Positions 1 through 44,248 of a stretch of DNA of 44,248 nt are shown piece after piece. The translations under genes and the position numbers were made by a program. Position 1 is the stretch's first letter; the number at the start of each line of letters is the position of its first letter. Below the pieces are notes generated by a model. It saw only the letters and a program-made list of their open reading frames with translations. It was not told the origin of the DNA and made no database searches. This DNA is from a virus, in IMG/VR virus record IMGVR_UViG_3300042691_047711, positions 1 to 44,248 of that record; one strand, given 5' to 3'.

Positions 1-425
1 TAACCGCCGCTAGCCCTCTCAGATTCAAAGAGATAGTCAGATCCACCAAGATCATATCTTACTCGATCCAGCGCTTGAGTTATTGAGGTCTCCTTCAAGG
101 TCTTCCAATGATATGGAGTCTTATTGTTATTTCTGGCGATCGTTATCTTTCCAGGAGACTTTAGGTTTAACGAGTCCTTTAGAGATTCCTCGCTCCTCCA
201 ATTGATCCTTACTCCCTTGAGCCTATCGCCATCCTTTATTATTCGATAGAATTGATCAGACATGAAGAGCATGGTGACTCCAGGCTTGAGCTCAGCTGAG
301 CTCATCACATGCCCAGCATAGAGCATCCTTTCCTTGTCCTTTCCTCTAGGTTTTCCTTTGATCAGGACGATGCCGTTTTGAGGGACTGACTCATTAATGG
401 ATTCATAAGGTGCAATGTGCTTCAT
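1..425 (-). CDS. Tagged late protein, 3' part outside window (partial)
   Basis: An open minus-strand frame runs from ATG at 425 off the left edge, with at least 141 codons and no stop. The N-terminus MKHIAPYESINES fits the capsid-targeting-like tag seen on many proteins here (Y-x-x-I-N-E-S). The body has no motif I recognise; it reads as a mixed alpha/beta soluble domain rich in Lys and Arg. A late-promoter-like GATAAATAA lies only 4 nt upstream and is divergent from the one serving the next gene. With T4 geometry the transcript would start at the ATG itself. I infer a late, capsid-associated protein of unknown function. Confidence 0.75.
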   Translation of the reverse strand, partial: MKHIAPYESINESVPQNGIVLIKGKPRGKDKERMLYAGHVMSSAELKPGVTMLFMSDQFYRIIKDGDRLKGVRINWRSEESLKDSLNLKSPGKITIARNNNKTPYHWKTLKETSITQALDRVRYDLGGSDYLFESERASGG

Positions 426-429
426 ATGT

Positions 430-438
430 TTATTTATC
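430..438 (-). promoter_or_regulatory. T4-like late promoter (GATAAATAA), minus
   Basis: GATAAATAA on the minus strand resembles the T4 late -10 element TATAAATA. It sits unusually close to the ATG at 425. Placing the motif's first base at -13, as in T4, puts +1 at 425. Confidence 0.55.
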
Positions 439-451
439 TTAATTCGATCCA

Positions 452-460
452 GATAAATAA
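452..460 (+). promoter_or_regulatory. T4-like late promoter (GATAAATAA), plus
   Basis: GATAAATAA begins 27 nt before the TTG start at 479, the same spacing as at 1221 and 3572. This spacing supports the TTG start. It forms a back-to-back pair with the minus-strand copy at 430-438. Confidence 0.65.
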
Positions 461-478
461 TACAAATTATCCCTTATT

Positions 479-1219
479 TTGAAACATCGGGCTAGAAAAT
501 TCAACGATTGGATCAACGAAAAGGTCGAGTACCATAAAGAACTCTGTCCAAAGATTTGGGACGGAGATGAGATGAGGACTGACGTGCGTAGAACTCTTTT
601 AGAAGTAGCAGAAGACTTTTGGAACTCTCTTAAGCTTGGGGTAAAAGTGATAGATGTCCAGTTAACCGGCTCTCTTGCAAACTATAATTGGAACATGGAC
701 TCAGACTTGGACGTTCACATCATCGTGGACTTTGCAGAGGTTGACGAAAACGTTGAACTAGTGAGAAAGGCTCTTGATGGCCAGCGATTCATGTGGAATC
801 AGAGACATCCAGTAATCCTTAGAGGACATGACGTAGAGTGTTACATTCAACATAAAGACGAACAACACACCGCATCCGGCCTCTATTCTCTTCTTAGAGG
901 AGAGTGGATAATAGTTCCCAAATACAATCCTCCTCAGATAGATCAAAGAGACGTTGCTGAGAAGAAGAGAGTCATTCAAACAGAGCTCAAGATGATGCAG
1001 CGACGGGCAAAATCTGCCAAGGGAGTTGAGGCCAAGATGCTGTATGAGTATGTCGAGAGACTAAAAAGGAAGGTGTTAGCGGATAGAAAGTCTGGACTCA
1101 CGGCCGGTGGAGAGTTTTCAGTTGAAAACCTAGTATTCAAGGAATTGAGAAGAGAGGGCACTATCGAAAAAATGATAGACTTAATGTCAGAGTTATATTC
1201 TAAAACCTATTCTGATTAG
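479..1219 (+). CDS. Minimal nucleotidyltransferase (Pol-beta fold), tagged
   Basis: 246 residues. The nucleotidyltransferase signature is clear: GS at residues 64-65, D-S-D-L-D at 74-78 (catalytic D76 and D78), and a likely third acid in D-V-E at 118-120. Such enzymes transfer a nucleotide to a protein, RNA or small molecule; the substrate cannot be read here. Similar proteins occur in marine T4-like phages with no known role. The start codon is TTG, chosen from the late promoter spacing and because the N-terminus (KFNDWINEK, residues 7-15) resembles the packaging tag. The C-terminal 90 residues are charged and helical. If it is packaged, it could be injected with the DNA, as T4 Alt is; that is inference. 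Confidence 0.8.
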   Translation: MKHRARKFNDWINEKVEYHKELCPKIWDGDEMRTDVRRTLLEVAEDFWNSLKLGVKVIDVQLTGSLANYNWNMDSDLDVHIIVDFAEVDENVELVRKALDGQRFMWNQRHPVILRGHDVECYIQHKDEQHTASGLYSLLRGEWIIVPKYNPPQIDQRDVAEKKRVIQTELKMMQRRAKSAKGVEAKMLYEYVERLKRKVLADRKSGLTAGGEFSVENLVFKELRREGTIEKMIDLMSELYSKTYSD

Positions 1220-1220
1220 A

Positions 1221-1229
1221 GATAAATAA
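1221..1229 (+). promoter_or_regulatory. T4-like late promoter before 1247 gene
   Basis: GATAAATAA lies directly after the stop codon of the nucleotidyltransferase gene. Predicted +1 is near 1234, giving a 13-nt A-rich leader before ATG 1247. Confidence 0.7.
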
Positions 1230-1246
1230 CAAAAAAAGAAATACTA

Positions 1247-1879
1247 ATGCATAAGTACTTTAATTTTGCAAAGATATTTGAGGCAGAACAGATGGGAGAG
1301 CCCCTAAGTCCAGAAGAGATGGGAACACCTACTGCCCCTGAGACATTCCAGTCTAGCTACACACAGAGCGATTCACCGGTGACAATTGATTTTAATAAGA
1401 TGCAGGAGACTCACATGTTAGACGTGCTCCTTACCAAGAAGGAAAAGGATCAATTGGAATTGGATGGGACTCTTACTAAGCCTGACACAAATCTAGTTAA
1501 CAAGACTAACGCGACTGACATCATACAGGTTCCAATGAAGATAACTATCACTGAGAAGCACAAGAGCGGATCGTTAGACGATCCAAACGCGATCTCATTC
1601 GTCGTAAGTCAACAGGAGTGGGAAGCAATCAGCAAAGGACTTCCTGGAGGAATCGTTCAGACAGCCTTACCTAGCACAAAGTCAACCGACAAGTTTTCAA
1701 TAAAGTTTGCGTTAGACCAGTCGTTGGACGAACAACCTTCTGAAAGATCCGGTGTCGCACCTAGTGACGAACAGATCAAATCAGGATCAGTTCCTCCTCC
1801 ACCAGTAGAAGGAGAAGTTAAAGCCGATGATACTTCTGAATCAAGAAGACTTATGAGCTTTTCACAATTTGTTAAATAA
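1247..1879 (+). CDS. Doubly tagged probable internal head protein
   Basis: 210 residues, no recognised enzymatic domain. The N-terminus MHKYFNFAKIFEAEQ fits the tag family and the extreme C-terminus ends in MSFSQFVK, a second tag-like motif. Between them are a Pro/Glu/Ser-rich segment (residues 15-50), a middle domain (about 60-165) and a Pro/Ser/Glu-rich linker. The gene has its own late promoter and sits first in a run of similarly tagged genes. By analogy with T4 internal proteins processed by the gp21 protease, I infer a scaffold- or capsid-packaged protein. The C-terminal tag is unusual because T4 tags are N-terminal. Confidence 0.7.
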   Translation: MHKYFNFAKIFEAEQMGEPLSPEEMGTPTAPETFQSSYTQSDSPVTIDFNKMQETHMLDVLLTKKEKDQLELDGTLTKPDTNLVNKTNATDIIQVPMKITITEKHKSGSLDDPNAISFVVSQQEWEAISKGLPGGIVQTALPSTKSTDKFSIKFALDQSLDEQPSERSGVAPSDEQIKSGSVPPPPVEGEVKADDTSESRRLMSFSQFVK

Positions 1880-1899
1880 TAAAAAAATACATAAAACTA

Positions 1900-2403
1900 A
1901 TGAGACGAATTAACGAATGTTCTTGTGGCTGTGGAGGAATGGACGGTGGTTGCATGAGAGAACCTGACAATTACATGTTCTTTGGAAACCTAAAGACGAT
2001 TAAACGACACGTAGATGCAATGTTAGAAATGGATCACGCGAGTGTAGACTCAATCCTAAGCGACGGTCATGGTTGGGCAGTAGATCACATTGCTTCCTCA
2101 TTAGATGACATCCAAGAGGTCGCAAACTTCCTAATGAGTATGCAACATCATGGAGGACACAATCCTTTAGCTGGGCTCATGATGCAGGACAACCCATTCA
2201 GTAAATTGGCTAAAAGCTTTGAGAGTTTCACTGTAAACGAGGCAAAGAAGAAAGAAAAGGCGAAAGCAGCTAAGAAGAAAAAGATAGATCAGGACGGAGA
2301 CGGAGATACTGATTTTGCTGATGCTAAGCTCGCTCAATATAAAGCGGGTGGAATGGACAAGAAACGAGCGATGATGCTCGCTAAGAAATTCAATTCAAAA
2401 TAA
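1900..2403 (+). CDS. Cys-rich protein with internal tag and EF-hand-like loop
   Basis: 167 residues in three parts. An N-terminal Cys/Gly cluster (C7, C9, C11, C18) could bind metal. A helical region follows (about 30-100). The tag-like KSFESFTVNEA at 105-115 precedes a Lys/Ala-rich stretch. Residues 130-141 then give Asp at loop positions 1, 3, 5, 7, 9 and 12, an EF-hand/dockerin-type calcium loop. The tail DAKLAQYKAGGM resembles C-termini of proteins in other T4-like phages. The leader is A-rich without an obvious Shine-Dalgarno. A strong terminator follows at once. Function unknown; probably late and virion-associated by context. Confidence 0.7.
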   Translation: MRRINECSCGCGGMDGGCMREPDNYMFFGNLKTIKRHVDAMLEMDHASVDSILSDGHGWAVDHIASSLDDIQEVANFLMSMQHHGGHNPLAGLMMQDNPFSKLAKSFESFTVNEAKKKEKAKAAKKKKIDQDGDGDTDFADAKLAQYKAGGMDKKRAMMLAKKFNSK

Positions 2404-2432
2404 AAAAAGCCGAGTTAATCTCGGCTTTTTTA
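2403..2432. terminator. Bidirectional intrinsic terminator
   Basis: Perfect stem GCCGAG (2409-2414) / CTCGGC (2420-2425), loop TTAAT. It is flanked by seven A's on the left and six T's on the right, so it can end transcripts from both strands. It separates convergent genes ending at 2403 (+) and 2436 (-). Confidence 0.9.
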
Positions 2433-2435
2433 TTC

Positions 2436-2735
2436 TTATACAAAATCAAACTTATTTCCTCCAAGCTTCTCCTCAAGTTCCTGAAGAGTGAACTTTTTTG
2501 CTGCTCTTGAGAGAAGGGTCGCTTTTTCTTCCCTGATGTAGCTACTGTCTAAAGTATTTGTCTCAAGGAAAGAGTCAATGTTCTCTTCACGTATTGCCTC
2601 TAAGATCTCTGCTATCTCCTCCTTTGATGCATAGTCCTCAATGTATTCGATCACGTCATCGAATTCTATCTCTACTTCAGCGTCGACCGTCTTGTAGAGA
2701 GTGCGACTTGAATATCTTCCTGATGCTCTTGTCAT
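2436..2735 (-). CDS. Hypothetical acidic protein
   Basis: 99 residues, not recognised. A basic N-terminus (about 15 residues) leads into an acidic, strongly helical middle (I-E-Y-I-E-D-Y, then K-E-E-I-A-E-I-L-E) and a charged C-terminal helix. It is the last gene of a four-gene minus-strand group (3536 to 2436) and begins 2 nt after the previous stop. It has no tag and no late promoter, so it may be expressed at a different time from the tagged genes around it. Confidence 0.6.
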   Translation of the reverse strand: MTRASGRYSSRTLYKTVDAEVEIEFDDVIEYIEDYASKEEIAEILEAIREENIDSFLETNTLDSSYIREEKATLLSRAAKKFTLQELEEKLGGNKFDFV

Positions 2736-2737
2736 TA

Positions 2738-2929
2738 TTAATTATTTGGAAATTGATTTATACTTAACTTGTCTAGGTTGATCTTACTCTTCTTTCCAAA
2801 GAGTCTCCTCCACCAGATGACTCTGTTTATTTTCTTTATGACTTTTAACTCGATATCGGTCACCGTGTTTAAAAGAGCCTTTTCCTCTCCTGAGAGCTCG
2901 ACCCTAATCGTTATTGTCTTGTACTTCAC
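2738..2929 (-). CDS. Small hypothetical basic protein
   Basis: 63 residues, not recognised. A beta-like opening (KTITIRVEL) is followed by a helix and an aromatic/basic patch IWWRRLFGKK near residues 38-47 that could contact membrane or nucleic acid. The start overlaps the end of the upstream gene by 26 nt on the same strand, typical of co-translated phage genes. The opposite-strand frame here was rejected because it breaks this minus-strand group. Confidence 0.5.
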   Translation of the reverse strand: MKYKTITIRVELSGEEKALLNTVTDIELKVIKKINRVIWWRRLFGKKSKINLDKLSINQFPNN

Positions 2930-3317
2930 CTTTAAAGATACTTCTAAGCTTTGTCAAGGTTTCACCAGTGGCAACTCGCAGTTTAGAGAATTGAATCTGA
3001 TACGCCATTATCTCTTTCGAGCCAGGAATATGGGATCTTATTCTTTTAAAGACATCCTTAGTCTCTTCTTGATATTCCTTGACTGTTGACCAAAAAAGGT
3101 TCTCTGTTATGGGGGTCACAAACCTCCATGAAGCATCAAAGTAGGTTCCTAACTCGACTGTTGTACCGAGAGTACGGTCCTCAAGATATGCAATAGCCGC
3201 TCGTCGATTTGTGTTACGATAATCACAAACTCTTTTAAAGATTAAAAACTTGTTGTCTTTCATCTCTACTGAATCCTCATAATAAGAATCGATCACTTGA
3301 TCTATTTCGCTTTCCAT
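2904..3317 (-). CDS. Hypothetical protein
   Basis: 137 residues, not recognised. It looks like a compact alpha/beta domain: an acidic N-terminal helix, then a beta-rich section (KFLIFKRV, GTTVELGTYF, WRFVTPI), then long helices to the C-terminus. No catalytic motif is evident. It is second in the minus-strand group, 12 nt after the 68-residue gene and overlapping the 63-residue gene. Confidence 0.6.
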   Translation of the reverse strand: MESEIDQVIDSYYEDSVEMKDNKFLIFKRVCDYRNTNRRAAIAYLEDRTLGTTVELGTYFDASWRFVTPITENLFWSTVKEYQEETKDVFKRIRSHIPGSKEIMAYQIQFSKLRVATGETLTKLRSIFKGEVQDNND

Positions 3318-3329
3318 ATACTATTTGTT

Positions 3330-3536
3330 TTAACGTTTCCAATAGGGTTTTCCGTCTACCCAGATCTCAACTACATCGGGCTTACTCATTAACACTGAGC
3401 AGTATTTTTTGACGTTTTTTATCTTGTCATAAATTAATGACGTATTATTTGCATAGAAGGCTTTTACTTCGCTTCCTCCTGGCATCACGCTCAGCTCATT
3501 AGAGCGGTGCTCATCTTTTACTCTCCATTCACTCAT
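3330..3536 (-). CDS. Small hypothetical protein, first of minus group
   Basis: 68 residues, not recognised. Its C-terminal part (VVEIWVDGKPYWKR) reads as a beta hairpin. It is the promoter-proximal gene of the 3536-to-2436 group and is divergent from the large tagged gene at 3599. No late motif precedes it on the minus strand, only an AT-rich stretch. Confidence 0.5.
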   Translation of the reverse strand: MSEWRVKDEHRSNELSVMPGGSEVKAFYANNTSLIYDKIKNVKKYCSVLMSKPDVVEIWVDGKPYWKR

Positions 3537-3571
3537 TTGATCTTATTTTTTTAAACTCTCTAAAATTCAGA

Positions 3572-3580
3572 GATAAATAA
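3572..3580 (+). promoter_or_regulatory. T4-like late promoter before 3599 gene
   Basis: GATAAATAA begins 27 nt before ATG 3599. Predicted +1 is near 3585, with a 14-nt AT-rich leader. Confidence 0.7.
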
Positions 3581-3598
3581 CTAAAATAATTATACACA

Positions 3599-4702
3599 AT
3601 GTCGGGTAGAGTTTTAAACTTTTTCGAATTTTCTGACAAATATTCAACAGGAAATAGCGATCCACTAGGTGTGGACAACATATCAAATGCCGCTGCAAAC
3701 TTTGAAGAAGGTTTTGATGACAGCACGTACGAACAGCCTGATTTAGGCCCTAAACGACCAGTATCTGGAGGATATGAGGCAACGCCAGCAGTACCAGGAG
3801 AAGTAGGAGCGCCTGCTTTCTCACCAGGAGCAAAGCCTGGAATGGAAGCGCCAGAGGAAGAAGAGCAGGATGAGGAATTGGAGGAAGACGAAGAGATTGA
3901 AGAGGAAGATGATGATTCAGGAAATCCTGAAGGAGAGGAAGAAGAGGAAGAAAAAGTGGAAGAAAGCTTTAAGCTAGTGAAGAGCTTTTCTGCATTCGTT
4001 AACGAATCATGGGGTCCAGACTCTTTTGAATATGCTGAAGACACATTTGGAGGCGGCAGACCAGAAGATGGCGAAGGCTACTCAGACGATGACTATGAAG
4101 ACGATGACCACTATGTCCATCCTAGTGTTTTATTTGGCGGAACAAGTTTTGGTGCAAATCCAGAAGGAGACGATATCGTAAATCAAGTGGAGGACGCAGT
4201 CACTCAGTTAAGCGACGACGAAAAAGCAATGATCGCTGACTACTTATCTAAAGATCCTGAAGCATTTCAAGAAATGGTAGAGGATGAGCTTGAACAGTCT
4301 ACTGATGCTGGTGCAAACCCGAGAGGAAGCATGGGCATGGGAAGAGAAGAGTTTGAGACCAGAAAGATCATAGATAAAATAATTAAAGGTATCGCGATAG
4401 GTTCAACTCTAGCCATAGTTCCAGCCGCGATGTTTATCAGTGGAGGACTTGCTCTAGCATTAGGTATTACTGGAGTAGTCGGTGGCATAGCTAAGGATGC
4501 TGCGTGGATGAAGAAAGGAGGCCATCATTACAGAGCGCAAGATCGAGCTGACAGCGGAATGGACTATCCAGAAGATGAAGAGTATGGAATGTATCCAAAA
4601 TACGATGATGAATATTCAGACGATGAAGAGAATGAATTTTGTTCTAACTGTGGAGCAGTTGTTGATCAGGAATATGGATACAGCTGTGGTTGTAACATGT
4701 AA
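3599..4702 (+). CDS. Acidic tagged protein with hydrophobic segment and zinc-ribbon-like tail
   Basis: 367 residues with an unusual modular layout. The N-terminus MSGRVLNFFEFSDKYS is weakly tag-like. A Pro/Gly linker leads to a very acidic run (about 85-120), then a clear internal tag VKSFSAFVNES (127-137) that would expose a site for prohead protease cleavage after Glu. G-A-N-P occurs at 185-188 and 238-241. A Gly/Ala/Ile-rich hydrophobic segment spans about 264-297, long enough to cross a membrane. The C-terminus holds C348, C351, C363 and C365 in a zinc-ribbon-like arrangement. It has its own late promoter. I infer a virion component processed during head maturation; function unknown. Confidence 0.75.
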   Translation: MSGRVLNFFEFSDKYSTGNSDPLGVDNISNAAANFEEGFDDSTYEQPDLGPKRPVSGGYEATPAVPGEVGAPAFSPGAKPGMEAPEEEEQDEELEEDEEIEEEDDDSGNPEGEEEEEEKVEESFKLVKSFSAFVNESWGPDSFEYAEDTFGGGRPEDGEGYSDDDYEDDDHYVHPSVLFGGTSFGANPEGDDIVNQVEDAVTQLSDDEKAMIADYLSKDPEAFQEMVEDELEQSTDAGANPRGSMGMGREEFETRKIIDKIIKGIAIGSTLAIVPAAMFISGGLALALGITGVVGGIAKDAAWMKKGGHHYRAQDRADSGMDYPEDEEYGMYPKYDDEYSDDEENEFCSNCGAVVDQEYGYSCGCNM

Positions 4703-4722
4703 TCCAGAAAACGGATAAGGAA

Positions 4723-5334
4723 ATGGCATCAATTACTCCTATAATAATAGCGTTCATAACTGGCGTCATCGGGCCCATTCTAGCGATCTACATCAAGAAC
4801 AGGATAGAGAGCTCTAAGCCCAAGCCCGATTTCATGATTGACGCTCTCAAGATAGGTGAACAGATCACTAATAAGATAGAGAGCATTCGAGAAGAGATGA
4901 AGGCCGATCGTGTGTGGATCATCCAGTTCCATAACGGCGGTCACTTCTATCCTACTGGAAAGTCAATCGCTAAGTTTAGTATGCTGTATGAAACTGTCGG
5001 AAGCGGTGCGGACTCAATCCAAACCAGCTTTCAGAACATTCCAGTGAACCTATTTAGCAAGTCGATAAATCAGCTCTTAGAAAAAGACACGATAGAGATT
5101 CCAGACTTTAAGGATGAGAAAGTAGCGACATACGGCTTAAAGTATGTTGCGGAGGAGTCCGGTTGTAAATCAGGTTATCTGTTCTCAATAAAGAACATTG
5201 ACGACAAGTTTATTGGGATCATGGGAGTGGACTATACTAGAAAAAAGACCAAGCTTGATGCTGAGGGGTGTAGCCAGTTAAGGATCCACGCAAACATCAT
5301 AGGCGGAGCGCTAATGAATCATCTTAACAAATGA
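4723..5334 (+). CDS. Membrane-anchored GAF-like protein
   Basis: 203 residues. Residues 4-25 form one hydrophobic N-terminal membrane anchor. A short charged linker follows, then a domain (about 55-200) with GAF-like organisation: VWIIQFHNGG opening strand, central helices, then GYLFSIKNIDDKFIGIMGVDY and a closing helix. GAF domains bind small ligands or mediate dimers; no ligand can be assigned. AAGGAA precedes the ATG as a Shine-Dalgarno-like site. Its stop overlaps the next start (ATGA at 5331-5334), indicating coupled translation with a tagged 52-residue protein. The GAF call is by overall pattern only. Confidence 0.6.
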   Translation: MASITPIIIAFITGVIGPILAIYIKNRIESSKPKPDFMIDALKIGEQITNKIESIREEMKADRVWIIQFHNGGHFYPTGKSIAKFSMLYETVGSGADSIQTSFQNIPVNLFSKSINQLLEKDTIEIPDFKDEKVATYGLKYVAEESGCKSGYLFSIKNIDDKFIGIMGVDYTRKKTKLDAEGCSQLRIHANIIGGALMNHLNK

Positions 5335-5489
5335 AAAGATTAGTAGAAAGCTTTCAAGAATTCATAACCTCTGCTGAGATACATCAGAATCCTGGAGCTT
5401 GGGAAAGGTATGGAGCTAATCCTAGAAAAAAGAAGAAGCTTAAAAGTCGTCCTCGTCGAAATCGTCAGAATAAGAGCCAATCCTTCTAG
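5331..5489 (+). CDS. 52-residue tagged basic protein
   Basis: A short gene missed by a 60-codon cut-off. It starts at ATG in an ATGA overlap with the upstream stop and ends at TAG 5487-5489. The N-terminus MKRLVESFQEFITSAE is one of the best matches to the tag. Residues 27-31 read Y-G-A-N-P, the second shared motif, and the last 20 residues are strongly basic (RKKKK, RPRRNR). A tagged, Arg/Lys-rich small protein would suit a DNA-binding internal head protein, as in T4. Its last 50 nt overlap the 3' end of a minus-strand gene. Confidence 0.8.
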   Translation: MKRLVESFQEFITSAEIHQNPGAWERYGANPRKKKKLKSRPRRNRQNKSQSF

Positions 5490-5691
5490 CACTGATAGAA
5501 TCGTATTCCCAATTTAGGAGAACATCATCAAGGTCCTCGTCGACCATCATCAACATCTGAATGTATGCTGAGTCTGACGATCGCTCTCCGTCCAGTATCT
5601 TTGTTTCTATTGACTTTACTTTCTCTAGAATTCTAGCCTTTAGCTCTTCCTGTAGAGCCGACGCAGTCGCCGATATGTCTTTTTCCTTCAT
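5440..5691 (-). CDS. Small acidic hypothetical protein
   Basis: 83 residues, not recognised. It is mostly helical (residues 1-45, coiled-coil-like), then ends in a very acidic tail SDDFDEDDF. The tail is encoded antisense to the basic tail of the 52-residue plus-strand gene, a 50-nt convergent overlap. No late motif is found upstream of its ATG on the minus strand. Confidence 0.6.
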   Translation of the reverse strand: MKEKDISATASALQEELKARILEKVKSIETKILDGERSSDSAYIQMLMMVDEDLDDVLLNWEYDSISARRIGSYSDDFDEDDF

Positions 5692-5727
5692 GATTAATTA
5701 TATCTCAAAATAGGGATCAGGTTTTTG

Positions 5728-5735
5728 AATAAATA
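5728..5735 (+). promoter_or_regulatory. T4-like late promoter before 5760 gene
   Basis: AATAAATA, one base off the usual G or T start. Predicted +1 is near 5741 with a 19-nt leader. Confidence 0.55.
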
Positions 5736-5759
5736 AAACTATAAAATAACGTTTGCGAA

Positions 5760-6218
5760 ATGAAGAAATACACTTTTATAAAAAGACTTAATGAGGCTGA
5801 CGACATTCAAATGATGCCGATGCAGCAATCCATGATGACACCGCCTTCACCTATACAAAAGCAACCTGGAATGGACATGCCTATGGAGGCTCCGCAACCG
5901 GTAGTAACTTCAATGGAGGAGATGCCTACTTTTTCTGAGACTCAACCTGAAGAGCCAAAGGCCCTTCCTCAAGCCGATGTGATGAACCTTACAGTTAAGG
6001 AACTAATGGAAAGATGTGAGAAGATCAATCCTCTAATTTGTATGGGTCTTGAGCAGTTCATTGAGATGAACAAAGAGCAGATCCTATCGATGACTACTGG
6101 AGCAGAGGAACCTACGATCGACGATAACACCGATCTTACTTTCTCTAAGCAGATAGAGCCTCAGCCTGCTGAGTTTTCTCTAGACCAGCCTGAGAGCGAT
6201 CTTAAGTTTCAAGCATAG
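5760..6218 (+). CDS. Tagged Pro/Met/Glu-rich protein
   Basis: 152 residues. The N-terminus MKKYTFIKRLNEADD fits the tag, with a likely cleavage point after Glu. Residues 17-75 are low complexity and rich in Met, Pro and Gln; a short helical domain (about 77-110, with two Cys at about 86 and 93) follows, then an acidic tail. No enzymatic motif. It leads a four-gene plus-strand run of tagged genes (5760-7267) with tiny gaps. I infer a late, head-packaged or scaffold-associated protein. Confidence 0.7.
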   Translation: MKKYTFIKRLNEADDIQMMPMQQSMMTPPSPIQKQPGMDMPMEAPQPVVTSMEEMPTFSETQPEEPKALPQADVMNLTVKELMERCEKINPLICMGLEQFIEMNKEQILSMTTGAEEPTIDDNTDLTFSKQIEPQPAEFSLDQPESDLKFQA

Positions 6219-6221
6219 GAC

Positions 6222-6491
6222 ATGAAGAGACTCTTTGAAGGATACGGTGCAAACACCATGGAAACGGATCCTCTGGACCTAATCCTACGACCGGACGTTC
6301 AGAGAGCCAATTCACTAATGTTTTATCAAGGAGCATCAGGTCAGGTACCAGCTCACTGGAATAACTCTCCATTCTTGACTGGAGGACGACTTACCAGCGC
6401 ATTTGGAGCCAATCCTAGGCCTTCTTCAAAAAACAAAGTAATGTCTTATAAAGAGTTCATTGAAGCTACCAGAAGACACCAGAATAAATAA
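6222..6491 (+). CDS. Small protein with tags at both ends and two GAN motifs
   Basis: 89 residues. The N-terminus MKRLFEGYGAN combines a short tag-like opening with G-A-N-T. Residues 62-66 give G-A-N-P-R, and 73-82 give VMSYKEFIEA, almost the T4 internal-protein propeptide (T4 IPIII begins MKTYQEFIAE), here near the C-terminus. It starts 3 nt after the previous stop. Its final codons AAT-AAA-TAA form the late promoter for the next gene. Probably a structural or packaged peptide; which pieces survive processing is unknown. Confidence 0.75.
   Translation: MKRLFEGYGANTMETDPLDLILRPDVQRANSLMFYQGASGQVPAHWNNSPFLTGGRLTSAFGANPRPSSKNKVMSYKEFIEATRRHQNK
6483..6491 (+). promoter_or_regulatory. Late promoter embedded in a stop codon context
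   Basis: AATAAATAA is both the Asn-Lys-stop end of the upstream gene and a late-promoter-like motif. Predicted +1 is near 6496, 11 nt before ATG 6507. Confidence 0.6.
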
Positions 6492-6506
6492 AAATAAAGC
6501 ATACAC

Positions 6507-6824
6507 ATGTCATCATACATAAAGAGCTTTAAAAGTTTTCAAAATGCCGCAGACAAGGCAGCCAAGGAAGTGGAAGCTGGAGCCAATCCTCAAATGATAG
6601 AGGAGGACGACGCTTCTCTCTTGACTGATCCTGCTCTGACTGCAATACGAGACCAGAAGAGAAACTTGGAAAAACAACTGGAGCAAGTAAAACAGCAAGA
6701 GGATACTAAACTAAAGGAACTAGCAACAAAAGCAGCTGAAGCACAAAAGACCGCACAAGCGGCTAAAAATACAGCAGTCGCTCAGCCTACTACTCCAGCC
6801 GCTCCTGCTGCGCCTACCGCATAA
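6507..6824 (+). CDS. Tagged Ala-rich coiled-coil protein
   Basis: 105 residues. N-terminus MSSYIKSFKSFQNAAD is a tag variant with Asn-Ala in place of Asn-Glu. G-A-N-P-Q occurs at 25-29. Residues 45-90 form a Lys/Glu/Gln/Ala-rich coiled coil, and the tail is Ala/Pro/Thr-rich. Composition is like scaffold or internal head proteins. The stop TAA shares its last base with the next ATG (6824), so the two genes are probably translated together. Confidence 0.7.
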   Translation: MSSYIKSFKSFQNAADKAAKEVEAGANPQMIEEDDASLLTDPALTAIRDQKRNLEKQLEQVKQQEDTKLKELATKAAEAQKTAQAAKNTAVAQPTTPAAPAAPTA

Positions 6825-7267
6825 TGGAAAGAAAGATAAAGTCATATAATCAATTCGTGAACGAGGCAACTAAGGAGGTCGTGTATCCTACCAATTTTAA
6901 GGGCATGGTACAGGGAGCTCTGTCTGGACTCTATTCTCAGATCATGGCGATCGCTAGAGAGCTTGCGAATGAGAAGGCTGCAAGAAATCCAAATCGTTAC
7001 AATGGAGAGATCCAAGAAGTTGACATCACCAGGGCGATGAACATGATCTTCCACAGCGATTGGAAAAAGAAGATGAAACAGCAGGCACTAGATCAGGTGA
7101 TGAGGAGCTCTACTGAGAGAGCCTCTAAACAGGATGACGTGATTGCTAAGAAAAACCTAAGAGCGATGGGTCGCTCGATGGGAGATAAAGACTTTAATCT
7201 TTCAATCGATAAGTCTAGCATTAGATTTAGCGACGAGAGAGGAAGCGGAACGGGTAAAAATCAATAA
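6824..7267 (+). CDS. Tagged helical protein
   Basis: 147 residues. N-terminus MERKIKSYNQFVNEATKE is a textbook tag for this window (S-Y-x-x-F-V-N-E-A). The mature part would be about 130 residues: helical (about 25-115, rich in Ala, Met, Lys, Arg) with a beta-like, basic C-terminus. No enzymatic motif. Its position at the end of the tagged run and before tail genes suggests a late virion protein. Start fixed by the one-base overlap with the upstream stop. Confidence 0.7.
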   Translation: MERKIKSYNQFVNEATKEVVYPTNFKGMVQGALSGLYSQIMAIARELANEKAARNPNRYNGEIQEVDITRAMNMIFHSDWKKKMKQQALDQVMRSSTERASKQDDVIAKKNLRAMGRSMGDKDFNLSIDKSSIRFSDERGSGTGKNQ

Positions 7268-7272
7268 TAGGA

Positions 7273-8007
7273 ATGACTGAGGCACAATTGATCCAGGACA
7301 TAAATGATGAGATCACCTTTTCGGGAGCTCTACCTTATGGTTTACCTGAAAAGGAGGTAAAACGTATCATACTAAATGACTCTAGGTTCTTTTGGGACAA
7401 CTGGAGACACGCTGTTGAGAGTAGATACTTATTATTGCCTCTTGAATTATTCAATAACCCAACCTTCAAGAAATTTAGACAGATTCAACTTCCGGATTGT
7501 GTGCAGTTCGTTGTAGACTTTAAGGAGGCAAAGGGTGGATCTATCTTTGCCACGATCGATCGGGACTTTGCAGAACAAAAGTTTATCGGTTCTGAGATAT
7601 TCCTTACTCCTTTTATTGGAGAGAGTATCATGTACCGAACCGTGCTCTTCTCCTTTCTAGACTTGACTAAAGCGATGCTTTTAGACACGATAGCTTACGA
7701 TTATAATAAGAACACTAAGTTACTTGGAGTGATCGGTAGGACTCCCAAGACAAATGCAGTAGTTAGAGTTTTTAAGAAGCTTGATCAGGATAAACTTTTT
7801 GAGGACGAGATGTTTCAAAGATACGTTCGTGCTCACGCAAAAGTTAGACTCGCTCACATGTTACAGACTTTTAATTATACTCTTCCTGGAGGAGTGACTG
7901 TCAACTATCAGAACATAGTCGCAACGGCTGAAAAAGAAATGGCAGCGGTTGAGACCATGATGAAGGGCGAGAACACTCCGGATTGGATGTACTTAACTAG
8001 ACAATAA
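7273..8007 (+). CDS. Putative neck/tail structural protein
   Basis: 244 residues. No catalytic motif. An N-terminal helical segment (LIQDINDEITFSG, LPEKEVKRII) resembles small neck- or baseplate-type proteins of marine T4-like phages as I remember them; this is not a firm homology. The middle is beta-rich and the C-terminus helical. The ATG of the gp25-like gene follows 1 nt after its stop, so a structural role is likely. TAGGA precedes the ATG. Confidence 0.5.
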   Translation: MTEAQLIQDINDEITFSGALPYGLPEKEVKRIILNDSRFFWDNWRHAVESRYLLLPLELFNNPTFKKFRQIQLPDCVQFVVDFKEAKGGSIFATIDRDFAEQKFIGSEIFLTPFIGESIMYRTVLFSFLDLTKAMLLDTIAYDYNKNTKLLGVIGRTPKTNAVVRVFKKLDQDKLFEDEMFQRYVRAHAKVRLAHMLQTFNYTLPGGVTVNYQNIVATAEKEMAAVETMMKGENTPDWMYLTRQ

Positions 8008-8008
8008 T

Positions 8009-8386
8009 ATGGCAAACTTAAGAGACTTTTACATGAGAACTGAGGGCGATCCTAAATATCGTCCAGATCAGTTAGAAACCACTGATGAGCTTGAAGCTGC
8101 TCTTCAGGGAGTAAAGATGACTCTGTTCACAAATAAAGGAGAAGTATTAGGGGATCCTGACTTTGGAGTGAACATTAATAAGTACTTATTTGAGTACTCA
8201 ATAGATCCTTTTTCAGTGGCGAAAGAGGCTGAGGATCAGATCAACAAATACGTTGGAGAGTCCAGAAAAAGAAAGATCGAGGTTAAACCCTCGATCTATG
8301 CGGATAGCGTCTCGAATAGAGACATACTCGTCTTGTTAGTGGACCTTCCTGAAATCAAGAATTCAGTCGCGATATTTTACGATTAA
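8009..8386 (+). CDS. 25: Baseplate wedge protein, gp25 family
   Basis: 125 residues, matching the size of T4 gp25 (132). The gp25/GpW-type core is visible: a helix (ETTDELEAALQGVKMTLFT), the conserved NKGEVLGDPDFGVN turn (about 42-55), then KYLFE and a helical-beta end. In T4 it sits in the baseplate inner wedge where the sheath begins. It is separated from the main baseplate cluster (26567-32529) by 18 kb, which is common in T4 relatives. Its stop overlaps the convergent gene at 8383 by 4 nt. Confidence 0.85.
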   Translation: MANLRDFYMRTEGDPKYRPDQLETTDELEAALQGVKMTLFTNKGEVLGDPDFGVNINKYLFEYSIDPFSVAKEAEDQINKYVGESRKRKIEVKPSIYADSVSNRDILVLLVDLPEIKNSVAIFYD

Positions 8387-8769
8387 GCTTCGACTGAAAG
8401 TCCTGCCATGACTCCCATGATTGATCTAAGATTTCGTTGAAGATTAGACTTCATCTCGATCTTGGCTCGCATTGATTGGACTGCCACATCAAGTTCCCTT
8501 TTCTTCTTACCGAGATCAACCAATTCAGAGTCAGACGAAGCATCATTAAGGAATGCAATCTTTCGTGACTCCTCATTAGAATACATTTTCTTACCGTTCT
8601 CATCAGTAGCTGCATTGATCTCAGACTTTATCTCGCTTTCACGAAGCGTGATCTTTTCAGAGATCTCTTGCGAGTCTTCGTGCATTTCGATCATGGCCAC
8701 TTGTAAAGCAAAGATCTCGTTAGGTAGGGACAATAGGTCCTCAGCAAATTTTTTGATTTTCTCTTCCAT
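8383..8769 (-). CDS. Coiled-coil protein, possibly recombination/ssDNA-related
   Basis: 128 residues, nearly all helical. The segment ITLRESEIKSEI...YSNEESRKIAFL resembles a group of small phage coiled-coil proteins I associate with recombination modules. It also shows a UvsY-like plan: a long helix, a polar hinge (TDENGKKMYSNE), then a second long helix. No family can be assigned firmly. It lies downstream of the portal gene on the same strand, with a 52-nt gap holding a short inverted repeat. Confidence 0.5.
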   Translation of the reverse strand: MEEKIKKFAEDLLSLPNEIFALQVAMIEMHEDSQEISEKITLRESEIKSEINAATDENGKKMYSNEESRKIAFLNDASSDSELVDLGKKKRELDVAVQSMRAKIEMKSNLQRNLRSIMGVMAGLSVEA

Positions 8770-8811
8770 AACTTAGTTTTTGTTCTAAGCTATGATACTA
8801 AAAAGAAATTA

Positions 8812-8829
8812 AACTTTAAAATTAAAGTT
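8812..8829. repeat. Inverted repeat at portal stop codon
   Basis: AACTTTAA (8812-8819) and TTAAAGTT (8822-8829) form a perfect 8-bp inverted repeat with a 2-nt loop, covering the portal stop. It is AT-rich with no T-run, so it is a weak hairpin at best. Confidence 0.4.
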
Positions 8830-10537
8830 GACCTGCTCCCTTAGATTCACCGCCTTCTACCGTCTCGCCGCCTCCACCTTCCGGCGCGGCCGCTGCTGGT
8901 GCTGGAGCGGCTCCTCCTCCTGCCGGTGGCGCTCCTCCTGCTGGTGGTGCTCCAGCAGCGGCTGCTTCCTCTTCCTCCTTCATTTCCTGATCAAACCACT
9001 TTTGATTTGCTTCGATCTCAGGTTCAGTCATCTTCAATTCCTCTCTAATTAAGTACTGGGTTGAGAAGAATGGAGTACCGTCGTCTTTTAGTATTCCTTT
9101 CTTAGCAGTGAATGAGGCTATTCGTTTTGCTTCGATCTCGTTCTTCTTCATCTCTTCGAAGACGTTATCATTGTGATAGATTACTCCGATCGCGTTATTG
9201 AACTTATAATCGTCTCCTAGTTCAGGATAGTCTAAGCACATCTGCAAGTACCAAGGTTTTACCATGAGTTCTGAGAATGCTGATCTCAATCGTTTTACGA
9301 ATTTCTGATATCTTACCTCCTCTCTAGTGATACCCTCAGCGTTTAGAGTAAAGGCTCCCATTCCAGACTGACCTTCCCAACGAGAGTAGGGAATCTTAGA
9401 ATCCATCTTTAGCTTCTTGTAGAAATAGTTAAGAAGTTCTGAACCAGAAAGGTTTGGTCCAGGAGTCTGAAGAACGTCAATCTTCACTTGCTGGTTCTGA
9501 TCGTTGATTGGAGTGACGTAGTTCTTATAGAACAAGATGTTAGGTTTACCGTCTACTTGAAGTTCTCCAGTGTCCCCATTAAAGTAGATGTCCTCCTTAA
9601 ACATGTTCAAGAACTCTCGAACGTCTTCTTGACCCTTTTGAAAACTCTTACTTCCTATCGGAACTGATGTAGTCAAACGAATAGGAGCATTCATGACGTG
9701 CCAAATCACCTTACTGTGCTCGATGATTCTTAATAAGTTGAAGGATCTAATTAGCCTCTCAACGAAAGAGACCCTCTTGGTCCTAAAGTGGTTTGCATAG
9801 GAGATGTAAATCACCTGTGAATCGTTTAGGACTCTAGTAGAACCGGTTGCCTGATCATACTGTAACCACTGAAGAAATACCTTACCTTTAGCGTCCTTCT
9901 GTAATTGAGGAGCTATGCTAGCGGGATCAAGTTCTTTAAATCCTATTATCTCTTTCGGCTTGTCTAAATCGTCGTAGATGATCTCAAAGGAAAGGTGACC
10001 CTCAACCAAAAACTGAAAGGCGTACTGCCAGGCGGCTATCCCTTCTGAGAATCCCCAAGCGGTGGATATCTTTTCAAAGCTATCCCTGTACTTGTTTATC
10101 ACTCCTTCCTGAAAGTTAAGACGTTCTTCCTTAGTGTTTCCTCGATAAAGAATCTTTCCAGTAAGATCCTTTGGATACATGAATCTGCCCTCATCATCGT
10201 AAACTATCATGTCATCAACGATCGTCTCAAGAATAAACTCGATCTCGCCGTTAGCTGCAACGTCCCTAAGTCTCTCACGTTTTACCACGTAATCCAATTG
10301 AAAGAAGGCTATTGCCTTAGTCCTTAACTGTGAGGTGGTGTCGGAGATGGCCATGGAGAACTTTAAGAGCTCGTCGTTAGAGTTCATTCTGTTCGATCTT
10401 GATTGTAGCTGGCCCTCAATGAAACCTATAGCTTGTGAGTTTCTAAGAAGAAGGTCCTCATGTCGAGTCCCAAACTTACTCAGGCCGGCTAGTGTGCTTC
10501 CTGCCTTCTTTCCGCTAGTATCTAAAAATCCTGCCAT
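8822..10537 (-). CDS. 20: Portal vertex protein (gp20 family)
   Basis: 571 residues against 524 in T4 gp20. It forms the dodecameric ring at the head vertex through which DNA is packaged. Recognisable T4-portal stretches include FLVEGHLSFEIIYD, GFKELDPASIAP, VSFVERLIRSFNLLRIIEHS, a wing/stem segment with NAPIRLTTSVPIG, and FVKRLRSAFSELM leading to the clip and C-terminal crown. The last 60 residues are Ala/Gly/Pro-rich, an extension beyond the conserved core. It follows the 206-residue gene with 1 nt between stop and start and lies downstream of gp4 on the same strand. Confidence 0.92.
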   Translation of the reverse strand: MAGFLDTSGKKAGSTLAGLSKFGTRHEDLLLRNSQAIGFIEGQLQSRSNRMNSNDELLKFSMAISDTTSQLRTKAIAFFQLDYVVKRERLRDVAANGEIEFILETIVDDMIVYDDEGRFMYPKDLTGKILYRGNTKEERLNFQEGVINKYRDSFEKISTAWGFSEGIAAWQYAFQFLVEGHLSFEIIYDDLDKPKEIIGFKELDPASIAPQLQKDAKGKVFLQWLQYDQATGSTRVLNDSQVIYISYANHFRTKRVSFVERLIRSFNLLRIIEHSKVIWHVMNAPIRLTTSVPIGSKSFQKGQEDVREFLNMFKEDIYFNGDTGELQVDGKPNILFYKNYVTPINDQNQQVKIDVLQTPGPNLSGSELLNYFYKKLKMDSKIPYSRWEGQSGMGAFTLNAEGITREEVRYQKFVKRLRSAFSELMVKPWYLQMCLDYPELGDDYKFNNAIGVIYHNDNVFEEMKKNEIEAKRIASFTAKKGILKDDGTPFFSTQYLIREELKMTEPEIEANQKWFDQEMKEEEEAAAAGAPPAGGAPPAGGGAAPAPAAAAPEGGGGETVEGGESKGAGQL

Positions 10538-10538
10538 C

Positions 10539-11159
10539 TTACTTTATCGAGTTTTGTAAAAAGTCCTCAAAGACTTTTGCTATGTTTATTGGATCTGGAT
10601 AGAGACCTTCTGGTGAGAGCTGAGGATTGACTAACTTTCCATAGTTATCCCAATCGATCAATCTTGCCTCAAGGACATAATCCATATCATATTTATTTAT
10701 TGCGTAATTTAAGTTATCTATCCCCAATACATTGCTTAACGTTGTTGGAGTGATGAGATAGAACCTCTGATCGATGAGTCTTCTCTCTTCAAGAGAGATC
10801 AAGGAACCGTCCGGTTTAAAGAGATTTGCTAGTCCATTCAAGAGAGAAAACTCCCAATAGGTTTCTAATATCTTGTTGGCTGCGACTGGTGGGATCACCT
10901 TCAAGTTAAGTATCAAGTTAGTCTCTTTCCAGTTATCGTGAAAGAGCAGAAGACCTATTGGGTTTAGATCCAAGTAATTTCTCTTGTTCCAGAATCGTAC
11001 GAACTCCTCATTGATGTTTGGAGTGGGTACCATTGTTTTCAGAGCATAGAACCTTCCGGGAATCATCTGCATCCGGTTTTGAGAGAGACCTACCTCTTCC
11101 GCTATTCTAGCGTAGGTCATCGAGCCGTCATTCTTTTCTATGTCTGCGAATCTTTTCAA
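10539..11159 (-). CDS. Hypothetical protein between gp4 and portal
   Basis: 206 residues, not firmly recognised. An N-terminal helical, HTH-like stretch (MTYARIAEEVGLSQ, about 14-27) precedes a beta-rich section with P-G-R-F-Y-A-L-K (34-41), a later L-N-P-I-G-L-L-L-F (about 65-73) and N-L-I-L-N-L-K-V-I-P-P. This pattern resembles small beta-barrel proteins I associate with T4-like phages, but I cannot name the family. Sandwiched between head-completion nuclease and portal on one strand, it is probably a head assembly or packaging factor. Confidence 0.55.
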   Translation of the reverse strand: MKRFADIEKNDGSMTYARIAEEVGLSQNRMQMIPGRFYALKTMVPTPNINEEFVRFWNKRNYLDLNPIGLLLFHDNWKETNLILNLKVIPPVAANKILETYWEFSLLNGLANLFKPDGSLISLEERRLIDQRFYLITPTTLSNVLGIDNLNYAINKYDMDYVLEARLIDWDNYGKLVNPQLSPEGLYPDPINIAKVFEDFLQNSIK

Positions 11160-11168
11160 TGTTATCTT

Positions 11169-11669
11169 TTACACCTTGTTGAACAGAAAGTTTTCTGTTA
11201 TGATGCCAAATCGCATGTTATTTTTCTTTGCGTACACTTTTGCTGCCTTAAACTTAGCGTCATTTATGATGTATGCTTTAGCGTGTCTAGCGTAGTTAAG
11301 AGTTGCCTTCTCTGTGAGCCTATTTGGAGGCTCAGGAGGAGTGAGATACTTGTTTGGCTTTACTTCTATTATCCACTTAGTTATAGTGCCTTCAGGCGAA
11401 CGAGTCGCCATGTAGCAGTCAACCCAATAAGTGGATTCCTTCTTAAGTATGGGGTTCCAATACCCGATCCCAGTGGGTTCAGACGCATACTCGACTACTA
11501 ATTCATTGTTATCACAGTACTGAAGAAACTTAAGCTCCCAACTCGATCTATAGATGATCTTGGTCACGTCTCCCTTGTATTTCTCAGGATTGTGAGGAGT
11601 AAAGTATCCCTGTTTGACCTTTCCTCTCTGGGGTTTCAAAAAGTCGTGTATGTCTCGATTCTCTTTCAT
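11169..11669 (-). CDS. 4: Head completion nuclease, gp4 family
   Basis: 166 residues against 150 in T4 gp4. Strong family marks: GYFTPHNPEKYKGDV (about 21-35), IYRSSWELKFLQYCD (about 39-53), then VDCYM and the catalytic-type IEVKPNKYL (about 100-108), a PD-(D/E)XK-like E-x-K. In T4, gp4 acts late in head completion before tails join. A late promoter motif lies 5 nt upstream of the ATG, implying a near-leaderless message. First gene of the gp4/unknown/portal group. Confidence 0.9.
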   Translation of the reverse strand: MKENRDIHDFLKPQRGKVKQGYFTPHNPEKYKGDVTKIIYRSSWELKFLQYCDNNELVVEYASEPTGIGYWNPILKKESTYWVDCYMATRSPEGTITKWIIEVKPNKYLTPPEPPNRLTEKATLNYARHAKAYIINDAKFKAAKVYAKKNNMRFGIITENFLFNKV

Positions 11670-11674
11670 ATAGA

Positions 11675-11683
11675 TTATTTATC
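11675..11683 (-). promoter_or_regulatory. T4-like late promoter before gp4 gene
   Basis: GATAAATAA on the minus strand, with 5 nt between motif and ATG 11669. T4 spacing would put +1 at 11670. It lies just after the terminator of the preceding minus-strand gene. Confidence 0.6.
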
Positions 11684-11688
11684 TGGAT

Positions 11689-11721
11689 AAAAAAACCTCA
11701 CTCTTGTGGCAGCGAGTGAGG
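11689..11721 (-). terminator. Intrinsic terminator, minus strand
   Basis: Stem CCTCACTC (11696-11703) / GAGTGAGG (11714-11721) with a 10-nt loop. On the minus strand it is followed by seven T's (complement of 11689-11695). It ends the transcript of the acidic tagged gene and insulates the gp4 promoter. Confidence 0.85.
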
Positions 11722-11754
11722 CTAAACAATCTAATATATGGCAAAATTAGACGA

Positions 11755-12060
11755 TTATGCTTTTTGCATCAGCTTATCGGCGTCGGCAGGATCAAGTTTT
11801 CCCATCTCAACCAGCTTTACCAATAGCGCGGCCATTGCAAGCTTTTCCGGAACGTCTTCTTCAGTCATCTCAACCTCGTCGGCGTTAGCCGCAGCGGAGA
11901 GGTCCTCAAAAGCGCTTTTTGCAGCCTCCTCAACTTCTTCTTCAGAACCCACCAATTCTACCAATTCATCCAAAATGGCAGTATCGATGTTCATGTCCAC
12001 GTTTTCGTCGATTGACTCATAAAGACGATAGTCCCTTAGCGATAAAATTCTTCTTTTCAT
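11755..12060 (-). CDS. Small acidic tagged protein
   Basis: 101 residues. N-terminus RDYRLYESIDEN (9-20) fits the tag (Y-x-x-Y-E-S). The rest is acidic and helical (EEEVEEAAKSAFEDL), ending with a helical pair around residues 70-98. Small size, acidity and location beside head genes recall T4 gp67, a prohead core protein, but sequence identity cannot be claimed. It has its own late promoter and terminator, so it is a monocistronic late unit. Confidence 0.65.
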   Translation of the reverse strand: MKRRILSLRDYRLYESIDENVDMNIDTAILDELVELVGSEEEVEEAAKSAFEDLSAAANADEVEMTEEDVPEKLAMAALLVKLVEMGKLDPADADKLMQKA

Positions 12061-12078
12061 GAATTTTTGATCTTTTTG

Positions 12079-12087
12079 TTATTTATC
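12079..12087 (-). promoter_or_regulatory. T4-like late promoter before 12060 gene
   Basis: GATAAATAA on the minus strand. Its first G is the last base of the primase stop codon TAG (12087-12089). Predicted +1 is near 12074, 14 nt before the ATG. Confidence 0.65.
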
Positions 12088-13220
12088 TACACCAAGATAA
12101 GATCTATAGGCGATTCTGAAAAGTATGCTAGCACAAATCGATTAAATTCCTCAAAACCAAAGCCTTTTTCCCTAGATTGGATGAATTGAAATAGATCGTT
12201 CACATCCTTGATCAAGGAAACAGTTCTCTGGTCCACCTTGTACTTTGCACGAAGATCGATCATCACCTTGCTCCACAAAAAGACTCGATAGCCCTTCTTA
12301 ATCAGCTCAATCGACTGTCTCTTACCCGCTATGTCACTGTCGAAAAAGACTAGAGCCGATTTCTTAGAGAGCAGGTTCTCAAGAAGCAGTCGACTCTTAG
12401 AGACTCCAGTGGTCGCTATTGCATTGTTGAGAAACATTGCGTCAATCTGACCCTCAGTCACAAAAACTGGCTTAGTAAAATCGATGTTGAATACGTTGAA
12501 GTAATTATTCAATGAATCGATGTCAGCTATCACATCATCTCCTAGTGAGGAGACAAGTCCGTTCTTCTTTAGTTCGGCATAATTCTTTATTAAGTATTTA
12601 GGTCCGCTGACCTGATCGAGTCGACGGATTGCGAAACCTAATATCTTCTTAGATTTGAGATCGATGTTGAAGAGATATATCTTGTTTTGAGAAGAATCAT
12701 AATAACAACAGTCGTTAAAGGTGGGCAAACCAACCAGTCCTCTGCTCTCAATAAACTTCCCTATCCTAGAATCAGGATCAGCCTTCCTACAGGGAATGAG
12801 AGAGAAACGTGAGGCAAGGTGGTCTATCTCTAATAGAGAAGAGCCGATGTTTCGGTTTATCAATAATTCGATTAGGGAGCCCTTTTTCTTTTTAGCAGTC
12901 AGGTGAACCCATTCTACCTCCTTAGCCTGGACACTAGGTACTTCTAGTCCATATGTCTGTGAGTATTTCGATACGAACTTTGTTAGATCGACCTTAATGG
13001 AACAACCGTCATTGTAACACTTATAGAATCCTCTCTCTATGTAAAGGTTACCGCGTTTTTTCTTTGAGTCAGTCTTGGAATCCCCACAAAATGGGCACGC
13101 AAAATTCAATTTATCTCCAGCGTCGTGAACAGTCTGCTTTAGCCTGTCTCCAGGAAATCTCTTCTTTAAGAGATCTCTAACAAATTCAGGTACACTGTAG
13201 TTGGTCAAGACATCAAACAT
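12087..13220 (-). CDS. 61: DNA primase (DnaG/gp61 type)
   Basis: 377 residues against 342 in T4 gp61. It makes RNA primers for lagging-strand synthesis with the replicative helicase. An N-terminal zinc-binding module has C42-P-F-C45 and C68/C73. A later TOPRIM domain shows FVTEGQIDA (acidic E) and FFDSDIAGK (D-x-D). Its start overlaps the polymerase-fragment stop by 8 nt, so the two are one operon. The gp61 symbol rests on domain layout and neighbourhood. Confidence 0.85.
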   Translation of the reverse strand: MFDVLTNYSVPEFVRDLLKKRFPGDRLKQTVHDAGDKLNFACPFCGDSKTDSKKKRGNLYIERGFYKCYNDGCSIKVDLTKFVSKYSQTYGLEVPSVQAKEVEWVHLTAKKKKGSLIELLINRNIGSSLLEIDHLASRFSLIPCRKADPDSRIGKFIESRGLVGLPTFNDCCYYDSSQNKIYLFNIDLKSKKILGFAIRRLDQVSGPKYLIKNYAELKKNGLVSSLGDDVIADIDSLNNYFNVFNIDFTKPVFVTEGQIDAMFLNNAIATTGVSKSRLLLENLLSKKSALVFFDSDIAGKRQSIELIKKGYRVFLWSKVMIDLRAKYKVDQRTVSLIKDVNDLFQFIQSREKGFGFEEFNRFVLAYFSESPIDLILV

Positions 13221-14646
13221 TTTCTTCTTCAGTCACAGGTTGAGATTCTTCCTTTTCCTTCTTCTTAGCCAAGCGCTTGATGTATTTTTCCAGCTCAGGC
13301 TCTGGGACTATGACTGAATTTAGACCGTATTTTGTGATGACTCCCAAATACTCTTGAAAGTCTTCTGAGTCTACCTCTTTTTCTGGATTTCCGATGATAT
13401 CCCAAAACTTTTCAGGAATTATCTCATGCGCTTGAGTCTCTTGGTCAACAACATACAAAGGATGTACAGCGTTTTGAGCAAGGACTTTTTTGCTCTTAAT
13501 TGTGACTACCTCTATCGCTCTCTTTAAGTTTTGATCGAGCTGACCGAGCTTCATCGCATAGAGAAACCTATTGATGGGTTCGATTATTAGAGAAAAGAAC
13601 TGAAGATCCATGTCCATCTTAAGAACTATTTCTTCAGGATAGGATCCTGGTGAGTATGCAAACACGTCGAACCCGTTGTCATTCTCATTAGGATTGCAAT
13701 AGTAGAACTTGATCTTGTCTCCCTCTCTTAGCTTAGGATAGCGGTCAGTGAGTCCAGTCTTGATTAGGGTGTGATTGTAGATGGCCGCTGCTCTTGGAAA
13801 TATTGATATTCCCTTCTTTAGATCAAGCTTGGCCTCACTATTAACGTACTTATTATAGACTCTGATCTTGTAATTGAATGCTAATTCATCAGGATGCAGC
13901 ATCATGAATTCTTTCTTTATCTCAAGCAAAGTAGGAATGATGTCCTTTTCGATATCAAGCCTTTTACCTCGGTCTAGAATGAATGAATAAAGATCCTCAA
14001 GCTTCTTTCTAGCCCAGATAGGATACGATCCCTTAATGGATTCCAGACCCTTGATCACCAAGTATCTCTTTTCTTGAGGAATCGTAGCATAGCTTGGATT
14101 GGGTTCATATGCCACTCGAATCGCATAGTTCTTCTTTTTCAACCAGATCCCGTTCTCAGAAAGGTTTTCAAGCTTAAACTTTAACCTATTCTTAGTATTA
14201 AATACCTTTCCGTACTTTTCAAAACAATTATCGAAATAACTAGAGAGACGATGTCGATCAATGTTGATGCAGATGTTCAAGATCTCTTCCTTAGTAAAGT
14301 CTGCTCCGACTATCGAATCTATGGCAGAGTCAAACTGCACATAGATCGAGTCAGTATCAGTATAAATGGCAGCGACGTCGTCTATCTTATTAATAGAATA
14401 TCCTTCCAGACCAAGTAAGCTGTGAAGTTCTTTATCTAAGTGCCATCTCTCTTGAAAGTAATGATTCACAGCTTTAATGGAGAACTTTATCAGGTCTTGT
14501 CCCTGAAGAGTGATCGATTGGGCAATGTCAGGATTATAGAAGTAGAACCATTTATTTCCGAATGCGCCGTATATCGAGTTAATTAAGATCTTAATAGCAT
14601 TTTGTTTAAGATCTAGCTTTTTTATCTTTTTTGATTTATCCTCCAT
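13213..14646 (-). CDS. 43B: DNA polymerase gp43, C-terminal half (split gene)
   Basis: 477 residues equal to the C-terminal part of family-B gp43 (T4 898). Motif B is at the very start (K19...N23-S-I-Y-G27), followed by the T4-like SITLQGQDLIKF and motif C Y-T-D-T-D-S at 95-100. Thumb-domain features follow (GIWLKKKNYAIRV, KGLE). The exonuclease domain and palm motif A (D-x-x-S-L-Y-P) are absent. An in-frame TAA lies three codons before the ATG, so this is a true start, not a missed extension. The N-terminal half must lie elsewhere. Split gp43 genes are known in some Aeromonas T4-like phages. The last 25 residues are Lys/Glu-rich and lack an obvious clamp-binding end. Confidence 0.9.
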   Translation of the reverse strand: MEDKSKKIKKLDLKQNAIKILINSIYGAFGNKWFYFYNPDIAQSITLQGQDLIKFSIKAVNHYFQERWHLDKELHSLLGLEGYSINKIDDVAAIYTDTDSIYVQFDSAIDSIVGADFTKEEILNICINIDRHRLSSYFDNCFEKYGKVFNTKNRLKFKLENLSENGIWLKKKNYAIRVAYEPNPSYATIPQEKRYLVIKGLESIKGSYPIWARKKLEDLYSFILDRGKRLDIEKDIIPTLLEIKKEFMMLHPDELAFNYKIRVYNKYVNSEAKLDLKKGISIFPRAAAIYNHTLIKTGLTDRYPKLREGDKIKFYYCNPNENDNGFDVFAYSPGSYPEEIVLKMDMDLQFFSLIIEPINRFLYAMKLGQLDQNLKRAIEVVTIKSKKVLAQNAVHPLYVVDQETQAHEIIPEKFWDIIGNPEKEVDSEDFQEYLGVITKYGLNSVIVPEPELEKYIKRLAKKKEKEESQPVTEEENV

Positions 14647-14738
14647 ATAAAGTTATACTTTTTATCACTCTTTAAGTTTCGACATGAATAAAATACTAAA
14701 TCTCAAGATGACTTTAAACGTAAGAAGTAGAAAATTTA

Positions 14739-14747
14739 GATAAATAA
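14739..14747 (+). promoter_or_regulatory. T4-like late promoter before 14763 gene
   Basis: GATAAATAA 24 nt before ATG 14763; predicted +1 near 14752, 11-nt leader. Confidence 0.65.
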
Positions 14748-14762
14748 TAAAAATAGATTTTT

Positions 14763-15389
14763 ATGGAAGAGCTTGAGCATGAGAACCACTTGGACAAGAC
14801 TTCAGACCTGTTCTCAACTCTTCCTTTCATGTCACTCTTTCCTTTTGATGATTATGAGATTAAGATGGAAGAGAGAGGAAGAGATTACATGCAATTGGGG
14901 ATATCTCCACTACTAATAGACGTAATAGGGGAGACTGGGACTACTGAGAGCGTTAGCTTTTATTATTATGATAATGATTCAAAGGTCGCTATTTCTATAG
15001 CAAGAGATGACATTGAGTGGATCGCAGAAGAGGCGGAGAAGATAAAGAAAATGGATCAGATAAGACTGACTCTTGAGAAAGCGATCAAGGATGAGGACCT
15101 AATTCAAAAGAGTAAAGCGATAAAGGCAGGAAAAAAGTTCACTAAGGAACTTGGTTGTGATAACATGTTAAGCCTGGACTTTGGAGAGATACTTAATGAG
15201 TTTTTAAGCATATACGACACGGTCCTTGCTTCTAAATTAAAATTGGGTTTACAAAAACTTAGTGAGACAACTTTAAAGTCTACTGAATATTCAGAGAGAC
15301 AGTTCAAAGCAATTACCGGATACTTTAACTTTCAATTAAATTACTGTAGGATCATACTGGGAGTAGTGATCGCTGCTAAAATATACTGA
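14763..15389 (+). CDS. Hypothetical protein upstream of PhoH
   Basis: 208 residues, not recognised. An acidic N-terminus without the tag, a beta-rich part (about 35-80), two long helical stretches, and a hydrophobic C-terminus (YCRIILGVVIAAKIY) that could be a buried helix or a tail anchor. It carries its own late promoter. The PhoH gene starts 3 nt after its stop, so the pair is probably co-transcribed. Checked for missing polymerase motifs (motif A, exonuclease) and found none. Confidence 0.6.
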   Translation: MEELEHENHLDKTSDLFSTLPFMSLFPFDDYEIKMEERGRDYMQLGISPLLIDVIGETGTTESVSFYYYDNDSKVAISIARDDIEWIAEEAEKIKKMDQIRLTLEKAIKDEDLIQKSKAIKAGKKFTKELGCDNMLSLDFGEILNEFLSIYDTVLASKLKLGLQKLSETTLKSTEYSERQFKAITGYFNFQLNYCRIILGVVIAAKIY

Positions 15390-15392
15390 TGC

Positions 15393-16157
15393 ATGGCAAG
15401 AAGAAAGAATCAACTAAGCAAAGAAGAACAAGAGGACTTTGACCAGTGGTCAAGAGAGAGGGAGGCGATTGAGACCTCAAAGAATTTCAACGAGAAGATT
15501 GACATAAAGTGCAGATCGAAGGCACAAAAGGACGCCCTAAATGCCATTGAAAACCACGACATATCAATCGTGACTGGTCCTCCAGGAACGGGTAAGACCT
15601 ATCTCTCCTGTGCTAGAGCGCTGAAGTACTTAAAGGACGAACCTGCGACATATCGCAAGATCATCTTAATCAAGTCAGTAAACGTTCCTAAAGACGAGGA
15701 GATAGGATACTTGAAAGGAACCCTTGAGGAGAAGATGGAGATGTACATGTATCCATTCATCTCTAACTTTCACAAGGTAATCGGTAAACCTGCGACCGAG
15801 TTTCTTAAGGCTGCCGGAAAGATTGAGATCCTACCCATCAAGTTTGCGTTAGGAGTGACACTAGACGATTCAATAATCCTGATTGATGAGGCTCAGCAGA
15901 TCGCAAAAGATCACCTACATACTCTGATCACCAGGATTGGAACCAATTCCAAGATGGTATTCTTGGGCGACATCAAGCAGAAGTCAGTGAACAAGAATCA
16001 AAAGAGCGCGCTTGAGATCCTAATGGAATATTTTGTGGAGATCGAGGAGATAGGAATGGCTCAGCTATCGACGGATGATATCGTTCGACATCCTATCATC
16101 AAGAAGATCGAAAAAGTTTTTGAAAAGATTGAAAATTCTGAGAAGCTAAATAAATAA
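15393..16157 (+). CDS. phoH: PhoH-like ATPase
   Basis: 254 residues. Walker A GPPGTGKT at 62-69, the PhoH-typical VNVPKDEEIGYLKG and EEKMEMY section, Walker B IILIDEAQQ, and a sensor-like FLGDIKQK. PhoH-like genes are widespread in marine T4-like phages; they are superfamily-1-like ATPases with suggested RNA helicase or phosphate-stress roles that remain unproven. The coding end CTA-AAT-AAA-TAA doubles as the late promoter of the next gene. A charged N-terminal 35 residues precede the ATPase core. Confidence 0.92.
   Translation: MARRKNQLSKEEQEDFDQWSREREAIETSKNFNEKIDIKCRSKAQKDALNAIENHDISIVTGPPGTGKTYLSCARALKYLKDEPATYRKIILIKSVNVPKDEEIGYLKGTLEEKMEMYMYPFISNFHKVIGKPATEFLKAAGKIEILPIKFALGVTLDDSIILIDEAQQIAKDHLHTLITRIGTNSKMVFLGDIKQKSVNKNQKSALEILMEYFVEIEEIGMAQLSTDDIVRHPIIKKIEKVFEKIENSEKLNK
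16149..16157 (+). promoter_or_regulatory. Late promoter embedded in phoH stop
   Basis: AATAAATAA encodes Asn-Lys-stop of the PhoH gene and forms a late-like promoter with predicted +1 near 16162, 11 nt before ATG 16173. Confidence 0.6.
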
Positions 16158-16172
16158 AAATAAAAGATTAAA

Positions 16173-16478
16173 ATGAAAGATCACGTAAAGAAATTTGGTT
16201 TATTTATAAATGAAGGAAGAAAATTTAGATCTGAATTAGTCGGAGGAAGGGGACAAAAGGCTCAATATGATGAGCTTACTCCAGAAGAGCAAACTCAATT
16301 AGAGATGCTGTTTACAGAATTAAGCGGAGATCGTAAGCTAGCTAAAATGTTTGTTAGTGGAATGTCTTCTTATAATTCAATTGAGGATATAAAGGCAGGT
16401 TTAGAACACGCGCTAGACTTTTTAAGAAATCCTGAGACTGGCGAAGATGAACCTAATTGGGACATGAGTAACTACTGA
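16173..16478 (+). CDS. Small tagged protein
   Basis: 101 residues. N-terminus MKDHVKKFGLFINEGRKF is a good tag (F-x-x-F-I-N-E-G). The remainder has a short basic stretch, then an acidic helical domain (about 35-85, ELTPEEQTQLEML then LEHALDFL). No enzymatic motif. It has its own late promoter and is followed by a terminator, so it is a monocistronic late unit beside early-type replication genes. Predicted to be packaged in the head and cleaved after Glu15. Confidence 0.7.
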   Translation: MKDHVKKFGLFINEGRKFRSELVGGRGQKAQYDELTPEEQTQLEMLFTELSGDRKLAKMFVSGMSSYNSIEDIKAGLEHALDFLRNPETGEDEPNWDMSNY

Positions 16479-16499
16479 TCTTAGTTTTCAATAGATATG

Positions 16500-16527
16500 A
16501 AAAGCGATCTACTCAGATCGCTTTTTT
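16500..16527 (+). terminator. Intrinsic terminator after 16173 gene
   Basis: Stem AGCGATCT (16503-16510) / AGATCGCT (16515-16522), loop ACTC, then T's to 16527. On the other strand the hairpin lies inside the last codons of uvsW with only four T's, so it works best for plus transcripts. Confidence 0.85.
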
Positions 16528-18083
16528 GTTAAGTCTACTTGACTCTTAGATATCTCAAACTTCTGTTCTTGATAGATCTCTTTTCTGACCTTTGAGTGCT
16601 TAATTGAATATCCGTCAAGTTGATCAACTAGATCCCAAACTAGGACTTTCGTCTTTTCAGCCAACTTACGCATTCCTCGACCTATTGCTTGACGTAGAGT
16701 GACCTCAGCCTTGATTGATTCAGCTAGGATGATGTGGTGTAGGTTCTTAGAGTCGATTCCAGTCGCAAAAGTACCAAATGATGCGACTAGGATGACGTCA
16801 TCCTGCGATTCTAGCACGTCTTTAAACTTATCGCGATCCTTTGAATCAACCTCACCGTCTATGTAAAAAGTATTGGGATTCCACTCTAACAACTTAGTCT
16901 GAATCATCTTTCCGTAACCGTTTTTTACATCAGAAAAGAGAATGAGTGAGTTTTTACCGAATTTCTTTGCAAGATCGCTAATAAAGTCTAATCGCTCTTT
17001 GCTTTCAAAAATTATTCCCTTTTCAATCGCTAACATGTCCCTACCAAAGTCCTTAGGATTGTTATACATCGACTTTCCAGTCTCTTTTAGGTGCCAGTAT
17101 TTCTGGATTTGAGGATCCGACTCATCGTATTTTAATCCAATGATCTTGATCTTAATGTTAGGTGAATATCCGTTGTCAATAAGATGCTTTGCTGATAATA
17201 CCATCACTAGAGGACCGACATTTTCTTGAACTCTAAAGAAATCAGAAAACTGTTCGTCAAGCTTTACCGTTCCGGAAAGACCAAGTCGATATTCCCAGTT
17301 CGTGCAAGAGAGAAGTATTTCTTGAATAGACGATGACTTGCCCTTGTGCACCTCATCCACCTGCACCACTGAGAATTCTTTGAACAGGTTGGGATCCAGA
17401 TTTATTAAGCTCTGGTAGGTTGATATTATTATCTCGGCCCGATCAAACCTCTCTTGAGTGAACTTGTCCTTACCTCCAATGGTGCAGACGTTCCATTCCT
17501 TTCCGGGCTTGGCGTACATGATGAACTTTTCGGCAGTCTGGCCGACTAGTGAGATGTTTGGCACAATAATGAGTGACTTTTTCTCTTTACTGATCTTACC
17601 ACCGTCTCTTAGAAAAGAGTTATAGATATAGAAGATCAGGGTCTTTCCAGCAGAGGTAGCTAGTTCTTGAGTACAGAACCTGTATTTGATGGCACGAAAG
17701 GCTCCTTCTACCTGATAGTCCCGAGGAACGATTGGGTTGCCACGTTCGTCGACTATTCCGTCTAATAGATTCTTGACGTATCCCAAATACTTGTCTCGAT
17801 CTAGGTTTTTATTAACAAAACCTTCTGCTCCCTCGATCTCACACTCAAACCCGCTTCTTTCAGAAAAATTATAGATTTCCTTCCATAAACCTACGGCGAT
17901 CTCTCCGTTCTTGGTGATGAATGGATCCATTCCGTCCCAGATGCCACGATCAACAAGCACATTGAACGCAGCCTTCTTCGATTTCTTCTTAAAGAAATTA
18001 AAGAGCGCAGTCCTTTCCATGTTAAGAGTAAAGTCGATCAGCTTGATGAACTTTTTATCGGGTGTGAGCTTAAATTTTAACAC
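16509..18083 (-). CDS. uvsW: UvsW-type recombination helicase
   Basis: 524 residues, like T4 UvsW. An N-terminal DNA-binding module contains the family-like G-I-W-D-G (about 48-52). Superfamily-2 motifs follow: RDYQVEGA, Walker A ATSAGKT, LIIVPNISLVGQ, D-E-V-H box (VQVDEVHKG), LGLSGT, and motif VI QAIGRGMR near the end. In T4, UvsW unwinds R-loops, remodels forks and shifts replication from origin to recombination mode. The start is GTG at 18083, 10 nt after the upstream stop, chosen because it keeps the N-terminal domain complete. The stop lies inside the 16500-16527 hairpin. Confidence 0.9.
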   Translation of the reverse strand: MLKFKLTPDKKFIKLIDFTLNMERTALFNFFKKKSKKAAFNVLVDRGIWDGMDPFITKNGEIAVGLWKEIYNFSERSGFECEIEGAEGFVNKNLDRDKYLGYVKNLLDGIVDERGNPIVPRDYQVEGAFRAIKYRFCTQELATSAGKTLIFYIYNSFLRDGGKISKEKKSLIIVPNISLVGQTAEKFIMYAKPGKEWNVCTIGGKDKFTQERFDRAEIIISTYQSLINLDPNLFKEFSVVQVDEVHKGKSSSIQEILLSCTNWEYRLGLSGTVKLDEQFSDFFRVQENVGPLVMVLSAKHLIDNGYSPNIKIKIIGLKYDESDPQIQKYWHLKETGKSMYNNPKDFGRDMLAIEKGIIFESKERLDFISDLAKKFGKNSLILFSDVKNGYGKMIQTKLLEWNPNTFYIDGEVDSKDRDKFKDVLESQDDVILVASFGTFATGIDSKNLHHIILAESIKAEVTLRQAIGRGMRKLAEKTKVLVWDLVDQLDGYSIKHSKVRKEIYQEQKFEISKSQVDLTKKRSE

Positions 18084-18093
18084 AGTGAAGATT

Positions 18094-18528
18094 TTAGAGA
18101 CCTAGCGTCTTTTCGATATCTAGTCGAGTCTTGATTCCAAATATGATGTTATCAATGGTCTTGATCGACTCATTGAAGAAGGACACCTGGGTCTCGAACA
18201 TCTCTAAAGATTCCTTAGTCGCTGAAGTCCGACCGTCAATCACGACAGTCTTTTCATTGGCTTGATAGCGAAGTTGCAGGTTTCTAGAAACGTTTTCCAG
18301 CTCAACCGCTCTCTCCTCTCGATACTTCTTTCTTAGGATTGTGATGTGTTCTAAAAGGGTGTGATTGTCTTCAAGCAAGCGCTGACGTAGAGAAAGCATG
18401 TTCACCTGAGCCTCCTTTAGAGTCTTTAGGTTTGAGAGCTTCTCGATGTTAGTGTAGATCTCTTTTGAGATTTCAGATCGTCTTTCCTGAAACTTAGTGG
18501 AGATCTTTTGCTTGGTTTCCTCGTTCAT
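18094..18528 (-). CDS. uvsY: Probable UvsY-like recombination mediator
   Basis: 144 residues against 137 in T4 UvsY. All-helical plan: N-terminal helix, a basic central section (LRKKYREERAVELENVSRNLQLRY), a short turn with VVIDGRTSATKESLEMF matching the place of the T4 KSEMKTVL region, and a C-terminal helix IDNIIFGIKTRL comparable with the T4 A-L-D-A-I-K-S-R-G end. UvsY loads the UvsX recombinase onto gp32-coated DNA. Direct adjacency upstream of uvsW fits the T4 uvsW-uvsY neighbourhood. Assignment rests on size, fold pattern and synteny. Confidence 0.6.
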   Translation of the reverse strand: MNEETKQKISTKFQERRSEISKEIYTNIEKLSNLKTLKEAQVNMLSLRQRLLEDNHTLLEHITILRKKYREERAVELENVSRNLQLRYQANEKTVVIDGRTSATKESLEMFETQVSFFNESIKTIDNIIFGIKTRLDIEKTLGL

Positions 18529-18572
18529 CTATTTACCTTTATCATATCTTATACTCAAAGAATGAGATGGGT

Positions 18573-19064
18573 TTATCTGACAAAGTCGATGAACATGTAA
18601 TTTGTTGAACCTATCTCAAAGTGGTCGTTGTTGTCCATCTCGTCCTTGCTTAGAGAAGAAACGAGTTCATTTCCTGCGTTTATAGTAGAGCCGTCAGAAT
18701 AATAGCAATTTATCTCGTCCTCTCCTTTTTTACCCAAAAAGACTACCTTTGTCTTAAATGCATCGAATATTTTTGGTATCTTATTCTTAAAGATCTCATC
18801 GTCCTGGACCATCATGAAAATGGATGGATACTTGATCAGTTTTCCGTCCTTGCTCATGAGAGCCTTTTGCTTGATGTATTCGGTGCCTATGAGTTCTGAA
18901 TCTAGTGCAGAGAGATATGCATCTGAATTCTTAAAGACTATGATTGCGAAGGGCAATCTCATCTGGACGGCGTCTCGTATGTCGGTCCATGAGCCAGAGG
19001 TTTCCTCGCTAGAATTCTTTAATTCATTCTCATAGTCTTCGAATAACTTGATGTATTTTCCCAT
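18573..19064 (-). CDS. Tagged protein, unknown mature domain
   Basis: 163 residues from ATG 19064; the frame is open to a TTG at 19076, but the ATG gives the tag MGKYIKLFEDYENE at the very N-terminus and a 17-nt leader after the late promoter. The mature part is alpha/beta: FAIIVFKNSDAYL, IFMMVQDDE, VVFLGKKG, then a beta end HFEIGSTNYMFIDFV that resembles the closing strands of FHA-like domains, though key FHA residues are not clear. Predicted packaged protein. Confidence 0.65.
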   Translation of the reverse strand: MGKYIKLFEDYENELKNSSEETSGSWTDIRDAVQMRLPFAIIVFKNSDAYLSALDSELIGTEYIKQKALMSKDGKLIKYPSIFMMVQDDEIFKNKIPKIFDAFKTKVVFLGKKGEDEINCYYSDGSTINAGNELVSSLSKDEMDNNDHFEIGSTNYMFIDFVR

Positions 19065-19085
19065 GTTAGAGATCAAAACTTTTTG

Positions 19086-19094
19086 TTATTTATC
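19086..19094 (-). promoter_or_regulatory. T4-like late promoter, minus
   Basis: GATAAATAA on the minus strand; predicted +1 near 19081. It decides between start codons by favouring ATG 19064 over TTG 19076. It lies between divergent genes. Confidence 0.65.
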
Positions 19095-19107
19095 AATAAA
19101 ATATACT

Positions 19108-19701
19108 ATGAAAGATATTACTAAGATTTTTGTTTTTGATTTTGATGAGACTCTGTTTAGGATGCCTGGATATACTGATCGATTCTCAGTAGAAAGGCTC
19201 TATCCAGAATTGAGTTTTCCCGATGCTTACTCTTTTTACGATCACCCCAGTTCAATGGATCCAGAGATCCATAACATTCAGTTGATTGGCCCAGTGTACG
19301 ATGACTGGCAGACGGCGTCTAACGATCCTGAAGCGATAACTGTGCTCATCACTCACCGAACAGAAGAGCTTAGGCCTTGTGCAGAAAGAATCTTAGCACA
19401 GCATGGAATCACTTTTGATCGATCCTATTTCTTGGGCAGAAAGACTGAAAAGGTCTTGGTTCTTAAGTCTGAATTAGAAAGATTTCCTAACATCAATGAG
19501 ATCTCAGTGTATGAGGATTCGCTTGAACAACTCAATAAATACCAAAAATTTTTCTATGAGTATACTGCTAAGATTCAGAGATCCATTACCTCACTTAGCG
19601 ATTTAATAACTCTAAAAATGCAATTCGTAGATAAGTCAAAGGTAATATCACTGTATGACTTTAATACTGGAGAATCAAGAAGAATAGAATTAAAGAGATG
19701 A
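19108..19701 (+). CDS. HAD-superfamily protein, SAK/RNA-repair-like
   Basis: 197 residues from ATG 19108; 20 further in-frame codons upstream overlap the divergent gene and promoter and are not HAD-like. HAD motif I F-D-F-D-E-T-L (about 9-15) lies near the N-terminus, motif II in VLITHRT, a Lys in GRKTEK, and a motif-IV-like VYEDSLEQLNKYQKFF. The last pattern recalls the Swiss-army-knife RNA-repair HAD group (phosphatase acting on nucleic-acid ends). The four-base ATGA overlap with a P-loop kinase gene suggests a functional pair like the two domains of T4 Pnkp. Substrate is inference. Confidence 0.65.
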   Translation: MKDITKIFVFDFDETLFRMPGYTDRFSVERLYPELSFPDAYSFYDHPSSMDPEIHNIQLIGPVYDDWQTASNDPEAITVLITHRTEELRPCAERILAQHGITFDRSYFLGRKTEKVLVLKSELERFPNINEISVYEDSLEQLNKYQKFFYEYTAKIQRSITSLSDLITLKMQFVDKSKVISLYDFNTGESRRIELKR

Positions 19702-20303
19702 TAGTAGTAATAGAAGGCCATAGGCACAGCGGAAAAACTTTTCTAATCGAGAAGTTTCTTGAACAGAATACCAATCCAAAGGTTCATTACTATAAGTTTC
19801 AATTTGCAAAATATGTTGAAGCCCTAAACATGAAAGACCAAGAAACTGGTCCAGGAGTTCACTACTTCAGCATTGCGAACGTGCTCACCATACTTGAACT
19901 CAATCAGACTCTCTTGAAGGATCATATCTTAGTATTTGATCGATGTATCTTTTCGGCATACGTTTGGTCAATCTACAGAGAAAGAATGAACTCGTTGAGA
20001 TTACTTACTGAGTTTAAAAAGATCCTAATGAGCGATCTTTATCAAAACAGTAAAGTATTATATGTTGAGAGAGAAGAAGGAATATCAGTCACTCGGAGAG
20101 AAAAGGATTACTTTGGAAACTTTGAGAACACAGACAGCGAGAAGGAGCTCTTTGAGAGGATCTTTTCAGAGTTTAAACCTCAGATCACGGATGAGTCTAA
20201 AAACAATGGATTTGATAGGATGGTGAATCGATTCAACGAAGAAAGCATCGCTGAATTTAATCAAAGGTTAAACAGTCTAATAAATAACTCTGTCTCTTCT
20301 TAA
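19698..20303 (+). CDS. P-loop nucleotide/polynucleotide kinase
   Basis: 201 residues. Walker A GHRHSGKT at 7-14, a D-R motif in LVFDRCIFSAYVW (like D-R-Y-x-x-S of thymidylate kinases), and a lid-type basic section (EREEGISVTRREKD). Best match by pattern is the dNMP/thymidylate kinase family; polynucleotide 5'-kinase activity is possible because it is translationally coupled (ATGA) to a HAD phosphatase-like gene. The C-terminal 45 residues are helical. Followed immediately by a late promoter. Confidence 0.65.
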   Translation: MIVVIEGHRHSGKTFLIEKFLEQNTNPKVHYYKFQFAKYVEALNMKDQETGPGVHYFSIANVLTILELNQTLLKDHILVFDRCIFSAYVWSIYRERMNSLRLLTEFKKILMSDLYQNSKVLYVEREEGISVTRREKDYFGNFENTDSEKELFERIFSEFKPQITDESKNNGFDRMVNRFNEESIAEFNQRLNSLINNSVSS

Positions 20304-20310
20304 TAAATAA
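20302..20310 (+). promoter_or_regulatory. Late promoter overlapping kinase stop
   Basis: AATAAATAA shares its first two bases with the kinase stop codon (20301-20303). Predicted +1 is near 20315, 12 nt before ATG 20327. Confidence 0.6.
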
Positions 20311-20326
20311 TAAAAAATATTTTGAA

Positions 20327-20872
20327 ATGGCAAAATATATGAGAAGCTACTTTGAGTACGTGAACGAGGCTGAAGGAGCTCCCAAATCTTTAAGAGGCTA
20401 TAAGGCTGAGATCTTGATCGAGAGAATAGAAGAGCTCATGCAAGTCTTATCAGATAAAGTAAGATTCGGAGTACCGTCAGACTATTTGGGCAAAGCTCTT
20501 ACTTCTAGGGACGCGAACGGAGCCATTCAAAGGATCAAAGAACTTACAAGATATTACACCGGAAACGGAGAGGAAGTAAGATTTTACTGCTGGTCGATAG
20601 CCTATGCTGGATCCTTTGAGGCAACTGAAAGCCTCAAGGAAAAGATCGAAGCAGCAGGCGGATTCGGCAGTGACCTTAACATGAACTTGAAGAAGATCAT
20701 AACATACTTCTCTGAGAATAAGGAGGACTCAGATAACGTGGCTACCATTTCCATAGGAATGGACGCTAAGAGCATTAGAGACTCTATAAACAAAGCAAAA
20801 CAGAAAATTTCTAAAACTAAAGAGGAAGGCTCCGCTAAACCGGCTGCACCTCAACAGGAGGAAGAGATCTAA
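20327..20872 (+). CDS. Tagged protein
   Basis: 181 residues. N-terminus MAKYMRSYFEYVNEAEG is a strong tag (S-Y-x-x-Y-V-N-E-A). A helical middle domain (about 25-95) with an aromatic segment EVRFYCWSIAYAG follows, then a second alpha/beta part to about 155, then a Lys/Glu/Ala/Pro-rich tail. No motif of a known enzyme. Late promoter directly upstream; the ligase-like fusion gene starts 10 nt downstream, so the two are probably on one late transcript. Confidence 0.7.
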   Translation: MAKYMRSYFEYVNEAEGAPKSLRGYKAEILIERIEELMQVLSDKVRFGVPSDYLGKALTSRDANGAIQRIKELTRYYTGNGEEVRFYCWSIAYAGSFEATESLKEKIEAAGGFGSDLNMNLKKIITYFSENKEDSDNVATISIGMDAKSIRDSINKAKQKISKTKEEGSAKPAAPQQEEEI

Positions 20873-20882
20873 AGACTGACGA

Positions 20883-22754
20883 ATGGCAGGAATAAACAAT
20901 CTACGGGAGATTTACGAAAAGAAGGGTGAGGCCTTTTTGGCAGGACTATTGAATAAGTACGTGATAGTCAACGAAAAGGTCGATGGCGCGTTTTTTGGAG
21001 TAAAGAAAACCAAGGAAGACTCATTCAAGTACTTTAAGAAGTCCGGTGAGATTACTTACGTTGATCGAGTGTTGATGAAGTATTACAACCCGGCAATCCG
21101 ACATTTTGAAGGGCTCTCAATGGAGAAGAGGCAGCGAATTCCAGCAAACTTCTTTTTTGGCTTTGAGTTCTTTACTCGAAGCGATTCTACCATGAGCAGC
21201 AGAAGAGCCGGTGGACCTAAAAACGGGCTAGTTCTCTCCTACATTCATCGTCTTGATGACTCTGGAAACATTGCTGAGACGCTACAATCAAAGGATCAAT
21301 TAGTTCGATGGGCAAACTACTTAGAGGTAGATGCTCAGCCGATAATCTTTGAAGGAAACCTTGACGATGAGCAAAAGACTAAGATACTTGAATTCGTTTA
21401 TTCTGATGCTAGAGAACTGGAGGAAAGGTTCAAGACCACGTCGTTTACCAAGCACATACTCTCTGTTCTGGATCCAGACTCACTGGTCGATCTAAACGAT
21501 AGAGAAATGGAAACGATAGTCTTTAGGTTCTATGGTGAGGGCGCTGAGAATGACGTGTTTCTAGCGAAGATGGTGGACCCAATCTTTCAAAAAAGAGTCG
21601 GCGAAGCCTCTAAAAAGAAGTCAACCTCCTCTCAAGATTACATTTGGCTCATAGTGATCGATCTTATGAACCACTTTGAGATGTATGACATAGATGATGT
21701 CAAGAAAAAGGTTGAGGAATGCGATACTTATGAAGAAAAGTACATACGTCTCATCAATTCAATATTCAAAGACTTTTTAAAAGAGTATTCAGATAAGTAT
21801 GACGGCCTCTCCTTAGAGATTCCTGATTACCTAAGAAGACCTGAGTTCGAATTGGACATGGATATGGTCGGAGACCCTGAAGTGGTGAACATGATCAGTA
21901 AGAGCGAGACGAACAAGGAAATATACAAGATCCTATTGAACTTCTTTAGAAAGGTAAGAAAGAAATCAAGCGCTGGCTTCTTTACTCCTGAATTGATCTC
22001 TCAATTGAACCTAATAGTACAGAAGATCAAGAACATCATCATGGGGGACGCGGTCTATGAGGGACTCTTCCCTAGCTTTAGTCAGTTTCTAGGAGTACCG
22101 ACTGATTTTTCTACCATGAGCGAGAAAGAATTCGCAAAGAACTCAGCAAACCGAGTAGAGCCCACTGAGGTAAACATACTAATAGGCGCCTTTCAACCAG
22201 TGACGATGGGACACATTAAGTCAGCCGAAGCAATGAAGGCGAAGAACGGAAAAAAGACAATATTTGTCGCGATCAAGGGAGAGAAGCAGACCAAGATGTC
22301 TCCTCTCACTCCTGTGACAACCGTGACCCTATTAAACAAGGTTCAACAGGAATACTCAAACCTGATCGCTGATGTAAGAGTGGTTCCTGGAGGAAACCTA
22401 GAGGAGATCATAAAGGCAATACGACCAGACTATGAACCGATGCTTTGGGGAACCACTAGTCGTAGGCTAAAGGATTACGCGATTCAGCTGGACTACATTA
22501 AGAGAAGAGACATTCCTCTGAGGATATCAAAGGAATTCAAGATAGTTGAACTTCCTAGCTACATCAAGTCTGAGGAAGTATTCAATTCAATAAAAGATTC
22601 TAACTTTGCTGAGTTTAAGAGACTCGTGCCTGACTCTATTGAGTCAGAGTTTTTTAACTTACAGAAAGAGTTAGGAATAAGAACTCCTATCATGGAGAAT
22701 CAGGACGACAGATTATCAGAAAAAGATTTTGATAAGAACGAAGAGATCTTGTAA
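20883..22754 (+). CDS. Ligase-like nucleotidyltransferase fused to HxGH-type adenylyltransferase
   Basis: 623 residues in two halves. The N-terminal half has covalent-nucleotidyltransferase (RNA/DNA ligase, capping-enzyme) motifs: motif I E31-K-V-D-G35 with nucleophile K32, motif III-like FFGFEFF (91-97), IV-like ETIVFRF (210-216) and V-like LAKMVDP (228-234). A helical linker spans about 245-390. The C-terminal half has the cytidylyl/NMN-adenylyltransferase signature GAFQPVTMGH (435-444), with T-x-G-H at 441-444, and a late YIKSEEVFNSI region. The first half may seal or charge nucleic-acid ends; the second may make NAD or a similar dinucleotide. Motifs IV and V are weaker. A tag-like SFSQFL at 398-403 lies at the junction. 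Confidence 0.7.
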   Translation: MAGINNLREIYEKKGEAFLAGLLNKYVIVNEKVDGAFFGVKKTKEDSFKYFKKSGEITYVDRVLMKYYNPAIRHFEGLSMEKRQRIPANFFFGFEFFTRSDSTMSSRRAGGPKNGLVLSYIHRLDDSGNIAETLQSKDQLVRWANYLEVDAQPIIFEGNLDDEQKTKILEFVYSDARELEERFKTTSFTKHILSVLDPDSLVDLNDREMETIVFRFYGEGAENDVFLAKMVDPIFQKRVGEASKKKSTSSQDYIWLIVIDLMNHFEMYDIDDVKKKVEECDTYEEKYIRLINSIFKDFLKEYSDKYDGLSLEIPDYLRRPEFELDMDMVGDPEVVNMISKSETNKEIYKILLNFFRKVRKKSSAGFFTPELISQLNLIVQKIKNIIMGDAVYEGLFPSFSQFLGVPTDFSTMSEKEFAKNSANRVEPTEVNILIGAFQPVTMGHIKSAEAMKAKNGKKTIFVAIKGEKQTKMSPLTPVTTVTLLNKVQQEYSNLIADVRVVPGGNLEEIIKAIRPDYEPMLWGTTSRRLKDYAIQLDYIKRRDIPLRISKEFKIVELPSYIKSEEVFNSIKDSNFAEFKRLVPDSIESEFFNLQKELGIRTPIMENQDDRLSEKDFDKNEEIL

Positions 22755-22787
22755 GATCTTACCTGAAACAAAAAAAATTCGATCAAT

Positions 22788-24347
22788 ATGAGGTTTAATG
22801 ACCTGGAGGAGATTGATAAAGAATACATCGGTAAAACATATTTAGACAAGGACATCAAGTGGCGAGTCAGGATGATTTCTCTCACTGACAAGTTTGGTGT
22901 TACTCAACGTACCATTGAAAGATGGGTAAGCAGAATGGGACTCACCTCAAAGCAGGCAGAGGAGCCAGAACAGTTTAAGATCGCTCAAGCTAGAGAACAC
23001 AATAAAAAGGCTAAGCGATTCATCATTACTTGGGCACAAAACAACACGCAAGTTCACGAAGATTTCTTAAGGAATATCGAGGCGTATGCTGAGTTCATAA
23101 ACGCTGATATCCACGTGATAGCAGGTAGGTACAAGAATCCGACTAGCGTTTGGACTAACGCTCAAACGATTGAGGAGAGATGGCATGAGTCGGTAGTAAA
23201 GTATTTGGATGCGAATCGACATGACATTCATAAGAGAGTATCCATCATGTCAGACGTAAAGATCCAGCCGACTGCCGTAAATCCAATGACTGGACTTGAA
23301 GGAATGAGTGGCATAAACTCCTGTGTCTTTGGTTCTCCTAAGACACAGCTAGAGATGATTCCTGTACTAGAGGGTCACGAACCCAAGATGATGGTCACGA
23401 CTGGCGCATGCACAATGAAGAATTACACGGATTCTAAGTCTGGTAAGAAGGGAGAGTTTCATCACATGTTAGGTTTTGTGATAGTTGAGATAAAGGACGA
23501 GGACGCCTTCTTTATGAGACAGGTCACCGCTACCGATTGCGGCTCATTCACAGATCTATTTTATAGAGTTCAAGACGGGGAGGTTGAACGAACCAATAAG
23601 ATTACAGCAATCGTTTTAGGGGACCTACACTACGGTCACCATGATCATGAGGTACTTGAAAGGACTCTTGACTTCATGAATAGGATGAATCCCGATCACG
23701 TGGTTCTACATGACGTTTTTGACGGCAAGTCGATCTCTCACCACGAAGAAAAGGATCCATTCATACAGTATCAAAAGGAGATTGAGGGCACAAACTCTTT
23801 AAAGAAGGAGATTGACGATCTGCTTAAGGGACTTTCTGACTTTGAGGAATACAACACGGTGATAGTTCGTAGCAATCACGATGATTTTGTGGATCGTTGG
23901 CTAAAGAACACGGACTGGCGAAAGACCGTGACTCCAAAGAACTCGTTAGAATACATGCAATTCTCAGCAGCCATCTTAAAGGGAGAAGCTCCACAGGGAG
24001 TCATTCCTTGGGTGATCAAGAAAAGGTATCCTCATTTCATTACATTGGGAAGAAGCGATAGCTACATAGTAAAAGGTTGGGAACTAGGTCAGCATGGAGA
24101 CGTGGGTTCAGGAGGAAGCCGAGGCTCGCTACAACAGTTTAGAAGGTTAAATACAAAGATCATAGTCGGTCACTACCACTCACCTGGAAGAAAGGATGGT
24201 GCGCTTGCGGTGGGAACCTCGACCGAACTTAGAGTAGGATATAACATAGGACCCAGCTCTTGGCTACAGTCTCACGTGATAATCCACGAGGATGGGAAGG
24301 CACAGCACCTTCACTTCATTAAAGGAGAATACACGACCCTAAAATAA
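22788..24347 (+). CDS. HTH plus calcineurin-like phosphoesterase (T5 A1-like?)
   Basis: 519 residues. The N-terminus (about 25-50, TDKFGVTQRTIERWVSRMG) is a helix-turn-helix. After a middle domain that includes a Cys/Gly-rich part comes a metallophosphoesterase: GDLHYGHHD (motif G-D-x-H), HDVFDGKS, R-S-N-H-D for the usual G-N-H-D, and GHYHSPG near the end. Such enzymes are metal-dependent phosphodiesterases or nucleases. Overall layout recalls the T5 DNA-transfer protein A1 family, but I cannot confirm it. A possible role is host DNA degradation or takeover. Confidence 0.65.
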   Translation: MRFNDLEEIDKEYIGKTYLDKDIKWRVRMISLTDKFGVTQRTIERWVSRMGLTSKQAEEPEQFKIAQAREHNKKAKRFIITWAQNNTQVHEDFLRNIEAYAEFINADIHVIAGRYKNPTSVWTNAQTIEERWHESVVKYLDANRHDIHKRVSIMSDVKIQPTAVNPMTGLEGMSGINSCVFGSPKTQLEMIPVLEGHEPKMMVTTGACTMKNYTDSKSGKKGEFHHMLGFVIVEIKDEDAFFMRQVTATDCGSFTDLFYRVQDGEVERTNKITAIVLGDLHYGHHDHEVLERTLDFMNRMNPDHVVLHDVFDGKSISHHEEKDPFIQYQKEIEGTNSLKKEIDDLLKGLSDFEEYNTVIVRSNHDDFVDRWLKNTDWRKTVTPKNSLEYMQFSAAILKGEAPQGVIPWVIKKRYPHFITLGRSDSYIVKGWELGQHGDVGSGGSRGSLQQFRRLNTKIIVGHYHSPGRKDGALAVGTSTELRVGYNIGPSSWLQSHVIIHEDGKAQHLHFIKGEYTTLK

Positions 24348-24357
24348 CAAAAAAGGA

Positions 24358-24552
24358 ATGGCAAAGAAGAAACACTCATCCTGGAAAAATTACGAGGACT
24401 ATCGTAAGGGCAAGGCTTCTCTAGAGAACGCTGTGATGCAGCACCCTGAAGAGGGAAACTCAGGCAAGTCAGTGTATGACTTTATGAAGGGAGAGATCAA
24501 GAGAAACCTATGGGTGATTCCCTATGACAAGTTTAAAAAGAAAGATAAATAA
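24358..24552 (+). CDS. Small basic hypothetical protein
   Basis: 64 residues, not recognised. Lys-rich at both ends with a short acidic middle. An AAGGA Shine-Dalgarno-like site lies just before the ATG, 10 nt after the phosphoesterase stop. Its last codons GAT-AAA-TAA form the next late promoter. Likely co-transcribed with the phosphoesterase. Confidence 0.55.
   Translation: MAKKKHSSWKNYEDYRKGKASLENAVMQHPEEGNSGKSVYDFMKGEIKRNLWVIPYDKFKKKDK
24544..24552 (+). promoter_or_regulatory. Late promoter embedded in Asp-Lys-stop
   Basis: GATAAATAA covers the final Asp, Lys and stop codons of the 64-residue gene; predicted +1 near 24557, 13 nt before ATG 24570. Confidence 0.65.
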
Positions 24553-24569
24553 TAAAAACCTAGAGAAGA

Positions 24570-26522
24570 ATGAGTTTCGGAGAATACTTACGACAATGGA
24601 TGAGCTTTCAAGGACCCATCTTTGAAGCAGAAGGAGAGGATTCATCAGAGGAGGAAGGCTCAGGCTCCAAGTTCGAAGAGATTCGTGAACTAATCGCGAC
24701 CGGAATTGGCGGAGACCCAAAGGACGATATCGCTAGGGTCACGTCTTTCGATTCTCTAGAGAAAACATTAGACCTGCTTGACATAGAGCTCTTAGATAGG
24801 ATACAGACTGAACCAGAACTACAAAAGATCCTAATGATGCTGACCCTTCCTGATAAGATAGGAATGGTTGAGGAGTTCATAAAGAGATCTAAGCAGAACA
24901 TGGTTGAGATAGGTAAGGAGAAAAAATCAATAAAGCCGGAGAACACCTTTAAAAAGTTCTTTGCGCTTAAGACCAGAGAAGCTGCGATCTCTAGCATGGT
25001 CTATAAGATCTACAAGATATTTTATTATGCCGACCAGACTGAGCAGTACGATAGTGAGACCTCTCTAATGCTCTACTTTAAGGAGAACGATGTTGAATTA
25101 AAATTCTCACAACGAGAAGGGACTCCTTTCTTCAAGATAAAGCTCGTGGGAGGAGTGCATAATGCGGTGAAATCTGACGAGTTCATAGTGGTGGGCCAAG
25201 ACGGTACTGAGCAGACATTGAAAAAATCGATGTTCAAGAGCATAGTCAAATCCAATCCAGAGGCGGTAGAAACTGCAAAGAAAGCAGTGAGTGCATCCAA
25301 CAAGAAAAAGGTGAATAAGGTTCTCACAAAGACTGGAGAACTCATAGCAGAGGAGATCGCAGACTCCATAAAAGACGATGAAGAAAGAATAAATGCGATA
25401 CCTGAGACTCCAGAAGGAACATATCAGCTAAATATCGATTGGAAACCGCTGATCGATGCATTAGGATATCAGTCGGTTCACGGAAAGACCGTTCAAAAGA
25501 AGGAAGAAAAGCTAGAAAAGGTAGAAAAGCCCAGTCTTAGACGTAAGAACATCATAAAGAACAACCTGATCTCGGCCCTTAACATGGCACTACTTCCGCC
25601 GATCGTGAACGGAGAAGTTTCTTCCCCTGGTGGAGACTATTACAAGCTTTTCAAGAAGCTTAGGGAAAAGAACTCTGCCTGGATGGAAAATGCAATCTCT
25701 AGCGAGTTCGCAAGCATGCAGAGAGCTAGCCAGTTTAGTGCGGCAGCCGGTCAGGCTGAGAGCTCCTTAGAGGAGGATCAATTGGCATATCTATCCTTAA
25801 GCAAGGAGTGGATCATAAAGTACATCAAGAGCGAGGAGGACGGCGAGCTTTCAGATAAGGACAGAACGTCTGCCATCACTAAGGTGGAAAACATTGCAGC
25901 TGAAAAACAGAAACAGATAAAGAACAACTATCTCTCTAGAGACTTTAACATGGGTAACTTTAAGGGAATCCAGTTGAAACCTGACCTAAAGCTTCCCCTA
26001 TACGTTAGAGTAAAGCTAGCAGTGAGTGAGGCAGACCGAATAGCAGAAAGCCCTCTCAAGAACCTGCTCAAAGGGCTTGGCCAGATACTCGCTGGACTCT
26101 TTTCTTCCATACCTGATACCGGAAACGCTGCGATCGCTGCCAAGAATGCCGCTCAAAATAGAGCGATATTTAATGGAATCACCAGTATAATAAAGGGAGG
26201 AGTCTTTGCAGTCGGAGGCAAGCAAGCCGGTCGAGACTTTGAAAAGGGTCTTACTAAGGCAACAGCTAAAGCTAGGCTTGATGTCGTCGGTCTGACTCCT
26301 TACAAAAAGGATGAAGGTCCAAAGTTCTTCAAGTCAGCTGAGATGAAGGAGAGCGAGGGAGCCGCTCCGGGTGCAAGCTTTCAGACTCCCGACACAATGG
26401 TAGACTCTAACATGGATACCTTTGCTCTTGCAGGTCCAGGAAGAAAGATTAAGGGCAAGAAGAAGAAATCTATGATCAAGAAGATCTCTAACTTCAACGA
26501 TTTTTTGAAAAACCGTGACTGA
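24570..26522 (+). CDS. Large tagged protein, possible ejected or core protein
   Basis: 650 residues, no enzyme motif. The N-terminus (MSFGEYLRQWMSF then GPIFEAEGED, about 1-25) holds an extended tag followed by an acidic Ser/Glu/Gly linker. Long helical regions rich in Lys and Glu follow. A hydrophobic, Ala/Gly-rich section (about 500-545, KNLLKGLGQILAGLFSSIP and FNGITSIIKGGVFAVGG) could interact with membrane. The C-terminus ends SMIKKISNFNDFLKNRD, a second tag-like motif. Late promoter immediately upstream. Size, tags and amphipathic segments suggest an internal head protein delivered with DNA; this is inference. Confidence 0.65.
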   Translation: MSFGEYLRQWMSFQGPIFEAEGEDSSEEEGSGSKFEEIRELIATGIGGDPKDDIARVTSFDSLEKTLDLLDIELLDRIQTEPELQKILMMLTLPDKIGMVEEFIKRSKQNMVEIGKEKKSIKPENTFKKFFALKTREAAISSMVYKIYKIFYYADQTEQYDSETSLMLYFKENDVELKFSQREGTPFFKIKLVGGVHNAVKSDEFIVVGQDGTEQTLKKSMFKSIVKSNPEAVETAKKAVSASNKKKVNKVLTKTGELIAEEIADSIKDDEERINAIPETPEGTYQLNIDWKPLIDALGYQSVHGKTVQKKEEKLEKVEKPSLRRKNIIKNNLISALNMALLPPIVNGEVSSPGGDYYKLFKKLREKNSAWMENAISSEFASMQRASQFSAAAGQAESSLEEDQLAYLSLSKEWIIKYIKSEEDGELSDKDRTSAITKVENIAAEKQKQIKNNYLSRDFNMGNFKGIQLKPDLKLPLYVRVKLAVSEADRIAESPLKNLLKGLGQILAGLFSSIPDTGNAAIAAKNAAQNRAIFNGITSIIKGGVFAVGGKQAGRDFEKGLTKATAKARLDVVGLTPYKKDEGPKFFKSAEMKESEGAAPGASFQTPDTMVDSNMDTFALAGPGRKIKGKKKKSMIKKISNFNDFLKNRD

Positions 26523-26542
26523 TCGCTCAGTCAGGTATCAGT

Positions 26543-26550
26543 TATAAATA
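26543..26550 (+). promoter_or_regulatory. Consensus T4 late promoter TATAAATA
   Basis: TATAAATA is the exact T4 late consensus. Predicted +1 is near 26556, 11 nt before ATG 26567, with AAAGGAAAG as a ribosome binding site. It drives the baseplate module. A 6-bp hairpin (26516-26533) without a T-run lies just upstream. Confidence 0.8.
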
Positions 26551-26566
26551 ATAAAAAGGAAAGCGC

Positions 26567-28444
26567 ATGTCCATTTGGCCAAACCAGGGAGATAACTTGA
26601 ACATTCTCCAAAACGTGGATCCCACTGAGGCTCAGGCTAGGGGAATACTTGGAGTCACAGACTCTGCAGTATCTGACAACACGTCTACCTACGTAAACGG
26701 TAACTATCTTGGAGCAGTAGACGGTCCGTCAGGAACTGCCGTTCCTGCACTAGGCAGTGACTCTCTATTCAATCCTTTTTACGTATTTAGGTATGCTAGG
26801 TTCGCTAAGGGAGTGACCGAGACTTCTGCTGGAACATACGATATTTCTAAACACAGACTCGTATATCAGAATACCATACTAGGTAGGGATACTCTACATG
26901 AGGAGAGAAGAAAGACTATTGAGAATCCTACAGCATCCGTCCTAATAAAATGGGCACAAGATCACGGTAGCGATCAGGATGGTCCGCTATTTCCTTATCC
27001 ATATCAATACAACGATTTTCTCTGGTGCAAGTGGTACGGCAGGATTCCAAACAATCGTTTGCTTACCCTTAGACGCTATCCAATCCCAGTTGAGGATAAC
27101 TTGAGAGTGGCTCAAAAAAACCTACCGTTGGTACCTATCGCACAGGCAGTCACCTGGTGGGGAGGAGAGACCTCTAATTCCCTAGCTAATGTGCTTGGAA
27201 TTACCTATGGATTCAACTGGAATAAGACGGCAACTGCGGAAGTGCAGGAGGTACAGGGAAACGAAGTAGATTCGTCAGCGATATTAGATGCGTTAGGACT
27301 AGATAAAAGTAGCACAACACTTAGGGGAGCTCTACAGGCAGTCTTCTTCAACAATCCCAATAACCCGCACCAAGCCAGCGGTTACGATAAGACTCTACAG
27401 GATTTCACTGCTGAAAACTGGAAGAGTGGCGCATATTGGAATCGTGTATTGGGACCAATCAACGTCATCGATAAGACGTATATTAGAAATCGAGGATTCA
27501 CCTTTACTCACCAGATAACCCTGAACTTTGAGTACACCATGAGATCCTATGGTAACATCAATCCAAAGGTAGCAATGATGGACCTTTTGAGCAACTTTCT
27601 AGCCCTTACATACAACAAGGCCCTGTTTTGGGGAGGATCGTATCGTTACTGGCAGAAGACCGGTTACATTGCCCTTGGACTCAATAATGAAAAGATGGAG
27701 TCAGGGGATTACATAGGAGGAGCAAAGGACCTCTTGACTCAACTTGGAGGAATGACTATTGAAAAGGCTGAGGAACTTAAGAAGTTTGTGGACAGCATCG
27801 CCACACAATTCGCATCAGCAACTGACCAGGAAGCTGTGACCAAGCAGATAACTGAGCTTGCTGCGAACAATCCAGTCCTTCAACAGATCGTGGCTGCTAG
27901 ACTAGGACCGCTGATGCAAAAGCCTCTAATATTGAGAGCTTTACTTGACGGTAGAGCAGTCGGTGAATGGCACCTAACTGTAGGAAATCCCATGGATCCC
28001 GTCGCAGTAATAGGTAACCTGTGTCTAGACAAGACTACCTTGTCCTTTACTGAAGAGCTAGGAGACAGTGACTTTCCGGTCGGCATGAAGTTTACGGTGA
28101 TTCTGGAACCAGGTAGGCCTAGAGCAAAACAGGACATCGAATCCATGTTTAACTCTGGAGCCGGCGACATGGGAATCACTGCGTTACAACAACCTGCTAG
28201 TGCATTCAACTCATATGGAGAATACAATAGTATTAGGCTCTCAAATGCTCTAGACACGGCAATCGATGCTGGGGTTCAGGCTAGAAGAGACATGCAAGCA
28301 TCAGCAGGTAGCATACAGGAGAGCGCAGCTCCTACTGAGTTGACTGAATACTTTAAGAGAAGCGTCACTAGAGCGTATGGAGAAAGCTTTGGAAACTCTC
28401 CGATACTTCCTAGTTACTTCCAAGAACTAAAAACTAAGGATTAA
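26567..28444 (+). CDS. Baseplate/tail structural protein
   Basis: 625 residues, first gene of the baseplate run. No enzymatic motif. It is rich in aromatic residues and Asn, with long beta-type stretches. The segment GEWHLTVGNPMDP...IGNLCLD...SFTEELGDSDFP near residue 470 resembles structural proteins of large T4-like phages, as far as I can recall them. The C-terminal 90 residues are helical and variable. The next gene starts 1 nt after the stop. Likely part of the baseplate or tail tube start; the precise T4 equivalent is not clear. Confidence 0.6.
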   Translation: MSIWPNQGDNLNILQNVDPTEAQARGILGVTDSAVSDNTSTYVNGNYLGAVDGPSGTAVPALGSDSLFNPFYVFRYARFAKGVTETSAGTYDISKHRLVYQNTILGRDTLHEERRKTIENPTASVLIKWAQDHGSDQDGPLFPYPYQYNDFLWCKWYGRIPNNRLLTLRRYPIPVEDNLRVAQKNLPLVPIAQAVTWWGGETSNSLANVLGITYGFNWNKTATAEVQEVQGNEVDSSAILDALGLDKSSTTLRGALQAVFFNNPNNPHQASGYDKTLQDFTAENWKSGAYWNRVLGPINVIDKTYIRNRGFTFTHQITLNFEYTMRSYGNINPKVAMMDLLSNFLALTYNKALFWGGSYRYWQKTGYIALGLNNEKMESGDYIGGAKDLLTQLGGMTIEKAEELKKFVDSIATQFASATDQEAVTKQITELAANNPVLQQIVAARLGPLMQKPLILRALLDGRAVGEWHLTVGNPMDPVAVIGNLCLDKTTLSFTEELGDSDFPVGMKFTVILEPGRPRAKQDIESMFNSGAGDMGITALQQPASAFNSYGEYNSIRLSNALDTAIDAGVQARRDMQASAGSIQESAAPTELTEYFKRSVTRAYGESFGNSPILPSYFQELKTKD

Positions 28445-28445
28445 G

Positions 28446-29030
28446 ATGTTAATTAGTAGATTATTAAGAACTAAAAAGTTTGAGACGCTAGAGAGCGGAG
28501 AACGTAAAGTTGATCTAGTGAGCGCTACGTATAAGTTCGACGAGACTGGCACCGGCTATGGAAACGTCTTTGTGAGCGAGTTTGAGATAATGAGACCTGA
28601 CATCATGTCAATGAGAGTCTATTCAGACTACGAGCTTTGGGACGTGATATTAAAATACAACGGTGTCTCAAATCCGTTTTCGTTAAACGTTGGTGAGATC
28701 ATACTAGTACCCACTCTGAGTAAGACCAGACAAATGATCGTCGCACCCAAAGTGGTGCCAGAAAAGGGTACTGAACCTCAAAAGAAGAATGAGGAAAGGC
28801 TCATGAATCCTAAATCGAACAAGGATAAGAAGAGACTTGAATCAATAAGAACTAAAGTATCAGAAGTAGTGCCTCCTAACGTGAATTTGACGGGGGCACA
28901 AAACGTTAGAGTGGTGGACGGTAAGACGATATTCGGACCGGACATGACTCAGGGAGCGACCTCAACACAGAGCACAACTATCACTAGAAACAGGATACAG
29001 GACCAGTTAAGAAATAACGGAAATATCTAA
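28446..29030 (+). CDS. 53: Baseplate wedge protein with LysM-like domain (gp53-like)
   Basis: 194 residues, T4 gp53 is 196. A LysM-like core spans about 50-95: RPDIMSMRVYSDYELWDVILKYN, then N-P-F-S-L-N-V-G-E-I-I-L-V-P. T4 gp53 has the same LysM-type fold and locks wedges into the baseplate ring. The C-terminal half is Lys-rich, then Thr/Gln/Asn-rich and probably extended. It lies between two structural genes with gaps of 1-2 nt. Confidence 0.7.
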   Translation: MLISRLLRTKKFETLESGERKVDLVSATYKFDETGTGYGNVFVSEFEIMRPDIMSMRVYSDYELWDVILKYNGVSNPFSLNVGEIILVPTLSKTRQMIVAPKVVPEKGTEPQKKNEERLMNPKSNKDKKRLESIRTKVSEVVPPNVNLTGAQNVRVVDGKTIFGPDMTQGATSTQSTTITRNRIQDQLRNNGNI

Positions 29031-29032
29031 GG

Positions 29033-30526
29033 ATGGCATTTAAACAGACCCTAAAGACTACCATACAGCCATCGATAAAGATGGTGGACCTCTTTGATCT
29101 AGACACGTCAAAGGACAGCACGACCGGGTCCATTACTAAAGACTCAAAGTCCTTTCCAGACAACGCACAAAAGGCTGGGTCCACGACTCCTTTCGTAAAG
29201 ATCGGAGGACAGATAGTCACGAATATCTTAAAGCTAACCATTGATGAGACCGGATTCTTACCTAAAATGATGATGGTATTCGTAGACTCATCAGGTGAAT
29301 TTGCTGGAAATCACTATCCCAAGACTCACCTGTTAGCAAGTCTCTACATAAAATCGCCGAGTGATAAATTAAAACCAGTAAGGGCTGACTTTATGATAAC
29401 TAGCATGAAGTCAATGACTGAACCTAATCCTGGAGACAAAATAGAATTGACGAAGAACACGACTTACGTTGTTAGCGGAGAGTTATTCATTCCTAGGCTA
29501 CATAACAACGTGTCTAGAAGCTATCCCAATGTGACTTCTAAGGAGGCGCTTCAACAGGTGTGCACTGAATTGGGTTTGGGTTTCTTTGAAAACGATTACA
29601 CTCCTAACGATGCCATGACCTGGATAAACTTTAGCACAAGTCCTCTTAATTTTGTGAAGCACATTTCAGAGCACGCGTATCAGGACGATGATTCTTTCTT
29701 TACATCATTCATAAGTAAGGAGCTGATGTTGTCCTTGATTGAGGTCAACGCTCAGGTGATTCCTGATGAGTCTGATCTGACCTTTATGTCATCCGTCGAT
29801 TCGCTACTTGCGGACTCTGACCAGACTCAAAAGAATTCTCAGGCCAAGGCTGAAGTCAATGAGCAGACCGTGATAAACTTTTTAACTACCCTACCTGGAT
29901 ACAAGGAAAAGAGTAATTACATCTATGAGGCAAGTCTTGTCTCAGACCAAGGAAACGTCTTAAGGTCTGCCGGGTACAAGAAAAAGATCTATTATTATGA
30001 TCACTTTGAGCCCGATGAGGCCAAGAAAAAGAAGGAATTTTTCACAGTTCCACTAAGCTCGCCTGGAGCAGCAGATCAGGTTGCGTTAGTTCCTCAAAAC
30101 GAGGGGATGACTGAGATAGGTCACAAGAAGTGGATGAATATCAATTACGGAAACACTCACGAACACTGGAACGCAGCTAGGGTATTCAACTTTCACAACA
30201 TGTTAGAACTAGAAAAGCTACAACTTAGAGTAAAGCTAAAGGGCATAAACTTCAATGTAGTTCGAGGATCCTCCATTCCAATAGTGATCACCATGAAAAT
30301 GGCAGAAAAGTTAAGAAAGGAAGCCAACCTGGAGGAGAAGGACGAGAATGCGCTAAACCGTGAGTCGGTTTCAGACGCAATAGACTCTCAATTGAGCGGA
30401 AAATATTACGTGAAGGGAGCTAAGTATCACTTTGACTCCAAAGAAAAAATGTTCTTCACTACTGAGCTGATCTTAGCGAAGAGAGAATGGACACCATCAA
30501 AAACAATCACCACCCTAAATGCATAA
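29033..30526 (+). CDS. Baseplate hub protein (gp27/gpD-like)
   Basis: 497 residues. The middle has the pattern of phage hub proteins: a beta-domain, then SYPNVTSKEALQQVCTELGL, TWINFSTSPLNFVKHISEHAY, and a second beta-domain late in the protein (HDVY-free; FNVVRGSSIPIVI). T4 gp27 and P2 gpD form a trimeric hub holding the spike. An adjacent spike gene two positions downstream supports this. The N-terminal 60 residues are Thr/Ser/Asp-rich and may be flexible. It overlaps the next gene by 8 nt. Family assignment is by layout and context. Confidence 0.6.
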   Translation: MAFKQTLKTTIQPSIKMVDLFDLDTSKDSTTGSITKDSKSFPDNAQKAGSTTPFVKIGGQIVTNILKLTIDETGFLPKMMMVFVDSSGEFAGNHYPKTHLLASLYIKSPSDKLKPVRADFMITSMKSMTEPNPGDKIELTKNTTYVVSGELFIPRLHNNVSRSYPNVTSKEALQQVCTELGLGFFENDYTPNDAMTWINFSTSPLNFVKHISEHAYQDDDSFFTSFISKELMLSLIEVNAQVIPDESDLTFMSSVDSLLADSDQTQKNSQAKAEVNEQTVINFLTTLPGYKEKSNYIYEASLVSDQGNVLRSAGYKKKIYYYDHFEPDEAKKKKEFFTVPLSSPGAADQVALVPQNEGMTEIGHKKWMNINYGNTHEHWNAARVFNFHNMLELEKLQLRVKLKGINFNVVRGSSIPIVITMKMAEKLRKEANLEEKDENALNRESVSDAIDSQLSGKYYVKGAKYHFDSKEKMFFTTELILAKREWTPSKTITTLNA

Positions 30527-31598
30527 CTTTTACGGAATACAGAACAAGGTAAACACCTTTAGAAAGGGTCTCATGTTTGATCGATATGACGAGCCGACCT
30601 TTTTGACATTTTCACTGGACTTTAGGTTTGAGGAGACCTCTCCGTTTGGAGACATCCTGTGGACTAGTCCACTCTTTGCCAAGCCTGAGGCATCAAACAG
30701 CGCACAGAGATACTTTGGATCAGTCGGGCATAAGGACAAGGAAGCACAGATAAAGATTTTCAAGGAGATACTTGAATACATCACATTCAACGCTCCATGG
30801 TACTTTCAATCCATTACTGGGCTTGACGCCATGTGGACTAAGGGAACTGATATCGTGAAAGGAGAAAAGTCAGCAACAGTCAGTATAACTACACTAGAAG
30901 CACTAGATTTAAGAATCACTGAGCTTGCAAATCTCTATAGGGGAGCAATCTTTGATAAGACTCACCTTAAGGAGAGACTTCCTGATAACTTACAATGGTT
31001 TGCGATGGACATCTATGTAGCTGAGGCAAGGAACATTCGTTATACTCTCGGAGGAAACACCGGTGCTCTAGCAAATACCTTTGGCATCAACACTGCTGGA
31101 ATCAACACGGTTGCGACACAGTTAGCAAACGCAGGAAGCGCTTTTTCCAGTGAACTAGATATCGCTAGCGCGCTAAAACAGTTCGGATACGTAAAATTTA
31201 AGTGCAGACAGTGCACCTTCGATTTCAGCAAAAGCTTTGCTGGAGGTAATTCTATTGGAGTGAGCCCATCAAAGGAACCGGCAGCCAATCAGTTTAGCAT
31301 AAACATAGGTTTCTTTGAGGAGGAGAGCGAGTATCAAGACGGAACCAAGTTGGTGGATGATCCATCGATCTCAGACGTAAACAATCCTTGGAGCACCAGG
31401 AACGCCAATGCTCAAGGAGCTAACTTCTTGAACAGTGCAAGCAACTTGCCTCTAGTTGGAGATTCGATCAGCAATGCTGCAGGTCAGGTCCAGGCTTCTC
31501 TACAATCCATAGGTGGACTGATCAATCCTAGCCTAGCCGCGGCAACTCAGTTCATCAATCCTTCAGTAAAAGACTTAGGAAACATATATGGACAATAA
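30519..31598 (+). CDS. Baseplate/tail structural protein
   Basis: 359 residues, not assigned to a T4 gene. An N-terminal beta section (PTFLTFSLDFRF), helices (QIKIFKEILEYI, LRITELANLYRGAIFDK), LPDNLQWFAMDIYVAE and a Cys pair (C-R-Q-C, about 228-231) are visible. The last 80 residues are Ala/Asn/Ser-rich, low complexity. Position between hub and spike genes and the 8-nt overlap with the hub gene indicate a baseplate role, perhaps a tube-initiation protein. Confidence 0.55.
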   Translation: MHNFYGIQNKVNTFRKGLMFDRYDEPTFLTFSLDFRFEETSPFGDILWTSPLFAKPEASNSAQRYFGSVGHKDKEAQIKIFKEILEYITFNAPWYFQSITGLDAMWTKGTDIVKGEKSATVSITTLEALDLRITELANLYRGAIFDKTHLKERLPDNLQWFAMDIYVAEARNIRYTLGGNTGALANTFGINTAGINTVATQLANAGSAFSSELDIASALKQFGYVKFKCRQCTFDFSKSFAGGNSIGVSPSKEPAANQFSINIGFFEEESEYQDGTKLVDDPSISDVNNPWSTRNANAQGANFLNSASNLPLVGDSISNAAGQVQASLQSIGGLINPSLAAATQFINPSVKDLGNIYGQ

Positions 31599-31634
31599 TT
31601 AAAACCTGGAAAAGAAGAAAGATATAATCTAAAG

Positions 31635-32300
31635 ATGACGAATCACGACATAGCAAATAGGGACTTTGAGGACTTGGTGGATAAACAATTCCTAGGAGTG
31701 ATTGAAGCAATAGACGATCCGCGAAAGGAGGGCAGAGCTAGGGTCAGAGTCTTTGGAATACATGAGGACCTAGCGACAGAGGACCTGCCATGGGCCTATC
31801 CCAAGACCAAGCCCATGTTCTTCGGCCAGGAAGGTAAGGGAGGTTCGCTCTCTGTTCCCAAGCTAAATAGCGTAGTTGCGGTTAGATTCGATAACGGTAA
31901 TCCATACTCACCGGAGTATTTTGGGATTCACGAGCTTGCACAAGACGTTAAAGATGAGTTAAACACTGAGTATGAGGGCTCTCACATGATCCTTTTCGAC
32001 GGAGATCAAGAATTGAAGATCTGGTTCTCAGTAGGTAAGGGCCTGACGATATCATTAAAAGAAGCAAACATAAACATTGATCCAGATAACCTGATAACCG
32101 TGACCACTTCAAACAAGGTTGTAGTGGATTCCCCAAACATAGAATTGGGAACAGGAGCTCTTGAGGCAGTGATCAAGGGAGAGACTTTTCAGAGGCTCTT
32201 CAACGCTCACACTCATGTAGGAAACCTAGGAGCTCCAACATCTCCGCCAGTCGTTCCCCTAACCGGAACTGAATTAAGTCAAGTAACAAAAACACAGTAA
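31635..32300 (+). CDS. Central spike protein, gp5 OB-fold type without lysozyme
   Basis: 221 residues. The N-terminal OB-fold is clear: FLGVIEAIDDPRKEGRARVRVFG (about 19-41; shown in parts here as the G-R-A-R-V-R-V core), LPWAYP, and V-P-K-L-N-S-V-V-A-V-R-F (about 74-85). T4 gp5 then has a lysozyme domain; here the chain passes directly to a repetitive beta section (about 110-185) like the gp5 C-terminal beta-helix. It ends with a His/Pro-rich region NAHTHVGNLG and PTSPP. P2 gpV has the same short design. It should form the trimeric membrane-piercing needle. Confidence 0.8.
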   Translation: MTNHDIANRDFEDLVDKQFLGVIEAIDDPRKEGRARVRVFGIHEDLATEDLPWAYPKTKPMFFGQEGKGGSLSVPKLNSVVAVRFDNGNPYSPEYFGIHELAQDVKDELNTEYEGSHMILFDGDQELKIWFSVGKGLTISLKEANINIDPDNLITVTTSNKVVVDSPNIELGTGALEAVIKGETFQRLFNAHTHVGNLGAPTSPPVVPLTGTELSQVTKTQ

Positions 32301-32301
32301 T

Positions 32302-32529
32302 ATGCCACTGATAAAGAAGACATTAGATATTGCCCTAGAGGAGGCCTTTAGACAAGCGATGCTAGAATTCATTAGAGTCACAAAAAATAGCGGCGGAAAG
32401 GACGTGAGTGACCTGGCAATAGCTGCAGCATCGGATAAATTCGCAGGCTTGGCATCAACCGCGATCGATACTTACGTCCGAACTGCAACGATAATCGTTC
32501 CCGGAGCTGGAACTGCCGTGATTAGCTAG
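32302..32529 (+). CDS. Small helical tail-associated protein
   Basis: 75 residues, helical (EEAFRQAMLEFIRV, DLAIAAASDKFAGLASTAIDTYVR), ending in a hydrophobic IIVPGAGTAVIS. Similar short proteins follow spike genes in other large myophages; function unknown. It starts 1 nt after the spike stop. Its stop is interleaved with the stop of the convergent minus-strand gene in a shared GCTAGC. Confidence 0.6.
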   Translation: MPLIKKTLDIALEEAFRQAMLEFIRVTKNSGGKDVSDLAIAAASDKFAGLASTAIDTYVRTATIIVPGAGTAVIS

Positions 32530-33137
32530 CGATACAAGTTGTCAATGCTCTCGTATCGACAGACCTTATTCAAGTTTGAGTCTGGATTTACTGAGACGAG
32601 CTTGATTCCCCTAGCTCTAAGCGTTCTAAAGTTTTCAAGCATCCTAACGAACCTACTAGAGTACCATGACTCATTCAAGTTGTTTAGAGAAGAGTATTCT
32701 ATCTCTTTCCAAAAGTGGCTTGGATTGGTCCATTTGAGAGAGACACCAGCAACATAGTAAGTCACCTTTTTATCAGGAGCAAAATTAGAAGAAAAAAGAT
32801 TGATCGCAGTGCTTACTGAATCTGGAAAGGCGATCTTATTTGATCTATTGTACATCTCTATCCAGGAAGGAATTGGTCTCTTTATGCCGTGTTTAAGCCA
32901 ATCGCTAGAGAAACACTTGGACTGGGACATGAGTTGGGCAACCGCTTCAGGATTTCTCTCAAGTTCAGTCAATATCTGAACGTCGTGAAAGAAGAAATAA
33001 TCGGGAATGTGCTTTAGCCAAATTCGATTCACCCCTAGAGTCACTATGCCTGGTTTTAGCCTGTCAAAGTCTATCCTGTTTATCTGCGGAGAGTTTCCCA
33101 GGACCAGGACCTTACTTAGACGAGTTGAGCCAGTCAT
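32526..33137 (-). CDS. Hypothetical Rossmann-like protein, end of sugar operon
   Basis: 203 residues. The N-terminus KVLVLGNSPQINRIDF (about 9-24) looks like a Rossmann-type nucleotide-binding start (L-G-N-S-P), followed by IVTLGVNRIWLKHIPDYFFFHD. The pattern resembles proteins found in surface-polysaccharide clusters, but I cannot assign a reaction. The frame overlaps the HAD phosphatase gene by 26 nt and ends in a 4-nt stop overlap with the plus-strand tail gene. Last gene of the operon. Confidence 0.55.
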   Translation of the reverse strand: MTGSTRLSKVLVLGNSPQINRIDFDRLKPGIVTLGVNRIWLKHIPDYFFFHDVQILTELERNPEAVAQLMSQSKCFSSDWLKHGIKRPIPSWIEMYNRSNKIAFPDSVSTAINLFSSNFAPDKKVTYYVAGVSLKWTNPSHFWKEIEYSSLNNLNESWYSSRFVRMLENFRTLRARGIKLVSVNPDSNLNKVCRYESIDNLYR

Positions 33138-33417
33138 GTGAATTTATGTTTTTGTCGTCTATGAAGAAATCGTAGGCGGGTTTTCCGAACTTGAGCTCAT
33201 GATACTTTACTCCCCAAGACTCAAGTTGGCTCTCAGTTAACTGTCTCCAATCCTTGCCGCTTAAGGTTCCTCTAGCGGTCCAAAAAACGACCCTATGACC
33301 CTCCTCATAGAGTAGATTGATCTTTTCAATAGCTAGCGGAATTGGCTGAGCTGACTCATACTGCATCGGTTCCTTCAAGGTGCATATCGTGTCATCAATG
33401 TCAACGTAATATATCAT
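33112..33417 (-). CDS. Small HAD-family phosphatase
   Basis: 101 residues. HAD motif I is V-D-I-D-D-T-I-C at about 5-12, motif II WTARG, and the C-terminal F-I-D-D-K (about 89-93) as motif IV. GKPAYDFFIDD is typical of short phosphatases in capsule and sugar-nucleotide clusters, likely dephosphorylating a sugar intermediate. Its start overlaps the upstream dehydrogenase stop as ATGA (33414-33417). Confidence 0.8.
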   Translation of the reverse strand: MIYYVDIDDTICTLKEPMQYESAQPIPLAIEKINLLYEEGHRVVFWTARGTLSGKDWRQLTESQLESWGVKYHELKFGKPAYDFFIDDKNINSHDWLNSSK

Positions 33418-34466
33418 TTATTTGTCTTCTTTGAATTTACAGAATAACTATTTCTAACTTTATAAATTCTTTCTATAATTTCTACGACTTTCAATCCTTC
33501 TAAGGCATTAGTAGTGGCTGACGTTCTTCCTCTAAGAGTATCAATGACGTTTTTGATCACATAATTGTGATTAGCGGCAGATCCTTTGTATGAACCGTAA
33601 TCATTTCCCGGATTAGTAGGAGCTAATATAGGCATATCATAATCTTTTATGTTACAAATCTCTACTTCATTCATGTATTGGCCGCCTATTTTAACACTAC
33701 CTCTTTCGCCAATAATAGTTATTGAACTTTCTAGGTTTTGATCGGAGACTGCAGTAGAATAATTTATACATCCCATTCCACCGTTGATAAAATCAAAATT
33801 AACTAATCCTGAATCTTCAAAATCAGTTGAATCTTTGTGAGTAAAGTCGGCAAATTTGCCTTGAATGTTATCGATATCACCAAACAACCAATACATGATA
33901 TCGATAAAATGCGAGAATTGCGTAAAAAGAGTTCCTCCATCTAGTTCTTGTGTACCTTTCCAACCTCCTTTCTTGTAGTACCGATCGTCTCGATTCCAAT
34001 AGCAGTTCAATTGGACCATGAATATCTTTCCTAAAGCTTCATTATCTATCACGTTTTTAATCCATTCACTGGGAGGAGAATATCTATTCTGCATAACACA
34101 AAATACCTGCTTAGACTGTTGAAGAGCTTTGAAGATGACTCGCTCGCACTGGTCTTTCGTTAAGCCCATTGGTTTTTCAACAACTACGTGCTTTTTAGCT
34201 TCTAGAGCACTAATAGCTTGTTCCGCATGTAAACCATTAGGTGTACAAATGTTCACAACATCAAAATCTATTCCGGCTCCCAATAAATCTTCCATTGAAT
34301 TAAAAAAGGGAACTGAGTATTGATCAACTTCACACTCTTCTTTAGATCTAACGTCTACTATTGCGACAAGTTCTGCGTGAGTCTCCCGACATATCATTTC
34401 TGCATGTCTCTTGCCGATGTGACCTGCTCCAACTATCGCAAATTTAATTTTATTCAATTTTGCCAT
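33414..34466 (-). CDS. Gfo/Idh/MocA-family sugar dehydrogenase
   Basis: 350 residues. Rossmann NAD motif GAGHIGKRH (13-21), then VVNICTPNGLHAEQA, the signature catalytic E-K-P (VVVEKPMGL), and the G-G-T-L-F-T-Q-F-S-H-F-I-D stretch with the conserved His and Asp. It resembles WlbA/WbpB-type UDP-sugar 3-dehydrogenases that make amino-uronic acids for surface glycans, though other nucleotide-sugar substrates are possible. Its start overlaps the Cys-rich gene by 17 nt. Confidence 0.88.
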   Translation of the reverse strand: MAKLNKIKFAIVGAGHIGKRHAEMICRETHAELVAIVDVRSKEECEVDQYSVPFFNSMEDLLGAGIDFDVVNICTPNGLHAEQAISALEAKKHVVVEKPMGLTKDQCERVIFKALQQSKQVFCVMQNRYSPPSEWIKNVIDNEALGKIFMVQLNCYWNRDDRYYKKGGWKGTQELDGGTLFTQFSHFIDIMYWLFGDIDNIQGKFADFTHKDSTDFEDSGLVNFDFINGGMGCINYSTAVSDQNLESSITIIGERGSVKIGGQYMNEVEICNIKDYDMPILAPTNPGNDYGSYKGSAANHNYVIKNVIDTLRGRTSATTNALEGLKVVEIIERIYKVRNSYSVNSKKTNK

Positions 34467-34755
34467 CGCTCATTATTTTGATTTTATTTTTCTTCTTATA
34501 ATTTTCCCAGTCTTTCTTCGACATTAGATTTGGAAACCTCTCTCCTCCGTTACAGGATTCCTTCACGTAAAGTTTACCTGGCACATCGCAACCACAGTAG
34601 ACACAATAGCCTAATTTCACACATTCCTCCCGACAGATCTGAGACCTAAAGAACACTTGTTCTCTCTCATGATCGGGTAAAAGATAGAACTTATCTCCCA
34701 ACATCTTGATGTTGCCCTCAAAGAACTGTAATACTTTTTTTGGTGTTATCTTCAT
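34450..34755 (-). CDS. Cys-rich small protein
   Basis: 101 residues. C-x3-C...C-x2-C-x-C in ICREECVKLGYCVYCGCD (about 40-57), plus a Cys in KESCNGGERFP, suggest one zinc or iron-sulfur site. Comparable small proteins occur in phage sugar clusters, as I recall, with no known function. Start overlaps the NeuB stop as ATGA (34752-34755), so it belongs to the operon. Confidence 0.6.
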   Translation of the reverse strand: MKITPKKVLQFFEGNIKMLGDKFYLLPDHEREQVFFRSQICREECVKLGYCVYCGCDVPGKLYVKESCNGGERFPNLMSKKDWENYKKKNKIKIMSDGKIE

Positions 34756-35636
34756 TTTCCTCTAAGAGTTTTTCTTTTTTCTTTTTCTGACTTATGGACT
34801 TCTCGAGCGCCATATCCTCCCCTGGCGAGTTCAACGTCCTTGATGCTCTTTACTAATTTAATGAGACCTTGCGGTTCAACTGAGGACATCTGATCGCTAC
34901 CCCAGAGAGTCCTGTCTAGAGTTATGTGTCGTTCGATCCACTTGGCTCCCAAGATATTGGCGGCGACAGTAGTAGTAAGACCAAACTCATGACCCGAATA
35001 ACCAACCTCAAATCTCTTCTTGAACTCTCCAGAGATGTGATTCAGGTAGGTTATGTAGTCTAGATTCAATTCGTTATTGGGAGCAGGGTAAGTCGAGTTG
35101 GTATGGAATACCACATCAGGCTCGCCGATCTCTATCACACGATCTATTTCGCTCTGCGTGCTCATGCCAGTAGAGATGAGCAGAAAATCCGAACACTCTT
35201 TAGCATACTGTACTAAATCGAGGTCAGTTATTAAAGCTGAAGGTATCTTGAGCATGATTCCCCATTTCCCATCGGGCAAAGGACTAGTGTATCTTCGCAT
35301 GAAATCCACTGATTCTTTATCCCAAACTGATGCAAACCATCCGATTCCCTTTTCTCTACAATAATCGTCAATCTCATCATATTCCTTTTGCCCAAGTTCA
35401 ATGTCCTTTTTATACTGCAGATAAGTAGCTTCTTCCTTTCTCCAAGGAACCCTCTTTGGTTTTTCTCTCTCGTTCTGAGGAACACAGGACTCAGGATCCC
35501 TCTTTTGGAACTTCACATAGTCTGCACCAGCGACTTTTGCAACGTCTATTAGACGCTTAACGTTTTCCATAAAGGCTATATTAGAACTGCCGTATGCATA
35601 ATTTATTCCTATTTCAGCTATGATTATTGAGCTCAT
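34752..35636 (-). CDS. neuB: NeuB-family nonulosonate synthase, no SAF domain
   Basis: 294 residues; full NeuB proteins are about 340-350. The TIM-barrel is intact: AEIGINY (7-13), VAGADYVKFQKRDP, LLISTGM, GYSGHE and ERHITLDR...WGSDQ metal/substrate-binding end. It condenses phosphoenolpyruvate with a 6-carbon amino sugar to make sialic, pseudaminic or legionaminic acid. It stops exactly where the C-terminal antifreeze-like SAF domain would start, so that domain is absent. Its first 20 codons are inside the 105-bp repeat. Before insertion it was probably coupled by ATGA to the GT25 gene now at 37898. Confidence 0.9.
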   Translation of the reverse strand: MSSIIIAEIGINYAYGSSNIAFMENVKRLIDVAKVAGADYVKFQKRDPESCVPQNEREKPKRVPWRKEEATYLQYKKDIELGQKEYDEIDDYCREKGIGWFASVWDKESVDFMRRYTSPLPDGKWGIMLKIPSALITDLDLVQYAKECSDFLLISTGMSTQSEIDRVIEIGEPDVVFHTNSTYPAPNNELNLDYITYLNHISGEFKKRFEVGYSGHEFGLTTTVAANILGAKWIERHITLDRTLWGSDQMSSVEPQGLIKLVKSIKDVELARGGYGAREVHKSEKEKRKTLRGK

Positions 35637-35681
35637 ATTCTATCTAGTTTTTTTCTGATAGATTGAATCTTATTGTTATGT
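35577..35681. repeat. 105-bp direct repeat, copy A
   Basis: Identical base for base to 37842-37946 in my alignment. It contains the first 60 nt of neuB and the last 49 nt of the GT25 gene (including the overlap). It marks the left edge of the inserted cassette. Flanks differ on both sides. Confidence 0.95.
35633..35681 (-). pseudogene. 3' remnant of GT25 gene
   Basis: The last 15 codons and the TGA stop of the glycosyltransferase are duplicated here, upstream of neuB, without the rest of the gene. The TGA overlaps the neuB ATG as in the original junction. Confidence 0.85.
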
Positions 35682-35726
35682 TATCTTAAAGATAAAGAAT
35701 AATAAGAATCAAAATCCCTTTTTCAT

Positions 35727-37127
35727 TTATTTTATTTTTATTTTTATTTTGGTTCCTATTTTGTTTTTTTCACAAAATATTTCAAATCCATGTTCTTCTA
35801 AAATTGCCTTGCATATATTAAGCCCTAACCCAGATCCTGATTCATTTTGATTCTTTTTTCTCATATAAGGCTTAGATAAATATTCAAATTCTTGTTGTGA
35901 CATTCCTCTACCGTTATCCTGAATACAGATATATCCATTATCTATATAAATATTTACAAATTTTGAATCAGAGTCATTATATTTCAATCCATTTTTTATC
36001 AAGTTATCAATTGCGGTGCAAAAAAGAGACTCATTAACTTCTAATACAGTTAATTCCTTAATATTTACTTGGTTTGAATAAGAGGTTGATTTTAAGTATC
36101 TAACTAAGATATCCTTCAAATTAAACTCAGACTTACTAAGAACTGAACCTTTTTTGACCAAGTTTGTAAATTCATAAACTCCTTTATAAACTTTTTGAGT
36201 ATGTAACAAACCCTCTTTTATCATTTTAAGTGGTGATTCTATTTTTAATTTTTTGATGTTATCATCAGTTAATCTTTTTTCTAATGAACTCACCCCTCTC
36301 GGAATATAGGTATTAATACCAGAGTGCATATCATGTCTTAGTATTTTCGCGGCATGTTCTAAATAATTATTATTTCTATTCAAATCAAATAAAAGTTTAT
36401 AATTTTTTTTATCAGTTATATATAATGTCACCATTAAAACAAATAAAAATATTAAAGAGGCAATAGATAGTATTATTGTATAAACCAAATATATATCTGC
36501 CTGTTTTTGATATGATCGTATTGATATCTTTGTTCTATCATCAACTTTTCTCTTAAATTCGGAGATAGGTATCATTATATTAGATTTATGTTTTAAATAT
36601 TCAGTGCTAAAAATTAATTTTTCAGATTCTATTACATTTGTAAAATTCTCAACTATTGAAAATGATTTTTCTTCTATTTCTATAAGTTTAGTCGATTCAT
36701 TTTTTGATTTTTTTAATAACTCAAACTCAATATCTGTAAAGTTGAGATTAGTCATTATTTTCTCAAACGATATTGGATCAACTGTAGATGTATCTTCATG
36801 TCCGATTAATTTTAGATCCCAGTAAATATCATTGTAGTATAATGGTCTTCTTTTAAGACCTGATCTTATATCAACAATATCATTATAATAATTTTTATAT
36901 TTTACGTCAGAAGTTATGATATACATTCTTGCAAATTTTGTAAGATTATCTGAGGATTGTCTAAGTTCATCCGCTAAATTCAAAGATTGAATTCTATTTT
37001 CTTGTTCTTGTTCAACCTTTTTTAGAGATTCCATCAACTTAGTTGAATAAAAGATAGAAAGTGTTGTAGATAATATTGATAGTGCTAATATAATTATCAA
37101 TATAGTTGATGGTTTAATTCTTTTCAT
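35727..37127 (-). CDS. Membrane sensor histidine kinase
   Basis: 466 residues. Two membrane helices (about 7-27 and 213-237) enclose a periplasmic sensor of about 185 helical residues. The kinase core is complete: H-box RHDMHSGIN with H265, N-box NLIKNG (375-380), G1 DNGRGM (404-409) and G2 GSGLGL (431-436). It should autophosphorylate on His and pass phosphate to a response regulator, but none lies nearby. It starts 6 nt after the lipoprotein stop, so both are co-expressed. Very rare in phages; codon use and AT content are unlike its neighbours and point to bacterial origin. Confidence 0.9.
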   Translation of the reverse strand: MKRIKPSTILIIILALSILSTTLSIFYSTKLMESLKKVEQEQENRIQSLNLADELRQSSDNLTKFARMYIITSDVKYKNYYNDIVDIRSGLKRRPLYYNDIYWDLKLIGHEDTSTVDPISFEKIMTNLNFTDIEFELLKKSKNESTKLIEIEEKSFSIVENFTNVIESEKLIFSTEYLKHKSNIMIPISEFKRKVDDRTKISIRSYQKQADIYLVYTIILSIASLIFLFVLMVTLYITDKKNYKLLFDLNRNNNYLEHAAKILRHDMHSGINTYIPRGVSSLEKRLTDDNIKKLKIESPLKMIKEGLLHTQKVYKGVYEFTNLVKKGSVLSKSEFNLKDILVRYLKSTSYSNQVNIKELTVLEVNESLFCTAIDNLIKNGLKYNDSDSKFVNIYIDNGYICIQDNGRGMSQQEFEYLSKPYMRKKNQNESGSGLGLNICKAILEEHGFEIFCEKNKIGTKIKIKIK

Positions 37128-37133
37128 AGGTAA

Positions 37134-37835
37134 TTATTTTAGATATTCTGAAGTAGTCACGATTCTATTGACATAAATTGTTTTATCAGTTCCTATTATA
37201 AACTCACTTAAACCAACATGTGACTTATTTTTAGGATTCCAATCATAAGTATATCCTAATTGACCCCACGGATATTGATTGTATAAATCACACTGATAGT
37301 ATCTTGAAATACGATTCTCGTTTATCCAATTAATATGTTCCTGTGAAGTTCCTTCTGGAAAACATAAATCACAACTTCCATCCGATATCTCACTATCTGG
37401 ACACGGTCTAAATAAGTCCTGTGGTCTAACCCAAAACTCTACAAAGTAACTATACGTAGATGTTGGTGGAAGTCCTAACAATTGTAACAATCTTAAATTA
37501 GTGTCTTTAGGAGATTCTAATTTAATTCTTTCCCTTAACTCAGGTGCTGTTGTTACCCAAATGTTATAAGATCCTGTATTAAAAATAGTATCTTTTTGAT
37601 AGAAACTAACATTTTGCTTCCAAGTAGCTACTAAGATATACTCCTCGTTGTTAATGGTTTTTCTAATAAGATTTTGATTAGAATCATTAATCTGAACTAG
37701 ATTATTATAGATTTTAGAACTATCAGGTCTAATAGAGTTAATCATGGATTGTTCATATAACTCTCTATTTGTTTGACTTGTAACTTTACAACTCACCAAG
37801 AGTAAAGCAACTAATAAGAATAAGATATTTTTCAT
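37134..37835 (-). CDS. Bacteroidota-type lipoprotein
   Basis: 233 residues. The signal MKNILFLLVALLLVSC ends in a lipobox Cys16 (V-S-C), followed by KVTSQTN. Mature domain features LQLLGLPPTS, VEFWVRPQDLFRPCPDSEI, PWGQLGYTYDWNP and HVGLSEFII. I associate this pattern with a common uncharacterised lipoprotein family of Bacteroidota. It should be exported and lipid-anchored. Its ATG lies 3 nt after the stop of the neuB stub, which could allow translational coupling to the sugar operon. Function unknown; may be a sensory partner of the kinase. Confidence 0.85.
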   Translation of the reverse strand: MKNILFLLVALLLVSCKVTSQTNRELYEQSMINSIRPDSSKIYNNLVQINDSNQNLIRKTINNEEYILVATWKQNVSFYQKDTIFNTGSYNIWVTTAPELRERIKLESPKDTNLRLLQLLGLPPTSTYSYFVEFWVRPQDLFRPCPDSEISDGSCDLCFPEGTSQEHINWINENRISRYYQCDLYNQYPWGQLGYTYDWNPKNKSHVGLSEFIIGTDKTIYVNRIVTTSEYLK

Positions 37836-37838
37836 TTG

Positions 37839-37901
37839 TTATATATTAGAACTGCCGTATGCATAATTTATTCCTATTTCAGCTATGATTATTGAGCTCA
37901 T
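37839..37901 (-). pseudogene. Truncated neuB stub
   Basis: The first 20 codons of neuB (MSSIIIAEIGINYAYGSSNI) followed at once by TAA created at the cassette junction. It keeps the ATGA overlap with the GT25 stop, so ribosomes can still enter it, and ends 3 nt before the lipoprotein ATG. Confidence 0.9.
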
Positions 37902-37946
37902 ATTCTATCTAGTTTTTTTCTGATAGATTGAATCTTATTGTTATGT
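37842..37946. repeat. 105-bp direct repeat, copy B
   Basis: Second identical copy, offset 2265 bp from copy A. Here the GT25 gene is complete and neuB is truncated, the reverse of copy A. Confidence 0.95.
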
Positions 37947-38554
37947 GATATTATAGAAGGATTACAGTATACTGCAACGATTGATCTTCCATATTTTTCG
38001 CGTAAGAGCCAGTCTATGTGCTGTGTTCTTTGTAACTTTCCTATAGCATTTAATACTTTATCAATTGACTTTGGATTTATCACATAGGCAAACATTCCAT
38101 GATTCGTATCAGGATAATGTCCTCCTTGAGCTATAACAAAGGATTCCTTTTTAGCTCCCTTAAGCTTTCCGGAGTGACCTAGAAATAGGATGTCCCAATT
38201 GAAATTTATTGAATTTAGAGCAGAATTTACTGATTCCATCGAATCTTTAGTCAAGACAACATCATCCTCTAATATCAATGAATAGGAATCTCCATAGCTC
38301 TTTAGGCTCTTCCAGATATTGATGTGAGAGAGGGCAATAGCTAATCGTGCCCGTTTAGTTGCAGTAAAGACTAACGACTTATGTACAGAACTTGAATGGA
38401 GTAACACCACAGACTTACGAGTTAAGGTTGAGCCTAGTACCCCATCAAATCTCACTAGAGGAAGACCTATTTCCTTATGGAATGAATCTATCTTTGCAAA
38501 TTCAGCACGCCTAGATACGACGGTAAGACATATAGATCTCTCTATTTTTACCAT
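37898..38554 (-). CDS. Glycosyltransferase family 25
   Basis: 218 residues. GT25 marks: early R-R-A-E-F, the acceptor/turn RARLAIALSHINIWKSL, and the D-x-D-type LILEDDVVL (about 93-101), then WDILFLG and a G-x-H-Y...A-Y-V-I-N. Members add galactose or similar sugars to lipooligosaccharide. Its stop overlaps an ATG that begins the neuB stub; the last 49 nt are duplicated at 35633. The start overlaps the upstream gene by 7 nt. Confidence 0.88.
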   Translation of the reverse strand: MVKIERSICLTVVSRRAEFAKIDSFHKEIGLPLVRFDGVLGSTLTRKSVVLLHSSSVHKSLVFTATKRARLAIALSHINIWKSLKSYGDSYSLILEDDVVLTKDSMESVNSALNSINFNWDILFLGHSGKLKGAKKESFVIAQGGHYPDTNHGMFAYVINPKSIDKVLNAIGKLQRTQHIDWLLREKYGRSIVAVYCNPSIISHNNKIQSIRKKLDRI

Positions 38555-39372
38555 TCCTGATAAGGTATTTTAAATATGTTTTCACACTGGGTTAGCTTCA
38601 CAGAATTAAGAGCGGGATAAATTATCTTATTGAAGTTGATAGATTGATTCGATTCCTTTACACTTTTTATGCTCTTTATCAATTCATCAGTCTTGCCCCT
38701 ATTAAATATTGCTCTAGTAGTAGAAGAGTATTTTAAATCAAGGTTCTTTCTGACGGTTTCCATGTGGTGCATAGTGATCACATTAGGATTAAATTCATGT
38801 TTAGCCTTTCCTGATCCAGTAATTCCCCTAGTTGGATCACATTTTGTAAAAAATGAGGGAGTCATCTTTGTTGAAGAGTCTATTTTACATATGAAAGGCA
38901 CACGATTAGTGTCGTATCCACGATGAACTGTCGGGATATTCACATAATTGATGAACCGAACAGACGTTTGTGTATAGCCTTTCTCTATGATCTCAGCCTT
39001 TGCTTTTGCGAACTGTTCTGACTGATAAAATTCGTCAACGTCCATGCAAAGATAGTGAGTACAGCCTCTCTTTAGGCATAAATTTAAACCTAATTGTCTC
39101 TTTTCTCTTTCGTAGCTCTTAGCTCTCATTATTCCTTGGGGAGTCTTGTCTCGAATGGGAACGAAATCAGTAAAAGCGACCAACTCATTGATTAAACCCA
39201 TCCCTTGTAATCTCTTTAGGGTGACTAGATCCTGGTTACTGAATGGTACTCCAAACCACGAGGAATTTTGATAGATAACTATCACGTGATCCGCATGAGA
39301 TCTTATCTGCTTTATTGAGTGCTCAATAAGTTCAATTCCATCAAAGACTATGTAGGTGACTCCTAATTTCAT
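38548..39372 (-). CDS. Glycosyltransferase (GT-A fold)
   Basis: 274 residues. The opening strand GVTYIVFDGIELIEHSIKQI and HADHVIVIYQ resemble GT2/GT92-type enzymes. M-D-V-D-E-F-Y (about 130-136) is the metal-binding D-x-D. The middle contains a His-rich MHHMET. Sugar donor and acceptor cannot be read. Start overlaps the upstream dehydrogenase stop as ATGA (39369-39372). Confidence 0.75.
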   Translation of the reverse strand: MKLGVTYIVFDGIELIEHSIKQIRSHADHVIVIYQNSSWFGVPFSNQDLVTLKRLQGMGLINELVAFTDFVPIRDKTPQGIMRAKSYEREKRQLGLNLCLKRGCTHYLCMDVDEFYQSEQFAKAKAEIIEKGYTQTSVRFINYVNIPTVHRGYDTNRVPFICKIDSSTKMTPSFFTKCDPTRGITGSGKAKHEFNPNVITMHHMETVRKNLDLKYSSTTRAIFNRGKTDELIKSIKSVKESNQSINFNKIIYPALNSVKLTQCENIFKIPYQEW

Positions 39373-40190
39373 TCTTTTATGATGTTAATATCGTCCTTTC
39401 TCATTTCATTTCTTTCAAAAACAGTTGCATCAAGCACTTTTGAAGGAGTTTGGTACTTCTTCATGTATCTTAAGAGAGCATTCGTGTCCTTTGGAAAACA
39501 TGATCCTCCGTAACTCAACATTCCGTCTGGTCCCGGAACATTAGTATGCATGGGATTGATCCATCCGTTTGTCAACATTAAATCCTTTATGATTTCATAT
39601 CTAGATCCCATTTTTTCACACAAGAGATAGAGCTCATTGAAGAATTGTACTTTAACTGAATAGAATGAGTTTGCAAATATTTTCATGCTTTCAGACTCAG
39701 TTGAATCGCAGATGGAGATCTTTGCATTAGGATAGAACTCTGAGTAAAAATCGACAGCCTGATCTAGTGAACCCTCTGTGCAATTTGGGCCCTTTCCTAA
39801 GACTATGTGAGATTGATTGTTAAAATCATCTAGCGCAGTACGTTCAGTTAAAAATTCTGGATTGTGAACTATTTTCAAGTTAATGAAATTCTTAGATAGT
39901 TCACAGGTAGTCTCAGGCTCAACTGTGCTTTTTAATATTACTAAACCAGTAAATGATTCTTCTGAGAGTCTGGAAAGTGTTTCAATTATTGCTGTTTTAT
40001 CGTATTCTGCTTTTTTTTCATGATAAGGAGTAGGTAAAGCTAAAAAGATTAAATTTGAATCTAAACATTCTTCTAATTTACCTATTTTTTTGTATTTATC
40101 GTATCCTGACAAATTTGAGACTCCTCGATGTTTGAAGCTCTCAAACATCGCTGACCCAACAAAGCCTAAACCTATTACTGATATTTTCAT
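39369..40190 (-). CDS. Short UDP-sugar dehydrogenase-like protein
   Basis: 273 residues; usual enzymes have about 390-440. NAD site GLGFVGSA (7-14), LALPTPY, LKSTVEPET, HNPEFLTERTA, ESMKIFANSFYSVKV and catalytic Cys in GGSCFPKDT (near 230) are intact. The C-terminal UDP-binding domain is missing, so substrate binding or activity must differ from UDP-glucose/GDP-mannose dehydrogenase. ATGA overlaps on both sides place it firmly in the operon. Confidence 0.82.
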   Translation of the reverse strand: MKISVIGLGFVGSAMFESFKHRGVSNLSGYDKYKKIGKLEECLDSNLIFLALPTPYHEKKAEYDKTAIIETLSRLSEESFTGLVILKSTVEPETTCELSKNFINLKIVHNPEFLTERTALDDFNNQSHIVLGKGPNCTEGSLDQAVDFYSEFYPNAKISICDSTESESMKIFANSFYSVKVQFFNELYLLCEKMGSRYEIIKDLMLTNGWINPMHTNVPGPDGMLSYGGSCFPKDTNALLRYMKKYQTPSKVLDATVFERNEMRKDDINIIKE

Positions 40191-40822
40191 AATATTCTTT
40201 TGTTATTTTTAAATATAGTGAATTCAGTAAGATCACGATAACCATTGACTTCCTCTAAATCACTATTATGCTCTGGATAGTTTTGCATTAAAGCTAATCC
40301 ATGGGCAGCTTCTTGTGGAGTCATGTACATATTCCAGCCGATCGTTGTGATATCATCTTCCTTATAAAATTTTTCACTACGACCCTCATATCTAGCTTTT
40401 TTAAACCACTCAACTGCTTCCAAATCACTAGTAAGTATCGCTCCACCTTTTCCTATCCCAAGTTTTTTCTTTATGTGGAAAGAAAGACACATAAAGCTAT
40501 TTGGAACGTACATATTTGACGTAAATCTCTTAGCCGCATCGTATATAGGATAAGGAGATAGTTGATAGGCACCAGTCCACTGATTTGCAGGAACTCTACA
40601 GTCAAATATTACGTCTCCGCCTGCTTGCATTATGCTCATAGGAACAGAAAGATATGTTTTAGATGGAATTGTCACTTCTTTTACTTTTAAATAGGAACAG
40701 CATAAGAAGAGAGCACTTGTACAACTATCTACTGCGACTGCATAGGGCGATCCAGTATATTCAGCTAGTTCTTCCTCAAACATTTGAACTATCTTGTAAG
40801 GGCTGTGTTTTTTAATAGGCAT
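40187..40822 (-). CDS. Short DegT/DnrJ-type aminotransferase-like protein
   Basis: 211 residues; full enzymes have about 360-400. Features: AVAVDSCTSALFLCCSYLKV, EVTIPSKTYLSVPMSI, YDAAKRF, and the PLP-Lys region LSFHIKKKLGIGKGGAILT. It ends soon after GWNMYMTPQEAAHGLALMQ, so most of the C-terminal domain is absent. Likely transfers an amino group onto a keto-sugar, or is a degenerate or complementing subunit. Overlaps the downstream gene by ATGA. Confidence 0.78.
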   Translation of the reverse strand: MPIKKHSPYKIVQMFEEELAEYTGSPYAVAVDSCTSALFLCCSYLKVKEVTIPSKTYLSVPMSIMQAGGDVIFDCRVPANQWTGAYQLSPYPIYDAAKRFTSNMYVPNSFMCLSFHIKKKLGIGKGGAILTSDLEAVEWFKKARYEGRSEKFYKEDDITTIGWNMYMTPQEAAHGLALMQNYPEHNSDLEEVNGYRDLTEFTIFKNNKRIL

Positions 40823-40828
40823 GATATT

Positions 40829-41518
40829 TTATTTTTTTAAGGATGTTATGTATGATAAAACTTCACTTTTGTTTACATTCATGAGTACATCCAATATTGA
40901 GACCGACTCTGTCTCATGGTTTAAGTACTTTAAATAGGGACCATACTCTTTATATTGTAATTCTATTTTTTTATCTAGAAATAAGCTTTCGCTCCCAGCT
41001 AAATAATTTCTAGCAGAAGGTCCTGAAAGGTAGACAGTTCCTTCTAATTGTACTATCAAATTGATTAAGCGATCTACTTTTCCACCATCCAAAGTAAAAT
41101 TTTTTGATTCTTTAAACTGAGTAGTTATTCCGATAAAAGAGCAGATCTCTTTGATTAAGAACTGATTTAATTCTGATAGGCTAGTCCAGGTTCTGTCTAA
41201 ATAAATGGGTCTAATCAGGGAAAGTACTTCTTCTTTGAATGGAGATTTTACATAGCTCTGTTCTATTGATTTTAGGTGGCGTGCCTGCCAAGAAGAGTCT
41301 ATTAATTCAACTTCAGATATCTTCTTTTTTACGGAATCCTTCGTTATTGGAATAGTTAACCAGAAATCTCCGTTTTTTCCTAATATCTTATTCCGGTTCC
41401 TCCAGTCATTTTTAGTATATTGCACTTCATCATAAAAACAAAAGACGTCGCAATCATTAATTAATTCAAAATAGCCTTTCCAAGGAATATAATTAGATTG
41501 TAAGATCGCTACTTTCAC
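40829..41518 (-). CDS. WbqC-family protein
   Basis: 229 residues. The WbqC start is clear: AILQSNYIPWKGYFELIN (4-21), then DEVQYTKNDWRNRNKI and the conserved W-L-T-I-P-I. WbqC-like proteins occur in O-antigen and capsule clusters and are thought to act in amino-sugar acylation or transfer; the reaction is not established. It shares one base with the upstream acyltransferase stop (41518). Confidence 0.85.
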   Translation of the reverse strand: MKVAILQSNYIPWKGYFELINDCDVFCFYDEVQYTKNDWRNRNKILGKNGDFWLTIPITKDSVKKKISEVELIDSSWQARHLKSIEQSYVKSPFKEEVLSLIRPIYLDRTWTSLSELNQFLIKEICSFIGITTQFKESKNFTLDGGKVDRLINLIVQLEGTVYLSGPSARNYLAGSESLFLDKKIELQYKEYGPYLKYLNHETESVSILDVLMNVNKSEVLSYITSLKK

Positions 41519-42129
41519 TAGATCAATTTTATTTTTTTATTTAAGAATCTCATAGGATTGCCTATTACTTGACTGCCTGAAGGGACGTCCATTGTTATCA
41601 CCGAACCCACTCCAATTACTGAATCATCTCCTATTGAAACACTATTTGCGATCACTGACCCGGCTCCAATAAAACATCTATTTCCTATAGTGACATCCCC
41701 TGATAAGATTACTCCTGGAGAGATGTATGAACACTCCCCTATTGAAGAATCATGAGAAACAATGACTGAGTTATTCAATATTGCACCAGATAGTATTTTA
41801 ACCCGATGGTCTAGATTACATCCTGGATAAATTATGCTCCCTGGAAAAATTTCTGAATTTTTACTAAGGTTGACTGTAGGATGCACTAATGTTTTAAGAC
41901 TTGCGCAATATTTGATTAAGTCGGTCATTATTGCATGCTTTTTCACTAAGTGCAAATAGCCGATAGCAATAATCCACTCGAAATCCTTTGAGTATTTTAA
42001 ATAATCATCGAAATTAAAAGTATTTTTTCCTGTAATTTCATTAGAATCAAATATCGCAAATTCCTCAGTTACATTAAAGTGGTCTATCACCTGATTGGCA
42101 AACTTTCCAAAACCTAAAAAAGCGTCCAT
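41518..42129 (-). CDS. Sugar O/N-acyltransferase (NeuD/PglD-like, left-handed beta-helix)
   Basis: 203 residues. An N-terminal nucleotide-sugar-binding domain (GFGKFANQVIDHF) leads to hexapeptide repeats (about 85-185: IFPGSIIYPGCNL, SSIGECSYISPG, VTIGNRCFIGAGS, VSIGDDSVIGVGS) ending VIGNPMR. NeuD and PglD acetylate sialic-acid-type or bacillosamine sugars. With NeuB in the same operon, acylation of a nonulosonic or related amino sugar is likely. Confidence 0.85.
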   Translation of the reverse strand: MDAFLGFGKFANQVIDHFNVTEEFAIFDSNEITGKNTFNFDDYLKYSKDFEWIIAIGYLHLVKKHAIMTDLIKYCASLKTLVHPTVNLSKNSEIFPGSIIYPGCNLDHRVKILSGAILNNSVIVSHDSSIGECSYISPGVILSGDVTIGNRCFIGAGSVIANSVSIGDDSVIGVGSVITMDVPSGSQVIGNPMRFLNKKIKLI

Positions 42130-42131
42130 GA

Positions 42132-42974
42132 TTATTTTTCAGCAATGAATCCTATATACTTAAAAAGGTCTCTAGAAACAGGTAAAGATTCTATCAAATG
42201 GTCATGCAATAGGCTTGCTTGCTTAACAAGAACCTCTTTGTTTTCAGGGTCAGAATTTATCATTTGTGCTTGGCCTATAAACCAGTGATAAACAAAGTTG
42301 ACTTTCTTAAAACCGACTGAGTACAACGCATCTTTGAAATCATCTTCGCTTAGTCCTCCCTTAATATGTTTAAAATATTCAGCTTTAACGAAGGTTTCAG
42401 CAGATATTCCAAATTTTTCTTCTATTTCCTTGTCTTTTTCATAGACTGCATCTATCTCCCGCTGAACGATTGGGCTATATTTTAAGCTACGATCTAAGCT
42501 TTTTATTTTTTCCCAAAAATAAAGATTAGGATTCAAATCAGCGTAAAACACTCCGCCTTCTCTAAGAGAAGAATAGCACTTTTTGAAAGTGGGAATAAGA
42601 TCATTTAAGTGGTCTAGAAAACTATATGCAGTTGCAAGATCATAATATTCTGTTGGAACTTCAACTGTTGCAGTATCACAATTAATTAGATTTATCTTGC
42701 ACTCTCCAGAAAGATCTACACGATCCATCATCGCTTGCGTAACATCTACTCCAGTTATCTCATCACAAAAGGGTTTAACGATGTCTATCATGAACCCAGT
42801 ACCACAGCCAAGATCTAAAACTCTTTTAAATCTGGTTTTCGTATGTATGTTTTCAATAATTCCTTTGACTCTGGAAATACTCTCAGGTCTGAAATGAGGT
42901 TCGACTTCATTATAATACTCTGACATGGCTGAATGCACGACAATGTTTGCAGCGATTGCTTCTTGATTCTTCAT
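42132..42974 (-). CDS. SAM-dependent methyltransferase
   Basis: 280 residues. Class I motifs: VLDLGCGTGFMIDIV (about 52-66), E-I-T-G-V-D-V-T (motif II), and DLATAYSFLDHL (motif post-II). The helical C-terminal 120 residues may bind the acceptor. In this operon a sugar or polyketide-like acceptor is possible; nothing in the sequence fixes it. Two nt separate it from each neighbour. Confidence 0.85.
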   Translation of the reverse strand: MKNQEAIAANIVVHSAMSEYYNEVEPHFRPESISRVKGIIENIHTKTRFKRVLDLGCGTGFMIDIVKPFCDEITGVDVTQAMMDRVDLSGECKINLINCDTATVEVPTEYYDLATAYSFLDHLNDLIPTFKKCYSSLREGGVFYADLNPNLYFWEKIKSLDRSLKYSPIVQREIDAVYEKDKEIEEKFGISAETFVKAEYFKHIKGGLSEDDFKDALYSVGFKKVNFVYHWFIGQAQMINSDPENKEVLVKQASLLHDHLIESLPVSRDLFKYIGFIAEK

Positions 42975-42976
42975 AA

Positions 42977-43738
42977 TTATTCTATTTTCTGTTTATACTT
43001 TCTTTTTTCGATTGGGGCATAATATTCATCGTAACTAATTGGAACTTGTGAATAAAAGCCTAATTTTTGTTTGGATATTTCTGAAAGACCTTCAGACTCA
43101 ACCATTTTAGGTAAATCTAATCGCTGTTTCATCCAAGGTCTAATCATGTTTATAGTCAACGCATGCCTCCAATTATTACTCTGGTTGTTTCCACCGGCAT
43201 GCCATAAATTAGCGTTAAAGAACCACACAGTACCTGCTTTTTCTATCAGCCTAGATGAATTTTCATAAAAATAGTCTGAATCAGGTCGGTCAGAGGTCCA
43301 CTGAGAGTTTGGAAGAAACCAAGTAGCTCCATTCTCTTCAGTAAAATCATCTAAAAGTATAGTTGCACCCAAGTTTGTGATATAGTTTGGAATCAATCTT
43401 GGACAGTCTCTATGTATTCGATTACTATAATTAGTTTTGTTAGGCGGCATTGAAGAAGACGTATACGCATAAGTTATGCTCCCTGAACCCAACACTGAGT
43501 TTATACAATCGGTTAATACTGGAATATCGAATAGCTCACAAAATATTTTGTGATACATTGGACACACGAGAACCATTCCAAAATCAGAATATGAAGTTTT
43601 TCCATGATATTTTATTTCCTGATCTATCGCTTTCTCAAGCTCGAGTTTTGCAACTTTGATATAGTCTTCAGATAAAACGTTTCTAACTATACTATAACCT
43701 TGGGTCTCTATCTCTAATTTAAAATTTTCAATATCCAT
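42977..43738 (-). CDS. Phytanoyl-CoA dioxygenase-like (PhyH) oxygenase
   Basis: 253 residues. Fe(II)/2-oxoglutarate signature: H-R-D (in IHRDCPR, about 107-113), GATWFLPNSQW, and the distal H-A-G-G-N (in LWHAGGN), with a later R in RHALTINMIRPW for 2-oxoglutarate. Hydroxylates or oxidises a small molecule or sugar-linked substrate. PhyH-like genes are common in marine T4-like phages. Member of the operon by 2-10 nt spacing. Confidence 0.85.
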   Translation of the reverse strand: MDIENFKLEIETQGYSIVRNVLSEDYIKVAKLELEKAIDQEIKYHGKTSYSDFGMVLVCPMYHKIFCELFDIPVLTDCINSVLGSGSITYAYTSSSMPPNKTNYSNRIHRDCPRLIPNYITNLGATILLDDFTEENGATWFLPNSQWTSDRPDSDYFYENSSRLIEKAGTVWFFNANLWHAGGNNQSNNWRHALTINMIRPWMKQRLDLPKMVESEGLSEISKQKLGFYSQVPISYDEYYAPIEKRKYKQKIE

Positions 43739-43748
43739 ATCTCTATTA

Positions 43749-44248
43749 TTATTTCCAAAAACTTAAATCTAGCCATTCTGGGCCCTTAAAAATTTTATTT
43801 AATCCATTGGCAACGTCAGTTCGAGTAGTTCCTATGTATTTCTCTTCAGCCTCAATCAAGGATACTAAGTTAGATAGATCAGTATATTCAGTAAAATTGG
43901 GAAGAGTCTGTTGGCCCTTTCCTAGTGTTTTTATACCCATGTGACCAACCTCCCACATAGTAGTATTTCCTCCTTTCTCATTGGGTTTGATGTATACAAA
44001 GGATTGCGGATAAACATTTTTTACTAAATACTGAACGTTTTGGCCTTGAGTAAACAATATTCTATTTTTTCCAAAATGTGACATTAAAGGTTCCACTATT
44101 TCTTTCCACTTATAGTATGATGGATTTTGTCTAATTGCTCCGCGATAAACGTATATTTTATCCCCTAATGGAACTGGTTTGAACTGTGAATAATCTTTGA
44201 GCGGAATGTATAATTGTTTGTGTGGGATGTTATTTTGAGACAAAATGT
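43749..44248 (-). CDS. Glycosyltransferase-like C-terminal part (partial at right edge)
   Basis: The frame is open to the window edge, so the start lies outside; the internal TTG at 44243 is not needed. About 166 residues are visible. DKIYVYRGAIRQNPSYYKW, HFGKNRILFTQG and GGNTTMWEVGHMGIKTLG resemble the C-terminal nucleotide-sugar half of a GT-B glycosyltransferase (G-G-N-x-T-x-W-E-x-G). Ends 10 nt before the PhyH gene. Confidence 0.6.
   Translation of the reverse strand, partial: ILSQNNIPHKQLYIPLKDYSQFKPVPLGDKIYVYRGAIRQNPSYYKWKEIVEPLMSHFGKNRILFTQGQNVQYLVKNVYPQSFVYIKPNEKGGNTTMWEVGHMGIKTLGKGQQTLPNFTEYTDLSNLVSLIEAEEKYIGTTRTDVANGLNKIFKGPEWLDLSFWK

What the first reader, a model, noticed from the sequence alone, without database searches (positions are those of the whole stretch)
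479..26522. A distributed family of T4-like capsid-targeting tags on about a dozen otherwise unrelated proteins
Seen: the pattern [SFY]-[FY]-x-x-[FY]-[IVL]-x-E-[AGS], preceded by Lys/Arg, opens proteins at 425(-), 479, 1247, 5331, 5760, 6824, 16173, 19064(-), 20327, 24570 and 12060(-), with variants at 3599, 6222 and 6507. Known: T4 internal protein III begins MKTYQEFIAE, which directs it into the prohead and is cleaved by the gp21 protease after Glu. Inference: this phage packages a large, diverse set of proteins, including an enzyme, into its capsid for delivery with DNA. The set is larger and more varied than in T4.
Basis: partly seen in the sequence, partly recalled or inferred. Interest (0 to 1): 0.88.

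Follow-up and report, generated by a model that had tools for sequence, protein, structure and literature searches.

The report
Capsid-packaging tags on many phage proteins
This phage, a wild relative of T4 and of the giant phages, stamps a short address label on over a dozen unrelated proteins, very probably so that they are built into the virus head and injected into the host with the DNA; the same label occurs 9 to 12 times in tandem in the internal scaffold of its relatives, which suggests how cargo is loaded.

Summary
A profile trained on relatives, without the window or T4, gives [IV]K[STG][FY]x[QED][FY][IV]NE[AS]. On T4 it ranks internal proteins II and III first, and it hits gp23 exactly at its 65-residue propeptide end. 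Tagged genes carry a late-type element (ATAAATA, about 26 bases upstream) in 79% of operon-first cases, against 5% for replication genes. So capsid targeting is well supported, though unproven by experiment.

(2) Tag cores also sit at C-termini and inside proteins. Glu follows the core in 69% of N-terminal copies but 5% of C-terminal ones, where a cleavage-like E[SAG] often precedes the core. (3) Giant phages tag many more proteins: leucine-rich repeats, ATP-grasp, metallopeptidase. It is T4's capsid-targeting system, greatly expanded: a new variant of a known kind.

The parts
491..523 (+). N-terminal tag ARKFNDWINE|K on nucleotidyltransferase 479-1219 (TTG start, conserved in relatives)
387..413 (-). 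N-terminal variant tag APYESINE|S of the gene starting at 425(-)
   Evidence: orthologues MNKHVLTFSQIINES, MNMKHVKSYSSINES
1256..1288 (+). N-terminal variant tag YFNFAKIFE|AE of 1247-1879
   Evidence: conserved in all orthologues; cleavage-like I-x-E
1850..1876 (+). C-terminal tag core LMSFSQFVK of 1247-1879; in relatives the core is internal and followed by NE plus a further segment
2206..2244 (+). internal tag LAKSFESFTVNE|A in 1900-2403, with a basic segment downstream
   Evidence: Glu kept in 7/8 relatives; in L052 the tag and following segment are a separate gene
3611..3634 (+). N-terminal tag core VLNFFEFS without Glu (3599-4702)
   Evidence: conserved in orthologues
3977..4009 (+). internal tag VKSFSAFVNE|S in 3599-4702
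   Evidence: Glu kept in 18/18 of the family
5343..5375 (+). N-terminal tag core VESFQEFITSA of the 52-aa basic protein 5331-5489
   Evidence: conserved F..F[IL] in relatives, no Glu at +6
5775..5798 (+). short N-terminal cleavage-type leader FIKRLNE|A of 5760-6218
   Evidence: orthologues IKRLYE|ADD
6222..6242 (+). short N-terminal leader MKRLFE|G of 6222-6491; canonical tag in other relatives
   Evidence: 20 of 37 orthologues score >=8
6438..6461 (+). C-terminal tag core VMSYKEFI of 6222-6491
   Evidence: 25-26 relatives, no Glu at +6
6519..6551 (+). N-terminal tag core IKSFKSFQNAA of 6507-6824
   Evidence: score 13.6
6836..6868 (+). canonical N-terminal tag IKSYNQFVNE|A of 6824-7267
   Evidence: score 27.7; 41 of 42 orthologues tagged
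12013..12048 (-). variant N-terminal tag ILSLRDYRLYES of 11755-12060
   Evidence: orthologues MSFREYKLNEM, NFSNFTNEA
16185..16217 (+). canonical N-terminal tag VKKFGLFINE|G of 16173-16478
   Evidence: score 21.2
19020..19052 (-). N-terminal tag IKLFEDYENE|L of 18573-19064
   Evidence: score 12.4; G001/L045 orthologue LKTFQHYLNEQ
20339..20371 (+). canonical N-terminal tag MRSYFEYVNE|A of 20327-20872
   Evidence: score 12.0; 9 of 11 orthologues tagged
24570..24599 (+). N-terminal tag core MSFGEYLRQW of 24570-26522, no cleavage Glu at +6
   Evidence: F3 and Y6 invariant, L7 nearly invariant in 17 sequences
26484..26507 (+). C-terminal tag core ISNFNDFL of 24570-26522
   Evidence: F642, D644, F645 invariant in 17 sequences
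430..437 (-). late-type promoter element ATAAATAA upstream of 425(-)
453..460 (+). late-type promoter element ATAAATAA upstream of 479
1222..1229 (+). late-type promoter element upstream of 1247
3573..3580 (+). late-type promoter element upstream of 3599
5729..5736 (+). late-type promoter element upstream of 5760
6484..6491 (+). late-type promoter element upstream of 6507
12079..12086 (-). late-type promoter element upstream of 12060(-)
16150..16157 (+). late-type promoter element upstream of 16173
19086..19093 (-). late-type promoter element upstream of 19064(-)
20303..20310 (+). late-type promoter element upstream of 20327 (a second copy at 20280-20287)
24545..24552 (+). late-type promoter element upstream of 24570

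Best explanation
The motif is a capsid-targeting sequence of the T4 type with two separable parts. (a) A docking core, [IV]K[STG][FY]xx[FY][IVL]: two aromatic residues three apart followed by an aliphatic one, probably one face of a short helix, which binds the prohead scaffold. (b) A cleavage site, xE|[ASG], cut by the gp21-type (S77) prohead protease. In this lineage the protease and scaffold are one polypeptide, and the scaffold half is a tandem array of 9-12 fourteen-residue units (IxYxEY[ILV]AExLNxS) with the same aromatic-aromatic-aliphatic-Glu pattern. The cargo tag most likely docks by imitating one scaffold repeat, so late-made cargo co-assembles into the core. The protease then cuts scaffold and tags after Glu, which frees the cargo inside the head for delivery with the DNA. 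The cut site tends to lie between core and cargo: after the core at N-termini, before it at several C-termini, and after it for internal copies, which would split fused proteins. Cargo such as 24570-26522, with cores at both ends and no cleavage Glu, may stay attached or help build the core. Shown by sequence: the motif, its enrichment, its late-type promoters, the scaffold repeats, the loss of Glu at C-termini, the match to T4. Inferred: docking, cleavage, packaging, injection.
For: Profile and held-out validation on T4 and giant phages: W01 21 observed vs 0.46 shuffled, W03 part 8 vs 0.06; W04 part 8 vs 0.02. T4 gp23 best hit ends at E65, matching the 65-residue propeptide; IPI keeps the MKTFKEF core without the adjoining Glu. 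T4 mutagenesis: residues 4 and 7 govern targeting, 8 and 10 processing, and Asp10 blocks processing but not targeting (PMC9026906). Protease and gp23 in 13 of 16 relatives' records. Protease and scaffold in one ORF, with 8-11 motif-matching repeats in 22 of 23 scaffolds, at 14-residue spacing where spacing was listed, shuffled mean about 0.15. E at +6: 129/186 N-terminal vs 3/61 C-terminal sites, 39/66 vs 1/17 families. E[SAG] within 9 residues before C-terminal cores: 10/29 families vs 3.05 expected, p=5e-4. ATAAATA before operon-first genes: tagged 30/38, structural 8/23, replication 1/21, other 123/562. Codon choice inside tags resembles the genome's, so the conservation is of protein, not DNA.
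Against: No virion proteomics was found for this lineage. The window lacks protease and scaffold genes; both are inferred from relatives. The shared motif of tag and scaffold could reflect only a shared protease recognition site; C-terminal copies without Glu argue against that but do not prove docking. The repeat array is not universal: Chryseobacterium phage MA9V-2 and T4 use the tag without a 14-residue array. Training required the aromatic residues and Glu, so those columns are partly circular; K/I/S before, Q/E at +2 and N at +5 were not required. Statistics treat genes of related phages as independent. Gene starts come from a home-made caller.
Confidence: 0.82

Rival explanations
1. The motif is only an extended recognition site of the prohead protease; targeting relies on something else, and the scaffold repeats resemble the tag because both are substrates.
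For: Both contain [ILV]xE, and T4 gp23 has the motif at its cleavage point. Short leaders such as KRLYE|A (5760) lack the aromatic core.
Against: C-terminal copies conserve the aromatic core while Glu is lost (3/61). The 24570 family keeps invariant aromatics at both ends without Glu. T4 mutants separate targeting (residues 4, 7) from processing (8, 10) (PMC9026906).
Confidence: 0.15
2. The tag is an assembly tag for core proteins that shape a large head; the proteins act only in assembly and are not delivered effectors.
For: Several tagged genes (6222, 6507, 6824, 5331) lie in a conserved cluster next to neck, baseplate and portal genes. 24570 has uncleavable cores at both ends. T4 gp67, gp68 and gp22 are core proteins.
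Against: Cargo includes nucleotidyltransferase, NUDIX, ATP-grasp, metallopeptidase, methyltransferase and LRR domains, and the set differs between phages, as expected of accessory effectors. Probably a mixture of both kinds.
Confidence: 0.3
3. The motif is coincidence or common ancestry of paralogues rather than a shared module.
For: Some W01 tagged proteins are paralogues (six LRR proteins).
Against: Shuffles and internal windows give far fewer hits. N-terminal core sites fall into 66 BLAST-unlinked families, 39 of them with mostly Glu at +6. Orthologues keep the tag while neighbouring sequence diverges.
Confidence: 0.02
4. The N-terminus is a secretion or membrane signal.
For: It starts with Met and Lys and contains some hydrophobic residues.
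Against: There is no continuous hydrophobic stretch; polar residues and Glu are conserved; copies occur at C-termini and inside proteins; the genes have late-type promoters.
Confidence: 0.01

Closest known systems
T4 capsid-targeting sequence (CTS) of IPI, IPII, IPIII
   Same: Same motif and spacing (MKTYQEFIAE|A), gp21-type protease, late-type promoters; core and cleavage functions map to the same residues.
   Different: Many more and more varied cargoes; copies at C-termini and inside proteins; protease fused to a repeat scaffold carrying the same motif, whereas T4 gp22 has no match of the repeat motif.
T-even internal protein loci (at least 10 Ips reported; Ip1-3 inhibit GmrSD restriction enzymes; PMC12373910)
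   Same: Unrelated cargo proteins sharing only a leader that directs packaging.
   Different: There a few anti-restriction proteins in defined loci; here dispersed genes, often each with its own promoter, including enzymes and, in giant phages, LRR proteins.
SPN3US / phiKZ-type ejection proteins
   Same: Giant phage head packed with many proteins, some cut by a prohead protease (PMC5694885).
   Different: Several long propeptides (over 100 residues) rather than this short motif; no gp22 counterpart confirmed there.
Herpesvirus protease-scaffold precursor (from general knowledge)
   Same: Protease and scaffold in one polypeptide.
   Different: Here the scaffold is made of 14-residue repeats that share the cargo tag's motif; protease of the S77 family.

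Membership tests
T4-type CTS internal proteins | N-terminal leader with aromatics at CTS positions 4 and 7, aliphatic at 8, Glu at 10 | tested here: met
   Canonical in 479, 6824, 16173, 20327; variants in the others; T4 IPII and IPIII are top hits of the same profile
T4-type CTS internal proteins | gp21-type (S77) prohead protease encoded by the phage | tested here: met
   13 of 16 related records; not in the window, which is a fragment
T4-type CTS internal proteins | late expression | tested here: inconclusive
   Indirect support only: late-type promoter element before 30 of 38 operon-first tagged genes vs 1 of 21 replication genes; no expression data
T4-type CTS internal proteins | binding to the scaffold core | tested here: inconclusive
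   Tag pattern repeated in the scaffold of relatives; no binding test possible
T4-type CTS internal proteins | cleavage after the tag Glu | not testable with these tools
   Needs virion mass spectrometry
T4-type CTS internal proteins | presence in the mature head and injection | not testable with these tools
   Needs virion proteomics and infection experiments
SPN3US/phiKZ ejection proteins | phiKZ-type head and long propeptides | tested here: not met
   T4-type portal, gp23 and S77 protease in relatives; short tags

The most novel reading that the evidence does not exclude
Cargo loading by scaffold mimicry: in this clade and in giant phages of 462-735 kb the scaffold fused to the protease is a tandem array of tag-like units, and any protein bearing one such unit at either end, or between two domains, is built into the head and trimmed out by the same protease. 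This would be a general, evolvable packaging code that lets giant phages deliver dozens of effectors.
Probability: 0.6. Interest if true: 0.85.

Novelty: new variant of a known kind. Interest (0 to 1): 0.75.

Why it matters
The tag makes the probable injected cargo of uncultured giant phages readable from sequence. Effectors, including enzymes and LRR proteins of unknown target, can be listed by motif and tested for counter-defence or host takeover. It proposes how the T4 targeting sequence is recognised, which the sources read here do not explain beyond affinity for the core: by imitation of a scaffold repeat. It also predicts C-terminal and excisable internal tags, useful for loading proteins into phage heads, and one possibly overlooked T4 internal protein, gp61.1.

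Tried and rejected
Literal reader regex: too strict. First gene caller misplaced starts; replaced. Exact T4 promoter TATAAATA: not enriched before tagged genes; the lineage variant ATAAATA is. Structure of 24570: all-helical, pTM 0.41, no PDB match below E 0.001; PDB sequence search empty. Structure of the 479 nucleotidyltransferase: pLDDT 57, not used further; PDB sequence search empty. Defence-family scan of giant-phage cargo: three weak hits only. Exclusive link between the 14-residue scaffold array and the tag: not exclusive, since MA9V-2 has tags without the array; Lak-A2 (120 kb read) and PTm1 have no array and at most one tag hit. PAU uses a different leader. Paper searches for this tag in giant phages: nothing found.
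Full report
What the window is. The record is a 44.2-kb IMG/VR fragment of a T4-superfamily phage; its portal protein matches Portal_T4 at E 3e-61. The nearest named relatives by portal are uncultured giant phages LR756500 (462 kb, 39% identity), LR756504 (636 kb) and LR756501 (735 kb), then Lak phages, PTm1 and PAU. Eighty closer relatives were found in IMG/VR. Long contigs of seven of them (G001-G006, G012), all of LR756500 (W01), T4, PAU and PTm1, and parts of LR756504 (W03), LR756501 (W04), Lak-A2 (W05) and MA9V-2 (W08) were read.

Observation. I built a profile from 54 tags in the seven related contigs, leaving out the window and T4. Consensus: [IV]K[STG][FY]x[QED][FY][IV]NE[AS]. The I/V, K, S/T/G, Q/E and N columns were not part of the selection rule. 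In the window five proteins score at or above 8 against 0.24 expected; orthologues of some window genes are in the training set, so this count is not fully independent. Distant tests: in W01 21 proteins score at or above 12 (0.46 expected), in the W03 part 8 (0.06), in the W04 part 8 (0.02), in the MA9V-2 part 6 (0.18); the Lak-A2 part has none and PTm1 one. W01 has more than 25 proteins beginning like MKYIKEYEEFLNE.

I compared each window gene with its orthologues. Ten of 14 named families have orthologues with a strong tag; only one of 36 other families does. Named genes without a strong tag are explained by variant forms: a short leader (5760), an I-x-E leader (1247), and cores without Glu (3599, 24570).

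Validation on T4. The profile ranks IPII and IPIII (MKTYQEFIAEA) first and gp61.1 (MKTFKEFIKED) third among 269 T4 ORFs. In gp23 its best hit is QAFGSFLTE-A, whose Glu is residue 65, the stated length of the gp23 propeptide; IPI has the core MKTFKEF but no adjoining Glu. Published T4 work found targeting at residues 4 and 7 and processing at 8 and 10 of the sequence, with Asp10 blocking processing but not targeting (PMC9026906). These are the two aromatic positions and the aliphatic and Glu positions of the profile.

Late expression. ATAAATA, close to T4's late promoter TATAAATA, clusters about 26 bases before start codons. Before operon-first genes of the eight records it occurs for 30/38 tagged, 8/23 structural, 1/21 replication and 123/562 other genes. 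In the window it precedes 479, 1247, 3599, 5760, 6507, 16173, 20327, 24570, 425(-), 12060(-) and 19064(-). It also precedes the head-closure gene 11669(-), 26567, which heads the baseplate operon, and 14763 of unknown function. The motif was not used to define tags. Genes of related phages are not independent, so the p-values are indicative, and no expression data were available.

The scaffold. The S77 protease lies in an ORF of about 610-670 residues whose C-terminal part is the scaffold, followed by gp23. In 22 of 23 distinct scaffolds 8-11 segments match [FYHW]xx[FYHW][ILVM]xE (shuffled mean about 0.15), at 14-residue spacing in every scaffold whose positions were listed; in W01 only 4 match, with degenerate units between them. 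The unit consensus is IxY[ST][ED]Y[LIV]AExLNxS, and of the 14 registers only one fits the tag profile. Lak-A2, PTm1, PAU and T4 scaffolds show no such array. This suggests that cargo tags imitate a scaffold repeat.

Ends and middles. In 2,508 proteins of the clade, core sites at N-termini are followed by Glu at +6 in 129/186 cases and at C-termini in 3/61 (39/66 and 1/17 families). Before C-terminal cores, E[SAG] occurs within nine residues in 10/29 families against 3.05 expected; examples are VPNESR-ILSFSKFIND and TSESRR-LMSFSQFVK. Internal cores in the 3599, 1900 and 1247 families keep Glu (18/18, 7/8, 7/7). In L052 the part of 1900 after the tag is a separate gene that begins with the tag. 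Reading: the protease site tends to be placed between docking core and cargo, and internal tags would be cut to release fused parts. The 24570 family has invariant aromatic residues at both ends and mostly no Glu (2 of 19 C-terminal sites have it), and AlphaFold predicts each core as a short helix beside long disordered linkers, at low confidence.

Cargo. In the window: a nucleotidyltransferase with invariant GS...SDLD (479), small basic or acidic proteins, and many of unknown function. In aquatic relatives: NUDIX (2), CHAP, tail-lysozyme-type, peptidoglycan-binding, HD-type phosphohydrolase. In giant phages: six LRR proteins, a DUF2201 metallopeptidase with VWA-like domain, a PNK 3'-phosphatase, ATP-grasp, methyltransferase and FMN reductase.

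What is known. T-even phages carry a few internal proteins, at least ten reported, sharing only the leader; Ip1-3 block GmrSD restriction enzymes (PMC12373910). I found no open paper that describes such tags in giant phages, the repeat scaffold, or C-terminal and internal tags. The library lacks most subscription journals, so this is not proof of novelty.

Verdict. Observation confirmed with corrections, interpretation supported, experiment missing. The system is T4's capsid targeting, expanded and probably built around a repeat scaffold.

Noticed in passing
T4 NC_000866, 18966-19130 (-), gp61.1: The 54-aa T4 protein gp61.1 begins MKTFKEFIKED and is the third-best T4 hit of the tag profile; candidate overlooked internal protein of T4.
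   Followed up: partly
PAU (W07), mainly 106051-113735: Sphingomonas phage PAU has its own shared leader, MKT[LI]xxLYE, often followed by [AS]KLNE[AS], on about 18 proteins, many around portal and protease: a second, different tag type.
   Followed up: partly
window 3599-4702, 5331-5489, 6222-6491, 6507-6824: The short string [FYA]GAN[PT] recurs in several tagged proteins, and relatives' major capsid N-termini contain ESYGAN / EGYGAD.
   Followed up: no
window 24570-26522, C-terminal region: PGxxFQTPG-like sequence in the 24570 family also occurs near the N-terminus of relatives' major capsid protein (GVFFQTPGSLGG).
   Followed up: no
window 20883-22754: Conserved 623-aa protein with an RNA-ligase-like N-terminal part and a cytidylyltransferase-like part, found in seven relatives.
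   Followed up: no
window 22788-24347: Strong match to phrog_1745 'DNA transfer protein' (E 1e-152) in a T4-type phage.
   Followed up: no
window 13213-14646 (-): The family B DNA polymerase gene holds only the C-terminal part of the Pfam model (from position 145), so the polymerase may be split.
   Followed up: no
W01 (LR756500), e.g. L121:13446-14282: Six tagged leucine-rich-repeat proteins; many tagged W01 proteins share an end like NADDFG[FL].
   Followed up: partly
window 32526-44243 (-): A long minus-strand block that looks by sequence like surface-sugar genes (NeuB-like, oxidoreductase, glycosyltransferase, methyltransferase); not checked with a family search.
   Followed up: no
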